Assembly (NCBI RefSeq): GCF_002252625.1
Contig: NZ_NQKW01000007.1
Coordinates: 62,001-126,000, forward strand
Length of the DNA stretch: 64,000 nucleotides
Origin: Synechococcus sp. 1G10
Lineage (GTDB): Bacteria > Cyanobacteriota > Cyanobacteriia > PCC-6307 > Cyanobiaceae
Direction: 5' to 3'
Positions within the stretch are counted from its first letter, which is position 1. The number at the start of each line of letters is the position of its first letter. The notes below the pieces were generated by a model. That model searched no databases. It worked only from the letters and a program-made list of their open reading frames with translations, and had not been told where the DNA came from. Shown one piece after another: positions 1 through 64,000 of the stretch. A program made the translations under genes and the position numbers.

Positions 1-94
1 ACAGCATCAGCGGCTGGTCGATGGGGCTCATGCGCATCCGCCGCGTCACGTCGTCGCGCAGGCGTTCGTAGGTGGGGGAGGAGGGCGGAGGCAT
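1..94 (-). pseudogene. HNH-endonuclease-like gene, N-terminal remnant (cut by window edge)
   Basis: On the minus strand an ATG at 94 opens a frame containing the block RRMRMSPIDQPLML, which recurs in several remnants of this island. The longest copy (2741-3252) continues into an HNH-like motif, so I read this as the start of the same family. The gene runs off the window, so its intactness cannot be judged. Confidence 0.55.
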
Positions 95-131
95 GGGGGC
101 ATCCTCGCTGGGGTGTGACGGGGGTGGCACT
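92..131. repeat. R1 repeat, copy 1
   Basis: About 40 bp beginning CATGGGGGCATCCTCGCTGG and ending GGGGGTGGCACT on the plus strand. On the minus strand it is the start codon and upstream leader of the HNH-like remnant. It lies 108 bp before higB. Ten copies occur in the window, all in this orientation. Confidence 0.85.
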
Positions 132-239
132 TGTAAGCGGAAGAACACAGGCAAGCCAGGCCGCCATGTCAGCTCCTGATCGCATTCGGCCTGTCCCACC
201 GCTTGGCGTGCCTACGTTTGGCGGTGGTAAGGTAGCGGT

Positions 240-518
240 GTGATCAGGTCGTTTCGTTGCCGAGACACCCGGGCCCTGTTTTCGGGAAAGCCGGTGCGGC
301 GCTTTGGGAGCATCGCTCGTGTGGCCTTCCGCAAGCTCGCCATTCTTGATGCCGCCGCATGCCTCAACGATCTGCAGATTCCACCAGGCAACCGCCTGGA
401 GCCGCTCCGGGGAGACCGCCATGGCCAGCACAGCATCCGCATCAACGACCAGTTCCGGCTCTGCTTTGTCTGGTCGGAAGCCGGGCCAGAGGATGTCGAA
501 ATCGTTGACTATCACTGA
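240..518 (+). CDS. higB: HigB/RelE-family toxin
   Basis: 92-residue protein of the HigB (plasmid maintenance system killer) family, which are ribosome-dependent mRNA endonucleases. It has the usual length and the typical C-terminal run FRLCFVW followed by a terminal DVEIVDYH. Start is GTG at 240. The downstream higA begins 5 bp after the stop, giving the usual toxin-first order of higBA. No frameshift or internal stop is seen, so the toxin looks intact. R1 copy 1 lies just upstream. Confidence 0.88.
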   Translation: MIRSFRCRDTRALFSGKPVRRFGSIARVAFRKLAILDAAACLNDLQIPPGNRLEPLRGDRHGQHSIRINDQFRLCFVWSEAGPEDVEIVDYH

Positions 519-522
519 CGTG

Positions 523-807
523 ATGCTCGTTCACCCGGGCGAGGTGCTGCTGGAGGAGTTCCTGCGGCCATTGGGGATCAGCCAGTACCGGTTGGCGCTG
601 GCGATCGATGTGCCCGAGAGCCGCATCAACGCGATTGTGAAGGGCAGGCGCGCTATCACGGCAGACACCGATCTGCGCCTTTGCCGGTTCTTTGGTCTGA
701 GCGAGGGCTTCTGGCTGCGGATGCAAGGGAGCCATGATCTGAAGCTGGCCAAGCAGGCTCTGGAAAGCGTGCTGCCGGCGATCGAGCCAATTCAGCCAAT
801 GGCGTGA
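523..807 (+). CDS. higA: HigA-family XRE antitoxin
   Basis: 94-residue helix-turn-helix antitoxin. It begins MLVHPGEVLLEEFL, the standard HigA/VapI opening, followed by the HTH segment ISQYRLALAIDVPESRINAI and a conserved ITADTDLRLCRFFGLSEGFW block. ATG at 523 is preceded by an in-frame GTG at 520. Expected to neutralise HigB and repress the operon. Appears complete. Confidence 0.9.
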   Translation: MLVHPGEVLLEEFLRPLGISQYRLALAIDVPESRINAIVKGRRAITADTDLRLCRFFGLSEGFWLRMQGSHDLKLAKQALESVLPAIEPIQPMA

Positions 808-850
808 GCAGGGCTGGCGGCTGCAGGGTGTTTGGGCCAGGTTTGGATTT

Positions 851-950
851 GGGCGGCCCGTCAGGCTGGCGCCCCTGCTGGGATCCCTTCTGGCGTGGGC
901 GCGTGGCGGCTGCAGCCAACCCGGCTCCGGGTGTGGCTGTGCCGCCCCAG
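851..950 (+). repeat. R2 repeat, copy 1
   Basis: About 100 bp starting GGGCGGCCCGTCAGG and ending GTGCCGCCCCAG. The ends form an inverted repeat (GGGCGGC/GCCGCCC). Inside are two perfect palindromes, GGGATCCC and GGCTGCAGCC. It sits 67 bp upstream of hicB. Seven copies occur, all on this strand. Confidence 0.88.
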
Positions 951-1017
951 TCCGTCTGCCCAGTCAGCAGCAGAATCCCTTCCTCCACTGCAAGACTGGT
1001 TCCACTGGAGGCTGGCC

Positions 1018-1224
1018 ATGCAGGAAATTCTTTTCGTGGTCGAAGAAGCGGAGGATGGCTCCTTCCGGGCCAGTGCAGCCGGTGCAGCGATCCACACCGA
1101 GGCAGGCACCCTCGAGGAGCTTCACCGGGAGATCCGCGATGCGGTCGTCTGCCACTTCGATCCCGGCGAGGCGCCACCCCTGATTCGTCTCCATCACGTG
1201 AGGCAGGAACTGCTGGCCCTGTGA
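1018..1224 (+). CDS. hicB: HicB-type antitoxin (short form)
   Basis: 68-residue protein beginning MQEILFVVEEAEDGSF, with the AAIHTEAGTLEELHREI core of a partial-RNase-H-fold HicB antitoxin (similar proteins are often mislabelled 2-oxoisovalerate dehydrogenase). Start is ATG at 1018 after R2. Its stop overlaps the GTG start of the following hicA by 4 bp (GTGA). The antitoxin looks complete but its toxin is broken. Confidence 0.75.
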   Translation: MQEILFVVEEAEDGSFRASAAGAAIHTEAGTLEELHREIRDAVVCHFDPGEAPPLIRLHHVRQELLAL

Positions 1225-1423
1225 GGATTCCGCCGGACGTCAATGGCCAGCTCCTGGCCGAGCGTCTGCGGCGCCATGGCTACGTGCTGACGGCAATCAG
1301 CAACACATCACCATTCCCGCCCACAAGCCCCTACGGGTCGGCACATTGCGGCAGATCCTCAAGGACGTGGCCGCTCAGCTGGGCTGCTCGATCGAAGAGC
1401 TCATCGCCAGCCTGGACCTATGA
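1221..1423 (+). pseudogene. hicA: HicA-family toxin, frameshifted by an internal deletion
   Basis: GTG at 1221 opens VRIPPDVNGQLLAERLRRHG, the normal HicA N-terminus. After GYVLT the reading frame is lost. Homology resumes in another frame as HITIPAHKPLRVGTL through IEELIASLDL to a stop at 1423. The segment that should carry the conserved G-S-H region between the halves is missing, so a frame-changing deletion removed the catalytic centre. Confidence 0.78.
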
Positions 1424-1527
1424 GGACTGGGCCTTGGGGCCGATCTTCTTGGCCGTGGGGATCAGATGTGCTGCTGCCAGCGTCTCGGATCAGCGTGTCT
1501 CGCCCATCCGCTTCATGCGTTCGGTCG

Positions 1528-1567
1528 CATGGGCGCATCCTCTCTCGGGTGTGACGGGGGTGGCACT
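1528..1567. repeat. R1 repeat, copy 2 (with degraded HNH start)
   Basis: Same leader as copy 1 with a few changes. The minus-strand text beyond it (EADGRDTLIR) also follows R1 copy 10, so these two copies share a divergent 5' end. It lies upstream of the DUF433 gene. Confidence 0.75.
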
Positions 1568-1655
1568 GATTTCTTGATGACGCCTTTTCGGTTGGCCATG
1601 CCGGCACCCCTCAGACCGGCCTTTGCTCACAAGCACACCGCCAGCCTTACGTGTC

Positions 1656-1678
1656 TATACTCTGTTTCAGGTTGAAAC
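1656..1678 (+). promoter_or_regulatory. Probable promoter -10 and operator of the DUF433/DUF5615 pair
   Basis: TATACT at 1656-1661 resembles a -10 box. It is followed at once by a perfect 6-bp inverted repeat, GTTTCA-GGT-TGAAAC (1664-1678). An inverted repeat between promoter and start codon fits autoregulation by the antitoxin. Inferred from position only. Confidence 0.5.
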
Positions 1679-1689
1679 ATGGTTTTGCG

Positions 1690-2295
1690 ATGGCTTCTGG
1701 CCTCACTGCCGCCACCGGGGCCGCCCTGCTCGGAGCCGATGCCCGCCTGCTCGCTCAGGAATACCGCCGCGTACTCGCGCCGCCAGGATCGTCCTCTTCG
1801 GCGCCTCTACGGCTTGGCTTTCGCGAGCTCCTCTACTTCCAGGTGGTGAGCAGCCTGAGTGCCGAGGGCCTGCAGCTTTCCCCTGCCCAGAAGCGGGAGG
1901 TGTTCCGTGTGCTCACCGTGAAGCCCCAGCGACAGGTTGCCCAGGGGGAGTGGTCCCGTGGCCGCGGTGAGCTGCGCAAGACAGGTGCTGTTCCCTTCAG
2001 TTTCGACCTCAGCGGCGTGAGCCGGGACCTGCGTTATCGCTACCGGCTCCATAGACGGCCCGATGCTCTGGTGGAGAGCGATCCGGCCATCTGCTCAGGG
2101 CAGCCTGTGTTCCGGGGCACCAGGATTCCCGTGGCTGTGGCTGTGGAGCAGCTGCGCTCCGGCGTCAGCCGCAGCGAGCTGGAAGCCGACTTTCCCCATC
2201 TCAGCCACCAGGCCCTCGATTACGCGGAGATCCAGGCGCGCCTGCCCAAGCCTCCCGGCCGCCCTCGGCGCCCCCTCGCCCTGCAACGCGGCTGA
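1690..2295 (+). CDS. DUF433-domain antitoxin (VapB45-like)
   Basis: 201-residue protein with an N-terminal alpha-helical region and a C-terminal DUF433 domain. The domain is recognised from DPAICSGQPVFRGTRIPV followed by LRSGVSRSELEADFPHLS. DUF433 proteins pair with PIN-like DUF5615 toxins, and that partner begins 12 bp downstream. ATG at 1690 follows the inverted repeat at 1664-1678. No clear Shine-Dalgarno is visible. Confidence 0.82.
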   Translation: MASGLTAATGAALLGADARLLAQEYRRVLAPPGSSSSAPLRLGFRELLYFQVVSSLSAEGLQLSPAQKREVFRVLTVKPQRQVAQGEWSRGRGELRKTGAVPFSFDLSGVSRDLRYRYRLHRRPDALVESDPAICSGQPVFRGTRIPVAVAVEQLRSGVSRSELEADFPHLSHQALDYAEIQARLPKPPGRPRRPLALQRG

Positions 2296-2306
2296 AGGGC
2301 CATGCC

Positions 2307-2684
2307 TTGAGATTGTTGATCGACGAAAATCTCAGTCCTCGCTTGACCCGCTGGGCCTGTGAACAGGGAATTCCGGCAGAGGCGGCCGTGCATGTCGGTC
2401 TGGCTGGCGCCAAGGATGAGGAGGTCTTCGCCCATGCCCTGGCCCGCGATCAGATGGTGGTCACGGTGAACGTGGGCGATTTCATTCGCTTGGCCGCCAC
2501 GATGGAGGTGCACCCCGGCGTGATCGCGCTCAGGGAAGCTGGCTTGAGTGCGGAGCAGCAGTGGCTCCGGGTCCAATCAGCCTTACAGCTGATCCAACAC
2601 GGGAACGACATTGACCTGATCAATCGCGTGCTTGAGATCCAATCCGAAGCTGTGCACGTGTGGCATGAGATTCCTGCCAGCTGA
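2307..2684 (+). CDS. DUF5615 PIN-like toxin
   Basis: 125-residue protein starting MRLLIDENLSPRL from a TTG codon. The acidic LIDENLS motif and TVNVGDFIRLA are typical of the DUF5615/Mut7-C PIN-like fold, a predicted metal-dependent RNase. It is the cognate toxin of the DUF433 protein just upstream. No internal stop or shift is seen. Confidence 0.82.
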   Translation: MRLLIDENLSPRLTRWACEQGIPAEAAVHVGLAGAKDEEVFAHALARDQMVVTVNVGDFIRLAATMEVHPGVIALREAGLSAEQQWLRVQSALQLIQHGNDIDLINRVLEIQSEAVHVWHEIPAS

Positions 2685-2740
2685 GTCAATGAATAGCGGT
2701 GCAACTCTGAGACCAGCGGTGGCGATGGCTTGTCTGCATT

Positions 2741-3252
2741 TCAGCGGAAGCCAAGCGCCTGCAGGTTGTTGATGTCCTCGGAGCCGCTCTGGTTTCTGGG
2801 GATGATGGGGTCCACCTCCAGGGCGCACTGGTGCGGGATTTGCTAATCAACAGCCCGCGCCGCAGCATTCGGGCGGCCCCGGGCGCGGAAGGCGACCAAG
2901 CGCTTGCGGCAGAGCTGCTGCAGCTCGTCGCGCTCGGCGTCGCTCAGCTCAACTGCTTCGCAGAAGCCTTCGGCTACGCCGCCCAACAGACGGTCGTGGT
3001 CGTTGGCGTAGCTGGTCACGCCGTTGACGGTGAGCACCCGCCCCACCATCCGCTGCACGTAGGTGGCGATCTGGTTCACGTCTTCCCCCAGGATCCGGCG
3101 GGCGATGTCCTGCGTCGGGGCTGGGCTGGCTGTTGCTTGGCAAATCAGCGGCCCAGCAGTTCCATGAGCATCAGCGGTTGGTCGATGGGGCTCATGCGCA
3201 TCCGCCGCGTCACGTCGTCGCGTAGGCGTTCGTCGGTGGGGGAGTGGTGCAT
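2741..3252 (-). pseudogene. HNH-endonuclease-like gene, longest remnant
   Basis: Minus-strand frames run from ATG at 3252 (MHHSPTDERLRDDV) through MSPIDQPLMLMELLGR, DIARRILGEDVNQIATYVQR and LSDAERDELQQLC to ALEVDPIIPRNQSGSEDINN, an HNH-type motif ending at a stop near 2741. The expected His of VDHIIP is Pro here, the segment before the HNH motif is missing and the frame shifts more than once. This copy shows what the shorter remnants derive from. The gene is dead. Confidence 0.72.
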
Positions 3253-3293
3253 GGCAGACCCGATCAAGCTGATGGCCTCTGAGACCGCCCAAC

Positions 3294-3596
3294 TCAAGGC
3301 TTGGAGCGTTGACGCAAGAGCTTTGGGTCGCGGCCGCAATGAAGCACGGCCAGCACCACGATGCTGCCCTGCTCGGGAACCGGCAGGTAGATGACGCCGT
3401 ACGGGAAGCGCCGGATCAGGGCTCGGCGGGTGCCGCGGTAGCCCGCGGGGAAAGCCTCAGGGTTGCTGCGTATGCGCCGGAGGGCCAGGCGCACCTGATC
3501 CAGAAAGTGCTGGCCCAGGCCCTGCTCCTGAGCTTCGTACCAGCGAACCGCAGCCTCGAGATCAAGCCGGGCTTCCGGGCGGAGCCGCAGCACCAT
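3294..3596 (-). CDS. parE: ParE/RelE-family toxin
   Basis: 100-residue RelE/ParE-superfamily toxin. The N-terminal RPEARLDLEAAVRWYEAQ and the later RRALIRRFPYGVIYLP are diagnostic. Start is ATG at 3596, 2 bp after the antitoxin stop. Same-strand antitoxin-then-toxin order. Intact by reading. A decayed second copy of the pair lies at 8376-8620. Confidence 0.87.
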   Translation of the reverse strand: MVLRLRPEARLDLEAAVRWYEAQEQGLGQHFLDQVRLALRRIRSNPEAFPAGYRGTRRALIRRFPYGVIYLPVPEQGSIVVLAVLHCGRDPKLLRQRSKP

Positions 3597-3598
3597 GC

Positions 3599-3808
3599 TC
3601 AGAGGGACTGCTCCAGGGCGTTCAGCACCTCATCGGCATCAAGGCCGGGGTTGCCGTCCGCCAGGAAGCTCTCCAGCCGTTGATCGATCAGCTGCCGATC
3701 GGCCTCCGTGAGTTCAGGGCCGATCTGCTCAGCGGCGATCGAGTCCCACAGGCTTTGCACCAGCTCCAGCCGTTGCGCCAGGGGGAGGGTCAGCAGGTCA
3801 TTCACCAC
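3599..3808 (-). CDS. Addiction-module antitoxin (PF09720-type)
   Basis: 69-residue antitoxin with the pattern LPLAQRLELVQSLWDSI and a C-terminal RLESFLADGNPGLDADEVL, typical of the short addiction-module component paired with RelE/ParE toxins. I start it at GTG 3808; a second GTG at 3805 is possible. The longer upstream frame to 3892 does not resemble the family. It directly precedes parE. Confidence 0.8.
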   Translation of the reverse strand: MVNDLLTLPLAQRLELVQSLWDSIAAEQIGPELTEADRQLIDQRLESFLADGNPGLDADEVLNALEQSL

Positions 3809-3898
3809 ATGCCGTGCCGGCAGGGCCGGAGACCAGATGTTTTCACGGTAGCCGGGGCCTGCAGACGCGTCGCCCTCGCAGCCCCAGCGCATTTACGG

Positions 3899-3973
3899 CA
3901 GCACCTTGCCCACCATCCGATTTCCAGAATCCGCCGGGCCGCGTCGTGCACCGGGGCACGGGCAGGTTTGTTG
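3899..3973 (-). pseudogene. HNH-like gene fragment next to R2
   Basis: A short stretch matching the middle of the HNH-like gene (the A-R-R-I-L region) on the minus strand. It is joined directly to R2 copy 2. With R2 it fills the 370 bases before mntA; nothing else is seen there. Confidence 0.5.
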
Positions 3974-4056
3974 TTGAGCGGCCCGTCAGGCCATCGCCCT
4001 TGCTGGGATCCCTTCTGGAGTGGGCGCGTGGCGGCTGCAGCCAACCCGGCTCCGAC
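3974..4056 (+). repeat. R2 repeat, copy 2 (3' truncated)
   Basis: Matches R2 from the GCGGCCCGTCAGG end through GGGATCCC and GGCTGCAGCC to CCCGGCTCCG, where similarity stops. 120 bp upstream of mntA. Confidence 0.8.
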
Positions 4057-4176
4057 CCGTGCTCGCAGCAACCAGCGCCAAGAGAAGAAGGGATCCATCC
4101 AATGCTCACGGCAGCTTCAGCCTGCGGGGCAGCACGGGCACCCTCCCGGCAGAATGGCATCGAGATCGGAACTCCG

Positions 4177-4482
4177 ATGCGCAGCACCAGCCCACGGACC
4201 GAACAGGTGCTCAGCACCCTGCGTCTCCATCGTGGCGACTGGCAAGAGCGCTTCCACGTGGTTGATATTGGCGTCTTCGGTTCCATTGCCCGTGGCGACG
4301 CCCGCCCTGACAGCGATGTTGACGTGTGGGTGCGGCTGGATCCGCTGACCCCCTATGCCTTGGTGCACATCAAGCAGGAGCTGGAAACGTTACTGAGCAC
4401 GTCTGTGGATGTAGTGCGGTTGCGCGAGCGCATGAACCCTTCCCTCAAGCAGCGCATCCTTGACGAAGGCCTGCGGCCATGA
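4177..4482 (+). CDS. mntA: MNT-domain nucleotidyltransferase antitoxin (MntA)
   Basis: 101-residue minimal nucleotidyltransferase. The catalytic pattern is visible as FGSIARGDARPDSDVDVWV (GS-x10-DxD). MntA proteins neutralise the HEPN toxin HepT by modifying it. ATG at 4177. The stop overlaps the ATG of the hepT frame by 4 bp (ATGA). The antitoxin looks intact while its partner carries a nonsense codon. Confidence 0.85.
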   Translation: MRSTSPRTEQVLSTLRLHRGDWQERFHVVDIGVFGSIARGDARPDSDVDVWVRLDPLTPYALVHIKQELETLLSTSVDVVRLRERMNPSLKQRILDEGLRP

Positions 4483-4841
4483 CGGAAGGCTCCAGCCAGT
4501 TGCTGGATGACCTCCTGACTGCCCTTGAACGTGGCAGCAGCAAGAGTCAGCCTCTTTTGTAGAACCCATCTCAAGTTGATACAGAGGTGGGCCGGGATCT
4601 GCTTGACGTGATCTGCATGCAGTTCCTCGCGATCGGTGAGGCTCTCAAGCGTTTTGAACGCCACTGGCCTGGTCGTCTGCAGGCCGAATTCCCATCGGTG
4701 GATTGGAAGGGGGCCATGGGTTTTCGCGATGTGATCGCCCATCAGTACTTCGATCTCGACAGTGAACAGGTGTTGCTGATCTGTGAGCAATCCCTGCCTG
4801 AACTGATCGCAGCTGTTCTGGCGTTGCGACAGTGCCAATGA
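4479..4841 (+). pseudogene. hepT: HepT-type HEPN toxin with an in-frame TAG
   Basis: From ATG 4479 the frame reads MTEGSSQLLDDLLTALERG, then meets TAG at 4560-4562 (codon 28). It continues in the same frame for 93 codons through DVICMQFLAIGEALKRFERH to the stop at 4841. The HEPN catalytic pattern R-x4-H-x-Y is intact (FRDVIAHQYF). A single nonsense codon therefore separates this from a full toxin. The segment around the TAG is also less family-like, so a small extra change there is possible. Confidence 0.8.
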
Positions 4842-4861
4842 TCAGCCGGCCTGAGGACGCC

Positions 4862-4998
4862 ATGCAGGAAATTCTCTATTTGATCGAGAGGCGAAAGACG
4901 GTTCCTTCCTGGCCAGCGCAGCCGATGCCGCGATCCACACCGAGGCCGCCCAGCTGGGCTGCTCGAGCGTCGTAGTGATCAACAGCCTGGACCTTTGA
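4862..4998 (+). pseudogene. HicB start fused to HicA end (deletion remnant)
   Basis: Opens MQEILYLIE like the HicB proteins at 1018 and 8945, then carries pieces of the same gene including the IHTEA region. It jumps straight to the HicA C-terminal end (AAQLGCSS ... SLDL, stop at 4998). Everything between, including the gene junction, is gone and the frame is shifted inside. Confidence 0.7.
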
Positions 4999-5007
4999 AG
5001 GCGGGGG

Positions 5008-5024
5008 GTGACTGGGGTGGCACT
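5008..5024. repeat. R1 repeat, copy 3 (partial)
   Basis: Only the GTGACTGGGGTGGCACT half of R1 remains, followed by the usual GGAGAAGC-like downstream text. 108 bp before the next antitoxin start, as for copy 1. Confidence 0.6.
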
Positions 5025-5132
5025 TGTAATGGAGAAGCTTTGCTGCCTTGGCCTTGACCCCTCCCATTGCTTTGTCAGCCTTGGGGCGTGCCTACGTTGG
5101 GTTCTCAGCCGTCCGTGGTGGCGATGACTCCC

Positions 5133-5339
5133 ATGTCTGACCTCCTTCAACTGCCCCAGGGCGAACGGCTGGCCTTGGCCATCGCCCTCTGGAAGAGCCT
5201 GGATGACGAGGCCCGAGATGGAGCGCTACCACTTGATTCCGCCCTCTGCGCTGAGCTGGATCGGCCTTGGATGAACCCCTGCCCTGTGGCTTTGCCGTCA
5301 GAATGGATCTCCTGCCGCCCCGCCGATGCCCACTCCTGA
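5133..5339 (+). pseudogene. Addiction-module antitoxin (PF09720-type), C-terminus altered
   Basis: Starts MSDLLQLPQGERLALAIALW and matches the better-preserved paralogue at 14027 through ALPLDSALCAELDR. After that the sequences diverge and the HLNNPGGAVA segment of the paralogue is absent. No toxin follows. It appears to have lost its 3' part together with its partner. Confidence 0.65.
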
Positions 5340-5502
5340 CCCTGAGCTTGAGCGGATGCGCCAGAGGGCCAGCGCTCGGCCCCTTCGCGCGCGCATCATC
5401 CGCGCCGTGGCCACCTCCACGGCCATTGAAACGGGTCAACCGGTCGCGGTGATCGAGCGGGCACTCATGGATCGACAGTCGACCAAGGCAACACCTCTCT
5501 GA
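5326..5502 (+). CDS. Small protein, unrecognised
   Basis: 58 residues from ATG 5326: MPTPDPELERMRQRASARPL, then a basic helical stretch ending in VIERALMDRQSTKATPL. It overlaps the 3' end of the antitoxin remnant by 14 bp and converges on the Fic remnant with a 38-bp overlap. Size and context suggest an antitoxin fragment, but I do not recognise the family. Confidence 0.35.
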   Translation: MPTPDPELERMRQRASARPLRARIIRAVATSTAIETGQPVAVIERALMDRQSTKATPL

Positions 5503-5815
5503 ATTGCTCTTTCATCGGAGTGAGATTGAGCACGGCACCTGCGCGGATAGCAGCAAAGTAGAGGTCTCGCTGTCGATCCCATGCTGCATAGTCGAGCGGC
5601 CCAATCCCTGCCTGGCAGGCCATCAGATCTGACATCTTCAGGCTGCGGCTGGGTACCCCACTGCCGATGATCCCCTGGTATAGATCAAGCAGCCGATTTC
5701 GCTCGAGTGCTTCTATCACAACTGGATCCTTGATGCCCAGCAGGTTGCGCAGCACCAATCCCTCCGAACCCGGCTCACACTCCGCCGTTGACCCAACAAC
5801 TCTGTACCGGCTCAT
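5465..5815 (-). pseudogene. Fic-family protein lacking its catalytic core
   Basis: 116-residue open frame. The N-terminus MSRYRVVGSTAECEPGSEGL with VLRNLLGI matches the start of roughly 190-200 residue Fic proteins. The C-terminus MSDLMACQAGIGPLDYAAW with YFAAIRAG and LTPMKEQF matches their end. The intervening region that should hold the HPFxxGNGR AMP-transfer motif is absent. The frame stays open across the join, so a core-less product could be made but could not be an AMP transferase. Confidence 0.65.
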
Positions 5816-5861
5816 CCTGTCTGCTCCAGCGCGCTTGCTCGATCAGGCCACTTACCGCACT

Positions 5862-5988
5862 CACAGCGGGTGATGCCGTTGCCGGTGAGTAACTTGCCCG
5901 CCATCTGCTGGACCATATGTCTCCTGCGCATCCGCCGGGAGATGGAGTCGCAGAGGCGTTCGTCGGTGGGGGAGGGATGCGGGGGCAT
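5862..5988 (-). pseudogene. HNH-like gene remnant
   Basis: ATG at 5988 gives MPPHPSPTDERLCDSISRRM, then jumps to KLLTGNGIT, a later part of the family, so the middle is deleted. R1 copy 4 is its leader. This accounts for the gap between the Fic remnant and tacA. Confidence 0.6.
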
Positions 5989-6023
5989 GGGCATCCTCGC
6001 AAGGGTGTTACGGGGGTGGCACT
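5986..6023. repeat. R1 repeat, copy 4
   Basis: Near-complete R1 (GGGCATCCTCGCAAGGGTGT then GGGGGTGGCACT). Precedes tacA by about 137 bp. Confidence 0.78.
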
Positions 6024-6160
6024 GGTAGGGGAGAAGCCCCTGCTGTGATGCCATTCCCTCCTTCAAGCTCTCGGCCAAGCCCTGCGGGACGCCTCTTCGC
6101 CGTCTGCGTGCGTCAGTTGTACTAACATCGGTCAGTCGCTCCAGCAGGAGAGTTATCGCC

Positions 6161-6454
6161 ATGGCTGCCATCGGGGCTTCACCTCCCCCCCGCTCGGCCC
6201 GGCTCGGCCTCCGCGCCACGCCGGAACAGGAAGCCGTGCTGCGCCGTGCCGCCGAGGTGACCCACAAGTCGCTCACCGACTTCATCCTCGACAGTGCCTG
6301 CCTCGCTGCCGAGCAGACGCTCCTGGATCAGCGCCTGTTCATGGTTTCCGGCTCGCAGGCTCAGGCCCTGATCGATCTGCTGGAGCGTCCCGACCAGGCC
6401 AACGAGGGTCTGCGTGATCTGTTCGCCAGGCAGGCACCCTGGGATGCACAGTGA
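6161..6454 (+). CDS. tacA: DUF1778 antitoxin (TacA/AtaR-like)
   Basis: 97-residue ribbon-helix-helix antitoxin. RLGLRATPEQEAVLRRAAEV and the following SLTDFILDSA are typical of DUF1778. GGAGAG sits upstream of the ATG at 6161. Its stop overlaps the GTG start of the GNAT toxin by 4 bp. Expected to bind the toxin and repress the operon. Confidence 0.87.
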   Translation: MAAIGASPPPRSARLGLRATPEQEAVLRRAAEVTHKSLTDFILDSACLAAEQTLLDQRLFMVSGSQAQALIDLLERPDQANEGLRDLFARQAPWDAQ

Positions 6455-6951
6455 TCTGGCGGCCGCCGGAGCCGCTGGCCGTCCAGCACCGGTTGGAAGG
6501 CTTTGACTGCGGCAAGCCCACACTCAATCACTGGCTCTTGCACCACGCCCGCCAGGCGCAGACCGGTGGCTCGGCCAGAACGTTCGTCGTTGCCGACGAG
6601 GAGAACCGGGTCGCCGGCTACTACAGCCTCACCGTGGGCCAGGTCGACACTGTGGAGGCGCCAGAGCGGATTCGTCAGGGAATGGGGCGATTTCCACTGC
6701 CTGTGGTCATCCTGGCCAGGCTCGCCGTGTCAGGCGAGAACCATGGACGTGGTCTTGGTCTCGGGATGCTTCAGGACACGATCCGTCGGACGCTGGTGAT
6801 CGCCGAGCAGGCCGGAATTCGGGCAATCCTGACCCATCCCATCGACGAAGACGCGGCCCGCTTTTACACCCGGTTCGGATTCATCCCATCGCCACTGCGC
6901 CAGCAGCAACTGCTTCTGCTGCTCAAGGATGCAAGGAAGATCCTCCGATGA
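6451..6951 (+). CDS. tacT: GNAT-family toxin (TacT-like acetyltransferase)
   Basis: 166-residue GNAT protein of the TacT/AtaT class, which acetylate aminoacyl-tRNA. FDCGKPTLNHWL near the N-terminus and the acetyl-CoA loop RLAVSGENHGRGLGLGML (around residues 90-107) are visible, followed by AARFYTRFGF. GTG start at 6451 overlapping tacA. No damage seen. Confidence 0.88.
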   Translation: MIWRPPEPLAVQHRLEGFDCGKPTLNHWLLHHARQAQTGGSARTFVVADEENRVAGYYSLTVGQVDTVEAPERIRQGMGRFPLPVVILARLAVSGENHGRGLGLGMLQDTIRRTLVIAEQAGIRAILTHPIDEDAARFYTRFGFIPSPLRQQQLLLLLKDARKILR

Positions 6952-6952
6952 G

Positions 6953-6990
6953 CATGGGGGCATCCTGGCGGCCTGAGACGAGGTGGCAAC
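6953..6990. repeat. R1 repeat, copy 5 (diverged)
   Basis: CATGGGGGCATCCTGGCGG followed by a less conserved half and GGTGGCAAC. Precedes the XRE remnant. Confidence 0.6.
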
Positions 6991-7070
6991 GGTAGGGGGA
7001 AGAAGCTCTATGGCCGTGGTACTCACCCGCCCTCCTTCACGCCCAACGGCCGGGCGCCCAGAGACCATCA

Positions 7071-7394
7071 GCTGACATCCGCGATCGTGGCGCCGAACGC
7101 GCCAGGCTCGATCAGGTTCCGGGCTACACCGAAGCGCGGAAGGAGGCTGCCGTTGAATTTCGTCTGCTCCGGCAGCTCCTGGAGGCTCGCAAGCGGGCCG
7201 GTCTCACCCAGGAGGAGGTGGCCCTGCGGATGGGCACCACGCGCAGCGCCATCAGTCGGCTCGAGGGATCCCGCCGGCACCTGCCGGCACTCTCCACGCT
7301 CCGCCGCTACGCCGATGTGCTCGGCTGCGATGTGGAGATCCAGCTCGTGCCTCGAGCCCCTGAGGGAGCTTTACCGCCGCCCACCAGGGCGTAG
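7071..7394 (+). pseudogene. XRE-family antitoxin without a start codon
   Basis: The frame reads ADIRDRGAERARLDQVPGYT and contains an HTH (LTQEEVALRMGTTRSAISRL), ending at TAG 7392-7394. It is open back to a stop near 6994 but has no usable ATG, GTG or TTG before the conserved part. Family members usually begin a residue or two earlier with Met. The toxin normally encoded upstream is missing, so this appears to be the surviving antitoxin body of a lost pair. Confidence 0.68.
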
Positions 7395-7396
7395 CT

Positions 7397-7686
7397 GCCT
7401 TTCTCGCAGCCTGTGATGCCGTTGCCGATGAGCACCCGCCCCACCATTCGCTTCACCCGCTGCACGTAGGTGTCGATCTGGGTCACGTCTTCCCCCAGGA
7501 TCCTGCGGGCGATGTCCTGGGCGGGGCGGGGCTGGCTGTTGTTTGGCAAATCAGTGGCCTAGCAGTTCCAACCGCTGCGCGGAAGCCGTTGTCGACAGCA
7601 TCAGCGGTTGGTCGATGGGGCTCATGCGCATGGGCTTGGCGATGGTGTGCCGCAGGCGCTGGTAAGTGGGGAGGGTGCAGGGGCAT
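7397..7686 (-). pseudogene. HNH-like gene remnant
   Basis: Contains TYQRLRH, MRMSPIDQPLML, DIARRILGEDVTQIDTYVQR and MVGRVLIGNGIT in sequence but in shifting frames, without the HNH end. It fills the space between the XRE remnant and R2 copy 3. Confidence 0.68.
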
Positions 7687-7699
7687 GGAGCGATGCTTG

Positions 7700-7780
7700 C
7701 GCCCCTACTGGGATCCCTTCTGGTGTGAGCGCGCGGCGGCTGCAATCAACCCGGCTCCGGGGGCGGTTGTGCCGCCCCAG
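7700..7780 (+). repeat. R2 repeat, copy 3 (5' truncated)
   Basis: Starts within R2 at GCCCCTACTGGGATCCC and runs to GTGCCGCCCCAG. This is the only R2 copy not upstream of a plus-strand operon: it abuts the 3' end of a minus-strand hicBA remnant. Confidence 0.8.
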
Positions 7781-7867
7781 TTCCCTTCATCCGAATGAGC
7801 GATAGGCAGGCCACGGCAACGCCAGGGCTGACTGTGCTGCCGAGATCCAAACCAAGACAGGGATGAC

Positions 7868-8042
7868 TGGCTTAGAAACGCCTCTACGCTGATACCGGCC
7901 TGACGGAGAATTGCTCGCAAAGTGCCCTCCGGCATGTCTCCAGGATGATTGGGGATGGTGGTGTAACGGTTGTCTGATTCGCGAAACCAGATCTCATGGG
8001 AGCCTGCGGGACCCGGTACCGGTATCCGGACAGCCGTCCCAC
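7868..8042 (-). pseudogene. hicA: HicA-family toxin with an internal deletion
   Basis: GTG at 8042 opens VGRLSGYRYR, the usual start. It then joins, with loss of frame, to GSHEIWFRESDNRYTTIPNH and PGDMPEGTLRAILRQAGI. The central strand between start and GSH is gone, although the catalytic His of GSH is preserved in the second piece. Beyond residue SQ the frame runs into R2. Confidence 0.72.
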
Positions 8043-8276
8043 TCAGGCACTCACCACCAGGGGATGGTCAAAGCGCTCCTCCAACGGTGAAGCGGCGCTG
8101 ACACCACCACGCTCCACCTGGGCCTCCATCAAGCGCTTGGCGACATTCCTCGCGATCTCCAGGGTCTCAGAGAGGGTGCGACCTTGGGCCACGAGCCCAG
8201 GGACTTCGTCCGAGGTGGCGAGGTAGCACCCCTCTGGCAGGCGCTCCACGTGCAGATTGACGATGTGCTCAGCCAC
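8043..8276 (-). CDS. hicB: HicB-family antitoxin (DUF1902-type)
   Basis: 77-residue antitoxin: NLHVERLPEGCYLATSDEVP, GLVAQGRTLSETLEIARNVA and a C-terminal SPLEERFDHPLVV. Typical of HicB proteins. ATG at 8276. The stop is followed immediately by the GTG of the damaged hicA. The antitoxin itself looks intact. Confidence 0.8.
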   Translation of the reverse strand: MAEHIVNLHVERLPEGCYLATSDEVPGLVAQGRTLSETLEIARNVAKRLMEAQVERGGVSAASPLEERFDHPLVVSA

Positions 8277-8354
8277 GTCGTCCGCCCCTGTTCAGGGCCT
8301 CATGTTAGCGAGTGACTGCGTTCTGCATGGCCAGCCTGAATAGCCAGGTCCTCC

Positions 8355-8378
8355 CCAGCATCCTTGATGAAGGCCTGC
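8355..8378 (+). pseudogene. MntA C-terminal scrap
   Basis: A short run nearly identical to the 3' end of the mntA gene at 4177 (ATCCTTGA-GAAGGCCTGC), fused directly to the parE remnant. Too short to be more than a scar. Confidence 0.4.
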
Positions 8379-8487
8379 TCGGGAACCGGCAGGTCGATGG
8401 CGCCATACGGGAGGCTCCGGATCAGAGCTCGGCGGGTGCCGCAACGTTGTGATCGAGCCGGGCTTCCGGGCGGAGCCGCAGCACCAT
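8376..8487 (-). pseudogene. ParE-family toxin remnant
   Basis: Second copy of the parE at 3294. It keeps MVLRLRPEARLD from ATG 8487, loses the middle third, and resumes out of frame in the part corresponding to RRALIRRFPYGVIYLP. Non-functional. Confidence 0.7.
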
Positions 8488-8489
8488 GC

Positions 8490-8620
8490 TCAGAGGAGCT
8501 GCTCCAGGGCGTTCAGCACCTCATCGGCATCAAGGCCGGGGTCGCCGTCCGCCAGGAAGTTCTCCAACCGTTGATCGATCAGGCTTTGCACCAGCTCCAG
8601 TCGTTGCGCCAGGGGCAGGG
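8490..8620 (-). pseudogene. PF09720-type antitoxin with in-frame internal deletion
   Basis: Copy of the antitoxin at 3599: LPLAQRLELVQSL joined in frame to IDQRLENFLADGDPGLDADE. Compared with the intact copy exactly 20 codons are missing, with CTG at both edges of the lost segment. The 5' end is also gone. Confidence 0.72.
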
Positions 8621-8689
8621 CCGGTCACCAAATCGATTTACGTGAGCGGGGGCCTGCAGATGGGTCGCCCTCGCTGCCCCAGCGCTTGC

Positions 8690-8775
8690 CCGGCAGCACT
8701 TTGACCACCATGCGCTACCCAGGATCCGGCGGGCCACATCCTGCGCCGGGGCCGGGCTCCACGGCCAGGTTTTGT
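8690..8775 (-). pseudogene. HNH-like fragment next to R2
   Basis: Minus-strand text SPAPAQDVARRILG, a segment of the HNH-like family, abutting R2 copy 4 on the side where the N-terminus should be. Confidence 0.5.
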
Positions 8776-8778
8776 TTT

Positions 8779-8878
8779 GGGCGGCCCGTCAGGTAGTCGC
8801 CCCTGCTGGGATCCCTTCTGGCGTGGGTGTGATGCGGCTGCAGCCGACCCGGCTCCGGGTGTGGCTGTGCCGTCCCAG
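8779..8878 (+). repeat. R2 repeat, copy 4
   Basis: Full-length R2, 100 bp, with GGGCGGC at one end and GCCGTCCC at the other. 66 bp upstream of hicB, essentially the same spacing as copy 1. Confidence 0.87.
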
Positions 8879-8944
8879 TCCGTTTGCCCAGACAGGGTCA
8901 GCATCCCGCCCACCACTTCCAGACTTGTGCCGCTGGAGGGCGCC

Positions 8945-9151
8945 ATGCAGGCAATTCTTTTCGTGGTCGAGGAAGCAGAGGATGGCTCCTACCGGGCCAG
9001 CGCAGCTGCCGCCGCGATCCACACCGAGGCAGGCACCCTCGAGGAGCTCCACCGGGAGATCACAGGCGCGGTCGTCTGTCACTTCGATCCCGGCGAGGCG
9101 CCACCCCTGATCCGCGTTCATCACTTGAGGCAGGAACTGCTGGCCCTGTGA
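8945..9151 (+). CDS. hicB: HicB-type antitoxin (short form), second copy
   Basis: 68 residues, nearly identical to the protein at 1018 (MQAILFVVEEAEDGSYRASA). ATG at 8945 follows R2 copy 4. Its stop overlaps the GTG of a drastically shortened hicA. With no functional partner it is an orphan antitoxin. Confidence 0.72.
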   Translation: MQAILFVVEEAEDGSYRASAAAAAIHTEAGTLEELHREITGAVVCHFDPGEAPPLIRVHHLRQELLAL

Positions 9152-9225
9152 GGATTCCGCGGGACGTCAACGGCCAGGAGCTGGGCTGCTCAATCGAGGC
9201 GCTGATCGGCAGCCTGGATCTTTGA
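9148..9225 (+). pseudogene. HicA reduced to its two ends by in-frame deletion
   Basis: GTG 9148 gives a 25-residue open frame: VRIPRDVNGQELGCS then IEALIGSLDL. The first ten residues are the HicA start and the rest its end, joined in frame. AGCTGG occurs at both edges of the deleted segment when compared with the copy at 1221, consistent with a 6-bp microhomology join. The catalytic centre is absent. Confidence 0.75.
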
Positions 9226-9385
9226 GGGCCGGGCTGGCTGTTGCCTGGCAAATCAGCGCCCCAGCAGCTCCAACCGCTGCGCGAAAGCCTTCGGCTACAG
9301 CATCAGCGGTTGGTCGATGGGTCTCATGCGCCTTCGCTCGGCGATGAACGCGCGCAGGAAGGCTGCAGAGAGGCTGGAGGCCATG
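9226..9385 (-). pseudogene. HNH-like gene, N-terminal remnant
   Basis: Contains the RMRPIDQPLML-type block and the LELLGR region of the family on the minus strand, preceded by a degraded start. It occupies the gap before vapBC. Confidence 0.58.
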
Positions 9386-9411
9386 CAGTGATGGTCCATG
9401 CGTGCGGTGTA

Positions 9412-9425
9412 TGGTGTATACACCA
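9412..9425 (+). promoter_or_regulatory. VapBC operator palindrome
   Basis: Perfect 14-bp palindrome TGGTGTATACACCA, overlapping the ribosome-binding-site region just before vapB. A near-identical copy (one central change) precedes the dead vapBC at 21349. Conservation around two paralogues and position support an autoregulatory operator. Confidence 0.72.
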
Positions 9426-9436
9426 GGAGGTTGGCC

Positions 9437-9685
9437 ATGCAGCGGACCCAGATCTACCTGTCGGAGCCGGAGCGGCAAGGGCTTCTGGCCCTGGCCCAAC
9501 GCAGCGGACGCAGCCAGAGCGCCCTGATCCGTGAAGCCATCGATCGCTTTCTGGAGAACAACCAGCCTCAAGAGCGGCTGGCCAGGCTTCGAGCGGGAAG
9601 GGGCCTCTGGGCAGCCGGACCTGGTCCGCTCGAAGGGCTGACGTTGCGCCAGGAACTTGATCGCATCCCCCCTGAAGGCGGCTGA
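9437..9685 (+). CDS. vapB: VapB-type ribbon-helix-helix antitoxin
   Basis: 82 residues, MQRTQIYLSEPERQGLLALA with SQSALIREAIDRFL, a CopG/RHH DNA-binding fold. ATG at 9437 is preceded by AGGAGG. Its stop shares one base with the vapC start. Likely binds the palindrome at 9412. Confidence 0.85.
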   Translation: MQRTQIYLSEPERQGLLALAQRSGRSQSALIREAIDRFLENNQPQERLARLRAGRGLWAAGPGPLEGLTLRQELDRIPPEGG

Positions 9686-10086
9686 TGGCGTCCGCCGCGA
9701 ATGGCTTGCTCGTGATCGACACGGATGTCCTGATCGACTACCTCCGCGATCAGCCCCTGGCGGTGGTGTTCCTGGAAGGCTGCGATCAGCCCTTGGCGGT
9801 CTCTGTGGTGTCGATCGCTGAGCTCTATGTAGGTGTGCGCGAGGGGGAGGAGCGCCAGCGGTTGGATGCCTTTGTGTCGGCCTTCTCGGTGCTCCCGCTT
9901 GAGAAAGAGGCGGCCATCCAGGCGGGGCTGTTGCGCCGTCAGTACGGCCGCAGCCACGGCACGGGCCTCGCGGATGCCCTGATTGCCGCGAGTGTGCAGG
10001 CTGCCGGAGCAACTCTGGCCACGCTCAATCGGCGCCATTTCCCGATGCTCTCCACTGTGCTGGTTCCCTATGCGAAGGAAGGGTGA
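9685..10086 (+). CDS. vapC: VapC PIN-domain toxin
   Basis: 133-residue PIN-domain RNase. The acidic residues are visible in VIDTDVLIDYL, SIAELYVGV and GLADALIAAS, and the end TLNRRHFPML is typical. ATG overlaps the vapB stop by one base. Intact by reading. A collapsed copy of its 3' end forms part of the chimeric frame at 20947. Confidence 0.88.
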   Translation: MASAANGLLVIDTDVLIDYLRDQPLAVVFLEGCDQPLAVSVVSIAELYVGVREGEERQRLDAFVSAFSVLPLEKEAAIQAGLLRRQYGRSHGTGLADALIAASVQAAGATLATLNRRHFPMLSTVLVPYAKEG

Positions 10087-10131
10087 TCCTGAGTAGGCCC
10101 TGAGCCGCTGCCGCTGGGGCAACGCCAGGGG

Positions 10132-10171
10132 CATGGGCGCATCCTCGCTGGGGTTGGACGGGGGTGGCACT
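10132..10171. repeat. R1 repeat, copy 6
   Basis: Well-conserved R1 ending GGGGGTGGCACT. It lies 35 bp before the DUF6883 gene. Confidence 0.82.
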
Positions 10172-10205
10172 GGTTGAGAAGCTCCGGCGATCTCCTGGCC
10201 CACGA

Positions 10206-10535
10206 ATGCTCCCCCATGCAGACCAGGCGGTTGTCGAGAAGGCCAAGATCTGCGACTACCTGCTCTCAAGCGTGCATCCAGTCGGAAGATTCAAGGCCAG
10301 GGTGTTCCTCTCCCTCGGCTACACCCTCGAAGCCTGGACAAGACTTCGTGACGACCTTCTTCACTATGAGCGGAGCGGAGTGGTTGAGCGGATCGAGAGC
10401 AGCGCCTACGGGATGAGAGTTATGATCAAGGCTAGATTAGAAGGCCCTAATGGAACTTCAAAGCAGTTCCGCACAATCTGGCTGATTTCCGATCACTCCA
10501 ATCAGCCAAGGCTCATCACCGCATTTTCGGAGTAA
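10206..10535 (+). CDS. DUF6883-domain protein
   Basis: 109 residues: MLPHADQAVVEKAKICDYLL, GRFKARVFLSLGYTLEAWTR and FRTIWLISDHSNQPRLITAF. I recognise the DUF6883 pattern; its function is unknown. In many bacteria it is followed by a DUF4926 gene, as here 3 bp downstream. Position among TA operons and behind an R1 repeat suggests a TA-like pair, but this is inference. ATG at 10206 chosen over the longer frame. Confidence 0.7.
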   Translation: MLPHADQAVVEKAKICDYLLSSVHPVGRFKARVFLSLGYTLEAWTRLRDDLLHYERSGVVERIESSAYGMRVMIKARLEGPNGTSKQFRTIWLISDHSNQPRLITAFSE

Positions 10536-10538
10536 GTC

Positions 10539-10772
10539 ATGCTTGCCTTGCACCAGACAGTTGCTCTCACCCAGGACATTCCAGAGACGGGGCTTCAGTC
10601 GGGCGATCTCTGTGCTGTCGTTGCTATTCACGATCCCGAAACCTATGAGGTTGAGTTCGTCGCCGCATCCGGACGCACGCAATCCCTGCTGACGCTTTCA
10701 TCAGCCAGTCTTCGAGCGATTGGTGATCAGGATCTGATCGCTGTGCGTTCATTGGCTACGGTCAATCCCTGA
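10539..10772 (+). CDS. DUF4926-domain protein
   Basis: 77 residues with HQTVALTQDIPETGLQSGDL, GAVV-like AVVAIHDPETYEVEF and a short C-terminal tail. DUF4926 proteins are small SH3-like beta proteins of unknown role. The gene starts 3 bp after DUF6883, so the two are surely co-transcribed. Could be the immunity or antitoxin member of the pair. Confidence 0.7.
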   Translation: MLALHQTVALTQDIPETGLQSGDLCAVVAIHDPETYEVEFVAASGRTQSLLTLSSASLRAIGDQDLIAVRSLATVNP

Positions 10773-10789
10773 GATTCGGCCTCGCTCAG

Positions 10790-10850
10790 CTCCTCGCTGC
10801 CCAGGATCCGCCGGGGTACGTCCTGCGCTGGGGCGGGGGCATGTTTGTTG
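10790..10850 (-). pseudogene. HNH-like fragment next to R2
   Basis: Minus-strand DVPRRILG joined to EELSEAE, two family segments normally far apart, so this copy has an internal deletion. It abuts R2 copy 5. Confidence 0.55.
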
Positions 10851-10949
10851 TTGAGCCCGTCAGGCCATCGCCCCTGCTGGGATCCCTTCTGGTGTGAGCG
10901 CCTGGCGGCTGCAGCCAACCCGGCTCAGGTTGTTGGTGTGCCGCCCCAG
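10851..10949 (+). repeat. R2 repeat, copy 5
   Basis: R2 with a slightly altered left end; both internal palindromes are kept. 94 bp upstream of brnT. Confidence 0.82.
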
Positions 10950-11043
10950 TCCCCTCCGATCTCCAAAACCGATGGGCAGGCTTCAAGCAAAGCGGCGTGA
11001 ACCAGCAGCCTGGCGCGCCGAAAAGGTATAGATTCAGCAAAGT

Positions 11044-11307
11044 ATGGAGTTCGCCTTCGATCCGGTCAAGAGTGCCTCCAACCTTGCCAAGCACGGCATC
11101 GACTTCCATGCTGCCCAGCAGCTCTGGGGGGATTCGGAGCTTCTGGAGCTTCCGGCCCGCACCACCGGGGAGCCGAGATTTCTGGTGATTGGCAGGATTG
11201 GCCTCAAGCACTGGTCGGCCGTGCTCACCTACCGCGACCAGTGCATCCGGTTGATTTCCGTTCGGCCGTCCAGACCAGAAGAGGTGGAGCTTTATGAACA
11301 GTTCTGA
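11044..11307 (+). CDS. brnT: BrnT-family toxin
   Basis: 87 residues. FDPVKSASNLAKHGIDFHAA at the N-terminus and a C-terminal IRLISVRPSRPEEVELYEQ are the BrnT signature (RelE-fold RNase). ATG at 11044. A possible -10 (TATAGA) lies about 15 bp upstream. Its 3' end overlaps brnA by 14 bp, the standard toxin-first order. Confidence 0.9.
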   Translation: MEFAFDPVKSASNLAKHGIDFHAAQQLWGDSELLELPARTTGEPRFLVIGRIGLKHWSAVLTYRDQCIRLISVRPSRPEEVELYEQF

Positions 11308-11524
11308 TTTCGATCAACGTTTTGATGACGGCGAGTCCGTGCTCGACGCCCTCGACCTCGGCGGTGCCCGTCGCCGTCGGCTGGAGCAGAAACGCGTCAA
11401 TGTCGACATCCCGGTGTGGATGATCGACCAGCTCGATCGCGAAGCCAGCCGACTCGGTGTCACGCGTCAGTCGATCATCAAGGTGTGGCTGGCAGAGCGG
11501 CTGGAGCAGCGGACGTCTGCTTGA
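11294..11524 (+). CDS. brnA: BrnA-type CopG antitoxin
   Basis: 76 residues, with the RHH element RVNVDIPVWMIDQLDREASR and GVTRQSIIKVWLAERL at the C-terminus. Overlaps brnT. Expected to neutralise BrnT and repress the promoter after R2 copy 5. Confidence 0.85.
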   Translation: MNSSDFDQRFDDGESVLDALDLGGARRRRLEQKRVNVDIPVWMIDQLDREASRLGVTRQSIIKVWLAERLEQRTSA

Positions 11525-11619
11525 GCGCAAGTTCGGCAGATCGGTGATGGTTGCGGCGACCAATGGCTTCGGCTGGAGGCAGGCACACCACCGCCACGGC
11601 TTGGATGAACACGTGGCGA

Positions 11620-11761
11620 CCCGGATTGGCATCCGTGAACTCACCTCCAGGCTGGCCGGCTGCTGCAGGCTGGACTGGAGCGTCTCGGCCTCAGCGAAGA
11701 CGAGCTCAGTGCCGACTTCAAGGCCTGGCGGCAAGGTCATCGTGACCAGGCAACGGCCTGA
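11620..11761 (+). pseudogene. Small antitoxin-like remnant (Phd-type start, unrelated end)
   Basis: IGIRELTSRL resembles the opening of Phd/YefM antitoxins. In another frame GLERLGLSEDELSADFKAWR follows to a stop at 11761 and looks like the end of a different small antitoxin. No intact frame joins them. Low certainty. Confidence 0.35.
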
Positions 11762-11765
11762 GTGA

Positions 11766-11811
11766 GGTTCCCCCAGGATCCGCCTGGGTACGTCCTGCGC
11801 GGGGGCGGGGC
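11766..11811 (-). pseudogene. HNH-like fragment
   Basis: A short PRRILG-type segment joined directly to R1 copy 7, so nearly the whole N-terminal region of this copy is deleted. Confidence 0.45.
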
Positions 11812-11850
11812 ATGGAGGCATCCTCGCTGGGGTGTGACGGGGATGGCACT
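11811..11850. repeat. R1 repeat, copy 7
   Basis: Nearly identical to copy 1 (TCCTCGCTGGGGTGTGACGG, then GGCACT). 97 bp before vapB. Confidence 0.83.
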
Positions 11851-11919
11851 GATGGATGAGAAGCCAATACCAGGCGCCATGCCTTTGCTTGCCCCCTCAG
11901 CCAGGCTGACGGAACTAAT

Positions 11920-11929
11920 GTGTAGACAC
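11920..11929 (+). promoter_or_regulatory. Possible vapB operator
   Basis: GTGTAGACAC, an inverted repeat (GTGT/ACAC) 18 bp before the vapB start. It has the same core as the palindrome at 9412 (GTGTATACAC) although the antitoxins belong to different families, so the similarity may be fortuitous. Confidence 0.4.
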
Positions 11930-11947
11930 CTCACCATGAGGTCACAC

Positions 11948-12151
11948 ATGGCCACGAATCTCGCTCTCGATCAGGCCCTGCTCGATCACGCCTTCCGTGT
12001 GAGCGGTGAGCCCACCAAGAAAGCCGCCGTCACCCGCGCCCTGCAGGAGTTCATCGCGCGCCGGGAACAGCGCCAGGTGGCGGAGCTCTTCGGCAAGCTC
12101 GATTGGGATCCCGGCTACGACTACAAGGCCGAACGTGATCGCCAGCTGTGA
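11948..12151 (+). CDS. vapB: VapB-type antitoxin
   Basis: 67 residues: MATNLALDQALLDHAFRVSG, KKAAVTRALQEFIARREQ and a C-terminal WDPGYDYKAERDR, a typical VapB with toxin-binding tail. ATG at 11948 has GAGG seven bases upstream; an in-frame ATG at 11936 is possible. Its stop overlaps the vapC start (GTGA). Confidence 0.83.
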   Translation: MATNLALDQALLDHAFRVSGEPTKKAAVTRALQEFIARREQRQVAELFGKLDWDPGYDYKAERDRQL

Positions 12152-12549
12152 GTTTGCTGGTCGATACGTCGGTGTGGTAGCTGGCTTTTCGCCGAGATGG
12201 CCAGCAGGGCGCGCCTGAGGTGGGTGCACTCCGTGCCGCGCTCCAGGGTGCCGAGCAGGTCTTCACCACCGGATTGGTGCTCCAGGAAGTGCTGCAGGGT
12301 TTTGCCGGCCCCAAAAACCGTGACGAGCTCGTGGAGCGCCTCTCCGTGCTCGCCTTTCTTCAGCCCGATAAGCAGGATCACATCGCAGCCGCCCACATTC
12401 GCAATTCCTGCCGCCGACGGGGTGTCCAGATCGGCACGATTGATGCCCTGCTCATCCAGCTTTGCCAGCGCTACGACCTGACGCTGCTCACAACGGATCA
12501 AGACTTTCAGGTGGCTTCTCAGCACGTGGATGTCCGGTTATGGGCGTGA
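12148..12549 (+). pseudogene. vapC: VapC PIN-domain toxin with an in-frame TAG
   Basis: GTG 12148 reads VSLLVDTSVW and then TAG at 12178-12180 (codon 11). The same frame continues uninterrupted to 12549 with LAFRRDG, VFTTGLVLQEVLQGF, GTIDALLIQL and LTTDQDFQ, all expected for a PIN toxin. Serine is usual at the stop position, so one C-to-A change (TCG to TAG) would explain it. A shorter product from GTG 12220 would lack the first catalytic Asp. Confidence 0.85.
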
Positions 12550-12550
12550 G

Positions 12551-12886
12551 CCACCTCCAGGGCGCACTGGTGCGGGATTTGCTCAGCAACAGCCCGCGCC
12601 GCAGCACTCGCCGCGGCCCCGGGCCCGGCAGGTGTCGAGGCGCTGGCGGCAGGGCTGCAGCAGATCATCGCGCTCGGCGTCGCTCAGTGGTGATGCGTTG
12701 CCGGTGAGCAATCGATCTGGATCACGTTCTCGCCGAGGATCCTGAGGGCCACGTCCTGCACTGGGGCGGGGCTGGGGCGTCCGAGCAGTTCCTGGAGCAT
12801 CAGCGGCTGATCGATGGGGCTCTGCGCATGCGCCCGGCGATGAACGTGCGCAGGCGCTGGTAGGTGGCAGAGGGGTGCGGGGCCAT
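12551..12886 (-). pseudogene. HNH-like gene remnant
   Basis: ATG 12886 opens MAPHPSATYQRLRTFIAGRM. Pieces PSISR, LTGNASPLSDAERDDLLQ and a terminal HQCALEV-like scrap follow in several frames. Its start lies just before mntA, taking the place of R1. No other feature is seen in this gap. Confidence 0.66.
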
Positions 12887-12945
12887 GCAGTCAGAGTGGC
12901 CAGCTCTCGCAGCGTGGGCTGGTGGCGAGCAGCACAATGGGAGTC

Positions 12946-13254
12946 ATGGATCCATCCAAGCCACCCACTCTTCAGCGGCTCAGGCAGTTCGCGCCCGAGT
13001 TGCTCGCTCTCACAGCCGCCCACGGTGGCCGGGATCTTCGTGTCTTCGGCTCCGTGATCCACGGCGCGGCAGGGCTGCAGAGCGACGTGGATCTGCTTGT
13101 GGATTTCCCCTCCAGCCCCAGTTTTGAGCAGTACATGGACCTCAAGCTGGCCCTGGAAGACCTGCTCAGCGCCCGGGTGGACCTGGTGACCCGCCGCGGT
13201 CTTCGCCCTGAGTTGCGGCAGCGGATTGAGCAGGAGGCCGTTCCTCTTGCCTGA
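12946..13254 (+). CDS. mntA: MNT-domain nucleotidyltransferase antitoxin (MntA)
   Basis: 102 residues. FGSVIHGAAGLQSDVDLLV shows the GS-x10-DxD catalytic pattern. LALEDLLSARVDLVTRRGL and the end RIEQEAVPLA are family-typical. ATG 12946 has GGAG four bases upstream. The 3' end overlaps hepT by 8 bp. Intact. Confidence 0.88.
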   Translation: MDPSKPPTLQRLRQFAPELLALTAAHGGRDLRVFGSVIHGAAGLQSDVDLLVDFPSSPSFEQYMDLKLALEDLLSARVDLVTRRGLRPELRQRIEQEAVPLA

Positions 13255-13603
13255 GGGGGGGAGTGCCCGGAATTGGTCGCTGTTCCTCCTGGACATGCAG
13301 CTGTGTTGCTCCAAAGTGCTCCGATACAGCAAGGGACTCACCCGGCAGCACTTTCTTGCTGACGAGATGTTGGTTGACGCCGTACTGCGCAACCTGGAGG
13401 TTCTTGGTGAAGCGGCGAAGCAGATCCCGCCGGCGGTCCGTGAGCGGCACCCCCAGGTGCCCTGGCGACGCATTGCTGGCCTCCGCGATGTTCTGGCGCA
13501 TGCCTACTTCGGCCTGGAAGAAGACACCATCTGGCGGATTGTTTCCGAGAGCATTCCAGCCCTGGCGGATCAGTTGGACCAAGTGATTGAGGCTGAGCTC
13601 TGA
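13247..13603 (+). CDS. hepT: HepT-type HEPN toxin
   Basis: 118 residues from TTG 13247. The HEPN catalytic residues are present in GLRDVLAHAYFGLEEDTIW (R-x4-H-x-Y). LVDAVLRNLEVLGEAAKQIP and the end ADQLDQVIEAEL match the HepT (DUF86) family. It overlaps mntA by 8 bp. This is the one complete mntA-hepT pair of the three in the window. Confidence 0.86.
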   Translation: MPEGGSARNWSLFLLDMQLCCSKVLRYSKGLTRQHFLADEMLVDAVLRNLEVLGEAAKQIPPAVRERHPQVPWRRIAGLRDVLAHAYFGLEEDTIWRIVSESIPALADQLDQVIEAEL

Positions 13604-13684
13604 TGGCGGCTGGTGCGGCGATCGCGTTGCGCAGAGCCATTCCCTGTTGTTCTCCTCCGGTTCACGGGCAAACCCAACCCGGAC

Positions 13685-13881
13685 CTTCACCGAGCCGCTG
13701 ATCGGTGTGCGATAGCGGCACAGCTGCTGCAGCTCGTCGCGTTCGGCGTCGTTCAGCTCGCTTGCGCCACTAAGTCTGTAAACCCCACTGCCGTAGACGG
13801 TGATGCCGTTGCCGGTGAGTCATCTATCTGGGTCACGTCTTCCCCCCAGCATCCGCCGGGCGCCGTCCTGCGCCGGGGCCA
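13685..13881 (-). pseudogene. HNH-like gene remnant
   Basis: Minus-strand pieces LSDAERDELQQLC-like, GNGIT, and RRMLG-type segments in broken frames, ending at R1 copy 8. The 70 bases before it (13610-13680) match nothing I recognise. Confidence 0.55.
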
Positions 13882-13918
13882 GGGGCATCCCGGCTGGGGT
13901 GAGACGGGGGGTGGCACT
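13882..13918. repeat. R1 repeat, copy 8
   Basis: R1 with GGGGCATCCCGGCTGGGGTG and GGGGTGGCACT, followed by GGAGGAGAAGCCCATGCG. This downstream extension recurs after several R1 copies, so the unit is longer than 40 bp. 108 bp before the antitoxin. Confidence 0.75.
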
Positions 13919-14026
13919 GGTGGAGGAGAAGCCCATGCGCCATGGCATCCATCTCTCCAGTCCTTTGGCCCCCTTTTGGCCGTGCCCAATGTGAGTTCCT
14001 CACCGAGTGTGGCGGAGCTGGCGCCC

Positions 14027-14338
14027 ATGTCTGACCTGCTGCAACTCCCGCCGAGCGAGCGGCTGGCCTTGGCGATCGCCCGCTGGGACAGCCTGGATGA
14101 CGAGGCTCGAGTTGGAGCGCTGCCACTTGATTCCGCCCTCTGCGCCGAGCTCGACCGGCGCTGGGCGACCCATCTCAACAACCCTGGCGGCGCGGTGGCC
14201 TGTGATGAGGTGCGCAGCCAGCTCGACGCCAGAGGACCGAGCCCGCGGTTCGGTCCTGCCGCAGGCGCTGGAGGGTCTACTGGAAACCCAGCGCTGGTAC
14301 GGCAGGCTTTAGCCGGCGTTGGCTCGTGGCTTCGCTGA
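14027..14338 (+). CDS. Addiction-module antitoxin (PF09720-type), 3' end probably shifted
   Basis: MSDLLQLPPSERLALAIARW through WATHLNNPGGAVACDEVRS matches the family at full length. The frame then continues past the expected end (after about residue 70) into about 30 residues rich in Gly and Arg that do not belong, suggesting a frameshift near the normal stop. The antitoxin part may still work. Confidence 0.68.
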   Translation: MSDLLQLPPSERLALAIARWDSLDDEARVGALPLDSALCAELDRRWATHLNNPGGAVACDEVRSQLDARGPSPRFGPAAGAGGSTGNPALVRQALAGVGSWLR

Positions 14339-14400
14339 AGCCTTCGCTGCTGCGGTGGAGCACATCCACAACGATCCCAGAGGGGCTGTTGGCCATGGAG
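14226..14400 (+). pseudogene. ParE-family toxin with TAG and 3' truncation
   Basis: The frame reads VLPQALEGLLETQRWYGRL, meets TAG at 14310-14312, and continues in the same frame as PALARGFAEAFAAAVEHIHN before losing similarity near 14400. A Gln codon (CAG) is plausible at the TAG. The toxin's C-terminal half is missing, so it is doubly disabled. Confidence 0.68.
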
Positions 14401-14442
14401 CGATGGTGAGGGCTGCCGGGCTCCATGGCCAGGACTGGTTTT

Positions 14443-14541
14443 GGCGGCCCTTCAGGCCATCGCCGCTGCTGGGAGGCCTTCTGGCGTGATCGCGTGGCGG
14501 CTGCAGCCAACCCGGCTCCGAGGGTGGCTGTGCCGCCCCAG
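14443..14541 (+). repeat. R2 repeat, copy 6
   Basis: R2 with the GGGATCCC palindrome mutated (GGGAGGCC) but GGCTGCAGCC and both ends recognisable. Only 42 bp from the mazE start. Confidence 0.8.
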
Positions 14542-14583
14542 CCACTGGAGAGGTTTATCCTTCTGTTTATACGTCTGATTCCC

Positions 14584-14844
14584 ATGGCCGCCACCCCTTC
14601 CCGCCAGGCCCTGCGCCGTTGGGGCAACAGCCTCGGTATCCGCTTGCCCGCCTCCATCGCCCGGGAGGCTCAGCTGCAGGTGGATCAGGCCGTGGAACTC
14701 TCCGTTGTCGAGGGAGGCGTGATGATCCGGCCGGTGCAGCAGCGCCTTTCCCTGGCCGAACGGCTGGCGGCCTACGAGCCCATGGCTGGCGAACCCACCG
14801 AGGCCATGGCCTTCTCTCCGCTGGGTGCTGAGGTCATCGAGTGA
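14584..14844 (+). CDS. mazE: MazE-type AbrB-fold antitoxin
   Basis: 86 residues. LRRWGNSLGIRLPASIAREA is the swapped-hairpin AbrB DNA-binding motif, followed by VDQAVELSVVEGGVMIRP. ATG 14584; a -10-like TATACG lies at 14568-14573, so the mRNA may be almost leaderless. The stop overlaps mazF by 4 bp. Confidence 0.88.
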   Translation: MAATPSRQALRRWGNSLGIRLPASIAREAQLQVDQAVELSVVEGGVMIRPVQQRLSLAERLAAYEPMAGEPTEAMAFSPLGAEVIE

Positions 14845-15224
14845 GTCCCCGCCGCGCCGTCCAAGACTGGGTGCCCGATCGTGGCGATGTGATCTGGATC
14901 GACCACAACCCCCAGGCCGGCCGCGAGATGAAGGATCACCATCCCTTTGCGGTGCTGTCCACCGCTTCCTTCCACGCCACCGTGGGCCTTGTGGTGGGCT
15001 GCGCGATGACCTCAGCTCCCTACAACCGTGGTTCCACCCTTGCTGTGGACCTGGGTCCCATCCCCGATCGGCCTGGTGCCCACAGCTTTGTGCTGTGCCA
15101 GCAACTCAAATCCTTCGACTGGCGCGCCAGGGGCGCTCGCCCCCATCCGATCGGCCGACTGAACGACACCCAATTGGAGGAGGTGATGGCGATCGTGGGT
15201 CAGATCCTTGGGTTGGTGGTGTGA
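14841..15224 (+). CDS. mazF: MazF/PemK mRNA interferase
   Basis: 127 residues from GTG 14841. RGDVIWIDHNPQAGREM, HHPFAVLSTASF and FVLCQQLKSFDWRARGA are conserved MazF elements (sequence-specific mRNA cleavage). It overlaps mazE (GTGA). No damage seen. Confidence 0.9.
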   Translation: MSPRRAVQDWVPDRGDVIWIDHNPQAGREMKDHHPFAVLSTASFHATVGLVVGCAMTSAPYNRGSTLAVDLGPIPDRPGAHSFVLCQQLKSFDWRARGARPHPIGRLNDTQLEEVMAIVGQILGLVV

Positions 15225-15239
15225 GCCATCGGCCGCCAG

Positions 15240-15425
15240 TTGAGGCGTCATTGTCGTCATCGAGGGAGGAAGGATGGCTCCTGCCGGGCCAGCGCAGCCG
15301 CTGCCGTCATCAGTACCGAAGCCGACACACTGGAGGACCTCCACCGGGAGATTGCTGGCGCTGATCGACCAGCTGCCGATCGGCTCCCAGGGGCTTTGAA
15401 CCAGCTCCAGCCGCTGGCGGTCTGC
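15240..15425 (+). pseudogene. Mosaic of HicB and PF09720 antitoxin scraps
   Basis: The first half resembles the middle of the short HicB (KDGSCRASAAAAV, TEADTLEDLHREIAG). The second half matches, on the minus strand, pieces of the antitoxin at 3599 (positions around 3680-3785, with an internal gap). Two unrelated TA genes are fused end to end. Confidence 0.62.
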
Positions 15426-15536
15426 CTGCGATGAATACCTTCCGCTTCACCCGCCGATCCCTCCTGGATCAGAACCGGTGCCCGATGATCAGCAGCGTGC
15501 TGGCTCGCCCTTGCGCCACCGCAGCAGATCCTCCCG

Positions 15537-16757
15537 ATGGGCCTCTTCTTCCCAGACCCTCTCTTTGAGCGCTTTGCGCTCCGCGCCCTGTCGCATGCGG
15601 TCTATGGCGGTGCGGATTTCGGCGAGTGCTTCGTGACGGCATCAAAAATCGCCCCCGGGGATGTGGACAGCTGGTTCAACGCCTGGACCGCCACGGCGGA
15701 TCGGGTCGTTGCCATCGCCAACACGTCTGCGGCCGCCGGCCACTCGGTGAGCGCCCGTGAGGCCTGGCTGCGGGCCAGCAACTACTACCGCACCTCCTGG
15801 CTGCCGCTCTTCGGTGCGCCCGTGGAGGCCCGGCTGGTGGAGGCCTTTGATCGGGAATCCGAGGCGTTCGCCAGGGCGGCTGCGCTGATGACGCCGGCCG
15901 TGGAGGCCGTGGAGATCCCCTACGAGGGAACGAGCCTGCCCGGCTACTTCCACCGTGCCAATGATTCGGGCCAGCCGCGCCCCACCCTCATCGCCACCAA
16001 CGGCTATGACGCCACCGTGCACGAGGCGCACTTCGCCCATGCCGTGGCCGCCGTGCGCCGCGGCTACCACTGCCTCACCTTCGATGGCCCCGGCCAGGGC
16101 CGTCCCCTCATCCACCAGAGCCTGGTGTTGCGCCCCGATTGGGAGGCCGTGGTGCGTCCGGTGATGGACTACGCCCTCTCCCGAGCGGACGTCGACCCGC
16201 AGCGGATCGCGCTGATCGGCTGGAGTTTCGGCGGCTATCTGGCGCCCCGCGCGGCCAGTGGCGAGCACCGCCTCGCGGCCTGCATCGCTGACCCCGGCCA
16301 GTGGGACCTGCTCGAGGCGCTGCGCACGAACCTGCCGCTTCCCCCAGCCGTGCGCGAGCGCCTCCCGGAGATCGACCCCGCCGATCTCGAGGCCTTCGAG
16401 GCCGAGATGCGCTCCAACCCCTCTCTGCAGTGGACCGTCCGGCGGGCCCTCTGGGTGCACGGGCTCGATTCGATCGCCGAGTATTTCCGGATCGCCGGCG
16501 ATTACAGCCTCAGGGGGCGCGCCGAACGGATCCGCTGCCCCACGCTGGTGGCCTGGGCGGAAGGCGATCCGATCGCCCGCTTCGCGGAGCAGCTCCATGC
16601 CGCGCTGCAGTGCTCCCGCACCCTCGTGCGTTTCACCGCCGCCGAGGGCGCCGGCGGCCACTGCGAAGAGACGGCCCGCTCCCTGTTCCACCAGCGCGCC
16701 TACGACTGGCTGGACGGTGTGTTCGCCAACCCCCGCGCAGCTCACCCAAGCCGTTGA
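15537..16757 (+). CDS. Alpha/beta hydrolase (esterase/peptidase-like)
   Basis: 406 residues with an N-terminal helical domain (to about 130) and a C-terminal alpha/beta-hydrolase fold. The nucleophile elbow is GWSFGGY (Ser near residue 226), the acid is probably Asp in WAEGDPIARF and the His is in GAGGHCEETA. The layout resembles the family of 2,6-dihydroxypseudooxynicotine hydrolase and related C-C hydrolases or dipeptidyl-peptidase-like proteins. Substrate unknown. It is the only clear non-TA enzyme inside the TA array. Confidence 0.8.
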   Translation: MGLFFPDPLFERFALRALSHAVYGGADFGECFVTASKIAPGDVDSWFNAWTATADRVVAIANTSAAAGHSVSAREAWLRASNYYRTSWLPLFGAPVEARLVEAFDRESEAFARAAALMTPAVEAVEIPYEGTSLPGYFHRANDSGQPRPTLIATNGYDATVHEAHFAHAVAAVRRGYHCLTFDGPGQGRPLIHQSLVLRPDWEAVVRPVMDYALSRADVDPQRIALIGWSFGGYLAPRAASGEHRLAACIADPGQWDLLEALRTNLPLPPAVRERLPEIDPADLEAFEAEMRSNPSLQWTVRRALWVHGLDSIAEYFRIAGDYSLRGRAERIRCPTLVAWAEGDPIARFAEQLHAALQCSRTLVRFTAAEGAGGHCEETARSLFHQRAYDWLDGVFANPRAAHPSR

Positions 16758-16813
16758 CGGCACCCTGCGGTTCGTTTCCCCCCGCCCTGCCCCTGGCCGC
16801 CAGGCTGGGTTTT

Positions 16814-16912
16814 GGGCGGCCCGTCAGGCAGGTGCCCCTGCTGGGATCCCTTCTGGCGTGTTCGCGTGGCGGCTGCAGCCAACCCGGCTCCGGGTGTAGC
16901 TGTGCAGCCCCA
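16814..16912 (+). repeat. R2 repeat, copy 7
   Basis: Complete R2 with one change in the right end (GTGCAGCCCC). The sequence after it (CCCTTCATCCGCAGAACCGATGGGCAGGC in part) is also shared with copies 3 and 5. 118 bp before mntA. Confidence 0.85.
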
Positions 16913-17030
16913 GCCCCCTTCATCCGCAGAACCGATGGGCAGGCTACTCCTGAGGATTCCAACCGAAGGGTGGAGGCGGATTAGCCTGGGATCGGGGCGG
17001 CGAGCAGCGCGGGGCACCAGATTGGGCACC

Positions 17031-17339
17031 ATGACCGGCAGCCAACCCCGAACTCTCAAGCAGCTGTCGCAGTTGGCGCCCAAGCTGCAGGCGCTCATCG
17101 CTGCCCACGGTGGTCGGGATCTGCGGGTCTTTGGCTCTGTGCTCCACGGCACGGCAGCGAACCAGAGCGATGTGGACCTGCTTGTGGATTTCCCAGGCAG
17201 CCCGAGTTATGAGCAGTAAATGGATCTCAAGTTCGCCCTCGAAGACCTGCTGAAGGTGCATGTCGATCTGGTCACGAGGCGTGGACTGCGTGCTGAGCTG
17301 CGTGAACGGATCGAGCAGGAGGCGATCCCACTTGCCTGA
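17031..17339 (+). pseudogene. mntA: MntA antitoxin with in-frame TAA
   Basis: Closely related to the mntA at 12946. FGSVLHGTAANQSDVDLLV keeps the catalytic pattern, but codon 63 is TAA (17217-17219) where the paralogue has TAC (Tyr) in the same context (EQ-stop-MDLK). The frame then continues to 17339. Here the antitoxin, not only the toxin, is broken. Confidence 0.85.
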
Positions 17340-17500
17340 GCGTCCACAAAGCGCGTGACTAGGCCCTGAGGTGCCTTGGCGGCGAATCGCCGGCCTCCGT
17401 GATGTGCTGGCTCATGCCTATGTCGGCCTCGAAGGCAACATCACCTGGCAGATCGTTTCCGAGAGCATTCCAGCCCTGCCGATCACATGGCTGAGCGCCA
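17333..17500 (+). pseudogene. hepT: HepT-type toxin with N-terminal deletion
   Basis: Begins TTG CCT GAG like the intact hepT at 13247, then jumps to VPWRRIAGLRDVLAHAYVGL and ends about ESIPALP. The first two thirds are missing, although the HEPN R-x4-H-x-Y motif is retained. Confidence 0.75.
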
Positions 17501-17530
17501 GTGGCGTGCATCACACCGGTGGTCATACTC

Positions 17531-17932
17531 TCAGCCCTCAGCAGCAGCCATGAAGCGCACCGGCCCCGGGTACGCCGCCAGCTGGCTGTCGGCCGTGATC
17601 AGCAGCAGCCCGTCGGCGGTTGCCTGGGCCAGCAGCAACCGGTCAAACGGGTCGCGGTGCAGCGGCGGCAGCTGGGCCACCGCCAGGGCATGGCGCGCTT
17701 CGATGGGCAGCTCCTGCCAGCCCCCGTCCAGCAGGGTTCGGCGCAGCACCGCAGGCTGCACGTGGAAATCAGGCCGTCCCAAGGCCTGCTTGATCACCAG
17801 CTCCCACAGGCTGGCAACGCTGAACACCGGGGTGTTGAGCGGGTCTTCCAGCATCGTTGCCAAACCGGCGGGAAGCCGATCGGGCGATCCCATCGCCCAC
17901 ACCAGCAGGTGGGTATCCAGCAGCAGATCCAT
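17531..17932 (-). CDS. vapC: VapC PIN-domain toxin
   Basis: 133 residues: LLLDTHLLVWAM, SVASLWELVIKQALG and DPFDRLLLAQATADGLLLIT are the conserved PIN blocks with all acidic residues present. ATG 17932, 6 bp after the Phd antitoxin stop. Intact pair on the minus strand, not flanked by R1 or R2 at its own 5' end. Confidence 0.88.
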   Translation of the reverse strand: MDLLLDTHLLVWAMGSPDRLPAGLATMLEDPLNTPVFSVASLWELVIKQALGRPDFHVQPAVLRRTLLDGGWQELPIEARHALAVAQLPPLHRDPFDRLLLAQATADGLLLITADSQLAAYPGPVRFMAAAEG

Positions 17933-17938
17933 GGCTTC

Positions 17939-18199
17939 TCAGCCGCCCGGCTGGAGGCCTTCGAACAGATTGGCGATCTCAGCGGCTGCAATCCGGTCGA
18001 AGTCGTCGGGCACCGCGCACTGGCCCTGCAGCAGACCCAGGCGTCGCCGCTTGGGAGCTGCGTTGCTGGCGTCATCCAGTGCGGTGACGCGCACCATTGG
18101 CCGGCCGGCCTTACAGATCACGAACGCCTCGCCCGCCGCCGCTTCCTCCACCAGCCGGGAGAGGTGGGTCTTGGCGTCGTGCATGTTCACCTGACGCAT
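17939..18199 (-). CDS. Phd/YefM-type antitoxin
   Basis: 86 residues: MRQVNMHDAKTHLSRLVEEA with GEAFVICKAGRPMVRV is the Phd/YefM fold, followed by a toxin-binding tail. ATG 18199 has GGAGGT a few bases upstream, deciding the start over the longer frame to 18268. Directly upstream of vapC. Confidence 0.87.
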   Translation of the reverse strand: MRQVNMHDAKTHLSRLVEEAAAGEAFVICKAGRPMVRVTALDDASNAAPKRRRLGLLQGQCAVPDDFDRIAAAEIANLFEGLQPGG

Positions 18200-18336
18200 G
18201 GCCACCTCCGCTGGATTGAGTTCAACCAGCTTAGTCGACCCGATACGTCCTGGCGCCCCTCTCGCCACAGGCCGAGCGCCTGGATGAACGGGCAGACAGC
18301 ACAGCGGCGCTCTTAGCCGTTGGAGGGGTGAGGGGG

Positions 18337-18378
18337 CATGGGGGGGCTCACTGGCGGGGGTGTTACAGGCGTGGCACG
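18337..18378. repeat. R1 repeat, copy 9
   Basis: CATGGGGGGGCTCACTGGCG with GGGTGTTACAGGCGTGGCAC, a diverged R1. It precedes the glutaminase gene rather than a TA pair. The 350 bases before that gene hold nothing else I can name. Confidence 0.62.
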
Positions 18379-18551
18379 TGTAGAGCGTGCTTCCTGCGCG
18401 CGTTGGCCATGCCCAAGGTGCAGCACGGTGATTGGCTTGGATCCCTTCAGGAGCTTGGAGGCCCTGCGTCTGCAGTGGGTCGACTCCATCGCCGTTTGCG
18501 GCGCTACAGGCTCAACCCAGAACATCAACCTAATCTCCAGAGAGCGATACC

Positions 18552-20285
18552 GTGCAAGACATGGAACGTCTGCGCGAGCTTTTCGACCTGGTGGCGCACC
18601 ACGGCACCACCACGGCGGCAGACATTGGTACCCACATCGAAAACAGCGGCATCGGTGCCGACGATTTTCGCCTGGCCACCACCATCGCCTTGCTGCAGAA
18701 GCTGGGCGATCAACCGATCGACTTCGAGCAGTTCGCGGCGATCGTGGGCGATGAGCTGTTGATGGTGAATCGCGCCTTCAGGCGCCAGCTGGTCATTCCC
18801 GACTGGCAGGAGTTCTGCTCCGACATCGAAACGGTGTACCGCCATGTGGCAACGGACAGAAGTGGCAGCAACGCCGACTACATCCCGATACTGCGCGATG
18901 CCGATCCCGAGCGGTGGGGCGTGGCCGTCTGCAGCGTTGACGGCCAGCGCATGGGCCTGGGCGATGTTGATGTCTATCACTCGATTCAATCGGTCTCCAA
19001 GCCACTCACCTATGCCTTCGCACTCGATAGGGAGGGTTTTGATTTCACGCATCAATTCGTGGGGATGGAGCCCTCCGGTCGCCCTTTCAATGCTCTGGAT
19101 CTGCTGCCTGACGAACGTCCCTACAACCCCTGTGTGAATGCTGGAGCCATCATGATGGCCGGCCTGGTTGCATCGGGCGCACCACACCTGAGTGATCGAG
19201 AGATCACTCAGGTGATCATGAACTTATGGGCGAAGCTCTGCGGCCACGTGGCACCGGTGCACTTCAGCGAGGAGACGATGCTGTCGGAACGGGATACCGC
19301 CGACAACAACTTTGCGATTGCCTATTTGCTGCGTGGCCGCTGCGGCTTACCCCGCAGCGTGGATCTCCATAAGATGATGGATGTCTATCTGTCGTGCTGC
19401 AGTATTGAGATGACCGCCAGAATGCTGTCCATTGCGGCGGCGACCCTGGCCAATGGAGGCGTCTGCCCGATCACGGGCGAACAGGTTCTCCCGACGGACG
19501 TCGTGAAGAAAACGCTTTCGGTGATGCAATCTGCAGGCATGTATGACAATGCCGGCGTGTTCACCCTAGAGGTAGGCCTGCCGGCAAAATCAGGGGTGGC
19601 TGGAGCCGTGATGGTGGTGATTCCCAACCTGATGGGTTTCGCCACCTTCTCGCCCCGACTGGATGCCTACGGCAACTCCGTGCGGGGAGTGAGCTTCTGC
19701 CGGCAGCTGGTGGAGCGCTTCACCTTCCATATGTATGACAGTATCTCCGGTGGGCGAACGGGCTGCAAACGTGACCCGCGGGCGTCACAGCACACCCGCC
19801 GGCAGCGAGATCTCACGGATCTGCGCTGGGCCGTATCCCATGGCGACCGCTATGCCACCAAGGTGAGGGATCTGATGCTGGATTGCATGATCTCCATCAC
19901 CCTGGCTGATGGCGAGATCGAGGCCTCCGAGCTCGCAACCATGGCTGAGGCCTATGCCGAACTGATGAACGAGCAGCCCGATCCCGGGGCGCTGCAACAG
20001 CAGGCCGTCGCCTGCCAGCAAAGGGCCGTCCAGGAGGGACGGCATGGCGCAACTGGAGCGTTCGAAGCTCTGGTGGAGCGCCTCAGGCGGGAGCTGCCCC
20101 TGCTGGATGACAACAGCCGGGAACTGATCCTGGAGGCCGCCTTCCGCGTGTCCTGCGCTGATGGAGAGATCGAACCTGAGGAAGACCTGCAACTGCGATC
20201 GATCGCCGAGGCCCTGGCCATCCATGAAGGAGTGCTGGAGCTGGAGATCGCCCGTTTCCAGCGGCAGCTGCCCGCTCCAAGGTGA
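18552..20285 (+). CDS. glsA: Glutaminase of animal-like architecture with C-terminal TerB domain
   Basis: 577 residues. The N-terminal ~95 residues form a helical module ending NRAFRRQLVIPDWQEF, resembling the helical domain of animal kidney-type glutaminase. Then comes the serine-dependent glutaminase fold: ADYIPIL, YHSIQSVSKPLTYAFAL (S-x-x-K) and FVGMEPSGRPFNAL, with CVNAGAIM and GLPAKSGVAGAV. Residues about 435-575 hold a TerB-like helical domain with two DGEIE acidic motifs. It hydrolyses glutamine to glutamate and ammonia. GTG 18552; ATG 18561 is an alternative. Confidence 0.9.
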   Translation: MQDMERLRELFDLVAHHGTTTAADIGTHIENSGIGADDFRLATTIALLQKLGDQPIDFEQFAAIVGDELLMVNRAFRRQLVIPDWQEFCSDIETVYRHVATDRSGSNADYIPILRDADPERWGVAVCSVDGQRMGLGDVDVYHSIQSVSKPLTYAFALDREGFDFTHQFVGMEPSGRPFNALDLLPDERPYNPCVNAGAIMMAGLVASGAPHLSDREITQVIMNLWAKLCGHVAPVHFSEETMLSERDTADNNFAIAYLLRGRCGLPRSVDLHKMMDVYLSCCSIEMTARMLSIAAATLANGGVCPITGEQVLPTDVVKKTLSVMQSAGMYDNAGVFTLEVGLPAKSGVAGAVMVVIPNLMGFATFSPRLDAYGNSVRGVSFCRQLVERFTFHMYDSISGGRTGCKRDPRASQHTRRQRDLTDLRWAVSHGDRYATKVRDLMLDCMISITLADGEIEASELATMAEAYAELMNEQPDPGALQQQAVACQQRAVQEGRHGATGAFEALVERLRRELPLLDDNSRELILEAAFRVSCADGEIEPEEDLQLRSIAEALAIHEGVLELEIARFQRQLPAPR

Positions 20286-20673
20286 TCCCTGGCCAGGCGA
20301 GCCACATCCTCGGCGGTGATCGCCTTCTGCACCTGGCCTTGAGGGCAGGAACGCGCTGCAAGCCGCGGAAGTCAGTGTGGCCCATTTGCCTTAGTCGGCC
20401 CTGGCAAAGGCAGGTTCAGATCGTTCACCAGCGAGGTTCCCAAGACACTCAAAAGACGTCAACACACAAGATCGGCTGAGAATCATTTAATCCATCCAGA
20501 ATGAACGAAGCCATACGGCTGAATCGTTACGAACGGCTCTATAGCAAGAGATCGCGCTCATTGAGAACTCAAGGGCGAAATAGACTCACTGCACTTCAGA
20601 ACCAAATCGGCCGCTGCTGCCTGGTCGCCACCCGATCAGCGTATCTCGCCCATCCGCTTCAAGCGCTTGGGGA

Positions 20674-20713
20674 CATGGGGGCATCCTCGTTGGGGTGTGA
20701 CGGAGTTGCCACC
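20674..20713. repeat. R1 repeat, copy 10
   Basis: CATGGGGGCATCCTCGTTGG with GTGTGACGGAGTTGCCACC, in the same extended context as copy 2. The region 20286-20946 otherwise shows no gene I can support. Confidence 0.72.
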
Positions 20714-20946
20714 GGTGGAGGGGAAGCTCACTCGCCATGTCTTCCCCCAGCCCCCTTCCGATGGAATCGCTGTGATTCCTGTGGGTGCTCTGGGGCCCTG
20801 AGGCGGCAGGTGAGCGATGCGGGCAGAGCAGATGAAGTGTCCCCTCTGGCACAGTCACCTGGCTACCTGGAGTGCGGGTCACCCGCATCGACGATCCCGG
20901 TGAATACCCGGATCGGTATTACTGAGAACCCAGCCATTCCAGACCT

Positions 20947-21525
20947 ATGGGCGACAAATATCAGATCCAGCGCGATGACGGTGTGAAGGACGGCATCGCC
21001 GGCCAGGTGTTCGCCAGCTACGACGAGGCCTACGCCGTGGTGGAACGGTATTACGCAGACATCTGCTGCTCCGACGATCGGGAGTACTACCGGATCGTGC
21101 CGTTTCCGGCAGCCCATCGCAATGCCGAGCCCTTGCTGACTGCAAGCAGAAGCACCCAATGGAGCACGGACGGACACCTTGGAGGCCGACCAGGATTGTT
21201 TGCGCCAGCGCGACCAGCAGATCGCCTCATGACCCTGCTGCTCGACACCAGCGGATCTCTGCCAGCTGGCGATTGCCCTGGGCCAGGCCTGCAGAAAGAA
21301 CGGTCGCACTGCTTTGAGCCTGAATCTGCCCGTGGTTCAGGCGACGTATGGTGTATTCACCAGGAGGTGGATGTTGCAACGCATGCAGATCTACCTGTCG
21401 GACCCGAAGCACAGCGTCTGGATGCTTTCGCCGTCAGTACGGCCTTAGCCTCCTTGGTTACGCTCAACCGTCGCCATTCCCCGATGCTGGCCAACTTGCT
21501 GGTGTCCTATGCGAAAGGGGGTTGA
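20947..21525 (+). CDS. Chimeric frame: small hypothetical protein plus VapC scraps
   Basis: 192-codon open frame. Residues 1-52 (GVKDGIAGQVFASYDEAYAV, YYRIVPF) look like a real small acidic protein I do not recognise. Around residue 95 it reads MTLLLDTS, a VapC-like start. The end (AQRLDAF ... LVTLNRRHSPML) is the 3' end of the vapC at 9685 after a large deletion. In another frame a VapB start (MQIYLSDP) is visible. I doubt it is expressed as one protein. Confidence 0.4.
   Translation: MGDKYQIQRDDGVKDGIAGQVFASYDEAYAVVERYYADICCSDDREYYRIVPFPAAHRNAEPLLTASRSTQWSTDGHLGGRPGLFAPARPADRLMTLLLDTSGSLPAGDCPGPGLQKERSHCFEPESARGSGDVWCIHQEVDVATHADLPVGPEAQRLDAFAVSTALASLVTLNRRHSPMLANLLVSYAKGG
21349..21362 (+). 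promoter_or_regulatory. Relict VapBC operator
   Basis: TGGTGTATTCACCA, identical to the operator at 9412 except for one central base, followed by the same AGGAGG. The pair it controlled has collapsed. Confidence 0.6.
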
Positions 21526-21645
21526 GCCTCCTCAAGCGACGCAGCGTGAGCCGAGGCCGCCTAAGCCTGCGAGGCCTGATCGAAGGAGTGCTGGGAGCCG
21601 TTGAAATCCTGCCGTGCTCACCAGCATGCGTCTCACCCATGGGAG

Positions 21646-21807
21646 CTACTGGCTCTGTGCAGCGCTCGGCGCAGGTGAAGAGGCTTGATCCGCCTCCAGC
21701 TTGTCCTTGCAGGTTGAACAGAGCACATTCCCCTTCTGATCTCGATAGAGGCGCATCGAGCGTTCAATCTGTACACCACAGCCTGAACAGGGGAAAAGAG
21801 GGCTCAT
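21646..21807 (-). CDS. Small zinc-ribbon protein
   Basis: 53 residues from ATG 21807: MSPLFPCSGCGVQIERSMRL then NVLCSTCKDKLEAD. The CxxC ... CxxC arrangement predicts one zinc ribbon; the tail is Ser/Ala/Pro-rich. It lies at the boundary between the TA island and the core genes. Function unknown. Confidence 0.6.
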   Translation of the reverse strand: MSPLFPCSGCGVQIERSMRLYRDQKGNVLCSTCKDKLEADQASSPAPSAAQSQ

Positions 21808-22001
21808 CGGTTGCAGGATTCCTCACTCCATCTAGTGGATCTTGATTTCCGGAGCCGTCTCATCCATGACCGATGTCCGGCCACGATCACCGGGTACCAG
21901 CCTTCCGATGGGGCCCTGCGCAGAGCCTGCCCCCCAGACTGACCCTGCACGACCTGCCCAGCGCCCGCGTTGGCCTGGTGATCCGGCACCACACCACCGC
22001 C

Positions 22002-23489
22002 ATGACCAACTCCGCCCTTCCACCGATCGCAGGTGATGAAGCCGGGATCCTCGCCCTGATGCAGCAGGCCGGCCCCGTTTTCCTGCCGCGCACCAATCTC
22101 AACATGGCGCAGATCCGCTCAGGCTTTGCCTGCGCCCTGCACATGCACCAACCCACGATTCCCGCCGGGACGAATGGTGAGCTGATTTCGCATCTGCAGT
22201 ACATGTTCGAGCACCCCGGTGAGGGTGACAACCACAACGCCGAACCCTTCGCCCACTGCTACAAGCGCCTTGCTGAGATCATCCCCCAGCTGATTCGGGA
22301 TGGCTGCAACCCACGGATCATGCTGGATTATTCCGGCAACCTGCTCTGGGGATTCGAGCAGATGGGCCGTCACGACATACTCGATGCCCTGAAACTTCTC
22401 GCCTGCGATCCCAGCCTGCAACCCCACGTGGAATGGCTTGGCACCTTCTGGAGCCATGCCGTGGCACCCTCCACGCCCATCCCCGATCTCAGGTTGCAGA
22501 TCCTGGCCTGGCAACACCATTTCGCGGCCCTCTTCGGGCCTGAGGCCTTGCAACGGGTGAAGGGTTTCTCGCCGCCTGAAATGCACCTGCCCAACCACCC
22601 CGACACCCTCTATGCATTGGTGAAGGCCCTGCGCGACTGCGGCTACCAGTGGCTGCTGGTGCAGGAGCACAGCGTCGAGAACCTCGATGGCTCCAGCCTC
22701 AGCCAGGCACAGAAGTACATCCCCAATCAGCTGGTGGCGCGCAACTCCAGCGGTGAGTCGGTGAGGATCACGGCGTTGATCAAAACCCAGGGCTCCGATA
22801 CCAAGCTGGTGGGCCAGATGCAGCCCTGCTATGAAGCCCTCGGGCTGGGCCGCCAAGCGCTGGGAGACACCACGATCCCCTCGCTTGTGTCGCAGATTGC
22901 CGACGGCGAAAATGGCGGCGTGATGATGAATGAATTCCCCTCCGCCTTCATCCAGGCCCATCAGAAAATCGCCGCCCAGGCGAGTGATTCCGGCTGTGAC
23001 CCGGCCACGGATTCAGCCACTGTGGCGATCAACGGCACCGAATATCTGGAGTTGCTGGAAGCCGCCGGAGTCAGTACAATTGATTACCCAGAGATTCAGG
23101 CGGTTCAGCAACACAAGCTCTGGGAGGCCGTTGACCGCCAGACCAACGGCAACCCACCCACCCCGGCGGCCACCGAAGCCGCCATCGCCGCACTCCAGGC
23201 CAGCGATCCCCACTTCTCGATGGCGGGTGCATCCTGGACCAACGACCTCAGCTGGGTGGAGGGCTACGGCAACGTGCTGGAGCCGATGAACCGCCTCAGC
23301 GCCCATTTCCACCAGGTGTTTGATCCCCTGGTGGCGCAGGATCCCGCCGTCACCACAACCCCGCACTATCAGGAAGCCCTGCTCCACCTGCTGCTGCTGG
23401 AAACCAGCTGCTTCCGCTACTGGGGCCAGGGGGCCTGGACCGGCTACGCCAGCGAGATTCACAGGCGCGGTGAGGCCGCGATCGGTTAG
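22002..23489 (+). CDS. Glycoside hydrolase family 57 protein
   Basis: 495 residues. ALHMHQPTIPAGTNGELISH near the start is the first conserved GH57 block, and GFSPPEMHLP probably carries the catalytic Glu (usual form G-F-x-P-E). GH57 members act on alpha-glucans such as glycogen. ATG 22002 gives the normal start; the frame extends upstream to 21873, but that part is unlike the family and I leave it out. Ends with TAG. Confidence 0.8.
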   Translation: MTNSALPPIAGDEAGILALMQQAGPVFLPRTNLNMAQIRSGFACALHMHQPTIPAGTNGELISHLQYMFEHPGEGDNHNAEPFAHCYKRLAEIIPQLIRDGCNPRIMLDYSGNLLWGFEQMGRHDILDALKLLACDPSLQPHVEWLGTFWSHAVAPSTPIPDLRLQILAWQHHFAALFGPEALQRVKGFSPPEMHLPNHPDTLYALVKALRDCGYQWLLVQEHSVENLDGSSLSQAQKYIPNQLVARNSSGESVRITALIKTQGSDTKLVGQMQPCYEALGLGRQALGDTTIPSLVSQIADGENGGVMMNEFPSAFIQAHQKIAAQASDSGCDPATDSATVAINGTEYLELLEAAGVSTIDYPEIQAVQQHKLWEAVDRQTNGNPPTPAATEAAIAALQASDPHFSMAGASWTNDLSWVEGYGNVLEPMNRLSAHFHQVFDPLVAQDPAVTTTPHYQEALLHLLLLETSCFRYWGQGAWTGYASEIHRRGEAAIG

Positions 23490-23517
23490 TCAGCCCAGGT
23501 CTTGAAGTTGGCGTGGA

Positions 23518-24891
23518 TCACCGGCTCGATGGGGTGGCCCCAGGCGCCTGATCGATCAGCGCCTGGCACTGGTGCTCGTTCCAGCCCTCACCGCGCCAGC
23601 GCTCACCGAGGCCGCCACTGATGGCGCTCACCAGCAACAGGGCTGGCAACAACGCCGGATCGCCCTGCAGGGTGAACACGAACGCCGCGCAGAACAGCGG
23701 GCTGCCGTGGGCACTGGCGAACAGGGCGGTGGCGCCGACCGCTGCCAGCTGGGCCAGCTCAGTGGCGCCCAGGCCGGTGTGGGCCCGCAGGGGGCTGGTG
23801 AGGAGCGCGCCGAGGGTCATGCTGTCGTGCATCAGGCCACCGGGAGCACCCGCCGCCAGGCTGAGCACGGTGGCCAGGGTTCGCCACAGCAGGGTGAGCG
23901 AAGGCCCGCCATACCCCCCGGCCAGAGCCGATCCCAGTGACAGGGATCCATCGTTGAGGCTGAGGCCGCCGCTGGCGAGCGCCAGCAGTGTCAGCAGGCC
24001 CGCCAGCAGCAATGCCCCGCCCAGGCGCCGGCGCGCCAGCAGCCGCTTCACCCAGGCTGCCGCCGGGATCAGCAGCCGCACCAGCAGGGCGCCAGCGGCT
24101 GCACCCACCAGGGTCAGCAGCATGGCCCAGCCCCACAGGGCCGGCGCGAGGCCGCCCAGGTCCAGGCCCGGCAGGCGAGCCGGTTGTCCCATCGCCGTTG
24201 CCACCACGGTGCCACTGCCCGCCAGCAGCAGCGCGGGCAGCACCAGGGGCAGTCCACTACGTTGCCCAAGCTCCTCCAGGCCGTAGGCCACCGCCAGCAG
24301 GGGTGAACGGAAGGCCGCTCCCAGCCCGGCGGCTCCGCCGATCACGGCTACCAGGCTGGAGGGAAGCTGGGCCAGGGGGGTGAAGGCGGGCCAGCGTCGC
24401 CGGATCGCCAGCAGCACACTGGCTCCGAGTGCCACCGAAGGGGACTCCACTCCAACCGTGAGTCCACCCAGATGGGTGAGCAGCATCAGCGGCAGCCGCT
24501 GCAACTGGCTGGCCAGGCTCAGCTTCTCCAGCCAGTGCGCTTCCGCCTCGGGGGGAACCTGCCGGCCGGAGCGATCCAGGGCCAGCAGGGGGGCGACACC
24601 GCCGCCTCTGCCGGCCGCCAGCGGTCCCCAGGCCAGCCAGATCAGAAGCGCACTGGCCGCGAAAACGAGCGCGGCTCCCAGGCCGGGTGGCAGCCCCTGA
24701 GCGATGCCGCGATGGCCACCCTCCAGACCAGGCAGCGGCCACAGCCAGCGCTGCAGCCGAAAGCCCAGTTCAGATAGGGCCTGATACGGCCACTGCAGCA
24801 GCCCCATCACCAGGCCCAGCAGCAGCCAGACGACAAGAACAGCCACGGGCACCGCAGGGTCAGGCCCCAGCGAAGCAGCCAATGACGCCAA
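23518..24891 (-). CDS. CLC-family chloride channel/transporter
   Basis: 457-residue integral membrane protein with about ten hydrophobic segments. GVESPSVALGASVLL is a variant of the GREGP selectivity loop that keeps the gating Glu, and GAAFRSPLLAVAYGLEEL and GAPGGLMHDSMTLGA match the next CLC signature loops. Likely a chloride/proton exchanger or channel. No CBS domains. It converges on the GH57 gene. Confidence 0.82.
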   Translation of the reverse strand: MASLAASLGPDPAVPVAVLVVWLLLGLVMGLLQWPYQALSELGFRLQRWLWPLPGLEGGHRGIAQGLPPGLGAALVFAASALLIWLAWGPLAAGRGGGVAPLLALDRSGRQVPPEAEAHWLEKLSLASQLQRLPLMLLTHLGGLTVGVESPSVALGASVLLAIRRRWPAFTPLAQLPSSLVAVIGGAAGLGAAFRSPLLAVAYGLEELGQRSGLPLVLPALLLAGSGTVVATAMGQPARLPGLDLGGLAPALWGWAMLLTLVGAAAGALLVRLLIPAAAWVKRLLARRRLGGALLLAGLLTLLALASGGLSLNDGSLSLGSALAGGYGGPSLTLLWRTLATVLSLAAGAPGGLMHDSMTLGALLTSPLRAHTGLGATELAQLAAVGATALFASAHGSPLFCAAFVFTLQGDPALLPALLLVSAISGGLGERWRGEGWNEHQCQALIDQAPGATPSSR

Positions 24892-25132
24892 GCACCCTCA
24901 GGCTGCGCGAAGAGTCATGGCACTGCAGGCCTGGTGGCCGTCTTCACCAGCACCTGACTACCAGCTCGGCCAGCTCCAGATCAGACCCTGGACGACATAA
25001 AACCCCCTGCCGCCAGAAGCACCAGGGCACTGAGGCGGGTGAGCTTTGCTCCATGGCGCAGCAGCAGCCTTGAGGTGCAGAAAGGGAGAATGCCTGATCT
25101 ACCGGCGAACCCTTCCGCTGGATTGCCGGGGC

Positions 25133-26017
25133 TCAGCCATTCCCCGACCCCTGGGCGGCCGCGAGCTTGCGGCGGCCGAAGGCGACCATGGCGAATCCGG
25201 TGATGTTCATCCAGAGGCTGTAGATCGCGGCCGGTACGGCCATGTCGATGTTGTTCAGCAGGCCGGCGGTGATCGCGATCGCGAGGGTGCCGTTCTGGAT
25301 GCCCACCTCGATGGCGATGCTGAGCCGCTGGGCGAGGGGCAGACCCAGCTGACGCGCCGAGAGGAAGCCGGCCGCCGTTCCCAGCAGATTCAGCGCGACC
25401 ACCGCCGCGCCCACCTGGGCGATGAAGCCGGGCAGTTTGCCGGCTTCCTTGATCACCAGCAGCAAGATGATCAACGCCAGCAGACCTGCGGCCAGCCGTC
25501 CCATCTGCTTCTCCAGCCTCAGCGCTGTGGCGGTGAACCGCTGCCGGATCCCCATGCCGATGGCCGTCGGCACCAGGGTGATCAGCACGATTCGCAGCAT
25601 CGTCGGCACCACGGGCAGGCTGATCTCCGCGCCGGATCCCATCAGCAACTGCAAGGCCAGATTCGCGAGCACGGGAATCGTGAACACCGTCACCACGCTG
25701 CTGATCGCCGTGAGCGTCACCGAGAGGGCCACATCCCCCTTCGCCAGGTAGGTGATCAGGTTGGAGGAGGGGCCGCCGGGGCAGATCGCCACGATCACCA
25801 GACCGACCGCCAGCTCCGGTTCCATCGGCCAGAGCCAGGCCAGCAGGCCGCCGATCAGCGGCAGCACCACGATCTGACAGATGCTGCCAAGCGCCACGGC
25901 CCGCGGATAGCGGCTGATGCGCCGGAAATCTTCCGGAACCAGGCTCAGCCCCATCCCCAGCATCACGATGGCCAGGGCGACGGGCAGCAGAACAGTCGTC
26001 AGCAAGCTGTTCTGCAT
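25133..26017 (-). CDS. Bile acid:sodium symporter family transporter
   Basis: 294 residues with nine to ten hydrophobic segments. AICPGGPSSNLITYLAKGDV and EVGIQNGTLAIAITAGL are hallmark BASS/SBF segments. ATG 26017 (MQNSLLTTVLLPV) is chosen; the long upstream extension is antisense to the deacetylase gene. Related cyanobacterial proteins include the bicarbonate transporter SbtA-unrelated BASS group; the substrate cannot be predicted here. Confidence 0.82.
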   Translation of the reverse strand: MQNSLLTTVLLPVALAIVMLGMGLSLVPEDFRRISRYPRAVALGSICQIVVLPLIGGLLAWLWPMEPELAVGLVIVAICPGGPSSNLITYLAKGDVALSVTLTAISSVVTVFTIPVLANLALQLLMGSGAEISLPVVPTMLRIVLITLVPTAIGMGIRQRFTATALRLEKQMGRLAAGLLALIILLLVIKEAGKLPGFIAQVGAAVVALNLLGTAAGFLSARQLGLPLAQRLSIAIEVGIQNGTLAIAITAGLLNNIDMAVPAAIYSLWMNITGFAMVAFGRRKLAAAQGSGNG

Positions 26018-26146
26018 CGGTGCCCAGGAACGGTGCGGACAAGATCGCATTGATCCCGTCTGCCGGCTCTGCAGGCCCCACTCCAGGCTGCCGAACCGCT
26101 GCTGCGCTGCGGGGGTGTCATCCTGAAAGCAGCTCTGTGCCGCTCG

Positions 26147-27160
26147 ATGGCCCTGCGCTCCGCCAGCGAATTGCCGCTCTCTGCCGAGCTGGCCAGTGAG
26201 CTGGAGCAGAACCAGAAGCAGCTGATCGGCCTGGTGATCGATCCAGCCTTCCGCCTGCACGACACGGGCCTGGGCCACCCCGAGAGCCCGCAGCGGCTGG
26301 AGGCGATCGAGGCCGAGCTGCAGCGCCGCGGCCTGATCCAGCGCTGCCGGTTGATCCAGGCCCGACCGGCGGTTGACCTGGAGCTGCTTCGCTGCCACAC
26401 CGCCAGCTACCTGCAGACGGTGCGCCGTGAGGTGGCCTACGGGGCCGCCCAGCTCTCCACCGGCGACACCACCATCGGCGAGCACTCCGAAGACGTGGCC
26501 AGGCTGGCGGCCGGCGGCACCCTGGCGGCGGTGGATGCGGTGCTGGCCGGGCGGGTGAACCATGCCTTCGCGCTGGTGCGGCCACCCGGGCACCACGCCG
26601 AGGCCGATCGGGGGATGGGCTTCTGCATCTTCAACAACGTGGCCCTGGCCGCCCGCCATGCCCAGGCGGTGCACGGGCTGGAGCGGGTGCTGATCATCGA
26701 CTGGGACCTGCACCACGGCAACGGCACCCAGGCCATGTTCTGGAGTGATCCGAGCGTGCTCTACGCCAGCGTGCACGAGTGGGGCAACTACCCCGGCAGT
26801 GGCGCCGCCGAGGAGCGCGGCGAGGGGGCTGGGCTGGGCTTCACGCTCAACTGCCCCCTGCCGGCCTACAGCGACGGGCAGGCCGTACTCACGGCTCTGG
26901 ACGCCGCCCTGACGCCGGTGGTCGCTCGCTTCCGGCCCCAGCTGGTGCTGGTGTCAGCCGGCTTCGACGGCCACCGCGACGATCCCCTTGGCCACTTCCT
27001 GCTCGAGGACGCCGACTACACCGCCCTCACCCAGCTCTGCCTGGCCATCGCCACCGAGCATGCCGGCGGCCGGCTGGTGTCGGTGCTGGAGGGGGGCTAT
27101 GGCCTGAAGGGGCTGGCGGGCGGAGCCGCCGCTCACGTGGAGGCCCTGCTGGCGGCCTGA
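26147..27160 (+). CDS. Histone-deacetylase-family protein (class II-like deacetylase)
   Basis: 337 residues. [15 protein letters not shown], the His pair in [16 protein letters not shown], the zinc ligands in [11 protein letters not shown] and [11 protein letters not shown], and a C-terminal LEGGY give the full active site. Such enzymes remove acetyl groups from lysine or from polyamines. The 3' end overlaps the convergent acetyltransferase gene by 28 bp. Confidence 0.9.
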
Positions 27161-29970
27161 TCCGCGCTGGCCTGATCGCCGGGCAGCGAAGCGCTGGCCA
27201 GATCGATCCAGGCCTCCATCACCTCGTCGCCGGAGCGCAGCTGGAAGCCGAGCTTGCGGCACACCCTCTGCATGGCGCCGTTCCCGGGCAGGATCTCCGC
27301 CGTCACCCGGTCGATGCCCTCGTCGCGGCCACAGCGCAGCAGCTGGCCCAGCAGGGCGGTGCCCAGCCCCTGGTGCTGGTGGGCGTCGCCGATCAGCAGG
27401 GTGAACTCGGCGTCGTTGCGCTCATGCAGCCGGCTGAGGCGGCCCACCGCCAGGATCCGGTGCTCGCCGCTGTCCGGGTCGCGCCGGTCCACCACCAGGG
27501 CCAGTTCGCGCTCGTAGTCGCTGAAGCAGATGCGCACCAGCCGCTCATGGGCGATGCGGTGGTTCAGCGAGGTCATGTGGAAGTAGCGGGTGTACACGCT
27601 CTCTTCCGAGAGGTTGCGGTGGAAGGCCACCAGCAGGGGCTCGTCCTCGGGGCGGATGGGCCGGATCGTCACCGGCGTGCCGTCCCGCAGCCGCCAGGGA
27701 CGCACGTACTGGCTGGGATAGGGCCGGATCGCCGGCCGCGGCAGGTGGCAGGTGGCTCCGGCCACCGGCTGGATGAGGATGCGGGCATCAAGGGCCACCA
27801 GGGGCCAGCACCGATCGCCAGGCCGCACCAGCAGCGGATTGATGTCGATCTCACGGATGGCGGGCTGCTCCAGCACAAGCTGGCTGAGCCGCACCAGCAG
27901 CCGCTCCAGCTCCTCCAGATCGGCCGGAGGGCCGCCGCGCACACCCTGCAGGGCGCCGTACACGCGGGTCTGCTCCATCAACCGCCGCGCCAGGGTGGTG
28001 TTCAGGGGCGGCAGGCCCACGGCGCTGTCGCGGAACACCTCCACCAGGGTGCCGCCGCTGCCGAACAGGATCACCGGCCCGAACTGGGGATCGATGCTGC
28101 TGCCCACGATCAGCTCCAGCCCCCCCTGCCGTCGCAGCATCGGCTGCACCGTCACCCCGCCGAAGGCCTGGGCCCCGAAGCGCTCGGGAATCGACTCTGC
28201 CATGGAGGTGAAGGCCTGCTCCACCGCCTCGGCGCAGGCCAGATCCAGCCACACCCCACCCACGTCGCTCTTGTGGGTGATCGTGGGGCTGTTGAGCTTG
28301 AGCACCACCGGATAGCCGATCGCCTCGGCGGCAAAGCGGGCCTCGGCGACGCTGCGGGCCAGGCGGGTGTCGACCACCGGGATGCCGTAGCTGGCCAGCA
28401 CCTGCTTGGCCTCCTGCTCGCTGAGCAGCGCGCGCCCCTCGGCCTGGGCCTGCTCCAGCACCCTGCGGCCGCCGGCATGGTCGGCGCCGTCGCTCTCCGG
28501 CAGCAGCGCGGGGGTCTCGTAGAGCCCACGCAGGGTGTAACTGAAGCGCCAGAGCGAGTTGAACAGCCGCGCCGCGGCATCGGGGTAGGGGTTGGTGGCG
28601 ATGCCGGCGGCATTGAGGATCGCCACGCCGGCGGCCACCTCATCGCCGCCCATCCAGCTGGCGAGCAGGGGTTTGCCGCTGCGTTCGGCCAGCTCCCGCA
28701 GGCGCTGGGCAGTGGTGGTGGGATCGGTCATCGCCTGGGGCGTGAGGATCACCAGCAGGCCATCGCTGCCGGGATCAGCGAGGGCGATCTCGATGGCGCG
28801 CCCATAGCGCTCCGGATCGGCGTCGCCAAGGATGTCGATGGGATTGGCGTGGCTCCACTGGGGCGGCAACACGGCATCGAGGGCGGCCAGGCTCTCGCTC
28901 GAGAGTTCCGCCAGCTGGCCGCCGTTGAGCACCAGGGCGTCGGTGGCGAGCACGCCTGGGCCGCCGGCGTTAGTGACGATCGCCAGCCGCGGACCGGCGG
29001 GTCGCCGCGGCTGTTTGGCCAGCACATCGGCCAGATCGAACAGGTCGGAGAGGCGATCCACCCGCAGCACGCCGCAACGCCGCAGCGCCGCCTCCAGCAC
29101 CGCATCACTGCCGGCCAGGGCACCGGTGTGGGAGGCCGCCGCCCGCGCCGCCTCGGCAGTGCGGCCGCCCTTGATCAGCACGATCGGCTTGGTGAGCGCC
29201 ACTTCCCGCGCCGCCGAGAGGAAGGCGCGGGCATCGCCGATCGCCTCCATATAAATGACGATGCTGCGGGTGGCGGGATCGTCGCCCAGGTAGGTGATCA
29301 GATCCCCCCAGCCCACATCCAGCATCGAGCCGATCGACACGAAGGTGCTGAAGCCCACCCCCTGCTGATGGCTCCAGTCGAGCACCGCAGTGCAGACGGC
29401 CCCCGACTGGCTGAGGAAGCCCACATGCCCCGGCGCCGCCATGCCGGCAGCGAAGCTGGCGTTGAGACCCAGGCGGGGATTCATCAGCCCCAGACAGTTG
29501 GGGCCAAGCAGCCGCATGCCGGAGCCCCGCAGGATTTCGCGCAGCTGGGACTCCAGCGCCAGCCCCTCGGGGCCCACCTCCCGGAAGCCGGCGGAGATCA
29601 CGATCGCGGCCTTCACCCCGGCCGCCGCGCACTCCGCCAGCCGCTGGGGCACGCTGGCCGCCGGCGTGGCGATCAGGGCCAGATCGACCGGCTCGGGCAC
29701 CTCCGCCACCGTGGCGCAGCAGCGCACACCCAGCACGCTGTGTCGCCCGGGGTTCACCGGGTACACGGTGCCGCCGAAGGGAGAACGGATGAGGTTCCAG
29801 AGCAGGGTGCGACCAACGCTGCCGGGCCGTTCGCTTGCCCCGATCACCGCTACGCAACCGGGACGGAACAGGGCCCGCAGCGGTTGCCGCTCGCAGCGCA
29901 GGATGTCGTGGGTGGGATCGCTGCCGCCTGCCTGACCGGGCACCTGGCGGTAGCCCTCCGCGTCGGTCAT
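27133..29970 (-). CDS. ADP-forming acyl-CoA synthetase/GNAT protein acetyltransferase fusion (PatZ-like)
   Basis: 945 residues. Order: CoA-binding domain ([16 protein letters not shown] near residue 40); ligase-CoA domains with the SHTGAL motif of the phospho-His; an ATP-grasp domain ([30 protein letters not shown]); and a C-terminal GNAT with [17 protein letters not shown]. This is the layout of the lysine acetyltransferase Pat/PatZ, where the synthetase part is usually regulatory. ATG 29970 is preferred to the upstream 30042. Confidence 0.87.
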
Positions 29971-30088
29971 GGCAGGCGGTGGTGGTGTGGCGGTGCTTCC
30001 ATCCAACCGCTGGGCGCGCGGGGGGCCTGTATCGCATCCCACCCATCAGAGTCGTGACCACCTCCCTGGTGAACCGCGAGGACCGGCT

Positions 30089-31219
30089 TCATACCCCCTT
30101 CGGCAACACCAGCTCCAGCACCCCACCACCTCCTGGATGGTTACGTCCCTGCACCCGGCCGGCGTGGGTGAGGGCTATCTGCTGCACGATCGCCAGCCCC
30201 AGGCCACTGCCGGCGCGGCGGCTTCGCACCCGGGAGGGATCGCCCCGGTAGAAGCGCTCGAACATGTGGGCGAGGTCCTCGTCGCTGAAACCAGAACCGT
30301 GATCCCGCACCGTCAGCTCCCACCACTGGCCGCTCTCCTCCACGCTCACCTCCACAGCCGCTCCATCGGGGCTGTAGCGCAGGGCATTGTCGAGCAGATT
30401 CAGCAGAGCTCGGTGCAACCGGGACGGATCTCCCCAGAGGGGGCACGGCAGACGTTCAGGAAAGGACAGGCTGATGCCGCGCTGATCGGCCAGGGGGCGC
30501 AGGCTGCCCCAGGCGGCCTCCACCAGCTCGCCGAGATCCAGCACCTCATATCTCCGGTCATCCCGCGGCAGGCTGTTCTCCAGGCGGGAGAGTTCGAGCA
30601 GGTCGCCCACGAGGCTCTCCAGCCGCTGCAACTCCCGCTGCAGACGTTCGATCAGCACCACGTTCGAGTTGGTGGCCTGGGCGGCCAGGCTGTCCCCCAC
30701 CAGCATCAGGGCGGTCAGCGGAGTCTTGAGCTCATGGGCCACGTCACTGACCCAGCGACTCTGCTGATTGAGCTGGGATTCCAGTGAACGCCGGCTGTTG
30801 ATCCAGAGCGCCACCCAACCCTCTCCCCCTGCCAGCAGCACCCCCTCGAGCGGTTCATTGCCTTGCCACCACTCCAGGCGCTGGGGCCGACCCCGGCGGC
30901 CCACGGCAAGAATCGCCTCCTCCAGGTCCGGCTGCTGAATCACGTCACGCACCGGCTGGCCTCGCACCAGTCGGTCGACGGGCAGTTGCAGCAGGCGCTC
31001 GGCCCGGGGATTGATCGCCTGGATTCGCTGCTCCCCATCGATCACCAACCAGCCTTGGGGCGCTCCTTCCAACCAGGCCAGCAGTTGCAACCGCCCCAGC
31101 CCCGGCAGGAGCTGCTGGCCACTGGCCTCGGGCGCCGCAAGCTCCTGAGGCCTGCGCCGGCCACGGGCCAGGACCCAGCCGAGCAGCACACCAAGGCCAA
31201 GGGCCAGCAGCAGCGTCAT
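30089..31219 (-). CDS. phoR: Phosphate-sensing histidine kinase PhoR
   Basis: 376 residues: one N-terminal membrane segment (residues 1-18), a PAS-like domain, the H-box VSDVAHELKTPLTALML, N-box LLNLLDNALRYS, and G-boxes DHGSGFS and GSGLGLAIVQQ. It starts 10 bp after phoB, so the two are co-transcribed. Phosphorylates PhoB in phosphate limitation. Confidence 0.87.
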   Translation of the reverse strand: MTLLLALGLGVLLGWVLARGRRRPQELAAPEASGQQLLPGLGRLQLLAWLEGAPQGWLVIDGEQRIQAINPRAERLLQLPVDRLVRGQPVRDVIQQPDLEEAILAVGRRGRPQRLEWWQGNEPLEGVLLAGGEGWVALWINSRRSLESQLNQQSRWVSDVAHELKTPLTALMLVGDSLAAQATNSNVVLIERLQRELQRLESLVGDLLELSRLENSLPRDDRRYEVLDLGELVEAAWGSLRPLADQRGISLSFPERLPCPLWGDPSRLHRALLNLLDNALRYSPDGAAVEVSVEESGQWWELTVRDHGSGFSDEDLAHMFERFYRGDPSRVRSRRAGSGLGLAIVQQIALTHAGRVQGRNHPGGGGVLELVLPKGV

Positions 31220-31229
31220 GGCCAGGAGC

Positions 31230-31934
31230 TCAACCGAAGCGGTAGCCGAAGCCTCTCACCGTGAGGATGTGCTCGGGAGCGGAGGGATTGGTCTCAAGCT
31301 TCTCGCGCAGCCAGCGGATGTGCACATCCACGGTCTTGGTATCGACCACGTAGTCGGTACCCCAGATCTGATCGATCAACTGGTTGCGGCTCCAGACACG
31401 GCCAGGGTTCTGCATGAAGAACTCCACCAGCCGGTATTCCTTGGGGGAGAGGTTCACCGTCTCACCGTCACGGGTGACTCGGTACTCATCGGGGTAGAGG
31501 GTCAGATCCCTGTGATGAACGACCTCACCGACGGGGAAGCGCTCGATCGTCTGCTGGCTGCGGCGCAGCAGGGCGCGGCAACGAGCCACAAGTTCACGCA
31601 GCCCGAAAGGCTTCACCAGGTAATCGTCCGCACCGAGCTCCAGTCCCAGCACCCGGTCCGTTTCCGTGTCCCGGGCACTCACCATCAGGATCGGGATGTG
31701 GGAATCATGGCGGCGCAGGTGGCGGCAGACATCCAGCCCCCCGACCCCCGGCAGCATCAGATCCAGCAGCACAAGATCAAAGCCCGTGGCTCCCTGGCGC
31801 TGGGACGCATCGAACTGGCGGATGGCCTGACGGCCATCGGCGGCACAAGCCACATCAAAACCTTCCTGGGCCAGAGCCTCTTCCAGGGTGGTGCGGATGC
31901 CGTCGTCGTCATCGACGATGAGCAGACGGGGCAT
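31230..31934 (-). CDS. phoB: Phosphate response regulator PhoB
   Basis: 234 residues: receiver domain with LLIVDDDDGI, phospho-acceptor Asp in LVLLDLMLPG and Lys in DDYLVKPF, then an OmpR-type winged helix (LSPKEYRLVEFFMQNPGRV, TVDVHIRWLREKLE). ATG 31934 chosen; TTG 31967 would add 11 residues. Lies between phoR and the CRP-type regulator, the usual picocyanobacterial Pho arrangement. Confidence 0.87.
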   Translation of the reverse strand: MPRLLIVDDDDGIRTTLEEALAQEGFDVACAADGRQAIRQFDASQRQGATGFDLVLLDLMLPGVGGLDVCRHLRRHDSHIPILMVSARDTETDRVLGLELGADDYLVKPFGLRELVARCRALLRRSQQTIERFPVGEVVHHRDLTLYPDEYRVTRDGETVNLSPKEYRLVEFFMQNPGRVWSRNQLIDQIWGTDYVVDTKTVDVHIRWLREKLETNPSAPEHILTVRGFGYRFG

Positions 31935-32005
31935 GGGATCGTCCGGGCCCACTGACTGATCGTTCAAAATTTAGGCCATCCCGGCATGGGAGAAAGGACG
32001 GGACT

Positions 32006-32641
32006 TCAATGGCGCCGGGGCAGGTGGCTGATCACCAGATGGCGCTGGGCATCGATCTTGAGCCAGCCCTCGTCGCGCAGCAGACCGATCACCCGTGTGA
32101 CCGTGACCCGGGTGGTGGAGAGGGCGCTGGCCAGTTCCTGATGGGTGAGACGCAGATTGAGCCGCAGGCCTTCCTCACAGGCCTGGCCGTAGTCCTGAGC
32201 CAGCAGTTCCAGGAAGCCGCGCACCCGCTCTTCCACCCGGCGCAGACCCAGCAGGGAGAGCAGGGTTTCCGCCTGGCGATGACGACTGATCACGGCCTGC
32301 ATCACGGCCATGGCCAGATGGGGGGCCTGCTCGATCTCCGCACAGGTGAGACAGAGCAGATCGGAATCGGTGAGGGTGCAGGCCTCATAGGCCTGCACGT
32401 TGGTGAGCGGCTCACCGAAGGGCTCATTGGGGCCGGCCAGGCCTAGCAGCAGCGGATCGCCGTGGATGGTGACGGCCTCCAGCTTGACCATGCCTCGCAC
32501 CACCAGCCAGATGGTGTTCTTGAGCAGAGGAACGGCGCTGCCCGCGCCTATATGCAGAAGTTGGCGCTGGCGGTAGCTGGTTTCCAACACCTCACGGATG
32601 GCGTCGCTGCGGCCGGCATCGCGGAAAGGAGTCGTAACCAT
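32006..32641 (-). CDS. ptrA: CRP/FNR-family regulator, probably PtrA
   Basis: 211 residues: N-terminal cyclic-nucleotide-like beta barrel and C-terminal HTH (LTHQELASALSTTRVTVTRV). In marine Synechococcus a CRP-type activator, PtrA, sits beside phoBR and pstS and drives a second tier of phosphate-stress genes; this location is the same. ATG 32641 with CCGGAG upstream. The symbol rests on synteny. Confidence 0.75.
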   Translation of the reverse strand: MVTTPFRDAGRSDAIREVLETSYRQRQLLHIGAGSAVPLLKNTIWLVVRGMVKLEAVTIHGDPLLLGLAGPNEPFGEPLTNVQAYEACTLTDSDLLCLTCAEIEQAPHLAMAVMQAVISRHRQAETLLSLLGLRRVEERVRGFLELLAQDYGQACEEGLRLNLRLTHQELASALSTTRVTVTRVIGLLRDEGWLKIDAQRHLVISHLPRRH

Positions 32642-32766
32642 GGCCAATCTCCGGTGACACAACCGAGCGTATGGAAGATGACCGACAAGCCAGCAAAGAA
32701 TGGATAAGGGGGCGGTTAAGCAACGGCTAAGGCTTCACCCCCCCCTGACCCCGATCGGCCGTGAAC

Positions 32767-33747
32767 TCAGGAGCCGATGTTGCCCACGGCTTTCTTGGCC
32801 GAATTGAGCACACTGCCCCGCAGGGGGACATAACCAAGATCATCGGCCTTCCCTTGGGCTTTAGGGCTCAACAGGAAGGAAATCGCCTGGCGAATGCGCG
32901 GGGCTTTTGCACCATTACCCGACTTGTACGCCAGAACCCAGGTGAGAGTGGCGATGGGGTAGCTGTCGGCGCCGGCGGGATTGGCATCCTCACCAGCCAG
33001 GCTGGAATTGAGGCGAATGTTGTTCAGGGCCGCGGCACCACTCTTCAGGTTGGGACTCACGAACTTGCCCGCCTTATTCTGCAGGGCTGCCGCCTTGATC
33101 GGACCCTTGACGAAGGCCTGGTTGAGGTAACCGATCGAGCCGGGGGTGTTCTGAACCACACCAGCCACTCCCTCATTGCCCTTGCCGCCTACGCCCACGG
33201 GCCACTTCACCGATTTACCCTCACCCACCTTGCTCTTCCAGGCCGGCGAGAACGCAGAGAGGGAGTTGGTGAAGGCGAAAGTGGTGCCAGATCCATCGGA
33301 GCGATGCACCACGGTGATCTTGCCGGGGGCACACTTGAGCTGCTTCCAGTCGGTGATCGCACCCAGGAAGATTTCGGCAGCCTGCTTCTGGGTGAGCTTG
33401 AGAGAGCAACCCGGCTTGTTGTACGCGATGGCGATCGTGCCACCCACCGTGGGCAGTTGAACTACACCGCGCTTCACCTTGGCGGCATCGGCAGCGCTGA
33501 TCGGCTCATCGGTGGCCCCGAAGTCAACGGTGCCGGCAATGAACTGACGCACACCTGCGCCGGATCCCACCGATTGATAGTTGACCTGAGGGCCACCTGA
33601 GCTGGCGAGATCAGCGAAGGCGCGTTGGTAGAAGGGGGCCGGGAAGGTGGCTCCCGCGCCGTTGAGGGCGTTTTGAGCGGTGGCCGCGGCACCGGCACCA
33701 AGTGCGGTCAGAACACTGAAGACAAAGGCCTTCTTCACGAAGGTCAT
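32767..33747 (-). CDS. pstS: Phosphate-binding periplasmic protein PstS
   Basis: 326 residues. Signal peptide MTFVKKAFVFSVLTALGAGA, then LNGAGATFPAPFYQRAF, SVGSGAGVRQFIAG, FGATDEPIS and HRSDGSGTTFAFTNSLS, which form the phosphate-binding loops. ATG 33747. A Pho-box-like array lies 53-82 bp upstream. It delivers phosphate to the Pst ABC transporter (not in this window). Confidence 0.93.
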   Translation of the reverse strand: MTFVKKAFVFSVLTALGAGAAATAQNALNGAGATFPAPFYQRAFADLASSGGPQVNYQSVGSGAGVRQFIAGTVDFGATDEPISAADAAKVKRGVVQLPTVGGTIAIAYNKPGCSLKLTQKQAAEIFLGAITDWKQLKCAPGKITVVHRSDGSGTTFAFTNSLSAFSPAWKSKVGEGKSVKWPVGVGGKGNEGVAGVVQNTPGSIGYLNQAFVKGPIKAAALQNKAGKFVSPNLKSGAAALNNIRLNSSLAGEDANPAGADSYPIATLTWVLAYKSGNGAKAPRIRQAISFLLSPKAQGKADDLGYVPLRGSVLNSAKKAVGNIGS

Positions 33748-33799
33748 CACAAGCGCCAATGGGGAGCGATCTCTATGTAGCAACGAGTCAACCCCGCGC

Positions 33800-33829
33800 A
33801 ATTTATGACCCGGTTAAGCTTGCATCAAG
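33800..33829 (-). promoter_or_regulatory. Pho-box-like array before pstS
   Basis: Reading the minus strand, three 8-bp units at 11-bp spacing: CTTGATGC, CTTAACCG, CATAAATT. The middle unit fits the cyanobacterial consensus YTTAAYYW at 7 of 8; the outer ones are weaker. Spacing (8 + 3) and position support PhoB control. Confidence 0.6.
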
Positions 33830-34007
33830 ATCGGGTTTCAAGATCCGGAACTCCTCTCATAAGCATCTTGGCCGACAATTCTGTTGCTCTTATTCGCCTC
33901 CACCATCCTCTGGAGTCCTAAGCAGGCAAGCCTTCCCCGAGGCTGCCGCCGCCACAGACGACCGCCAGCCGGGGTGGAGAGTGGACACGCCGAATCCTCT
34001 GCAGGTC

Positions 34008-34259
34008 ATGAGCCAGGACATCGACGACGTCTTTGACTTCCTTGCCCGAATCGGCTCCGACGAGGAGCTGCGCGAAGCGCTGAACCTGCTGGAAACCGCC
34101 GAGGAGGTGGCCCAGCTGGCCAAGGAACGGGGCCACCGGGTGTCCGCCGCCACCCTGCTGGAGCTGTTCGAGCGCTGCCAGGAAGCGCCCCGGGCAAGGC
34201 TGGGGCTGATGGACGAAAAGCTGATCCGGGTCTTCCTCCAACGCGACAAGCTGCGCTGA
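34008..34259 (+). CDS. Nif11-like domain protein
   Basis: 83 residues: MSQDIDDVFDFLARIGSDEE, LNLLETAEEVAQLAKERGHR, VSAATLLELFERC. The two-helix Nif11 pattern is clear. Nif11 segments serve as leader peptides of lanthipeptide-like precursors, but there is no Gly-Gly leader cleavage site or Cys-rich core here, so another role is likely. Divergent from pstS. ATG 34008. Confidence 0.65.
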   Translation: MSQDIDDVFDFLARIGSDEELREALNLLETAEEVAQLAKERGHRVSAATLLELFERCQEAPRARLGLMDEKLIRVFLQRDKLR

Positions 34260-34266
34260 GCGTCCG

Positions 34267-34920
34267 ATGGTGTTGCGCCTGCCCCCCTTCGAGCCCCTGC
34301 CGCCGCCGCCGGAGTCCCCCGGAAAACTGCTGCAGGTGGCCGTGGCGGAGCTCCAACCCACCCAGCTCTGCGTGGGGCTGGCCGAGATCCGCCAGCGTCA
34401 GGCCGACTTCGCCGAGGAAAGTTCGAACCAGCGCAGGCGCTACCTCAGCGGCAAACCTGTACCCCTGGTGCGCAGCGGCGATGGGGCCCTGTGGATGGTG
34501 GATCGCCACCACCGTCTGCGCGCGCTGCTGGAGCTCGACGCTGCTGCCACCGCCTTCGGCTATGTGGCACTCCAGCTCGAGAGCCGCGAGCGGGAGCAGG
34601 CTCTGGCCGAACTGCTGGACCGCGGCTGGCTCTACCTCCACGACGGCCGCGGCCAGGGGCCCCAGCCACCCCAGCGCCTGCCCCGCACTTTGCTCGGCCT
34701 GGAGGATGACCCCTACCGCAGCCTGGTCTGGAAGCTCAAGCAGGAGAGGCTGATCGCGCCGGCGCCGCTGATCCCCTTCCACGAGTTCCGCTGGGGCGCC
34801 TGGCTGCGCAGCCGCAGCCTGCCGCCATTCAGCTCACTGCGGCTGGAGCCGGCTCTGCCGGCCGCCCGCGCCCTGGCCCGCTCCCAGGCGGCCCGGGGGC
34901 TGGCGGGCTGGAAGGGCTGA
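34267..34920 (+). CDS. ParB-like nuclease-domain protein
   Basis: 217 residues. VAELQPTQLCVGLAEIRQRQ with the basic pocket LWMVDRHHRLRALLEL matches the ParB/Srx-type N-terminal fold of cyanobacterial ParB-like proteins. No HTH part, so it is not a chromosome-partition ParB. It begins 7 bp after the Nif11-like gene and is probably co-transcribed. Confidence 0.68.
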   Translation: MVLRLPPFEPLPPPPESPGKLLQVAVAELQPTQLCVGLAEIRQRQADFAEESSNQRRRYLSGKPVPLVRSGDGALWMVDRHHRLRALLELDAAATAFGYVALQLESREREQALAELLDRGWLYLHDGRGQGPQPPQRLPRTLLGLEDDPYRSLVWKLKQERLIAPAPLIPFHEFRWGAWLRSRSLPPFSSLRLEPALPAARALARSQAARGLAGWKG

Positions 34921-35170
34921 CAGGCCACTCCTGTGCCAGCTGTGTGTTTGCTCTGCGCTCAGCGGCGGCTGCCCGGACTGGACCGGACCTGATCGTGATC
35001 GGTGCCGACCCGGCCCCGGGGCTGGGAATCGCCGTCGGCATCACGTCGAGGCTGGCCAGGTAGCGCTTGCGTTGCCCCGACGCCCAGGGCTCATCAAGGC
35101 AGACCCCGATGGGACGAAGCCGGATCGGCTCAACCGCGGCGCCTGCAGTAGGAATCGAAGACATGTCCAT
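34829..35170 (-). CDS. Possible small hypothetical protein
   Basis: 113-codon frame from ATG 35170 (MDMSSIPTAGAAVEPIRLRP ...). Composition of the first half is protein-like, but I recognise no family and the 3' part is antisense to the ParB-like gene. If it is not real, 34921-35313 holds nothing I can support. Confidence 0.25.
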   Translation of the reverse strand: MDMSSIPTAGAAVEPIRLRPIGVCLDEPWASGQRKRYLASLDVMPTAIPSPGAGSAPITIRSGPVRAAAAERRANTQLAQEWPVSPSSPPAPGPPGSGPGRGRPAEPAPAAVS

Positions 35171-35313
35171 GGCGAGAAAGCTAGGCAGCAGCAGCGTTCA
35201 CGACTGTGCGCTGCATGGCCATGGTCAGTGCCAGCGGACACGAGCGGCCCGCCTGGCGGGGCTGATCAGACCATGGGCGGCCAGGCACGCCAGAAAGGTC
35301 CAGAATGCTTGAG

Positions 35314-35466
35314 ACGGTTCCAGTGGTTCACTCCCTGGAGGCAAGGAGGAAAGTCCGGTGTGATGGGGCCCTGCCGGCCCTGTTGAATCCGGCGCTGTCC
35401 CGCAGCTGTGATGGAGCTCCTCTGCGGAGGCGCCCCTCAGCCAGAACGCTCGCCGTCTCAGTACCC
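35314..35466 (+). ncRNA. Cobalamin riboswitch
   Basis: The conserved B12-box core is present: GGAAAGTCCGGTGTGATGGG, then GGCGCTGTCCCGCAGCTGTG and AGCCAGAACGCTCGCCG. These correspond to the class-defining segments in order and spacing. It lies 30 bp upstream of the HupE-like gene and presumably shuts it off when cobalamin is plentiful. Confidence 0.88.
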
Positions 35467-35495
35467 CACCCCCCGGCGCGGACCGTTACCCCTCA

Positions 35496-36104
35496 ATGAG
35501 CAGATTCCCCAGCAGCAGCACCATGGCCCTCTACAGCGGCCTGGCCGCTGTGGCCTTCGCCCTGGCTGGCCAGCCTGCCCAGGCCCATGGCCTCGCCTAT
35601 GGAGGCATCGGCTCAGGCTTCCTTCATCCCCTCGCAGGCCTCGACCACCTGCTGCTGTTGATCGGCGTTGGCGCCGCCTCCGCCGCCATGTCTTCGACCC
35701 TGCTGGTCTGGGCCCTGGCGGGCGCCGTCGCCGGTGGAGTGTTCGGAGCGATGGGCGGCAGCCTGCCCTTCGGTGAACTGCTCGCGGCCCTGGCCATCAC
35801 CGCCGTGGCCGGCTCAATCCTGTGGGCCGAGACCAAGGGCTACGGCTCGCGGCTCAGCCTCTGGGGAGGTCTGGTGGCCGCCGCCGTGGCGGTCCACGCC
35901 ATGCTGCACGGGCTGGAAGCCCCCAGCGATCAAACCTCCCTCTCCTGGTGGCTGGGGGCCCTCGCCGGCTCAGTGCTGGTGAGCGGCACCACCCTGTTGG
36001 TGCTGCGCCGTCTGCCTCGCAGCGTCACCACCCGGCTGGCACAGGTCCTGGCGATCGGCGGAGGCCTGGTGGCCTTCGCTCCACTGGCCCTGCTGCTGCG
36101 CTGA
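35496..36104 (+). CDS. hupE: HupE/UreJ-family transporter under B12 control
   Basis: 202 residues with a signal-like N-terminus and about six membrane segments. FLHPLAGLDHLLLLIGVG is the metal-binding HPxxGxDH signature of HupE/UreJ. Members regulated by B12 riboswitches are predicted cobalt transporters, which fits the riboswitch just upstream. ATG 35496. Confidence 0.85.
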   Translation: MSRFPSSSTMALYSGLAAVAFALAGQPAQAHGLAYGGIGSGFLHPLAGLDHLLLLIGVGAASAAMSSTLLVWALAGAVAGGVFGAMGGSLPFGELLAALAITAVAGSILWAETKGYGSRLSLWGGLVAAAVAVHAMLHGLEAPSDQTSLSWWLGALAGSVLVSGTTLLVLRRLPRSVTTRLAQVLAIGGGLVAFAPLALLLR

Positions 36105-36112
36105 TTCAGCGA

Positions 36113-36194
36113 TGCCCACCGGGGGACTTGAACCCCCACGACCGAAGCCACTGGTACCTAAAACCAGCGCGTCTACCAATTCCGCCAGGTGGGC
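36113..36194 (-). tRNA. tRNA-Leu (anticodon UAG)
   Basis: 82 nt. Acceptor halves GCCCACC and GGTGGGC pair, the discriminator is A, and the anticodon stem CTGGT/ACCAG encloses TTTAGGT, giving TAG. The long variable arm and GGTTCAAG-type T-loop (read on the minus strand) fit a class II leucine tRNA. Confidence 0.93.
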
Positions 36195-36248
36195 GTGACC
36201 TGACTGTATAGAGCGGCTCAGAATGGCCGCACCGCCGCCTCTGTCGCC

Positions 36249-37108
36249 ATGCTCGCCACCCTCGGTGGATTCCTGGCACTTCTTGCCGGTCTGCTGGTGC
36301 TGCTGCTGCCCCTGCTGGTCCCCGAGCTCAGCCGCCCCCGCGATTCGGTCTGGGGCGCCCTGGTGCTGGTCCTGGGACTGGTGCTGGTCACCAGCGCCGA
36401 GCGCCTCAGCGGGGCACCGATGCTGGCCGTTCTCTGCGGCGGCCTGCTGATCGGCCGGCTGAGCACGGAAGTGGGCCTGGGCCGCTGGCGTCAGCTCAGC
36501 CGCGAGGAGCAGGTACGCCTCACCGGCGCGGAGCGTTGGCGCACCAGCCTGCAGCAACTGGCTGCTGCCCTGATGGGGCTGCTCAGCCTGGCGGGATCGA
36601 AACTGGGCGTGCTGGTCTCCTGGCTGAAGGAGCGGCGCGAAGCCAGCTCCAAAGCCCGCGAGACCACCAAGCGCTGGGTGCGCCCGGAGCCTGAGGTTGC
36701 TGAGCCCGTGGTTGCTCAGCCTGAAATTGCTGAGACTGAGCTCCCGGAGGCTGAGCCTGTGGTCGCGGAAACACAGGCTGCGGCGTTCCCTGAGGCTGAG
36801 GCGGTGGCTGAGGCTTCTGAAAAGCCCCTGCCTCCCGAAGCAGCGCCAGCCGCTGAGCCGCCGCCAGCAACTATGGCGCCGCCAGCAGCTGATAAGGACG
36901 ACGACGCAGACGTGACCACGGTGGGGTCATTTGCCGAGATCGAGCAGCTGATCGAGCAGGCCGGCGCTACAAACCCAGGCGCGGATCCCAGCGGAAGTTC
37001 AGGAGAAGAATCAGACGAAGAAGCGGTGGCTGAGCCTGCTGCAGACGGCGACGGGGAGGCCCCGGGGGCTGGGGTCGATAATTCGCCCTTGCTGCCCCCC
37101 CAGGCGCT

Positions 37109-37112
<4 letters not shown>
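36249..37112 (+). CDS. Ycf66-family protein
   Basis: 287 residues: two or three N-terminal membrane segments with the Ycf66-type pattern (LSRPRDSVWGALVLVLGLVL), then a long acidic, Pro/Ala/Glu-rich tail from about 145. Ycf66 is conserved in cyanobacteria and some plastids, role unknown. Its stop overlaps the ileS start (GTGA). Confidence 0.78.
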
Positions 37113-40084
<2,972 letters not shown>

Positions 40085-40106
40085 GCACGGGCCCCCGGCC
40101 GCATGC

Positions 40107-40427
40107 TCACCAGTGGACGGGATCGAGAAAGTGCTCAGGATCCACCGGGCCGGCCAGGATCCGCTCGGCGGAGGGATCGAGGGGGCCCTGCAGCAGCTCG
40201 GCCTCGCTGATGACGGCCCCGTCCGGCAGGCAGCTCTGGTCGGGATCGAAGGCGGTGGGGTGGGTGACGCTGCAGGAGAAGCCCCGGAAGACAAGCAGCT
40301 CGAAGGCCTCCTGCTGCGTCGGCGGCAGGCCGGCATGCGTTAGCGGCAGGGTGCCCCGCAAGCGCAGCACGCGATCGGGATGGCTGCGGCTGATTGCTTC
40401 GAGCTGGGCGATCAGACTGACGCCCAT
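40107..40427 (-). CDS. Conserved cyanobacterial hypothetical (DUF7734-like)
   Basis: 106 residues: MGVSLIAQLEAISRSHPDRV, FELLVFRGFSCSVTHPTAFD and AVISEAELLQGP. The FRGFSxxxxHPTAFDPD run is reminiscent of DUF7734 proteins shared with plant plastids. Function unknown. ATG 40427 overlaps the stop of the upstream DUF3177 gene by one base. Confidence 0.55.
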   Translation of the reverse strand: MGVSLIAQLEAISRSHPDRVLRLRGTLPLTHAGLPPTQQEAFELLVFRGFSCSVTHPTAFDPDQSCLPDGAVISEAELLQGPLDPSAERILAGPVDPEHFLDPVHW

Positions 40428-41032
40428 CAGAACCCTCCCGCCACCCGTCCCTGACGGGGCAGGCGTACCAGGATCCACTGCAGCAGGCCCACCACGTAGG
40501 CCACCAGGGCCAGGTAGCCGAAGAAGGCGGTGAGGGTGGGGGTGAGGTCGGCGCCGAAGACGAAGGAGAACACCTGAGCGGCGACACCGTGCAGGCGACG
40601 CGGTGCCTCCAGCCAGGTCTGGCAGAAGGCGCTGCCGGCCACACCCAGCCCACAGCCCATGGCGCCCACGCCAAGGCCGGCCCCCAGCAGGCCGAAGGCC
40701 GTGATTGCCCAGCGCCAGCTGCGCACCGTGAGCGGCAGGGGGCGCCAGGGTGGCAGATCGGCCAGTTCCTCGTTCAGATCCACCCAGAACCAAAGCGACG
40801 CCACCATCAGCAGCTTCGCCACGATCATCAGCGGATAGGCCAGGGGCCGGGCATCGACGAACAACAGCAAGGCGATCGCCAGCAGACTGGCCACCTTCCA
40901 GTAGATGGACATCAGCCGCAGCAGCGCCCCCTCCCGTCGCAACGCCGCCCAGATCAGCAGCACCAGCGGCAGACCCAGGCTGAAGACCACCGCAAGACGG
41001 AAGTCGAGCCACACAAGCGTGCGGTACAGCAT
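40427..41032 (-). CDS. DUF3177 family membrane protein
   Basis: 201 residues with five to six membrane segments. MLYRTLVWLDFRLAVVFSLG and LYRTL-type opening plus GLGVGAMGCGLGVAGSAFCQ fit the cyanobacterial DUF3177 family of unknown role. ATG 41032 chosen over 41077. Translationally coupled to the next small gene. Confidence 0.72.
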   Translation of the reverse strand: MLYRTLVWLDFRLAVVFSLGLPLVLLIWAALRREGALLRLMSIYWKVASLLAIALLLFVDARPLAYPLMIVAKLLMVASLWFWVDLNEELADLPPWRPLPLTVRSWRWAITAFGLLGAGLGVGAMGCGLGVAGSAFCQTWLEAPRRLHGVAAQVFSFVFGADLTPTLTAFFGYLALVAYVVGLLQWILVRLPRQGRVAGGF

Positions 41033-41099
41033 GTCGGGTACAGCTTGGGTACGGGAAGGCGCCATTATCCGCGCCATGCCTCACCAGTAGGTTCGGTCA

Positions 41100-42410
41100 A
41101 TGCCTGCGCCTCCCCTGTTCTCCTGGCTCCGCCGCGGTGATGAGCAGGCTTCCTGCCGCACGGCACTCTCGCGCCACCCATCGCTTGAGGACGCCGTCAA
41201 CGAGGTGGTGCAACAGCTGAATGCCAAAAGCTTTGGCGCCGCGGCCCGTGGGGAGGCCGATCTGGCCCTGGTGTTCGGCTCCACCAGCTATGCCAGCGAC
41301 CTGCCGCGGCTGCTGCCGCTGCTGCGCACCCGTCTGCGGGCCCGCCACTGGCTCGGCGCCGCCGGCGGTGGCGTGGTGGGGACCGGGGCCAGCGGCATCG
41401 CCCATGAAGTGGAGCAGGAAGCGGCGCTGAGCGTGATGCTGCTGCGCCTGCCCGGAGCCGACCTGCAGCTGTTCGAACTCGACACCGACCAGCTGCCCGA
41501 TCTCGATGGTGACAGCCGCGACTGGATTGACTGGGTGGGGGCCGATCCGGAGCGGGCCGACGCCATGCTGCTGTTTGTGGATCCCACCTGCCAGGCCATC
41601 AACGACCTGATCAGTGGTCTCGACTACGCCTTTCCGGGCCTGGCCAAGGTGGGTGGCATCGCCGGCCCCCACAGCGCCAGCCATGGATCACTGCTGTTCA
41701 ACGAACGGGTGGTGACCGGGGCTGTGGGCTGCCTGATCGGCGGCAGCTGGACCATCGATCCGGTGGTGGCCCAGGGCTGCCGGCCGATCGGCCCGGTGTT
41801 CGAGATCGAGAAAGCCGAGCGCAATGTGGTGTTGCAGCTGAGCCGCGGCGACCAGCAGAACACCCCGGTGAACTGTCTGCAGACGATCCTGCAGACCCTC
41901 AGCCCTGCCGAGCGGGAACTGGTTCGCCACTCCCTTTTCCTCGGAGTGGCGCGCAACAGCTTCAACATGGCAGGCGACGGGGAAGACGCCGAGACCACGG
42001 CCTTTCTGGTGAGGAACCTGATCGGGGTGGATCCTCGCAACGGGGCGGTGGCAGTGGCCGAACGCCTGCGGGTGGGCCAGCAGGTGCAGTTCCAGCTCCG
42101 CGATGCCGACGCCTCCCGTCAGGAGCTGCGGCAGCTGCTGCGCAGCCAGGCCGGATCCTCCGAGCGGCCCCTGGCGGGACTGCTCTTCGCCTGCCTGGGC
42201 CGGGGCAAGGGGCTCTATGGCGAAGCCGATGGCGACGTGAGGATCGCCCAGGGTGAATTTCCGGTTCTGCCGATGGCAGGAGCCTTCTGCAACGGAGAAA
42301 TCGGCCCGGTGGGGGGCACGACCTATCTGCACGGCTACACAGCCAGCTGCGGCTTCCTGGTGCCACGGCCGAGCGTCGAGCCGTCACTGGAACCGCTGCC
42401 GGAGGCCTGA
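41100..42410 (+). CDS. FIST-domain sensory protein
   Basis: 436 residues with FIST N (ADLALVFGSTSYASDLPRLL, WLGAAGGGVVGTG) and FIST C (ERPLAGLLFACLGRGKGLYG, PVLPMAGAFCNGEIGPVGG) domains. FIST proteins are small-ligand sensors linked to signal transduction; no kinase or cyclase domain is attached here. ATG 41100. trmB starts 3 bp after its stop. Confidence 0.87.
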   Translation: MPAPPLFSWLRRGDEQASCRTALSRHPSLEDAVNEVVQQLNAKSFGAAARGEADLALVFGSTSYASDLPRLLPLLRTRLRARHWLGAAGGGVVGTGASGIAHEVEQEAALSVMLLRLPGADLQLFELDTDQLPDLDGDSRDWIDWVGADPERADAMLLFVDPTCQAINDLISGLDYAFPGLAKVGGIAGPHSASHGSLLFNERVVTGAVGCLIGGSWTIDPVVAQGCRPIGPVFEIEKAERNVVLQLSRGDQQNTPVNCLQTILQTLSPAERELVRHSLFLGVARNSFNMAGDGEDAETTAFLVRNLIGVDPRNGAVAVAERLRVGQQVQFQLRDADASRQELRQLLRSQAGSSERPLAGLLFACLGRGKGLYGEADGDVRIAQGEFPVLPMAGAFCNGEIGPVGGTTYLHGYTASCGFLVPRPSVEPSLEPLPEA

Positions 42411-42413
42411 GCG

Positions 42414-43127
42414 GTGGTGCGCCAGCACGTCAACCCCCTCTCGCGGGTGCACCAGCAACCTCTTGTGCTCCCACCGCTGATCGAGCTGTTTGCGCGGCCC
42501 GAGCAGCCGCTCCACCTCGACATCGGCAGCGCCCGTGGCCGCTTTCTGCTGGCGATGGCGCCACTTCAGCCTGAGTGGAACTTTCTTGGGGTCGAGATCC
42601 GCCGGCCGCTGGTGGAGGCCGCCAAGCGAGACCGCCAGGCGCAGGCCAGCGGCAATCTGCGCTTCCTCTTCTGCAACGCCAACGTGAGCCTGCTGAGCTG
42701 GCTGCGGAACCTGCCTGCCGGTTCGCTGCAGCGGGTGACGATCCAGTTCCCCGACCCCTGGTTCAAGAGCCGGCACCACAAGCGACGGGTGCTGCAGCCC
42801 GATCTGCTGCAGGCCCTGGCCGCGTCCCTGCCTGCAGGGGCTGAGCTGTTTCTGCAGAGCGATGTGGCAGCGGTGATCGAGCCGATGGTGGCGCTCACCG
42901 AAGCCAGCGGCTGGTTCCTGCGTCCCCCGGAGGACGGGCGCCCCTGGCGGGGTGACAACCCATTGCCTGTGGCGACGGAGCGGGAGCGAATCGTGCTCAG
43001 CCAGGGGCTGCCGGTGTACCGGGTGCTCTACCGGCGCGGTGATCAGCCCTGCCTCCATCCCCAGCCAGCCCTGGAGTCGAGGGCCGATGCCGCCCATAAT
43101 CCGTCGGCCAGCCTCGCCGGCAGCTGA
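42414..43127 (+). CDS. trmB: tRNA (guanine-N7)-methyltransferase
   Basis: 237 residues. [16 protein letters not shown] (SAM-binding), [14 protein letters not shown] and [20 protein letters not shown] are the conserved TrmB motifs for m7G46 in tRNA. Start GTG 42414. Its stop shares one base with the ictB ATG. Confidence 0.92.
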
Positions 43128-44488
43128 TGTCCGCCCCCACCACCCGCTCAGCTTCTGCCGCTGTTGAGGGCACCGGCGCCCAGGAGCGCGAGCCGCGGGT
43201 GCCCTGGCTGCTGCGCTGGCAGGGCCTGTTCGCCTCATCGGCCGCGGGCCCACTGGCCAGACATCTGCCGCTGCTGGCCGGGCTGGTGCTCTGCGCTCTG
43301 ATGGCGGGACTCCCCCTGGTCACCAGGGCCGGGCTGAGCTTGCTGATTCTCTCCAGTGGACTGCTCTGGCTGATCTGGGCCCTCTGCACCCCCGCCGGCC
43401 GCATCGGCCCGATCAGCGGCTGGCTTCTGGTGATGCTGGCGGTGGCGGTGCTGGCCACCGGCTTCTCGCCCGTGCCCAGCGCCGCAGCCAAGGGGCTGCT
43501 CAAACTGCTGAGCTACCTGGGCGTCTATGCCCTGATGCGCCAGCTGCTCGCCACCGCTCCACCCTGGTGGGACCGGATCGTGGCGGCCCTGCTGAGCGGT
43601 TCGTTGATCACAGCTGTGATCGGCATACGCCAGCTCTACGGCGACAGCTCCGCCCTGGCCCGCTGGTCCGATCCGAACTCTGTGGCTGAAGGCACGGTGC
43701 GGATCTACAGCACCCTCGACAACCCCAACCTGCTGGCTGGCTACCTGCTGCCGATCCTGCCCCTGGCGGCAGTGGCCCTGCTGCGCTGGCGACGACCGTT
43801 GCCTCGTCTCTTTGCCCTCTCGGCGCTGCTGAGCGGTGCGGTGGCCTTGCTGCTCACCTTCAGCCGTGGCGGCTGGATGGGGATGGTGGTGGCCCTGGGC
43901 AGCCTGGCCCTGCTGCTGGCGCTGCGGGCGAGCCGCCACTGGTCGCCCCTGCTGCGCCGGTTGTTTCCGCTGCTGCTGCTGCTGGGTGGTGGCCTGGTGC
44001 TGGTGCTGGCCGTGAGCCAGATCGAGCCCCTGCGGGTCAGGGTGATGAGCCTGGTGGCGGGCCGGGAGGACAGCTCCAACAACTTCCGCATCAACGTCTG
44101 GATGGCGGCGCTGCAGATGGTCCAGGACCGCCCCTGGCTGGGCATCGGCCCCGGCAATACGGCCTTCAACCTGATCTACCCGCTGTACCAGCAACCGAAG
44201 TTCAACGCCCTCAGCGCCTACTCGATTCCCCTGGAGCTGGCCGTGGAGGGGGGCATCCCCGGTCTGCTGGCGGGCCTCGGCCTGCTGCAGTCCAGCCTGC
44301 GACAGGGCTGGGCCCAGCTCAGGCGCGATCATCCCCAGGTGCTGCCGGCCCTTGGGGCGATCGCGGCCATCCTGGGCCTCTGTGTCCAGGGCCTCACCGA
44401 CACGATCTTCTTCCGCCCGGAAGTGCAGCTCACGGGCTGGCTCTGCCTCGCCACCCTGGCCACCCTGCCGGCGGCGGCGGATGACTGA
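43127..44488 (+). CDS. ictB: IctB-family membrane protein
   Basis: 453 residues with about ten membrane segments and the O-antigen-ligase-like core (GTVRIYSTLDNPNLLAGYLL, FSRGGWMGM, RPWLGIGPGNTAFN). IctB was proposed to help inorganic-carbon accumulation in cyanobacteria, although it is not itself a proven bicarbonate transporter. Coupled to trmB and overlapping the next gene by 8 bp. Confidence 0.88.
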   Translation: MSAPTTRSASAAVEGTGAQEREPRVPWLLRWQGLFASSAAGPLARHLPLLAGLVLCALMAGLPLVTRAGLSLLILSSGLLWLIWALCTPAGRIGPISGWLLVMLAVAVLATGFSPVPSAAAKGLLKLLSYLGVYALMRQLLATAPPWWDRIVAALLSGSLITAVIGIRQLYGDSSALARWSDPNSVAEGTVRIYSTLDNPNLLAGYLLPILPLAAVALLRWRRPLPRLFALSALLSGAVALLLTFSRGGWMGMVVALGSLALLLALRASRHWSPLLRRLFPLLLLLGGGLVLVLAVSQIEPLRVRVMSLVAGREDSSNNFRINVWMAALQMVQDRPWLGIGPGNTAFNLIYPLYQQPKFNALSAYSIPLELAVEGGIPGLLAGLGLLQSSLRQGWAQLRRDHPQVLPALGAIAAILGLCVQGLTDTIFFRPEVQLTGWLCLATLATLPAAADD

Positions 44489-45494
44489 ACCGGTTCTGCT
44501 GGCGGGCTTCGATGCCGGCCAGACCCACACCACCTGCCGGCTGGCCCTGCGCCGCAGTGACGGCAGCCTGCAGGTGCTGGCTGAGGGCGAGGGGCCAGGG
44601 GTGAGCCACCTGGCCGCGGCCGCCGGCGAGGAGCGCTTCAGCGCCGCCCTGACCATCAGCCTGGAGCGTGCCCGCGCCGCCGCAACCCACACGAGCGAAG
44701 GTCTTGCCCTGTCCAGCTCGCTCCAGGCGGCCGCGGTGGGCGCCAGCGGCATCGAACAAGGCAGCACAGTGCAGCAGCTCGGCACGGCCCTGGCCGCCGC
44801 AGCCCTGGGCCTGCCGCTGCAACGGGTGCTGGTGAGCGGTGATGAGCGCACCGCCCTGCACGGAGCTTTCGGCGGCAGAGCCGGCATCGTGGTGATCAGC
44901 GGCACCGGCTGCATCGCCCTGGGCCGGAACGCCCAGGGAGAGGAACACCGCTGCGGCGGCTGGGGGTGGCTGCTGGATCGCTCCGGCTCCGCCTGCGACA
45001 TCGGCCGCGACGCCCTGTCCCTCTCCCTGGAAATGGCCGATGGGCGGCGCCCCGACAGTGGCAGTGGCCTGCGGGCGAGCCTGTGGAGCGCCCTGAATCT
45101 GGATCCCACCGACCCGCAGGCGGGCCAGCGGATCAAGGCCCTGGTGGTGGAGCCCGGCTTCGGAGCAGCAGGATTCGCACGGCTGGCCCCAGCGGTGAAT
45201 GCCCTGGCGGAAGCGGAGGATCCCAGCGCCATCGAGGTGCTGGAACGCTCGGCCCTGGGTCTGGTGGGGCTGGTGGCGGGCGTGGCCCGGACCCTGGGCC
45301 TTGAAGACGGCGAGGTCTGCGGCCTGGGCGGGGCCCTGGGTCACTTCAGCCGGCTCCGCAGCGCCTATCAGTGCCGCCTGAAGCTGGTCTTACCGCAGGC
45401 ACGGCTGGTGCACCCCCGCGGAGATGCCTGCCAGGGGGCCTTGCAGCTGGCCGGTCAACTGCTGGAGCAGGAGGCGGTGCTCAGCTCCGGTTGA
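44481..45494 (+). CDS. BadF/BadG-type sugar kinase (N-acetylglucosamine kinase-like)
   Basis: 337 residues of the ASKHA ATPase fold: LLAGFDAGQTHTTCRLALRR (phosphate 1), GIVVISGTGCIALGRN and GGWGWLLDRSGSACDIGRD. Family members phosphorylate amino sugars. Its 3' end overlaps glmM (convergent) by 14 bp; glmM acts on glucosamine phosphates, which suits an amino-sugar substrate. Confidence 0.78.
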   Translation: MTEPVLLAGFDAGQTHTTCRLALRRSDGSLQVLAEGEGPGVSHLAAAAGEERFSAALTISLERARAAATHTSEGLALSSSLQAAAVGASGIEQGSTVQQLGTALAAAALGLPLQRVLVSGDERTALHGAFGGRAGIVVISGTGCIALGRNAQGEEHRCGGWGWLLDRSGSACDIGRDALSLSLEMADGRRPDSGSGLRASLWSALNLDPTDPQAGQRIKALVVEPGFGAAGFARLAPAVNALAEAEDPSAIEVLERSALGLVGLVAGVARTLGLEDGEVCGLGGALGHFSRLRSAYQCRLKLVLPQARLVHPRGDACQGALQLAGQLLEQEAVLSSG

Positions 45495-46890
45495 GGTGAG
45501 CCGCGGCCAGGGCAGCCAGGTGCGACGACCAGTGATCGACCGCCTCCTGCTCCGCCGCCTCCACCATCACCCGCAGCAGCGGTTCGGTGCCGCTGGCCCG
45601 CACCAGCACCCGACCGCTGCCGGCCATGGCCAGCTCGGCCTGCTCGACGGCCTGACGCAGAGGGTCGCAGCGCTGCCACTGCTGACGGCGGTTGCGGTCT
45701 GGAACGATGACGTTGACGAGGGCCTGCGGGTAGGGCTGAAAACTGGCTTCCATCCAGTCGGTCAGAGAGCCGCCACCGTTGTGGATCAACGTGGCCACCT
45801 GCAGCGCGGTAAGCAGTCCATCGCCGCTCATGCCGTGCTGGGCCGAGAGGATGTGGCCCGACTGCTCTCCACCCAGGCCGGCCCCGCTCGCTTCCATGGC
45901 GGCATGCACGTGCTGATCGCCCACATCGGTGCGCTGCAGCAATCCGCCCCTGGCCTGCCAGGCACGCTCGAAGCCCAGGTTCGACATCACGGTGGCCACC
46001 AGCAGGCGGCCGGGAAGTTCGCCGGTCTCCAGCAGGGCGCCACCCCAGAGATAGAGCACCTGGTCGCCGTCGACGACCCGGCCCTTGCCGTCCACCGCCA
46101 TCATGCGGTCGGCATCGCCATCGAAGGCGAAGCCCATCTGGGCCCCGGATTGCAGCACCGCCTGACGCAGGGCCTCCAGGTGGGTGCTGCCGCACGACAC
46201 ATTGATCCGCCCCCCGTCGGGTTCGCCGTGCAGCACGATCAGGTCCGCCCCCAGGGCCCTGAACACCGCGGCCCCGCAGGCGGTGGCTGAGCCCCAGCAG
46301 AGATCCAGCACGATGCGGCAGCCATCGAGGCGCCGCCCGCCAACGCTGGCGATCAACGCCTCGCGGTAACTCTCGAGCAGATCCTCCCGCTGATGAGCCG
46401 GCCCACAGCTGCGCAGGCCGCTCACACCCGTGGCCTGGATCGTGGCGGCCTCCTCTCCGCGCAGACCGGCCTCGATCGCCGCCTGCAGGGTTCGATCGAT
46501 CTTGTCGCCGGCGGGCCCGAACACCTTGATGCCGTTGTCGCCGGGAGGGTTGTGGCTGGCGGAGACCATCAGGCCACCGGCAGCACCGACCCGGCGGATC
46601 GTGCCGGGCACGGCCGGGGTGGGGCAGAGACCCAGGTTCCACACCTCACGCCCGGCGGCGGTCAGCCCGGCGGTGAGAGCGGCGGCCAGCATGGGGCCGC
46701 TGTGGCGGGAGTCCATGCCGATCAGCACCGGGCGCTCGGGCGGCAGCACACGACCACACCAGTAGCCCATCTGAAGGGCCAGCAACGGTGTGATCAGGCT
46801 GCCCACCTCGCCCCGGATGCCATCGGTGCCGAAACCGGTGCACCCCTCCCCGAGAGGTGCACCGATGGGGGAAGAAGCCAGCTCCAGCAT
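45481..46890 (-). CDS. glmM: Phosphoglucosamine mutase
   Basis: 469 residues. FGTDGIRGEVGS, the phospho-Ser loop LMVSASHNPPGDNGIKVFG, metal-binding FAFDGDADRMMAVD, GGEQSGHI and the phosphate-binding VRASGTEPLLRVMVE are all present. Converts GlcN-6-P to GlcN-1-P for peptidoglycan and LPS. Confidence 0.95.
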   Translation of the reverse strand: MLELASSPIGAPLGEGCTGFGTDGIRGEVGSLITPLLALQMGYWCGRVLPPERPVLIGMDSRHSGPMLAAALTAGLTAAGREVWNLGLCPTPAVPGTIRRVGAAGGLMVSASHNPPGDNGIKVFGPAGDKIDRTLQAAIEAGLRGEEAATIQATGVSGLRSCGPAHQREDLLESYREALIASVGGRRLDGCRIVLDLCWGSATACGAAVFRALGADLIVLHGEPDGGRINVSCGSTHLEALRQAVLQSGAQMGFAFDGDADRMMAVDGKGRVVDGDQVLYLWGGALLETGELPGRLLVATVMSNLGFERAWQARGGLLQRTDVGDQHVHAAMEASGAGLGGEQSGHILSAQHGMSGDGLLTALQVATLIHNGGGSLTDWMEASFQPYPQALVNVIVPDRNRRQQWQRCDPLRQAVEQAELAMAGSGRVLVRASGTEPLLRVMVEAAEQEAVDHWSSHLAALAAAHLNRS

Positions 46891-46935
46891 CAGGGGGGAC
46901 AGGAAGGGAATCAGGCTAAGCCGATCGGCTGCACC

Positions 46936-47148
46936 TCACCGCCAGCGCCTCGGCCGCCAGGCCCAGCGCAGCAGCTCCACGACCGCCCACAACAGCAGAC
47001 CGCCCACCACCCATCCCGGCAGCCAGCGCAGGGGCCCCAGCGGACGCAGCAGATAGGCCACCATCGCCAGCCCGAGCGCCAGCAAGGCCCGACGGCGCCC
47101 GGCCGCACCCGGGAGGGTGGTCAGCCACCGAGGCCAGGGGACTGGCAT
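46936..47148 (-). CDS. Small membrane protein
   Basis: 70 residues, MPVPWPRWLTTLPGAAGRRR then two hydrophobic stretches (ALLALGLAMVAYLL, WVVGGLLLWAVVELL) and an Arg-rich end. No family recognised. ATG 47148; lies between glmM and the transglycosylase, divergent from the latter. Confidence 0.5.
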   Translation of the reverse strand: MPVPWPRWLTTLPGAAGRRRALLALGLAMVAYLLRPLGPLRWLPGWVVGGLLLWAVVELLRWAWRPRRWR

Positions 47149-47211
47149 AGGCCTGACACGCAGAGGCGAACCCCAGAATGCCAAAGCCTCAGCGGCCGCC
47201 CCGCCCTGTCC

Positions 47212-49221
47212 GTGCCGAAACCATTCCCTGCCGGCCGCCGCGGGCCGCTGACCCTCGCCCTCACCGTGGCGGGCAGCACCGCACTCCTGCTGCTGGGGCG
47301 CGCGCTGCTGCTGCAACGGCCCCTGCCCACCCCCGACACCTCAGCCCTCAACCTGGAGCGGATCCGTCGCTGGGACCCCGATCCCGAACGGCGCCGGGAG
47401 GCCAGCCTGCTGCTGCTGCCCGCCACCAGCACCGACGATCCCTCGCGCCAAAGTCAGCTGCTGCAGGGGCAGGGCTGGGGACTAGGTCCCCTGGCCCCTG
47501 TGGCGCTGAAACGCGCGGCCCTGGCCCGTGAAGCCCAGGGTCTGGCGGCCACGTCCGAATGGAAGGAGCTGCTGCATCGTTTCCCCCAGGCGCCCCCCAG
47601 CGCAGACGCGCTGTATGCCCTCGGCCGTGAGAATCCTCGCCAGCGCCAGGAGCTGCTGCGCCGGTTCCCTGCCCACCCAGCCGCCCTGGCCGCCGCCCTG
47701 GAGCAGGGCCCCAAGCCCGCCCAGCGCCAGCAGGGGGCCCTGCATCTCGCCCGCTGGGGCCCGCGCTGGCCTGGCGCGAGCGAGCGACTGCGCCAGATCT
47801 GCGCCCGCCCGGCCGCGCCACTCACCACCGCCCAGCGGGGCACTCTGGCGGCAGGCCTGGCCGGGCTCGGGGATGGCAAAAACAGCCTGAGCTGTCTGGG
47901 ATCGGGGCGGGTCGAGCCCGACCAGGAACTGGAGATCGGCCGCGCTCTCCTGCGGGGCGACCCCGCCGAGACCAGGGCCGGGGTGGCGCGCCTGCTGGCC
48001 CTGAGTCAAGGCGACAGCCAGCGGCCCGAGGCCCTTGAAGCCGTGCGTCTGCTGGCCCAGACCCCCGCGCCCACGGTCACCCCAGCCCAGTTGCTCCAGC
48101 TGCCTGAGCCCCTGCGCCGGAGCGCGCCGGTGCAGGCCCGTCTGGCGCTGGATACCGGTGGCGACTGGCGACGGGTGCTGAAGCGCTGGCCCGGGGATCC
48201 CGCCAGCTGGAACCTGCAGTGGGACCTGGCCCGCTCCGCCCTGCTCAAGGGACAGAGCGGTGAGGCTCTGGCGCTGCTGCAGGCTCTGCCGCCAGACAGC
48301 CTGCCGCCGCCGCTGGCGGTGCGCCAGCTGTTCTGGCTGGGCATGGTCCAGCAGCAGCTGGGGAAGCAGGCCTCCGCCGCCAGCAGCTGGCAGGCGGTGC
48401 TGCGACGCTTGCCCTGGAGCTACTACGCCTGGCGCAGCCGGGTCCAGCTGGGCGAGCGACCCGATCTCCTGCTGACCGCCAGCGGCGCCGTCGCTCTGCC
48501 GGAGGAGCAATGGCGGCCCCTGGAGAGTGGTCAGCCCCAGCTTGACCAGCTCTGGCGCCTGGGCCTCAATCTGGAGGCATGGGAGCACTGGCGGCAGGAG
48601 CGTCCAGCGGCGACCCCCAGCGCCCCCCAGGAGCTGACCCTGGAGGGACGGCTGCGGCAGGGAGTCGGCGACGACTGGACCGGCCTCGGCCAGCTGGATG
48701 AGGCGAATCTGCGCTGGGCCGGAGGCGACTGCCCAACCACCCTGCCCCTGCAGCGGGCGCTGCTGCCGGTCCGCCACGGCGAGGCCTTCAGCGCCGCTGC
48801 GGCCCGCCATGGGCTTGACCCCACCCTGCTGCTCGCCGTCGCCAGGCAGGAATCACGCTTCACCCCCGGGGTGGGATCGGTTGCGGGAGCCATCGGCCTC
48901 CTGCAACTGATGCCGGAGACGGCAGCGGAGCTGGCAGGGGGAGCGGTCAGCGGCGATCAGCTGCGCGAGCCCGCCTTCAATGCCGAGCTGGGGGCGATGT
49001 ATCTCAACCAGTTGCTCACACTCTGGAAGGGCGATCCTTTCCTGGCGATCGCCAGCTACAACGCAGGTCCTGGCGCGGTGGCCGGCTGGCGTGACTCTCG
49101 GCTCCAGAGCAACCCGGAGCTCTGGGTGGAGGCGATCCCCTACCCGGAAACCCGGCTTTACGTGAAGAAGGTGCTCGGCAACCTCTGGGGCTACCAGGAG
49201 AAGCCGAGGCGCGCCTGTTGA
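47212..49221 (+). CDS. Lytic transglycosylase (Slt-type)
   Basis: 669 residues: an N-terminal membrane/signal segment, a long TPR-like helical superhelix, and a C-terminal goose-lysozyme-like domain. The domain has the catalytic Glu in LAVARQESRFTPGVGSVAGA, then GLLQLMPETAAELA, FNAELGAMYLNQLL and AIASYNAGPGAVAGW. Cleaves peptidoglycan glycan strands. Start GTG 47212; the frame is open much further upstream but that part is antisense to glmM. Confidence 0.9.
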   Translation: MPKPFPAGRRGPLTLALTVAGSTALLLLGRALLLQRPLPTPDTSALNLERIRRWDPDPERRREASLLLLPATSTDDPSRQSQLLQGQGWGLGPLAPVALKRAALAREAQGLAATSEWKELLHRFPQAPPSADALYALGRENPRQRQELLRRFPAHPAALAAALEQGPKPAQRQQGALHLARWGPRWPGASERLRQICARPAAPLTTAQRGTLAAGLAGLGDGKNSLSCLGSGRVEPDQELEIGRALLRGDPAETRAGVARLLALSQGDSQRPEALEAVRLLAQTPAPTVTPAQLLQLPEPLRRSAPVQARLALDTGGDWRRVLKRWPGDPASWNLQWDLARSALLKGQSGEALALLQALPPDSLPPPLAVRQLFWLGMVQQQLGKQASAASSWQAVLRRLPWSYYAWRSRVQLGERPDLLLTASGAVALPEEQWRPLESGQPQLDQLWRLGLNLEAWEHWRQERPAATPSAPQELTLEGRLRQGVGDDWTGLGQLDEANLRWAGGDCPTTLPLQRALLPVRHGEAFSAAAARHGLDPTLLLAVARQESRFTPGVGSVAGAIGLLQLMPETAAELAGGAVSGDQLREPAFNAELGAMYLNQLLTLWKGDPFLAIASYNAGPGAVAGWRDSRLQSNPELWVEAIPYPETRLYVKKVLGNLWGYQEKPRRAC

Positions 49222-49235
49222 CGCGGCCTCAGGCC

Positions 49236-49754
49236 TCAGCTCCCTGGCCCTGGTCCCAGCAGCCCACCCTGCTGCAACTCCCGACCGATCCAGATGCCGA
49301 GCATCACATAGCCCGAGAGCGAGAAGGCCGTGAACAAGGGTGACCGAACCACCCGGATACGGGTGAGATCCAGCCGGGCCAGCAGCACCGCCGTGGCCAG
49401 GATCACCACATCGGCGAGGGCACTGAGGTGCATCAGGTAGAGGCCAGCAACCGTGACCAGAAACAGGCTGACGATGAGGGTGATCACCCGGCTGGCGGCC
49501 ATCAGTATCGAGAGCTGACGCAGCAGCAGGTCGGGCAGCGAGGCCACCACCACCACCAACAGGGCCTGCAGGCATTCCGCCGTCCAGTAGAGGCCGTGGA
49601 CCGGATCCTGCTCAGGGTTCCCCATGCCCTGGACAGGTGCGTTCACCACCCACTCGACACCCAGGTAGATGCTCACCAGCAGGAGCAGCAGCAGGAAAGG
49701 CGCCCGCAGGGGCAGCAGCGCCAGGCGCAGGATGACGCCGATCACGCCGCTCAT
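49236..49754 (-). CDS. Conserved membrane protein, unrecognised
   Basis: 172 residues with four hydrophobic segments (FLLLLLLVSIYLGVEWVV, ALLVVVVASLPDLLL, VITLIVSLFLVTVAGLYLM, DVVILATAVLLA). I do not recognise the family. ATG 49754 overlaps the stop of the NIL-ferredoxin gene by 4 bp, implying coupled translation. Confidence 0.6.
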   Translation of the reverse strand: MSGVIGVILRLALLPLRAPFLLLLLLVSIYLGVEWVVNAPVQGMGNPEQDPVHGLYWTAECLQALLVVVVASLPDLLLRQLSILMAASRVITLIVSLFLVTVAGLYLMHLSALADVVILATAVLLARLDLTRIRVVRSPLFTAFSLSGYVMLGIWIGRELQQGGLLGPGPGS

Positions 49755-50164
49755 CGGGCCTCCAGCACCAGATCGATGGCGTCCACCGGACAGCTGGGGA
49801 TGCACTGCTCACAGACCAGGCAGTGCTGGCCCCTGAACTCCAGCCGCCAGGCCGGCGGGCGGCTGAGCAGAGCGCCACTGGGGCAGACACTGGCGCAGAT
49901 GCCGCAATCAACGCAACGGCTGCGGTCGATGCGGATCTCACCGGGGGCGCGATCGAGACCCAGGCCAAGATCCTCGAGCCACTGCTCGGCCGCGTCGAGC
50001 TCGTCGATGTCGCCAGAGAGTTCCACCACCATGGTGCCGCTCTGGTTGGGAGCGATCTGGGCTCGCAGGATCTTGGCGGCGATGTCGAAATCCACGGCAA
50101 GCCGGTAGGTGATCGGGTGATGCACCGTGTCGCGCGGGAAGTGGATGGTGAGGCGACGCTTCAC
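49751..50164 (-). CDS. NIL-domain ferredoxin (2[4Fe-4S])
   Basis: 137 residues: an N-terminal NIL domain (ligand-sensing fold, residues about 5-75), then two [4Fe-4S] motifs CVDCGICASVCPSGA and CLVCEQCIPSCPVDA. NIL-ferredoxins occur widely in cyanobacteria; in other bacteria related proteins serve in homocysteine or methionine sulfur metabolism. ATG 50164. Confidence 0.85.
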   Translation of the reverse strand: MKRRLTIHFPRDTVHHPITYRLAVDFDIAAKILRAQIAPNQSGTMVVELSGDIDELDAAEQWLEDLGLGLDRAPGEIRIDRSRCVDCGICASVCPSGALLSRPPAWRLEFRGQHCLVCEQCIPSCPVDAIDLVLEAR

Positions 50165-50284
50165 CGCAGCCTGGCAAAGAACCCCATGGTATCGAGGCTT
50201 TTGAAGCCAGAGTTCTGGCCTCGATCCCGGCTGCCCCGCCAGAGCTGCCAGAGTGCCTTCGGTTCAGGCCCCCCGCGCGCCGCG

Positions 50285-50863
50285 ATGACTCTGCCCAACC
50301 CCGCAGCTGAAGAGGGCTCACCCCTGGGGCGGCGCGAACGCATGATTCTTGCTGCCCTGGCCGCCGCCCTGGCACTGCTCCTTTTCGGGTTGCGCGGGGG
50401 CCTGCAGCCCCAGGCGCCGCTGGAGCAGCTGGCGCGGCGTTCGCCGGAATTGCCGTTCGCCCTCGCCAGCGGTCGGCCGACCATCGTTGAGTTCTACGCC
50501 GACTGGTGCGAAGCCTGCCGCTCAATGGCCCCGGCGATGGCAGCTCTCGAGAGTGAGCACCGCGGTGATCTCAACGTAGTGCTGCTGAATGTGGACAATC
50601 CACGCTGGAGTCCGGAAATCGATCGCTACTCCGTCAACGGCATCCCCCAGCTGGAGCTCTTCGAGCGCAGTGGCCGCTCGATCGGACGCTCCCTGGGGGC
50701 CCGCAGCCGGCCCGAGCTGGCCGCGATCATGACCGCACTGATCGAGGAGACACCGCTGCCGCTGCTGGCGGGCGTCGGCAGCCTCTCGCCCCTGACGGGC
50801 GGCGAGGCGCTGGCTGCTGGCCAGGCCGCACCGGCCCAGACCGGCCCCCGCAGCCACGGTTGA
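50285..50863 (+). CDS. Membrane-anchored thioredoxin-like protein (TxlA/HCF164-type)
   Basis: 192 residues: N-terminal membrane anchor (MILAALAAALALLLFGL) and a thioredoxin fold with TIVEFYADWCEACRSMAP (CEAC active site), VNGIPQLELFERSG. HCF164-like proteins pass reductant for cytochrome assembly. ATG 50285. Confidence 0.85.
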   Translation: MTLPNPAAEEGSPLGRRERMILAALAAALALLLFGLRGGLQPQAPLEQLARRSPELPFALASGRPTIVEFYADWCEACRSMAPAMAALESEHRGDLNVVLLNVDNPRWSPEIDRYSVNGIPQLELFERSGRSIGRSLGARSRPELAAIMTALIEETPLPLLAGVGSLSPLTGGEALAAGQAAPAQTGPRSHG

Positions 50864-50897
50864 CTCCACCGCCACCATGCCCCTGCCCTGCTGCCCC

Positions 50898-51620
50898 ATG
50901 GACCGTTTCCGGGTTGAGCTGATCGCCGCCACCCCCAACCCCCAGCAGTGCGTCTATGCAGCCATGCATCAGGACTACAGCGAGGGGTTCGTCGCGGCCG
51001 ACCGCGCCGAGTGGCCCGATGAACGCACGGCTGGTGAGATCTGCGTGAAGCGCCTGCTCTCCGGCGAGCGCGGCCACTACGGCCCGTTGGAGCATGCCCA
51101 GATCGTGCTCAACGTGGGCTGGTTTCCCCACTCCGTGATGCAGCAGGCACGCACCCATCGAGTGGGCGTCAGTTTCGATGTGCAATCCATGCGTTACACC
51201 GGAGATCGCATCTGCAAGGCCGCCGACGGGAGCCTCGATCTCGAGGAGGTGTTCTATCTGCGCCCGATCGGCGATTACAGCGACCGCCAGGGCAAGAAGT
51301 ACACCTACGACATGGCCCAGCGGAGCCTGGATCTGGAGCTGTGCCGCAAGGCCGCCGAGCGCTACCGCGACCTGCTGGCCGCCGGTTTCGCCGAGGAACA
51401 TGCCCGGGGCATCCTCCCCTTCGACTACCGCCAGCACTTCGTGGTGAGCTTCAGCCTGCGCGCATTCCTGCATTTTCTCGACCTGCGCGCCAAGCTGGAT
51501 GCACAGCTGGAGATCCGTCAGCTCTGTGATCTGCTCTGGCCCCATCTGGAATCGTGGGCCCCTGAGATCGCCAACTGGTACAGCCGCTCCCGCCTGCACA
51601 AAGCGCGTCTCGCTCCCTGA
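50898..51620 (+). CDS. thyX: Flavin-dependent thymidylate synthase
   Basis: 241 residues. The ThyX signature RTHRVGVSFDVQSMRYTGDR (R-H-R-x7-S) is present, plus YGPLEHAQIVLNV and a C-terminal LRAFLHFLDLRAKLDAQLEI. Makes dTMP with FAD and methylene-THF. ATG 50898 preferred to 50877. dcd, which feeds the same pathway, is nearby. Confidence 0.93.
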   Translation: MDRFRVELIAATPNPQQCVYAAMHQDYSEGFVAADRAEWPDERTAGEICVKRLLSGERGHYGPLEHAQIVLNVGWFPHSVMQQARTHRVGVSFDVQSMRYTGDRICKAADGSLDLEEVFYLRPIGDYSDRQGKKYTYDMAQRSLDLELCRKAAERYRDLLAAGFAEEHARGILPFDYRQHFVVSFSLRAFLHFLDLRAKLDAQLEIRQLCDLLWPHLESWAPEIANWYSRSRLHKARLAP

Positions 51621-51646
51621 CCACACCATTGCCTGCAAGCCCTGCC

Positions 51647-52042
51647 ATGCCTGCGTTGCCCCTGCTGCTGCTTCTGTTGCTGATGGCGCCTGCCGCCCGC
51701 AGCCAGATGCTGATCGACGCGGCGGGAGCAGCGGCGATCCAGGGGAGCATGCAGGGCGGCTCCGCCCCGGGCTACACCAACCTGCTCCGTTCCGTCAGAG
51801 GAAAGCTGCAGGGCATCAGCGCCGGCAGCAGCAGCGGCACTGATCCCTTCAGCATGCTTCTACCAACAGGGAGAGCCGCTTCAGGTGATCAGCTGCCTGG
51901 AACCCCGGGGTCGCCGATGGCAGCCGGCTCTGCCGAGCCGGGCGCCGATACCGTCTTCGTGGTGAATGACCAGGTGATCCGGCTCTGCCCGAGCGGACTG
52001 CCCTGCATCGGCCAGGTGCGGCGGGCCATGGGGATGCCCTGA
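51647..52042 (+). CDS. Small secreted hypothetical protein
   Basis: 131 residues with a clear signal peptide (MPALPLLLLLLLMAPAARSQ). The mature part is Gly/Ser-rich and ends in DQVIRLCPSGLPCIGQ with two Cys. No family recognised. It follows thyX closely and converges on dcd. Confidence 0.6.
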   Translation: MPALPLLLLLLLMAPAARSQMLIDAAGAAAIQGSMQGGSAPGYTNLLRSVRGKLQGISAGSSSGTDPFSMLLPTGRAASGDQLPGTPGSPMAAGSAEPGADTVFVVNDQVIRLCPSGLPCIGQVRRAMGMP

Positions 52043-52059
52043 TTCAGACCCTGCCCACT

Positions 52060-52653
52060 TCAGACCCTGGCGAGCGTGACGCGCTCCGGCTGATGCTGAT
52101 ATTTGCCGGCGCGGTCCTGGTAGGTGGTGTCGCAGGGATCCCCTTCGAAGAACAGCAGCTGGGTGATGCCCTCATTGGCGTAGATCCGGCAGTCAGCACC
52201 GGATGAGTTGCTGAATTCAAGGGTGAGATGCCCCTCCCAGCCAGCCTCCGCCGGAGTGGTGTTCACGATGATGCCCAGCCGGGCATAGGTGCTCTTGCCC
52301 AGGCAGATCACGGTGATCGTGGGCGGAACCCTCAGTTTCTCCAGGGCCACACCCAGGCCGTAGGAATGGGCCGGCAGGATGAAGTAGTCACCGTCGCCGT
52401 CCTGGTGCAGGGGGGCGGGCTCCAGGTTGTCGGGATTGAACCGCTTCGGGTTCATCACCGTGCCGGGCACGTGGCGGAAGATCAGGAATTCCCGCGGCGA
52501 GAGACGCAGGTCGTATCCGTAGGAGGAACAGCCGAAGCTCAGCACCGGCCGGGACGCGGTATCCGGCTCCAGATGCCGCACCAGGGTGGGCTGGAAGGGC
52601 TGGATCATCCCTTCCGCCGCCAGTGAGTTGATCCAGCGGTCGTTCTTCAGCAT
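52060..52653 (-). CDS. dcd: dCTP deaminase
   Basis: 197 residues. SFGCSSYGYDLRLSPREFLI, CLGKSTYARLGIIVNTTPAE and AGWEGHLTLEFSNSSGADCR are the conserved blocks, with Glu of the last as catalytic residue. Converts dCTP to dUTP for dTMP synthesis. Overlaps the CobO-like gene by 7 bp. Confidence 0.94.
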   Translation of the reverse strand: MLKNDRWINSLAAEGMIQPFQPTLVRHLEPDTASRPVLSFGCSSYGYDLRLSPREFLIFRHVPGTVMNPKRFNPDNLEPAPLHQDGDGDYFILPAHSYGLGVALEKLRVPPTITVICLGKSTYARLGIIVNTTPAEAGWEGHLTLEFSNSSGADCRIYANEGITQLLFFEGDPCDTTYQDRAGKYQHQPERVTLARV

Positions 52654-53240
52654 GGAGCACCTCCCCGCCGCAGCTGGGTGACCTGATCGGCCATGGCCAG
52701 CAGTTCCAGGGGGATGGAGGGACCCGTGAGAATCACATCCAGGTGGGCCGGCCGTTGCTCAAGAGTGCTGATCACCTCCTCGGCAGCAAGAAAACCCAGC
52801 TCGATCGCCAGCCCCAGTTCATCGAGCACCATCAGCTCCACAGCAGCCCCCAGCAACTGGTCGCGACTGAAAGCCCACACCTCCTGCACGGCGGCATGCA
52901 CGAGCTCGGTCTCAAGGGCAGCAGGCTGGGTGAGACAGGAAGGCACAGCTGGGCGCAACCACTGCAGCCGGCCACAGAGCCTGAGGCTGTGCTCGGGCCC
53001 CTGGTCGACCCCACCCTTGAGAAACTGGCTGATCAGCACCCTGCTGCCCAGTCCGGCGCTGCGCAGGGCCTGGCTGAACACACCGCCGAAACTGCCGCGG
53101 AAAGGGGCTGTGTGTACCTGCAGCAGCCCTTCGGGCCTTGCGAGCATAGGCAAGGAACGGGGCTGCACCGGTCGGGGAATTCCAACGGCACGCAGGGGAT
53201 GACGCGACTCGGTGGAGGCGTTGCGCAGGCTGGCCGTCAT
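52647..53240 (-). CDS. CobO-like adenosyltransferase-family protein with degenerate P-loop
   Basis: 197 residues of the CobA/CobO fold: VLISQFLKGGVDQGPEHSLR and LMVLDELGLAIELGFL (Walker B region) are clear. The nucleotide-binding loop, normally GxGKGKTTAA, reads APFRGSFGGVFSQA and lacks the Lys. It may have lost corrinoid adenosyltransferase activity. ATG 53240; upstream of and overlapping dcd. Confidence 0.68.
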   Translation of the reverse strand: MTASLRNASTESRHPLRAVGIPRPVQPRSLPMLARPEGLLQVHTAPFRGSFGGVFSQALRSAGLGSRVLISQFLKGGVDQGPEHSLRLCGRLQWLRPAVPSCLTQPAALETELVHAAVQEVWAFSRDQLLGAAVELMVLDELGLAIELGFLAAEEVISTLEQRPAHLDVILTGPSIPLELLAMADQVTQLRRGGAPC

Positions 53241-53379
53241 CAACACCCCAAGGAAAGCGCGAAACCGAATGTAGCGGCATCCGGGCCGCCAGCAAGGTTC
53301 AGCCACCATCCCTAGCGCGAACACCCGTACTCCACCCATGGGCCTGGCCAGGCCAGACCTGTGTGAATGCGATCCATTG

Positions 53380-53421
53380 GTGTCGATCACTACATGGCGC
53401 GCCATGGGCGATCCTTAGCGT
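53380..53421 (+). promoter_or_regulatory. NtcA-activated promoter of ntcA
   Basis: GTG-N8-TAC (53380-53393) is one base from the NtcA consensus GTA-N8-TAC. Exactly 22 bp further lies TAGCGT (53416-53421), fitting the TA-N3-T -10 box. This is the standard geometry of a class II NtcA promoter, implying autoactivation. Confidence 0.72.
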
Positions 53422-53447
53422 CCTTCTCACACCTGCTCCGCCGAAAC

Positions 53448-54176
53448 ATGGTTGGCGCGATGCGCGGATTCAGTCGCACCGGCGGCCCATCGACACCGGC
53501 CCCCGTCGGCCTGGCCGCTGCCGCCAACGGCGCCAGCACACTCCTCGATGTGATGCGCGGCCTGAGTGGCTGCGTGATCGAAACCGTTGAGCGGGGAAAG
53601 ACAATTTTTTTCCCCGGTGATCCGGCAGAGCGGGTCTATCTGCTGCGTCGTGGAGCCGTGCGGCTCTCCCGCGTCTACGAATCGGGGGAAGAAATCACCG
53701 TGGCCCTGCTGCGGGAAAACAGCCTGTTCGGGGTGCTCTCTCTGCTCACAGGCCAGCGGTCAGACCGCTTCTACCACGCGGTGGCCTTCACCCGGGTGGA
53801 GCTGGTGGCGGCTCCAGCTGGTTCGGTGCGGCGGGCGATCGAGCAGGATTCCAGCGTTGGGCTGCTGCTTCTGCAGGGACTCTCCTCACGGATCCTCCAG
53901 ACCGAGACCATGATCGAAACCCTGACCCACCGGGACATGTCGTCGCGGCTGGTGAGTTTTCTGCTGGTGCTCTGCCGTGATTTCGGCGTTCCCGGCAATG
54001 AAGGCATCACGATCGACCTGCGTCTCTCCCATCAGGCGATCGCCGAAGCGATCGGCTCCACTCGGGTGACGATCACCCGCCTGCTGGGCGATCTGCGCCA
54101 GGCAGGGCTGGTGCAGATCGATCGCAAGAAGATCACCGTCTTCGATCCGGTCGCCCTGGCCAAGCGCTTCAGCTGA
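53448..54176 (+). CDS. ntcA: Global nitrogen regulator NtcA
   Basis: 242 residues of the CRP family: a beta-barrel with [20 protein letters not shown] and [13 protein letters not shown], the dimer helix [20 protein letters not shown], and the [23 protein letters not shown]. The fingerprint is unmistakable NtcA. ATG 53448 (or 53460); starts further upstream would lie before the mapped -10 element. Senses 2-oxoglutarate. Confidence 0.95.
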
Positions 54177-54221
54177 ACCGGTTACCACCGCGACTGATAC
54201 TGGACGCTCACGCACGGCGCT

Positions 54222-55463
54222 GTGTCCGGCTGGCTGCTGATTCTAGCCCTCCTGGCCCTCGGAGGACTGCTGGCCACCTTGGGGGATCGGCTGGGCAGCC
54301 GGGTGGGCAAGGCCAGGCTCAGTCTGTTCAACCTGCGGCCTCGAAACACGGCCGTGCTGATCACGGTGCTCACGGGCAGCCTGATCAGCGCCGTCTCCCT
54401 CGGCCTGATGCTGGCCGTCAGTGAACGGTTGCGCGTCGGCCTGTTCGAACTCGACGCCCTGCAGGCAAGGCTGCTGGAGAGCCGCAACACCCTGCGCCGC
54501 AGCGAGCGGAACCTGCGCAGCAGCCGGCAGGAACAGGCCCGTGTGGAAGCAGCCCTGCAACGGGCCCGCCGCGACCGAGAGCAGACCCGTCGTCAGCTCA
54601 CCGCCGCCGAGATCCAGGCGCGTCAGTTGCGCGGCGAACTCAAGCCTCTGCAGGCCCAGCAACAGCAACTGCTGGCCCAGCGCGACCGCCTCAACCGGGA
54701 CATCCGCGCCAGGGACCAGGACATCCGCAAAACCGAAACGGAACTGGCCCGGGTGCGCGGCCTGATCACTGCCGGCGAAACCGAACTCAAGGGACTGGAG
54801 GAGAAACTGATCGCCATGCGCCGCGGCGATGTTGTGATCAGCAGCGGACAACCCCTCGCCAGCGCCAAGGTGAACCCCCGCAACGCAACCGAAGCCAACG
54901 CAGCGATCGTGGCCCTGCTGCGTCAGGCCAATCTCAACGCCTTCCAGCGGGTGCTGCCCACACAAGCCCCCAACCGTCAGATCCTGCTGGTGCCACGCCA
55001 GGACATCGCCACCCTGGAATCACGGATTTCCCGAGGTGGGCCCTGGGTGGTGAGCATCCTCTCGGCCGCCAACGTGTTGCGCGGCGAGGACCAGGTGCTG
55101 GGCTTCCCCGACCTCAGACCCAACCGCCAGGTACTGCAACGGGGAGATCTGATGGCCTCCACGGTGCTGGAAGGCAATGAACGCTCCAGCGAGCAGGTGC
55201 GCAACCGCCTCAACCTGCTGCTGGCGGCCTCCTTCGCCAAGGCCCAGCGGCAGGGCTCGATTGCCGACGGGGTCCAGTTCGACGTGGCCAGCTTCAACCG
55301 GCTGGGGCGGGAACTGAGCGAGCGGCCCACCGGACAGACCGTGACCCTCGAGGCCGTGGCGCTCCGCGACGCGGAAACCCCCGACCCGCTGGTGATCGAA
55401 CTGCGCCTAAGCGCAGTCCCCACTGAGCCGCGGCAGGAGCGGCAGGGCCCCGGGCGGCCATGA
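54222..55463 (+). CDS. DUF3084 coiled-coil membrane protein
   Basis: 413 residues: two N-terminal membrane segments (WLLILALLALGGLLATLG, AVLITVLTGSLISAVSLGLM), a long coiled coil (about 75-200) rich in Arg/Gln/Glu, and a C-terminal globular DUF3084 domain. Role unknown. GTG 54222. Overlaps the next gene by 4 bp. Confidence 0.82.
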   Translation: MSGWLLILALLALGGLLATLGDRLGSRVGKARLSLFNLRPRNTAVLITVLTGSLISAVSLGLMLAVSERLRVGLFELDALQARLLESRNTLRRSERNLRSSRQEQARVEAALQRARRDREQTRRQLTAAEIQARQLRGELKPLQAQQQQLLAQRDRLNRDIRARDQDIRKTETELARVRGLITAGETELKGLEEKLIAMRRGDVVISSGQPLASAKVNPRNATEANAAIVALLRQANLNAFQRVLPTQAPNRQILLVPRQDIATLESRISRGGPWVVSILSAANVLRGEDQVLGFPDLRPNRQVLQRGDLMASTVLEGNERSSEQVRNRLNLLLAASFAKAQRQGSIADGVQFDVASFNRLGRELSERPTGQTVTLEAVALRDAETPDPLVIELRLSAVPTEPRQERQGPGRP

Positions 55464-55909
55464 TTCACCCAGTTACGCAGACTCTGCCGAGTCATGGTGC
55501 CCTGGCCGGGCTCGATCCGGGGCGTAGCAAATGCGGCCTGGTGCGCACTGACGTGGACCGGCAGCAGCTGCTCGACGCCCTGGTGATCGCTCCTGAGCAG
55601 GCCTGGGGCCGCCTGGAGGGCTGGCTGCTGCGGGGGGAGGTGGTGGCGGTGATCCTCGGCAATGGCACCGGCAGCGACGGCTGGCGGCGGCGGCTGGAGC
55701 CGCTGGTGCCCGTGCTGCTGGTGGAGGAGCACGGTTCAACCCTGGCCGCGAGACAGCGCTTCTGGGAGCTGCACCCCGCCCGCGGCTGGCACCGGCTGTT
55801 GCCCCGCGGCCTGCGCCAGCCACCCCGAGACTGGGACGATGTAGTGGCGCAGCTGCTGCTGGAGCGGCTGCTGGGCCACCCCCTGGCTACGGCACCGGAG
55901 GCGCACTGA
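55460..55909 (+). CDS. YqgF/RuvX-type RNase H-fold protein
   Basis: 149 residues: ALAGLDPGRSKCGLVRTD is the first acidic strand of the YqgF fold, GEVVAVILGNGTGSDGWRRR and VEEHGSTLAARQRFWEL follow. Members process pre-16S rRNA or act as resolvase-like nucleases; the active-site details are diverged. ATG 55460. Confidence 0.7.
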   Translation: MIHPVTQTLPSHGALAGLDPGRSKCGLVRTDVDRQQLLDALVIAPEQAWGRLEGWLLRGEVVAVILGNGTGSDGWRRRLEPLVPVLLVEEHGSTLAARQRFWELHPARGWHRLLPRGLRQPPRDWDDVVAQLLLERLLGHPLATAPEAH

Positions 55910-55938
55910 AGCGTCTCTGACGCTGAGAGTGGGTGGCC

Positions 55939-56196
55939 CTAGAACTTGGCCCGCACGGTGAAGGCATAGTCGCCGCCGGGCTCGAGCTGGTAATCAACCT
56001 GGAGCAGAAAGCGCAGCAGAGCGTCCTGGATCAGGGCACGGCCCAGGGAGGGCTCCACCGTCAGCTCGCCACGGCCGAAGGCCCAGCAGAAGGTCCAATG
56101 GAAGCCGCCGGCGGCCACCTCGCCCTCCAGTAACTGATGGCTGAAGCTCTGATGCAGCACCCGCAGCTGGGCGGTGGTGGCGGGCAGGGGGCTCAC
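55939..56196 (-). CDS. DUF3146 family protein
   Basis: 85 residues: LRVLHQSFSHQLLEGEVAAG, FHWTFCWAFGRGELTVEPSL, a small cyanobacterial family of unknown role. ATG 56196. Sits between the YqgF-like gene (convergent) and pth. Confidence 0.78.
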   Translation of the reverse strand: MSPLPATTAQLRVLHQSFSHQLLEGEVAAGGFHWTFCWAFGRGELTVEPSLGRALIQDALLRFLLQVDYQLEPGGDYAFTVRAKF

Positions 56197-56232
56197 GGGA
56201 TCAGGGAGCGGGGCGGTGGGGCCAATTCAGCG

Positions 56233-56859
56233 TCAGACAGAGGTGGGCTGAAAACTGTTCAGGCGGTTGCCTGCCCGTTCGTAACCCCAGCGGCGGATGC
56301 AGCTGACACCCTCGAGCACCTCGTTCAGCACCTGTTGCAACAACGGCAACTCGTCAGCCTCGAAGCGGCCCAGCACATGGGAAATCGTACGGGCTCTGCG
56401 CAGAGCTGGGTCCAGCGCCGGAGCACCGATGCCGATGCGCAAGCGGGCGAAGTCCTGGCTGCCCAGGTGAGCGATGGTGCTGCGCAGGCCGTTGTGACCA
56501 CCGGCACTGCCGGAGCGGCGCAACCGCAGGCGCCCCAGGGGCAGGTCCATATCGTCCACCAGCACCAGCATCTGATCGGGGCGGAGCCCGAACCAGTCGA
56601 GCGTGGCCCGGATCGAGCGGCCGCTCTCGTTCATGAAAGTGCTGGGCTTGAGCAGACGCAGCCGTTCTGAGCCCTGGCCGAGATCGGCGATGGTTCCCTG
56701 CAGCTTGCCATTCGCCCGAAAGGTGACTCCATCGCGCCGCACGAGCTGATCGAGGGCCATGAAGCCAACGTTATGGCGGGTGTGGGCGTACTTCTCGCCA
56801 GGATTGCCGAGGCCGACGAGCAGCTGCAGGTCGGCCAATGGTGCAGTGGTGACGCTCAT
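56233..56859 (-). CDS. pth: Peptidyl-tRNA hydrolase
   Basis: 208 residues. LLVGLGNPGEKYAHTRHNVG with the catalytic His, LLKPSTFMNESGRSI, and LVDDMDLPLGRLRLRRSGSA then GGHNGLRS are standard Pth motifs. Releases stalled peptidyl-tRNA. ATG 56859 (GTG 56868 possible). Downstream of tatA. Confidence 0.95.
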   Translation of the reverse strand: MSVTTAPLADLQLLVGLGNPGEKYAHTRHNVGFMALDQLVRRDGVTFRANGKLQGTIADLGQGSERLRLLKPSTFMNESGRSIRATLDWFGLRPDQMLVLVDDMDLPLGRLRLRRSGSAGGHNGLRSTIAHLGSQDFARLRIGIGAPALDPALRRARTISHVLGRFEADELPLLQQVLNEVLEGVSCIRRWGYERAGNRLNSFQPTSV

Positions 56860-56909
56860 CGCGGGCACCTGCCGGCAGACAGGCAGGCGGCGGGTTGCAG
56901 CAACAACGC

Positions 56910-57272
56910 TCAGCTGGACGCAGGGGCATTGGGCGGCTCAGACGACTGAGCGATGGCCTCGACAACGGTGCCGGCTTCGGCGGGGTTGATATCAGTTGTG
57001 CTGGCCTCGGCAATGTTGCGCTCAGCATCAGCAGAAGCTGCGACCAGGGGTTCGGCCGCCATGACTTCCGTACCAAGGCTGCTGGCGGTCACCGTTTCGG
57101 TGTCGACAGCCTTGCGGAACTCCTGCTCGAACTCGCGCGAGGCCGACTGGAAGCCCTTGAGGGTGCGGCCGAGGGTCCGACCCAGCTCCGGCAGGCGCTT
57201 GGGCCCGAAGACCAGCAGGCCGATGGCAGCAATGACCACCATCTCCGGAAGACCGATCCCAAAGAAGTTCAT
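56910..57272 (-). CDS. tatA: Twin-arginine translocase subunit TatA/B-type
   Basis: 120 residues: MNFFGIGLPEMVVIAAIGLL, the FGPKRLPELGRTLGRTLKGF hinge and amphipathic helix, then an acidic tail. Pore subunit of the Tat system for folded proteins. Lies between psbH and pth on the same strand. Confidence 0.9.
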   Translation of the reverse strand: MNFFGIGLPEMVVIAAIGLLVFGPKRLPELGRTLGRTLKGFQSASREFEQEFRKAVDTETVTASSLGTEVMAAEPLVAASADAERNIAEASTTDINPAEAGTVVEAIAQSSEPPNAPASS

Positions 57273-57327
57273 GAAGGAAGGATCTCAGGGAAAGGGCAGC
57301 AGCGAGGAGAAGGGACGATCCCGACGA

Positions 57328-57528
57328 TCAGCCCATGCCGTTCCAGTTGACGGTGATGCCGTCGAGGAGCAAAGAACGGTTGTACAGCTGGAGGATCACC
57401 AGCAGGAAGACCAGAAACAGCGCCATGGCGACACCCATCACCGGGGTGGTTCCCCAGCCGGGCACGACCTTGCCGTACTCGGAGTTGAGGGGGCGCAGCA
57501 GATCTCCCAGGCGGGTGCGTTGGGCCAT
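57328..57528 (-). CDS. psbH: Photosystem II protein H
   Basis: 66 residues: [39 protein letters not shown] with one membrane helix, ending [13 protein letters not shown] small PSII core subunit. ATG 57528. Divergent from psbN, 185 bp apart. Confidence 0.96.
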
Positions 57529-57713
57529 GGCTGTGGTGTCCTCTCTGGCACACGAGGTGGGATCGTTACTGTAAACGTCGAGTGGCAGCCGGCGCAGCCC
57601 TCGCCGAGAGTTGTGAAGGTCCGTTGCCTCCCAAGGGGCAGCGCCTCTACCGCCTCGCTCCCACGACGCCGCACCCCGGGCTGAGTCCGGCCTGTCCCCC
57701 AGCAAAACCACCC

Positions 57714-57854
57714 GTGAGCGAAACCTCCCCAGCCATCTCCGTGGCGATCACCGTTCTGGTCGCGCTCCTCGCCCTCACCGGGTTCGGGGTGTACACCGCC
57801 TTCGGCCCCCCCTCGAAACAGCTCACGGATCCTTTCGACGACCACGACGACTGA
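57714..57854 (+). CDS. psbN: PSII assembly protein PsbN
   Basis: 46 residues from GTG 57714: [20 protein letters not shown], one membrane helix, then [19 protein letters not shown]. PsbN assists PSII assembly. It overlaps the 3' end of the alpha-mannosidase gene on the other strand by 32 bp. Confidence 0.95.
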
Positions 57855-60822
57855 CCCGCCAGCTGGCCAGCTGCCACGGCCCGAGGCGAGTGGAGGTTTC
57901 GACCACTGGCCCGCCACTCTCCCTGCCGTCAGCCGCAGTAAGCCGATCGCCCAGCCCATTGATCCGCTCCAGCAGCTCCCACTCGCCTTCCAGCTCCAGC
58001 TGCTGACGGCAGGGAGAGAGGTTCTGTACCGTCAGCCGAGCAAGGTCGCGATCGCCGTCGCAGACGAGGCTGATCAGGCGCAGATCGGGATGACCCAGCT
58101 GCAGCACCGATCCCAGCTCAGATCCGGCATCAGCTGAAACCCTGGCCGGCCGCAGCCAGCAGGGCTCGCGGAAGCGCACTGCCGCCGCTGCCACACCGGC
58201 CTGGCGCCAGCCCTGCAGGCAGGGCATCAGAGCCAGGCGCAGACGCTGGGCGCCGTTATCAGCGCCGGGGTCGGGCCAGGTGGGTCCACGCAGCAGCGAG
58301 ACCCCGAGGGCTTCAGGGCTGCCTGACACACCCTGAGGCCCATCCAGCAGCACCGCCAGGCCGCCGGTCGAGGACTGGCTCGCCAGCCAACTGATCGCCG
58401 ACACCTCCCAGCGGCTGGCTTCCCGCGGATTGGCGGCCGCAGCGATCCGCTCGATCACTCCGCCACTGGTGTCGGCAGCCCAGCGCACAGCCTGGTGCTG
58501 CAACGGCAGCTCCAGGCGCAGCAGTTCATGGCGCTGGCGCCAGTCGACCCGCAGGTTGAGCTCCAGCCAGGGGCAGCTGGCCCGCAGCTGCAGATCGAGG
58601 CGCAGGGCGCTGGCACCACAGCGGCCGTGCCAGACCAGGCGGCTGCAGAGCGGACCGACCTCCGCCAGCACCGGGCACGGCTCCCAATGAAGAGGCAAAG
58701 GGTGCTGGCGGTAGTCAGCGGCCAGATCCCAGGCATCCCAGAACTCGCCGCGGTCGATCCAGCGTCGCCATTGCAGCGGCTCGGCCAGCTGGGGGCTGTG
58801 ATCACTCCCCCAGAGCTGCTCGAGCCCGAGCGGGCCGAGCTGGGCCCAGAGCAGACCATTACCCAGCCGCCAGCGCTCGCCGGCGACGAGGGTCTCCAGC
58901 CGCACCGGATTCACGATCGAGGCGTCAGAGCTGGCCGGCGGCGGACTTGACCCAGGCCGCTGGCGCTGACGCAGGAGCTGCAGGGCCGCCACTCCGCCAG
59001 GGGAGGGCAGCTGCACCCAGTGGCCGCCGGATCGGGCCGGCTGCGACGGCAAGGGCTGCTCCCCCAGGCTCCAGTGGCCAGCCGGCAGGCGCATGGTGAT
59101 GGGGGCCGCCGGCAGTGGCTGCAGCTGGACCCACCACCATGGCTCCAGGTCGCTGCACTCCGCCTGGCTGGAGCCCTGACAGCTGGAGGACTCCAGCCAG
59201 GCCAGCAGCGCCCGATCACGCCGGCGGGACGCCGCGCGCCGCGCCTTCTGCCACTGGGGTTCGGCCTGCTCGAACACCTCCGGAATGGAGGTGCCCGGCA
59301 GGATGTCGTGGAACTGCTGGAAGAGGAGATCGCGCCAGCCGGACGACTCCGGACGATCGTCAGGCTCCCCGTGCAGAACGGTGGCGAGATCGGCCTCGCG
59401 CAGCAGCCGCTCCAGGGTGCGGTTGTGGCGCTTCTGGTCGGGGCGGCTGGTGGCACAACCCCGATGCAGCTCCAGGTAAAGCTCATCGCGCCAGACCGGC
59501 AGCTGGCCGCTCAAGGGCTCCAGCCGCCGCAGGTAGTGGCGCAGGTTGCCGTGCCGCTGGGGCGCAGTGGCAGGGTCGTCTCGCCAGAGGTCGAGCTGAT
59601 CCAGCATTTCACGGGTGGGACCGCCGCCGTGGTCCCCCACCCCAGGCAGCCAGAGGGCCTCGGCATCGCCCGTGACCCTCTGCCACTCCAACCGGTAGCG
59701 CTCCATCGCCAGGGGGTCGCCATCCGTGCCGATCGGGGCGCTCATCAGGGCCAGCACCTCGGCGCCACAGCGGCTGCGCCAGCGAAACAGCCGATGCGGG
59801 AAAGGGTTGGTGGCGTTCCAGGCCAGCTTGTGGGTGCAGAACCAGCGCACACCGGTGGCTTCAGCCACCGCTGGCAGGCCGGCGGCAAAGCCGAAGCTGT
59901 CGGGCAGCCAGGCCAGCTGGTGCTCCCACTCGGGAAAGGTCCGGCGGCTGTAGGCCTGCCCCTCCTGGAACTGCCGCAGCAGAGAGGCGGTGTCCACCAG
60001 CACGCAATCGGTCTCCACCCAGGGGCCATTGATCGGTTCCCAACGGCCGTCCACCATGGCCGCACGGATTCGCGCGAACAACGCGGGGCGGTGGCGCTCC
60101 AGCCAGGCGTAGAGCGCCGGCGTGGAATGGCCGAAGTGGAGATCGCGGTGGTGCTCGATCAGATCGAGGGCCGAGCGGAAGGTGCGCTCAGCGGCCTGCC
60201 AGGTGTCGGCCACGGGCCAGAGCCAGGCCAGGTCCAGGTGGGCGTGGCCAAGCAGGTGGAAGCCACCTGGGTTTGCCGGCCCGGCCCGCCGCAGCTGCTC
60301 CAGCTCCAGCCGGGTGGCGGCCAGCAGGCCGTCCGGATCGGCCGGATCCAGGGGCTCCGCCTCGATCCGGCTGAGCATGAGGGCACCGTCGTCATGGTGC
60401 GGGCTGCGCAGCTCCAGCTCCAGGCGCAACGGCTCCCCCTGCCACCAGCGCTGCGGCAGGGCCCAGCGGCAGGAACTGTCGAACAGATCGCCGCGGTGAA
60501 CCGTGCGTCCGTCAACCCGGAGTTCGGCGGCATCAGCCCACCAGCGCAACGCCAGGCGGGCCAGGGCCGGAGCCCGGCCGCGCCAGCTGGGGGGACAGCT
60601 CAGCTCCAGGACCAGACAACGGGTCTGCCCGCCCCGCGGCCAGGCGATCAGGCCACGGGCGTGCCAGTCGGGGCGATGGCGCCCGGACCAGGGGTCGGCC
60701 AGGGCTCCCTGCCAGGAGCCATCCGCACCACGCCGCTGCCAGGCAGAGAGCAGGTCCAGCCTCGAACGTGATCGAAACGTTTCAATCTCGGGGGGAAGCT
60801 GGGGATCCAAGCCCTGCGTCAT
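57823..60822 (-). CDS. Alpha-mannosidase (GH38)
   Basis: 999 residues. GHAHLDLAWLWP (zinc-binding His and Asp), WVETDCVLVDTASLLRQF, the nucleophile Asp in WLPDSFGFAAGLP and the QFHDILPGTSIPEVF block mark GH38. A C-terminal beta-domain follows. Removes mannose from glycans. ATG 60822. Converges with psbN, antisense at the 3' ends. Confidence 0.9.
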   Translation of the reverse strand: MTQGLDPQLPPEIETFRSRSRLDLLSAWQRRGADGSWQGALADPWSGRHRPDWHARGLIAWPRGGQTRCLVLELSCPPSWRGRAPALARLALRWWADAAELRVDGRTVHRGDLFDSSCRWALPQRWWQGEPLRLELELRSPHHDDGALMLSRIEAEPLDPADPDGLLAATRLELEQLRRAGPANPGGFHLLGHAHLDLAWLWPVADTWQAAERTFRSALDLIEHHRDLHFGHSTPALYAWLERHRPALFARIRAAMVDGRWEPINGPWVETDCVLVDTASLLRQFQEGQAYSRRTFPEWEHQLAWLPDSFGFAAGLPAVAEATGVRWFCTHKLAWNATNPFPHRLFRWRSRCGAEVLALMSAPIGTDGDPLAMERYRLEWQRVTGDAEALWLPGVGDHGGGPTREMLDQLDLWRDDPATAPQRHGNLRHYLRRLEPLSGQLPVWRDELYLELHRGCATSRPDQKRHNRTLERLLREADLATVLHGEPDDRPESSGWRDLLFQQFHDILPGTSIPEVFEQAEPQWQKARRAASRRRDRALLAWLESSSCQGSSQAECSDLEPWWWVQLQPLPAAPITMRLPAGHWSLGEQPLPSQPARSGGHWVQLPSPGGVAALQLLRQRQRPGSSPPPASSDASIVNPVRLETLVAGERWRLGNGLLWAQLGPLGLEQLWGSDHSPQLAEPLQWRRWIDRGEFWDAWDLAADYRQHPLPLHWEPCPVLAEVGPLCSRLVWHGRCGASALRLDLQLRASCPWLELNLRVDWRQRHELLRLELPLQHQAVRWAADTSGGVIERIAAAANPREASRWEVSAISWLASQSSTGGLAVLLDGPQGVSGSPEALGVSLLRGPTWPDPGADNGAQRLRLALMPCLQGWRQAGVAAAAVRFREPCWLRPARVSADAGSELGSVLQLGHPDLRLISLVCDGDRDLARLTVQNLSPCRQQLELEGEWELLERINGLGDRLTAADGRESGGPVVETSTRLGPWQLASWRVSRRGRRKDP

Positions 60823-60923
60823 CGATCCCGGCCATCAGTGACCCATAGGATGATGCGGCTGCCGCAGGGTCGTTCAGGACCCACCTGGCGCCTGTCACTG
60901 CCTGTCACCCGCCGGACGGAACC

Positions 60924-61043
60924 ATGCTCGCCCTCAAGATCTCCGTTTATTCGGTCGTTTTCTTCTTCATCGGCATCTTCGTCTTCGGCTTCCTGGCCAG
61001 CGATCCCACCCGCACCCCCAGCCGCAAGGACCTAGAGGACTGA
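60924..61043 (+). CDS. psbI: Photosystem II protein I
   Basis: 39 residues: [20 protein letters not shown], a single membrane helix, then [17 protein letters not shown]. Complete PsbI of standard length. ATG 60924. Confidence 0.97.
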
Positions 61044-61140
61044 AGGCCATCCGCTCAGGGCGGGGTCACTGCATCAACCCACCTGAGCCGAGCAACAGCA
61101 TCAACAGGGGCATGGCAGGATCGGCCGCGGTCTCGGAGAT

Positions 61141-64000
61141 GTGGTGCCCTCAGCAACGCTTATCCGGTGGACCATCGGACTGGTGGGTGCGGCAACTCTG
61201 GCAACACCTGCTGTGAGCCGGGCCCAGACCCTGGACTCTGATTCGCCACCGGCACTCCTGAGCGGAGCCGATGTCAGCGAATCCGACACGCTTGTCCCTG
61301 AGGCGAAGCCAGGCAATTTCGTAGTGGGATCCGGCGACGCCAGCGCTGAAGCCACCGCCAGCGAACCCAGCGAAGGCGAACCCCAGGCCGCACCGATAGC
61401 AAGTCCAGCTGAACCGGGAGCTTCTGAACCAGCTGTGCCCGCAGAAGCTGGTGGAACAGCCGGCTCAGAGCCTCCCGTCAAAACCCCTCCCAAGGAACTG
61501 AAGATCAGCGCTGATCAACAGGGGTTTGATCTGGTGATCAACCGCTACGTGGCAAGCGGCAATGCCAGGGCCGTGCTGGCCGGCGGCCGGCTGATGGCGG
61601 ATCGCCTCGAGTACGACACCATCACCCGCACCCTTTACGCCACGGGCAGCGTGCGCTTCTGGCGTGGCCAGCAGTATCTGCAGGGCAGCATGTTTCGCTA
61701 CGGCCTGATCGAAGGCGAAGGGGAGATGGAGGACGTCTACGGAGTTCTCGACCTCAAAACCAGCCTGGAGGATCTCGACATTGAGCAGGCCCCCTCCTTG
61801 CCGCTCCCCAAGCCCCAGCCGATCGCCTGCCAAACGCTGCTGCCCGAGATTCCTGACTGGCACCCCCACCCCTGGAGCGCCACCCTCTGGGGCGGGCAGA
61901 TGTTCCACTCCGATTTCGGCCAGACCTTCCTCGGCCAGGGTGTCTTCCGGCCGGAGCGGGTGCTGGGCGCTGGCCTGCAGAAGCGACTGATCAAGGCCGG
62001 TCCTTTCGCCCTGGAGCTGGACTTCAATGCGCTCGGGCACTGGGCCTCAGCTCAGAAGGGCGGGCGTTACATCGCACCCTTCACGGCTTCCGAGGTGGCC
62101 AACCTCTCCACCTCCGCCCAGACCTTCGGCGAGTTCACCGGCGGGATCGGACTACGGGCCTGGCTTCAACCCTGGCTGAGCCTGGGCTTCGTGCAGGGGG
62201 TGAGCCTCAACACCAACCTCAGCAACTACGAGGACACCTACCGCCGGAAGTCGGCCCGTTTCCTCAACTATCTGGGCTTCGAGATCGAAGGATCCTTCTC
62301 ACCCCAGTGGTCGATGGTGGGACGGATTCACCATCGCTCCGGCGCCTTCGGCACTTACAACGGCGTCAGGGAGGGCAGTAACGCCTACCTGCTGGGCCTG
62401 CGTTACCGCTTCGGCAGCGATCCAGCGCCGCAGGATGATCCTCAGGCCAATTTGCGGCCGGCCAAGGGCTGCCCCAACCGTGGAGCGGAGCCACCAGATC
62501 GCCCCCGCACCCTGCCGGAAGCCCTCGAGCAGGTGGCCATGGGCGGTGAGGCACAAGCTCCGGCGCCAGACCCATCGACTTCAGCCAGCAGCGCTGATGG
62601 TGCCAAGAGCGCCCCGGGCGGGGAGCCAGCATCGTTCCGTGCCATGCGAGAGCAGGAGCAGCAGCGCGCCGCCGCCGCGGCGCGCATCAAGCAACGCATC
62701 GCCGGAGTGCAGCAACGGGAAGGGCTGGTGATCGAACGCCGTCGTCAGGCCGGTAGTAACGATGAGGTGGCCACCGATAAGGACAGCGACTTCGGACCGG
62801 CCCGGCCACCCCAGGTCAGGCGGCTGCGCTCGGAGAAGAATCGCCAGGCTGTGCAGGGCACCCTCACCCATCTGCGCTATCAGGCGGCCAGGATCGTGCT
62901 GACAGCAAACGGCTGGAGCAGCGACCGTGCCAGCTTCAGCAACGACCCCTTCACACCGTCCCAGTCGTGGATGGATGCTGATCAGGTGGTGGTCAACCAG
63001 GACGCAAACGGCGATCTGCTGATCACCTCCAGGCGCAACCGACTGATCCTGGAAGACCGCCTCGCCATTCCCGTCACCTCGCGCACGCGCATCCGCAAGC
63101 AGCAGGAGGTGGAGAACCGCTGGGTGCTGGGGGTCGATCAGGAGGACCGTGACGGCTTCTATGTGGGCCGGCGCCTGCGGCCGATACGGATCGGCGAGAA
63201 GGGAACCCTGGAACTGGAGCCCCAGTTCATGCTCGAGCGCGCCTACCAGGGCACTACCGACAGCTATCCAATCCCAGGCGGCCAGGCCACCGGACCCTCG
63301 GTGAGCCAGGACAACACCCTGGGCGACCTTTTCGGCCTGGAAGCCCGGCTGAAGGCGCCGCTGCTGGGGTTCGACACCAGCTTGAACCTCGACATCTCCA
63401 CCTTCAATCCTGAGAACATCGCCAACGGCACCCGCAGCTGGGGCCAGCTGGATCGCAACATCAACCTCCCCCTGGTGGGCTCCACCACGGCCCGCCTCTT
63501 CGGGGCTTACCGCTTCAGGATCTGGAATGGATCCCTCGGCGAGCAGGACATCTATTCGGCCTATGGCGCCTCCCTGGAGAAAGAAGAGACTCTCCCCAAC
63601 TGGGGCAAACTCAGCAACCGCTACTTCTGGCGGGTGGGCCTGGGTAACTACCAGAGCAACGAATTCCTCAGCAATGGAGAGGAATCCAGGAATCTTGCCC
63701 AGCTCTGGCGAGCCAACGCAGTGGGATCACTCAACAGCTCCCTGCAGCTTTGGCGAGGCCGGGCCCTGCCCTCCACCCCGGATGGGGCCCTGCGCTATTC
63801 ACCCGAGCCGATCGTGCCTGGCCTGACCCTGAACACGAATCTTTCAGGAAATGTGGCCTACTTCGGCGACGGCAGCTACCAGAACACCTTCTCGATCTCC
63901 GGTGGTCCCACCCTCACTCTGGGGCACTTCAACAAGCGCTTCTTCGATTTCACTCAGCTGACGGTCACTGGCGGCATCACCCTGCGCAATGGCCTCAGCC
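61141..64000 (+). CDS. LptD-like outer-membrane protein (DUF3769), partial
   Basis: At least 953 residues, open to the window end. A signal peptide from GTG 61141 or 61144 (cleavage near SRAQ), a Pro/Glu/Ala-rich linker, an OstA/LptA-like N-domain (VASGNARAVLAGGRLMADRL, ATGSVRFWRGQQYLQGSM), then a long beta-rich barrel region typical of cyanobacterial DUF3769/LptD proteins that insert lipopolysaccharide. A coiled Arg/Gln segment lies near residues 500-530. No ATG start is available. Confidence 0.8.
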   Translation, partial: MVPSATLIRWTIGLVGAATLATPAVSRAQTLDSDSPPALLSGADVSESDTLVPEAKPGNFVVGSGDASAEATASEPSEGEPQAAPIASPAEPGASEPAVPAEAGGTAGSEPPVKTPPKELKISADQQGFDLVINRYVASGNARAVLAGGRLMADRLEYDTITRTLYATGSVRFWRGQQYLQGSMFRYGLIEGEGEMEDVYGVLDLKTSLEDLDIEQAPSLPLPKPQPIACQTLLPEIPDWHPHPWSATLWGGQMFHSDFGQTFLGQGVFRPERVLGAGLQKRLIKAGPFALELDFNALGHWASAQKGGRYIAPFTASEVANLSTSAQTFGEFTGGIGLRAWLQPWLSLGFVQGVSLNTNLSNYEDTYRRKSARFLNYLGFEIEGSFSPQWSMVGRIHHRSGAFGTYNGVREGSNAYLLGLRYRFGSDPAPQDDPQANLRPAKGCPNRGAEPPDRPRTLPEALEQVAMGGEAQAPAPDPSTSASSADGAKSAPGGEPASFRAMREQEQQRAAAAARIKQRIAGVQQREGLVIERRRQAGSNDEVATDKDSDFGPARPPQVRRLRSEKNRQAVQGTLTHLRYQAARIVLTANGWSSDRASFSNDPFTPSQSWMDADQVVVNQDANGDLLITSRRNRLILEDRLAIPVTSRTRIRKQQEVENRWVLGVDQEDRDGFYVGRRLRPIRIGEKGTLELEPQFMLERAYQGTTDSYPIPGGQATGPSVSQDNTLGDLFGLEARLKAPLLGFDTSLNLDISTFNPENIANGTRSWGQLDRNINLPLVGSTTARLFGAYRFRIWNGSLGEQDIYSAYGASLEKEETLPNWGKLSNRYFWRVGLGNYQSNEFLSNGEESRNLAQLWRANAVGSLNSSLQLWRGRALPSTPDGALRYSPEPIVPGLTLNTNLSGNVAYFGDGSYQNTFSISGGPTLTLGHFNKRFFDFTQLTVTGGITLRNGLS

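Follow-up and report, generated by a model that had tools for sequence, protein, structure and literature searches.

The plus-strand toxin-antitoxin (TA) operons in the left part of the window (the whole 64,000-nucleotide stretch of Synechococcus sp. 1G10 DNA analysed here) belong to an array whose unit, repeated in a row, consists of the 5′ part left over from an HNH-HIT nuclease gene, a sequence R and an outward-facing TA operon. The flank upstream of the minus-strand HNH-HIT gene exists in two versions, R1 and R2, and all HNH remnants of the array derive from this same gene. Thus R1, R2 and the HNH remnant, which the preliminary description of this DNA had treated as separate modules, are a single module, namely the gene's 5′ end plus its upstream flank. 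The array extends from ~3.6 kb left of the window to ~20.7 kb in it (Table 1). It is probably an integrase-free array anchored by homology, in which TA pairs would be captured illegitimately, exchanged by homologous recombination at the repeats and kept by addiction.

Table 1. Features of the window from left to right; R1 and R2 were located by HMM search.
Feature	Position	Strand	Remarks
HNH-HIT 5′ remnant + R1	1–140	HNH −; R1 named on +	Remnant to ~94, extends left of window; R1 87–135; right end of TacAT unit near-identical in SynAce01
HigB-HigA after R1	240–807	+	Pfam PF05015, PF01381
R2 + hicB, then frameshifted hicA remnant	836–1224	+	R2 836–950; hicB 1018–1224, named by position and recurrence in other arrays, without Pfam match
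R1 + DUF433/DUF5615 (PIN-like) pair	1527–2684	+	R1 1527–1570; unit common to J7-Johnson at 97%
HNH-HIT remnant, aa 6–190, in pieces	2729–3243	−	
ParE/Unstab_antitox pair, left of R2	3294–3892	−	
R2 + MntA-type nucleotidyltransferase/HepT	3962–4841	+	R2 3962–4055
Weak R1, then antitoxin-like remnant	5002–5028	+	13.6 bits; remnant ~5133
HNH 5′ remnant + R1 + TacA/TacT	5866–6951	+	HNH 5866–5988 (−); R1 5981–6027
Weak R1 + XRE antitoxin-like remnant	6951–7394	+	R1 6951–6993, 20.5 bits; remnant ~7077
HNH 5′ remnant adjoining R2	7352–7780		HNH 7352–7670 (−); R2 7693–7780 (+)
R2 + hicB	8764–9151	+	R2 8764–8878; hicB 8945–9151, no Pfam match
HNH 5′ remnant without R, then RHH antitoxin + PIN toxin	9226–10086	+	HNH 9226–9389 (−), recognised by DNA similarity only; RHH 9398–9685; PIN 9685–10086
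R1 + DUF6883/DUF4926 pair (candidate TA)	10127–10772	+	R1 10127–10175
R2 + BrnT/BrnA	10840–11524	+	R2 10840–10949
R1 + VapB/PIN	11807–12549	+	R1 11807–11854
HNH 5′ remnant without R, then MntA/HepT	12607–13603	+	HNH 12607–12886 (−); MntA 12922–13254; HepT 13226–13603
HNH remnant (aa 41–191) + R1, then Unstab_antitox-like gene	13496–13922	HNH −; R1 +	R1 13881–13922; gene ~14027
R2 + MazE/MazF	14428–15224	+	R2 14428–14541
R2 + MntA-like/truncated HepT	16799–17553	+	R2 16799–16913
Weak R1	18333–18382		14.0 bits
Last R1 of array, then RHH/PIN pieces	20669–20716	+	Pieces ~21.3–21.5 kb
Flanking gene with Glyco_hydro_57 match	~22.0 kb		

The preliminary description, whose observation is confirmed and whose interpretation is partly supported, had counted 16 plus-strand TA operons or remnants in the window, each after R1, R2 or an HNH 5′ end. 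Our recount also gives 16: a clear R1 precedes six of them, a weak R1 two (~5133 and ~7077), an R2 six and an HNH 5′ end alone two (RHH-PIN at 9398 and MntA-HepT at 12922), leaving out two short hicB pieces (~4888, ~15270) and the RHH/PIN pieces at ~21.4 kb. The distances of 67 and 66 bp between R2 and two hicB genes are correct, and that no operon has both R1 and R2 is due to these being alternative flanks of one gene. Minus-strand TA pairs had been placed outside this rule. In the window the R2 at 7693 is an exception in that it faces a minus-strand HicAB-like pair; across the fetched loci 16 of the 36 minus-strand TA starts have an R within 200 bp upstream, so the pattern extends to part of them.

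The check proposed with the preliminary description speaks for it: R1 and R2 are not common intergenic repeats in their own genome. When window positions 1–600, R2 and an HNH remnant were compared with their own genome (best 40 candidates per search), the matches fell in the array on contig C19 (58.9–82.7 kb); outside it were HNH pieces on contig C54 (72.7–73.0 kb) and a 27-bp match at position 52137 of C19, beyond which no R1 or R2 outside the array was among those candidates. R2 is found in 20 and the HNH 5′ end with R1 in 22 of the 149 genomes searched (own included), and R1/R2 matches among them are limited to genomes of the same family; since the best five candidates per genome were scored, both here and for the mirror array described below, the copy numbers are lower bounds.

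R is also enriched beside TA genes. A plus-strand TA start lies within 200 bp of 93 of the 104 R1 and 60 of the 94 R2 copies (198 counted after two near contig ends were dropped), versus means of 32 and 30 and maxima of 46 and 47, respectively, in 300 draws of random points from the same arrays; the TA queries were partly picked from sequences downstream of R, so that a match there is favoured, and the same queries served for the random controls. An earlier query set (29 window translations and a hand-made HicA; its UnstabA2, which was out of frame, accounted for eight of the matches) put a plus-strand match no more than 700 bp away from 137 of 200 R copies. The rule that R or HNH precedes the TA operon is not universal across the fetched loci: 142 of the 233 plus-strand TA operon starts in the arrays have an R within 200 bp and 25 an HNH N-terminus only, and 66 have neither.

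Orientation is strict for the repeats. In 62 loci, several of them MAG contigs, which we had set to one direction beforehand after removing 11 duplicate and two non-cyanobacterial loci, 105 R1 and 95 R2 are on the plus strand and 414 HNH segments on the minus strand, with zero exceptions. Most HNH copies are incomplete. In the 32 loci with at least four remnants the leftmost covers a median of 253.5 of 333 aa and the others 100, the leftmost copy not always being the true head, since some stretches run up to a contig end or had been retrieved around the strongest HNH match; among non-first remnants, 105 of 158 reach the N-terminus and nine the C-terminus. Remnant length falls with distance from the head (14 of 21 arrays, p = 0.011). 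With the head omitted, remnant identity does not fall (11 of 21 arrays negative, p = 0.78), and this counts against a strict newest-at-the-head model.

Across the same island lies a mirror array, the second one, whose repeat (R3) is the 3′ end of a gene for a type IV restriction-like helicase. All 50 R3 copies are on the minus strand, and they lie left of every R1 and R2 in 13 of 13 genomes with both; the end sequences of the two arrays are unrelated to each other. The island carries the HNH-HIT gene, an SLFN-g3 helicase, a PLD-DEAD-DUF3427 helicase and an HNH_2 gene. The PLD-DEAD-DUF3427 protein is a predicted helicase-nuclease of the mREase_IV kind (PADLOC PDLC03659, 870 bits; Pfam ResIII, DUF3427 and PLDc_2). 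The complete genome G082 has three island genes, those at the base of both arrays among them, in one row without arrays. In its genes with TA pairs around them the locus resembles type IV (modification-dependent) restriction defence islands, but here the TA operons form ordered, outward-facing arrays with pieces of the island's own end genes between them. Strict two-sided nesting of island copies was considered and rejected; left and right repeat counts are not clearly correlated (Spearman 0.44, p = 0.13; 0.28 without the largest genome; the Pearson value of 0.78 is driven by Synechococcus sp. 1G10), and thus simultaneous nesting on both sides is unsupported.

The distance from R to the TA operon is fairly constant (median 88 bp, quartiles 52–107), and R is still present where the HNH gene is only a few dozen codons long. 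Both observations would suit a shared divergent promoter/operator, with the TA operons kept by shared regulation and recombination history secondary. We regard this as very unlikely, given the incompleteness of most HNH copies, the gene 3′ end that takes R's place in the mirror array, and the sequence between R and the TA start, which each TA type fills with its own. An RNA element was likewise rejected: window positions 1–19000 have no Rfam match, one R1 and one R3 copy fold no better than shuffles, and one R2 copy folds weakly better (z −1.96 and −1.77).

The cassette-like architecture and recombination scar proposed earlier are supported, with no integron or IS sign in the tests run, but the upstream module is not simply a fixed socket for exchangeable TA operons. 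The type of R is tied to the type of TA (mutual information 0.79 bits, maximum 0.25 in 2000 shuffles), and therefore R tends to accompany its TA. Strict co-inheritance was rejected, as the link is weak at the sequence level: R copies resemble each other only slightly more within than between TA families, at 0.872 versus 0.864 for R1 (10 of 500 shuffles as high) and 0.836 versus 0.816 for R2 (0 of 500). For the 100 bp left of R2 there is no such link (443 of 500 shuffles as high), and a TA is tied to the repeat that follows its cassette about as closely as to the one that precedes it. Tandem duplication and decay of one HNH-TA unit, with TA diversity of separate origin and shared blocks due to descent or gene conversion, would explain why every remnant is from the same gene and why a HigBA unit is duplicated inside the Synechococcus sp. 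1G10 array. It nevertheless appears rather unlikely, since 17 TA query labels occur behind R1 and nine behind R2 (some are related genes), shared cassettes have different neighbours, and SynAce01 has a nearly identical TacAT unit despite a 15% difference in the flank gene.

This last comparison is one of two worked examples of apparent exchange. Of the 18 steps that cover the TA part of the TacAT unit, 17 match SynAce01 at 60 of 60 positions, and identity drops on the left within the HNH 5′ remnant and on the right at the HNH-5′/R1 border, with the flank gene 84.7% identical. The other is the TacAT cassette common to J7-Johnson, which starts in R1 (5981–6027) and stops in the next R1 (6951–6993), the neighbours outside the shared stretch being different. 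In general, strains with flank genes 85–94% identical share near-identical single cassettes, and identity ends at the R/HNH repeats. Among 48 near-identical blocks, 91 of 192 ends lie in these repeats, where random placement gave 64.4 on average (sd 6.0) and at most 83 in 1000 placements, the ends not being independent and core identity having been checked for few of the pairs; about half of the ends lie outside the repeats, and a faster divergence of the repeats could account for part of the block-end positions. The two examples and the excess suggest that the exchanged tracts have their ends in the shared repeats. When same-TA cassettes from different genomes are compared, homology stops before or no more than 50 bp past the TA end in 256 of 451 pairs, and 195 stay alike more than 50 bp beyond; TA identity exceeds flank gene identity in only 15 of 21 comparisons.

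Sedentary chromosomal integrons of Vibrio are one-way TA-rich arrays with cassettes common to strains in different surroundings, and the present array is like them in these respects. It differs in having a gene end as its repeat, no tyrosine recombinase on its contig, no attC-like folding and variable junctions: read by eye, R-TA junctions vary with TA type, TA-HNH junctions are spread over many points in the HNH gene, and no shared motif was seen on either TA side. Cassette orientation does agree with an integron (R and HNH without exception, TA starts 233 plus and 36 minus), but the variable junctions and a PF00589 profile search with eight matches in the genome and none on C19 mean that an integron reading fails; an attC-like site or exact-point recombination likewise finds no correspondence in these junctions or in the weak or absent folding of one copy of each repeat. 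A trans-acting recombinase could still insert TA cassettes at R, like a sedentary integron with a distant integrase. Arrays that run one way and hold mainly TA cassettes, each after a short repeat, would fit this, as would the fact that 10 of the 15 array genomes examined carry the same flank gene on the contig of the array, and the Phage_integrase matches elsewhere in the genome (seven of the eight above cut-off). Set against the junctions, the contig without a Phage_integrase match, the folding and Rfam results and the unrelated ends of the two arrays, we find it distinctly unlikely. An IS or MITE would show inverted terminal repeats and copies in both orientations across the genome; none of 117 repeat pairs in the array is inverted, and among the candidates scored in their own genome R1 and R2 are confined to the array. 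Tandem SCC-type elements are similar in that a gene end is repeated before each inserted unit, but they come with a recombinase and a fixed att core, and the units here are mostly a TA pair only. A phage or plasmid vector was also rejected: exact R1 and R2 cores have no match in viral contigs, nor R2-hicB in plasmids, and HNH-HIT matches in 85 phage records are partial, below 60% identity, with none covering 80%.

We therefore favour an integrase-free, homology-anchored array as the probable account. The strict orientation, the polarity of the HNH remnants, the cassette ends, the apparent exchanges, the variable junctions and the array-free row in G082 speak for it; the weak sequence-level link between R and TA family, the 66 plus-strand TA starts with neither R nor HNH, the 195 cassette pairs that stay alike further on and the 15 of 21 flank gene comparisons weigh against it. 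Illegitimate joining would first capture a TA pair beside the end of the restriction operon. Homologous recombination in the HNH-5′/R repeats, probably preceded by uptake of free DNA, would then move the unit between strains, a step that the shared blocks support; ComEC is present in 10 of 14 control genomes and therefore says little on DNA uptake. A unit entering between existing ones would leave the HNH gene beyond it as a 5′ fragment, and the TA would be kept by addiction while the remaining old HNH copy erodes. The same process at the helicase gene's 3′ end, on the other side of the island, would give the second outward-facing array. It is quite unlikely that the restriction-operon ends act as attachment sequences, with HNH-HIT (or HNH_2) cutting near its own 5′ end and so driving exchange; were this true, the array would be a gene-capture platform of a distinct type, with a restriction system that builds and reshuffles a TA library on both its sides.

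Fucich and Chen (2020), as cited in the sources that follow, reportedly worked on TA-rich Synechococcus. The available portions of two sources describe up to 42 TA pairs in non-marine picocyanobacteria/Synechococcus and TA pairs within genomic islands of CB0101 (PMC5498466, PMC12413379), and a 2025 review, in the portion available, calls cyanobacterial TA function largely unexplored (PMC12413379). The organisms are of the same kind as ours, TA-rich freshwater and coastal Synechococcus, but those portions describe no array, repeat or HNH remnant (PMC5498466, PMC12413379), and we recognised no description of such an array in the literature searched, including the available portions of PMC12458937, PMC9716671, PMC5498466 and PMC12413379. 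In freshwater and coastal picocyanobacteria TA pairs seem to swap between strains via HNH leftovers, and this may help explain the large TA collections in such cells. The array suggests a concrete integrase-free route for their accumulation and spread, and array-bearing and array-free loci in sequenced strains are test material for the model.

The array may also flag places for new TA-like pairs, for example DUF6883/DUF4926. Pfam gives no match for hicB, BrnT2, ParE4, PhdVapB, the Fic-like ORF or F6 and matches HicB3 and BrnA2 only below curated cut-offs. We also note that beyond the left edge of the window, ~2.7 kb from the HigB-HigA pair at 240–807, there is a second HigBA copy.

The sequences ahead of the plus-strand toxin-antitoxin (TA) operons in the window were first described as three separate upstream modules: the short repeats R1 and R2 and the 5′ end of an HNH-like remnant. 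All three are real, but they are not separate; they form one module, the 5′ end of a single gene with its flank. The remnant encodes part of a protein of 333 aa in which HNH (PF01844) and HIT (PF01230) domains are combined, as read from the protein of genome G038. Read on the minus strand, R1 begins in the flank upstream of this HNH-HIT gene and continues into the gene start. In SynAce01 (G089) and G058, R2 starts about 29 bp past the point where the HNH 5′ match ends, and in WH 5701 (G004) a near-complete HNH gene starts beside R2. Given these positions at HNH 5′ ends, the HNH-HIT gene has an upstream flank in two versions, R1 and R2.

Among 149 genomes searched, R2 has matches in 20 and the HNH 5′ end plus R1 in 22 (own genome, a 3.34-Mb picocyanobacterial draft of 84 contigs, included in both), and all matched genomes belong to one family. 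An HNH-alignment scan of genome contigs gave 49 loci, 47 of them cyanobacterial by title, mostly Cyanobium and Synechococcus. When 62 loci (26 from the matched genomes and 36 of the 49) are oriented to one direction, the plus strand holds all 105 R1 and 95 R2 copies and the minus strand all 414 HNH segments. Four or more HNH remnants are present in 32 loci, where the longest one comes leftmost in 18 and second in seven; of the 158 remnants other than the first, 105 retain the N-terminus and nine the C-terminus. Remnant length falls rightward in 28 of 32 arrays, or in 14 of 21 when the first remnant is omitted, and similarity shows no clear fall (18 of 32, p = 0.057; 11 of 21 without the first). 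Judged from the sequences, these are repeated gene ends in one orientation, with a polarity of truncation.

That R1 and R2 lie upstream of TA genes beyond chance, a point that the preliminary description proposed to test, is borne out: random points within arrays have far fewer TA starts within 200 bp. Of 198 R copies (those near contig ends left out), 164 precede a plus-strand TA-type match and eight a minus-strand one; four precede a non-TA gene of the query set, AMP-ligase in three cases and F6 in one, and for 22 no query matches. Plus-strand matches follow 100 of 104 R1 and 64 of 94 R2 copies. An R also lies no more than 200 bp from 16 of the 36 minus-strand TA starts in the whole set of arrays. 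R type is linked to TA type: HigB, DUF6883, VapB, HicB3 and ParD4 were seen with R1 only, HicB, MazE, BrnT and BrnT2 with R2 only, and TacA, MntA and PhdVapB with both. The window's Pfam-backed TA types are HigBA, DUF433/DUF5615, MntA-HepT, TacAT, XRE, RHH-PIN, DUF6883/DUF4926, BrnT with an RHH partner, VapB-PIN and MazEF; the name hicB, with no Pfam hit, comes from position and recurrence.

Features of the arrays in the Synechococcus sp. 1G10 genome (C19 is the contig of the window, which covers C19:62001-126000)
Feature	Location	Strand	Remark
TA operons or remnants	window 0.2-17.6 kb	plus	n = 16
ParE/antitoxin pair or remnant	window 3294-3892	minus	left of R2
ParE/antitoxin pair or remnant	window about 8355-8750	minus	left of R2
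R2 facing HicAB-like pair	window 7693-8276	pair minus	sole rule-breaking R2 in window
DUF6883/DUF4926 pair	window 10164-10772		follows R1 in 11 arrays
Alpha/beta hydrolase gene	window 15537-16757		non-TA, ahead of last R1
Glutaminase-TerB gene	window 18552-20285		non-TA, ahead of last R1
Last R1	window 20669	plus
Repeat pairs	C19:57-82 kb		117 direct, 0 inverted
Mirror array	C19:40.6-51.9 kb	TA genes minus	left of HNH array and window
HNH-HIT remnant	C54:72677-73043		away from array

Between cassettes with the same TA in different genomes, homology stops short of the TA match end in 27 of 451 pairs; in 229 it reaches at most 50 bp past that end and in 195 further. Downstream of the TA comes HNH or R sequence, entered at a point that differs case by case; upstream the R core is kept, and by eye its junction to the TA-specific part differs among TA types.

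SynAce01 shares the TacAT unit that ends at the window's left edge. Across its TA part, 17 of 18 consecutive steps match at 60 of 60 bases; R2 and the HNH remnants are less alike, and identity breaks off within the left-hand HNH 5′ remnant and, to the right, at the HNH-5′/R1 border. The flank gene right of the array, which has a weak Glyco_hydro_57 match, is 84.7% identical to that of SynAce01 and 94% to that of J7-Johnson (G001). Against J7-Johnson, the matched stretch is a window TacAT cassette bounded by two successive R1 copies, with the sequence outside unmatched, and in the HigBA duplication within the window's array likeness stops at the HigA end. In 15 of 21 comparisons over seven genomes, similarity is higher for the TA cassettes than for the flank gene, and 91 of 192 ends of near-identical blocks (n = 48) fall in R or HNH repeats, compared with 64.4 under random placement. 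The sequences show that different strains have single units in common, whose ends lie at the repeats. The flank gene is on the array contig in 10 of 15 array genomes and on another contig in four (G005, G040, G044, G058); G055 gave no match to it. In G083, G089 and G090, too, it is located right of the array.

In the mirror array, TA genes alternate with R3, which is the repeated 3′ end of a PLD-DEAD-DUF3427 helicase gene; the product of this gene matches PADLOC mREase_IV at 870 bits. The search of this region gave 44 repeat pairs, one inverted and lying outside the array. R3 occurs in 24 of the 149 genomes, own included, and in the 13 with both arrays it lies left of every R1 and R2, pointing the opposite way. 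The complete genome G082 carries HNH-HIT, an SLFN-g3 helicase gene and a 1052-aa helicase gene in one row; R3 is there the normal gene end alone, a search for R1 and R2 gave no match, and MntA/HepT-like genes lie only some 3-5 kb from the row. The two arrays therefore use both ends of a gene set that G082 has as a single row. Other genes lie between these two ends in G007, G083 and G089, and SLFN-type gene pieces persist in G079.

We propose that TA genes were captured at the ends of a restriction operon and then exchanged by homology. First capture would be by illegitimate joining and exchange by RecA-type recombination, probably with DNA uptake as the route, and TA addiction may account for retention. 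Counting against this model are the weak R-TA link at the sequence level, the lack of a clear age gradient in remnant identity and of a clear correlation between left and right repeat counts, the 66 of 233 TA starts with neither R nor HNH, and the roughly half of block ends outside R/HNH repeats; these points are more in keeping with a history of extensive shuffling and loss than with a neat newest-first order. The TA array works like an integron array, but differs from integrons in the features tested (junctions, folding, recombinase). No array of this kind was recognised in searches of an open-access library, subscription journals being mostly outside the coverage, and we file it with the TA-rich cassette arrays of defence islands, as a variant of them.

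In its behaviour DUF6883/DUF4926 resembles a TA pair, and it may be a type not yet described. In G058, an AMP-ligase gene and a hydrolase gene related to the window's alpha/beta hydrolase lie between R2 and R1. At the left array ends of G004, G005, G008, G044 and G058, HNH-HIT has beside it F6, a short conserved protein of about 123 aa with no Pfam hit, and an HNH_2 gene whose product is, we presume, EVE-like in its N-terminal part; at some of these ends a BrnT-like gene is also present.

What the first reader, a model, noticed from the sequence alone, without database searches (positions are those of the whole stretch)
10206..10772. DUF6883-DUF4926 pair as a candidate uncharacterised TA-like module
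Two small genes 3 bp apart sit behind an R1 repeat in the same slot occupied by known TA operons elsewhere in the array. Neither domain has an assigned role. Position in a TA array is an independent hint that this is a toxin-antitoxin or toxin-immunity pair.
Basis: partly seen in the sequence, partly recalled or inferred. Interest (0 to 1): 0.72.

Follow-up and report, generated by a model that had tools for sequence, protein, structure and literature searches.

The report
RNase-like toxin with immunity gene
Two tiny neighbouring cyanobacterial genes of unknown function are, on strong computational evidence, an RNA-cutting toxin (DUF6883) and the small protein that neutralises it (DUF4926); the same pair is used as a swappable warhead on phage proteins, but nobody has yet tested it in cells.

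Summary
In detail: DUF6883 (10206-10535) and DUF4926 (10539-10772), 3 bp apart, lie 34 bp behind a repeat that also precedes HigBA, DUF433-DUF5615, TacA-GNAT and VapBC operons. The toxin-antitoxin/immunity reading is supported and sharpened. (1) The pair is near-obligate: 111 of 118 non-redundant DUF6883 proteins have DUF4926 directly downstream, across at least seven phyla and on plasmids. (2) DUF6883 is the C-terminal domain of MuF minor-capsid and portal proteins in prophages and phage contigs, usually with DUF4926 as next gene. One phage contig carries CdiA_C and Tox-REase-5 in the same portal slot; a gut Firmicute element has DUF6883-DUF4926 as an orphan cassette behind a 110-nt linker repeat. 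(3) A confident model of the window protein (pLDDT 93.6) has one significant PDB match, the CDI toxin CdiA-CT Kp342 (6CP9, BECR-fold tRNase), with counterparts of its K-Y-H-R-T active site in order. (4) DUF4926 is an SH3-like barrel. (5) One relative keeps DUF4926 intact beside a broken DUF6883. Toxicity, substrate and binding are untested. Most likely: BECR-fold RNase toxin (probably tRNase) plus SH3-like immunity protein; a new member of a known kind.

The parts
10123..10171 (+). Copy of the 49-nt 'R1' repeat; ends 34 bp before the DUF6883 start codon
   Evidence: the repeat finder family D3, 86% to reference; core pattern 7 in window vs 0 in shuffles; 8 in genome, all in this array
10206..10535 (+). 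DUF6883 gene, 109 aa: predicted BECR-fold RNase toxin (three helices, four strands)
   Evidence: Pfam E 3.8e-26; AF2 pLDDT 93.6, pTM 0.83; Foldseek top 4 PDB hits all 6CP9, E 5.4e-5 to 2.5e-4
10245..10259 (+). Codons K14 to Y18 (helix 1), predicted catalytic Lys and Tyr
   Evidence: K 98%, Y 97% of 119 sequences; order as K157/Y160 of Kp342 and K204/Y208 of EC3006
10275..10295 (+). Codons H24 (loop) to K30 (helix 2), predicted active-site or RNA-contacting residues
   Evidence: H24 74%, K30 100% of 119 sequences; H24 would correspond to H170 of Kp342 (inference)
10509..10520 (+). Codons R102 to T105 (last strand), predicted substrate Arg and catalytic Thr
   Evidence: R/K 84%, T/S 94% of 119 sequences; spacing +3, the same as R252/T255 of Kp342
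10539..10772 (+). DUF4926 gene, 77 aa: predicted SH3-like barrel immunity/antitoxin protein
   Evidence: Pfam E 3.5e-18; SH3 strand order in AF2 model; SH3-domain PDB matches prob 1.00, TMt 0.63-0.70
10796..10955 (+). Further array repeats directly downstream of the pair
   Evidence: the repeat finder D6 (10796-10839) and D1 (10819-10955)

Best explanation
The two genes form a stand-alone toxin-immunity (toxin-antitoxin-like) operon. DUF6883 is a small BECR-fold ribonuclease of the CdiA-CT Kp342/EC3006 and colicin D type, with a predicted Lys14-Tyr18-(His24)-Arg102-Thr105 active site plus invariant Lys30. It would stop growth by cutting RNA, most likely tRNA, when free. DUF4926, translated immediately after it, is an SH3-like barrel that binds and blocks the toxin. 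The same pair serves as an exchangeable C-terminal warhead plus immunity gene on phage MuF and portal proteins and in polymorphic-toxin arrays; in bacteria and plasmids it circulates as a mobile cassette, here inside a repeat-separated TA array. Shown here: genes, pairing, fusions, orphan cassette, predicted folds, residue conservation. Inferred: RNase activity, tRNA target, toxicity, direct DUF4926 binding.
For: Pairing: 69 of 72 cyanobacterial genomes with DUF6883 also have DUF4926, against 9 of 220 without (Fisher p 8e-53); 111 of 118 non-redundant DUF6883 have DUF4926 immediately downstream. Toxin slot: MuF-DUF6883 (L073, L102; DUF6883 E 1.3e-20 and 9.1e-25), VG15/MuF-like L101, portal-DUF6883 (L083, L084) with DUF4926 as next gene or in frame; in L084 further portal copies carry CdiA_C and Tox-REase-5. 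Orphan cassettes: L074 linker present three times (100/85/68%), each before a different C-terminal domain, one being DUF6883+DUF4926. Fold: pLDDT 93.6, only significant PDB hits are 6CP9 chains, repeated with the longer model; BFVD best hits are two phage minor capsid proteins, TM 0.89 and 0.86. Active site: K14 98%, Y18 97%, T/S105 94%, R/K102 84%, H24 74% against K157, Y160, H170, R252, T255 (PMC9086364). Degeneration: Synechococcus sp. J7-Johnson has a broken DUF6883 next to an intact DUF4926. Plasmids: pair on Rubrobacter, Nitrosococcus, Meiothermus and Stanieria plasmids. Array of TA operons in the window.
Against: No experiment shows toxicity, RNase activity or binding. There is no sequence-level match to 6CP9 or any solved BECR toxin (best E 0.07, unrelated), so the link is structural and rests on predicted models. 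Fold-search alignments were not shown residue by residue, so the active-site correspondence is by order, spacing and secondary structure only. H24 is absent in a quarter of sequences, and two relatives have Asp at Y18. DUF4926 is not exclusive to DUF6883: 14 of 31 top-scoring DUF4926 loci lack DUF6883 directly upstream. DUF6883 occurs without DUF4926 behind restriction operons in Agrobacterium and Rhizobium plasmids. SH3 matches are individually weak (E 0.01 or higher). pTM 0.66 for the joined model does not establish docking.
Confidence: 0.83

Rival explanations
1. Toxin-immunity pair, but DUF6883 acts on another target: an rRNA or mRNA nuclease, or an RNA- or ribosome-binding inhibitor that does not cut.
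For: The BECR superfamily includes tRNA, rRNA and mRNA nucleases and the gyrase inhibitor ParE (PMC9086364). Substrate cannot be read from fold. RelE/HigB-type structures appear among weaker matches.
Against: The only significant PDB match is an isoacceptor-specific tRNase, and the conserved Lys-Tyr-Thr plus His/Arg set is the one used by those tRNases.
Confidence: 0.3
2. Classical type II toxin-antitoxin module with autoregulation, in which DUF4926 is also the operon repressor.
For: Small two-gene operon inside a TA array; frequent on plasmids; neighbours include HicAB, ParE, Phd and PIN families. DUF4926 also follows ParE/RelE-type toxins in L052 and L065.
Against: DUF4926 is an SH3-like barrel with no recognised DNA-binding domain. 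Gene order is toxin first. No sigma-70-like promoter found near the pair.
Confidence: 0.2
3. Anti-phage or abortive-infection system in which DUF4926 senses infection and releases the DUF6883 nuclease.
For: Neighbours include restriction-modification families; DUF6883 lies directly behind a restriction endonuclease gene in two plasmids; relatives on phage proteins suggest phage conflict.
Against: No match to any PADLOC defence model; most copies are isolated pairs; no sensor domain seen.
Confidence: 0.12
4. Not a toxin: a structural or nucleic-acid-handling accessory pair that phages attach to head proteins.
For: MuF and portal proteins act in DNA packaging; DUF6883 fusions to SdhE and FolK frames exist; DUF6883 is common in ordinary chromosomes.
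Against: Portal slot in L084 alternates DUF6883 with CdiA_C and Tox-REase-5 toxin domains; orphan-cassette repeat; near-invariant charged residues at the predicted BECR active site; broken DUF6883 beside intact DUF4926.
Confidence: 0.07

Closest known systems
CdiA-CT / CdiI of Klebsiella pneumoniae 342 (PDB 6CP9), BECR-fold tRNase toxin and immunity protein
   Same: Best and only significant solved-structure match (prob 1.00, TM about 0.73). Helices first, then a four-stranded sheet. Lys-Tyr early, then His, then Arg and Thr in the last strand (PMC9086364). Immunity gene adjacent.
   Different: No detectable sequence similarity. CdiI Kp342 is a 116-aa protein of nine strands and one helix; DUF4926 is a 77-aa SH3-like barrel. 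The window pair is stand-alone, not attached to a CdiA filament.
MuF polymorphic toxins of temperate phages (Zhang 2012 PMC3482391; Jamet 2017 PMC5576092)
   Same: DUF6883 is found as C-terminal domain of MuF proteins with a short downstream immunity-like gene.
   Different: No paper in the library names DUF6883. The window copy has no carrier. Portal proteins as toxin carriers were not described in the passages read.
Type II toxin-antitoxin systems with BECR-fold toxins (RelBE, HigBA, BrnTA)
   Same: Small two-gene operon, plasmid and TA-island setting, RNase-type toxin fold in the broad BECR superfamily.
   Different: Antitoxin has no recognised DNA-binding domain; gene order toxin-first (also seen in HigBA and BrnTA); no RelE/HigB/BrnT Pfam match for DUF6883.
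Orphan toxin-immunity cassettes of CDI and Rhs loci
   Same: L074/L081/L082: repeated linker followed by exchangeable domains, DUF6883+DUF4926 being one cassette.
   Different: The window copy shows no trace of a parent polymorphic-toxin gene; it sits among unrelated TA operons.

Membership tests
BECR-fold RNase superfamily | Helices plus four-stranded antiparallel sheet of the BECR core | tested here: met
   AF2 H12-19, H27-36, H44-57, then strands 59-66, 69-79, 85-95, 102-108; pLDDT 93.6; Foldseek to 6CP9 E 5.4e-5
BECR-fold RNase superfamily | Kp342/EC3006-type Lys-Tyr-Thr active site with His and Arg | tested here: met
   K14 98%, Y18 97%, H24 74%, R/K102 84%, T/S105 94% in 119 sequences, same order and secondary-structure positions as published residues; no residue-level superposition was available
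BECR-fold RNase superfamily | RNase activity | not testable with these tools
   Needs expression and RNA analysis
Kp342-type CdiA-CT sequence family | Detectable sequence homology to the solved toxin | tested here: not met
   Profile A1 against all PDB chains: no 6CP9 hit at E up to 10; similarity is structural only
Polymorphic-toxin C-terminal domain with immunity gene | C-terminal position on different carrier proteins | tested here: met
   MuF carriers L073, L102; portal carriers L083, L084; another carrier in L123
Polymorphic-toxin C-terminal domain with immunity gene | Immunity gene directly downstream | tested here: met
   DUF4926 after DUF6883 in 111 of 118 non-redundant cases, including fused contexts L083, L084, L102
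Polymorphic-toxin C-terminal domain with immunity gene | Orphan cassettes with shared linker and exchange with other toxin domains | tested here: met
   L074 110-nt linker x3; L084 portal copies with CdiA_C and Tox-REase-5
Polymorphic-toxin C-terminal domain with immunity gene | Toxicity neutralised by the cognate immunity protein | not testable with these tools
   No expression experiment possible
Type II toxin-antitoxin system | Antitoxin with DNA-binding domain that autoregulates | tested here: not met
   DUF4926 matches no DNA-binding family and models as an SH3-like barrel; indirect regulation not excluded
Type II toxin-antitoxin system | Compact two-gene operon in a TA or mobile context | tested here: met
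   3-bp gap, R1 array of TA operons, plasmid copies
Known anti-phage defence systems (PADLOC) | Match to a PADLOC-DB v2.0.0 model | tested here: not met
   No hit for either protein
SH3-like fold (DUF4926) | SH3 barrel strand order with a short turn helix before the last strand | tested here: met
   Strands 118-121, 135-143, 146-152, 158-165, turn, 169-171 of the joined model; SH3 domains 1tg0, 1zuk, 2f2v prob 1.00

The most novel reading that the evidence does not exclude
Bacterial and plasmid copies, including solitary DUF4926 genes, defend against phage-delivered DUF6883: virions carrying MuF- or portal-DUF6883 inject the RNase on infection, and host DUF4926 neutralises it, so the chromosomal pairs would be captured parts of a phage-versus-host and phage-versus-phage toxin system.
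Probability: 0.15. Interest if true: 0.8.

Novelty: new member of a known kind. Interest (0 to 1): 0.56.

Why it matters
Two Pfam families without an assigned role, found in roughly a quarter of the cyanobacterial genomes sampled and in several other phyla, receive a specific and testable function. The prediction names active-site residues and a solved structural relative. It links ordinary chromosomal TA arrays to the exchangeable toxin domains that temperate phages carry on head proteins, and it lets annotators recognise DUF6883 as a toxin domain in phage and polymorphic-toxin proteins.

Tried and rejected
Sequence search of the DUF6883 and DUF4926 profiles against the PDB found no credible relative. 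tblastn of a cyanobacterial DUF6883 against the annotated phage collection found nothing; fusions came from plasmids and IMG/VR instead. Three viral scans gave no relatives and a first broad alignment was not conserved enough to scan with. PADLOC, NCBIfam and PHROGs give no match for either window protein. No paper names DUF6883; the only paper naming DUF4926 lists it among domains on a viral contig. The joined model was meant to show docking, but only pTM (0.66) is returned, so no interface claim is made. No promoter was found; the one terminator-like site is at chance level. The idea that DUF6883 is just a structural tail of portal proteins was dropped once further portal copies with known toxin domains were found in the same contig.

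Full report
What is there. The window holds a 109-aa DUF6883 gene (10206-10535, +) and a 77-aa DUF4926 gene (10539-10772, +) separated by 3 bp. Each family has a single copy in the 3.34-Mb genome. Its core occurs 8 times in the genome, always on the same strand of this array, and copies precede HigB/HTH, DUF433/DUF5615, TacA/GNAT and VapB/PIN operons. In relatives (Cyanobium and Synechococcus contigs L033-L036) the pair is conserved as a block while the order of flanking blocks changes, and R1 lies about 70 bp before the gene in L034 and L036 but not in L033 or L035. It behaves as a cassette in a shuffling TA array.

The pair is a unit. In 292 cyanobacterial genomes, 72 have DUF6883 and 78 have DUF4926, 69 in common (Fisher p 8e-53). 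Among 118 non-redundant full-length DUF6883 proteins from all loci, 111 have DUF4926 immediately downstream, mostly with overlaps or gaps below 50 bp. The seven exceptions are two restriction operons in Rhizobiales plasmids (L077, L080), one MuF-type protein (L101), two long or unusual proteins (L114, L123) and two others (L112, L115) that were not followed up. The pair occurs in Cyanobacteria, Proteobacteria, Acidobacteria and Chloroflexi, on plasmids of Actinomycetota, Gammaproteobacteria, Deinococcota and Cyanobacteria, and in Bacillota (L074). Conversely, 14 of 31 best DUF4926 loci lack DUF6883 directly upstream; some follow ParE/RelE-type toxins. DUF4926 is therefore also found alone or beside other toxins. 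That sample was chosen by score, not at random.

DUF6883 sits where toxins sit. In an Anoxybacillus plasmid prophage the MuF minor capsid protein ends in DUF6883 (Phage_Mu_F 196-303, DUF6883 355-463), followed by an overlapping 56-aa gene. In IMG/VR contigs, L102 is MuF-DUF6883 followed by DUF4926, L101 is a MuF/VG15-like protein ending in DUF6883, L083 is a portal protein ending in DUF6883 followed by DUF4926, and L084 has portal-DUF6883-DUF4926 in one open frame. In L084 further partial portal copies follow; one ends in CdiA_C (E 1.3e-7), another in Tox-REase-5 (E 2.5e-9). In the Subdoligranulum element L074 (the same in phage-called contigs L081 and L082) a 789-aa protein is followed by two orphan reading frames that begin with the same linker (110-nt repeat, 85% and 68%) and end in different domains; the first is DUF6883, followed by DUF4926. 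These are the hallmarks of exchangeable polymorphic-toxin domains with cognate immunity genes as described in PMC3482391 and PMC5576092.

Fold and active site. Against the PDB only one entry is significant, 6CP9, the CdiA-CT/CdiI complex of K. pneumoniae 342 (four chains, E 5.4e-5 to 2.5e-4, prob 1.00, TM about 0.73); the next hit has E 0.02. The matched chains of up to 119 residues exceed the 116-residue immunity protein, so they are the 126-residue toxin (lengths in PMC6851490). A second, joined model gave the same hits. In the viral library the best matches are two phage minor capsid proteins (TM 0.89, 0.86). Kp342 is a BECR-fold tRNase that cuts uncharged tRNA-Ile(GAU), with active-site residues K157, Y160, H170, R252 and T255; the review describes a Lys-Tyr-Thr triad with His and Arg (PMC9086364). 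In 119 DUF6883 sequences K14 is 98%, Y18 97%, H24 74%, R/K102 84%, T/S105 94%, and K30, G69 and W92 are 99-100%. K14 and Y18 lie in helix 1, H24 in the next loop, R102 and T105 in the last strand, in the order and roughly the spacing of the CDI enzymes. This correspondence is inferred from order, spacing and secondary structure; no residue-level superposition could be made. There is no sequence-level similarity to 6CP9, which the review says is usual for BECR toxins.

DUF4926 is modelled as an SH3-like barrel with a C-terminal helix and matches SH3 domains (prob 1.00, TMt 0.63-0.70, weak E). It has no recognised DNA-binding domain, so a classical autoregulating type II antitoxin is less likely than an immunity-type inhibitor. 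CDI immunity proteins are known to be structurally diverse, so the difference from CdiI Kp342 is not an argument against.

Degeneration and selection. Both genes evolve under purifying selection, DUF4926 more strongly (dN/dS 0.08-0.28 against 0.23-0.49, leaving out one very close pair). In Synechococcus sp. J7-Johnson the DUF6883 gene is broken by a frameshift at its start and an internal deletion that removes the region of Y18, H24 and K30, while DUF4926 is intact. Loss of the toxin with retention of the antidote is the pattern expected of a toxin-immunity pair; the reverse was not seen, but this is one case.

Neighbourhood. Of 118 immediate neighbours of about 60 cyanobacterial pairs, TA and restriction families recur (HicB 5, Uma2 4, DUF2281 3, PIN 2, ParE 2, Phd 2, DNA methylases), while none is among the listed recurrent families of 111 control genes. 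Only the top 25 families are printed in each case, so this is supporting, not quantitative, evidence; many neighbours are ordinary genes.

Conclusion. Best explanation: a BECR-fold RNase toxin (probably a tRNase) with an SH3-like immunity protein, stand-alone here, shared with phage-borne polymorphic toxins. Confidence 0.83 for the toxin-immunity reading with a BECR-type toxin; about 0.55-0.6 for tRNA as substrate. Toxicity, cleavage and binding remain untested. Novelty: a new member of a known kind, built from two previously unassigned families.

Noticed in passing
L084:3588-10321 (IMG/VR contig): Several tandem partial phage-portal genes, with different C-terminal domains (DUF6883+DUF4926, CdiA_C, Tox-REase-5): portal proteins appear to serve as carriers of exchangeable toxin domains.
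   Followed up: partly
L122:1747-2571 (+) and L111:1486-2322 (-): DUF6883 read in frame behind housekeeping genes: FolK-like (with VapBC upstream and DUF4926 downstream) and SdhE (Sdh5, E 2.8e-18; DUF4926 downstream). Possibly module insertion at the 3' end of these genes.
   Followed up: partly
L077:961-4300 and L080:961-4300 (Rhizobiales plasmids): DUF6883 without DUF4926 overlaps the end of a BPTD_3080-family restriction endonuclease gene, so it may have joined a restriction operon.
   Followed up: no
L052, L053, L065: DUF4926 directly downstream of ParE/RelE/YoeB-type toxins that already have CopG- or Phd-like antitoxins, a possible three-gene arrangement.
   Followed up: partly
window 1-25000; genome C19 59-83 kb: R1 repeat (8 copies, all + strand, only in this array) precedes most TA operons; whether it is a promoter or a recombination site is unknown. 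Block order differs between related Cyanobium and Synechococcus contigs.
   Followed up: partly
L074:6961-7404 and L081:6967-7545: A second orphan cassette behind the same linker carries another domain with no Pfam or NCBIfam match, a candidate unknown toxin.
   Followed up: partly
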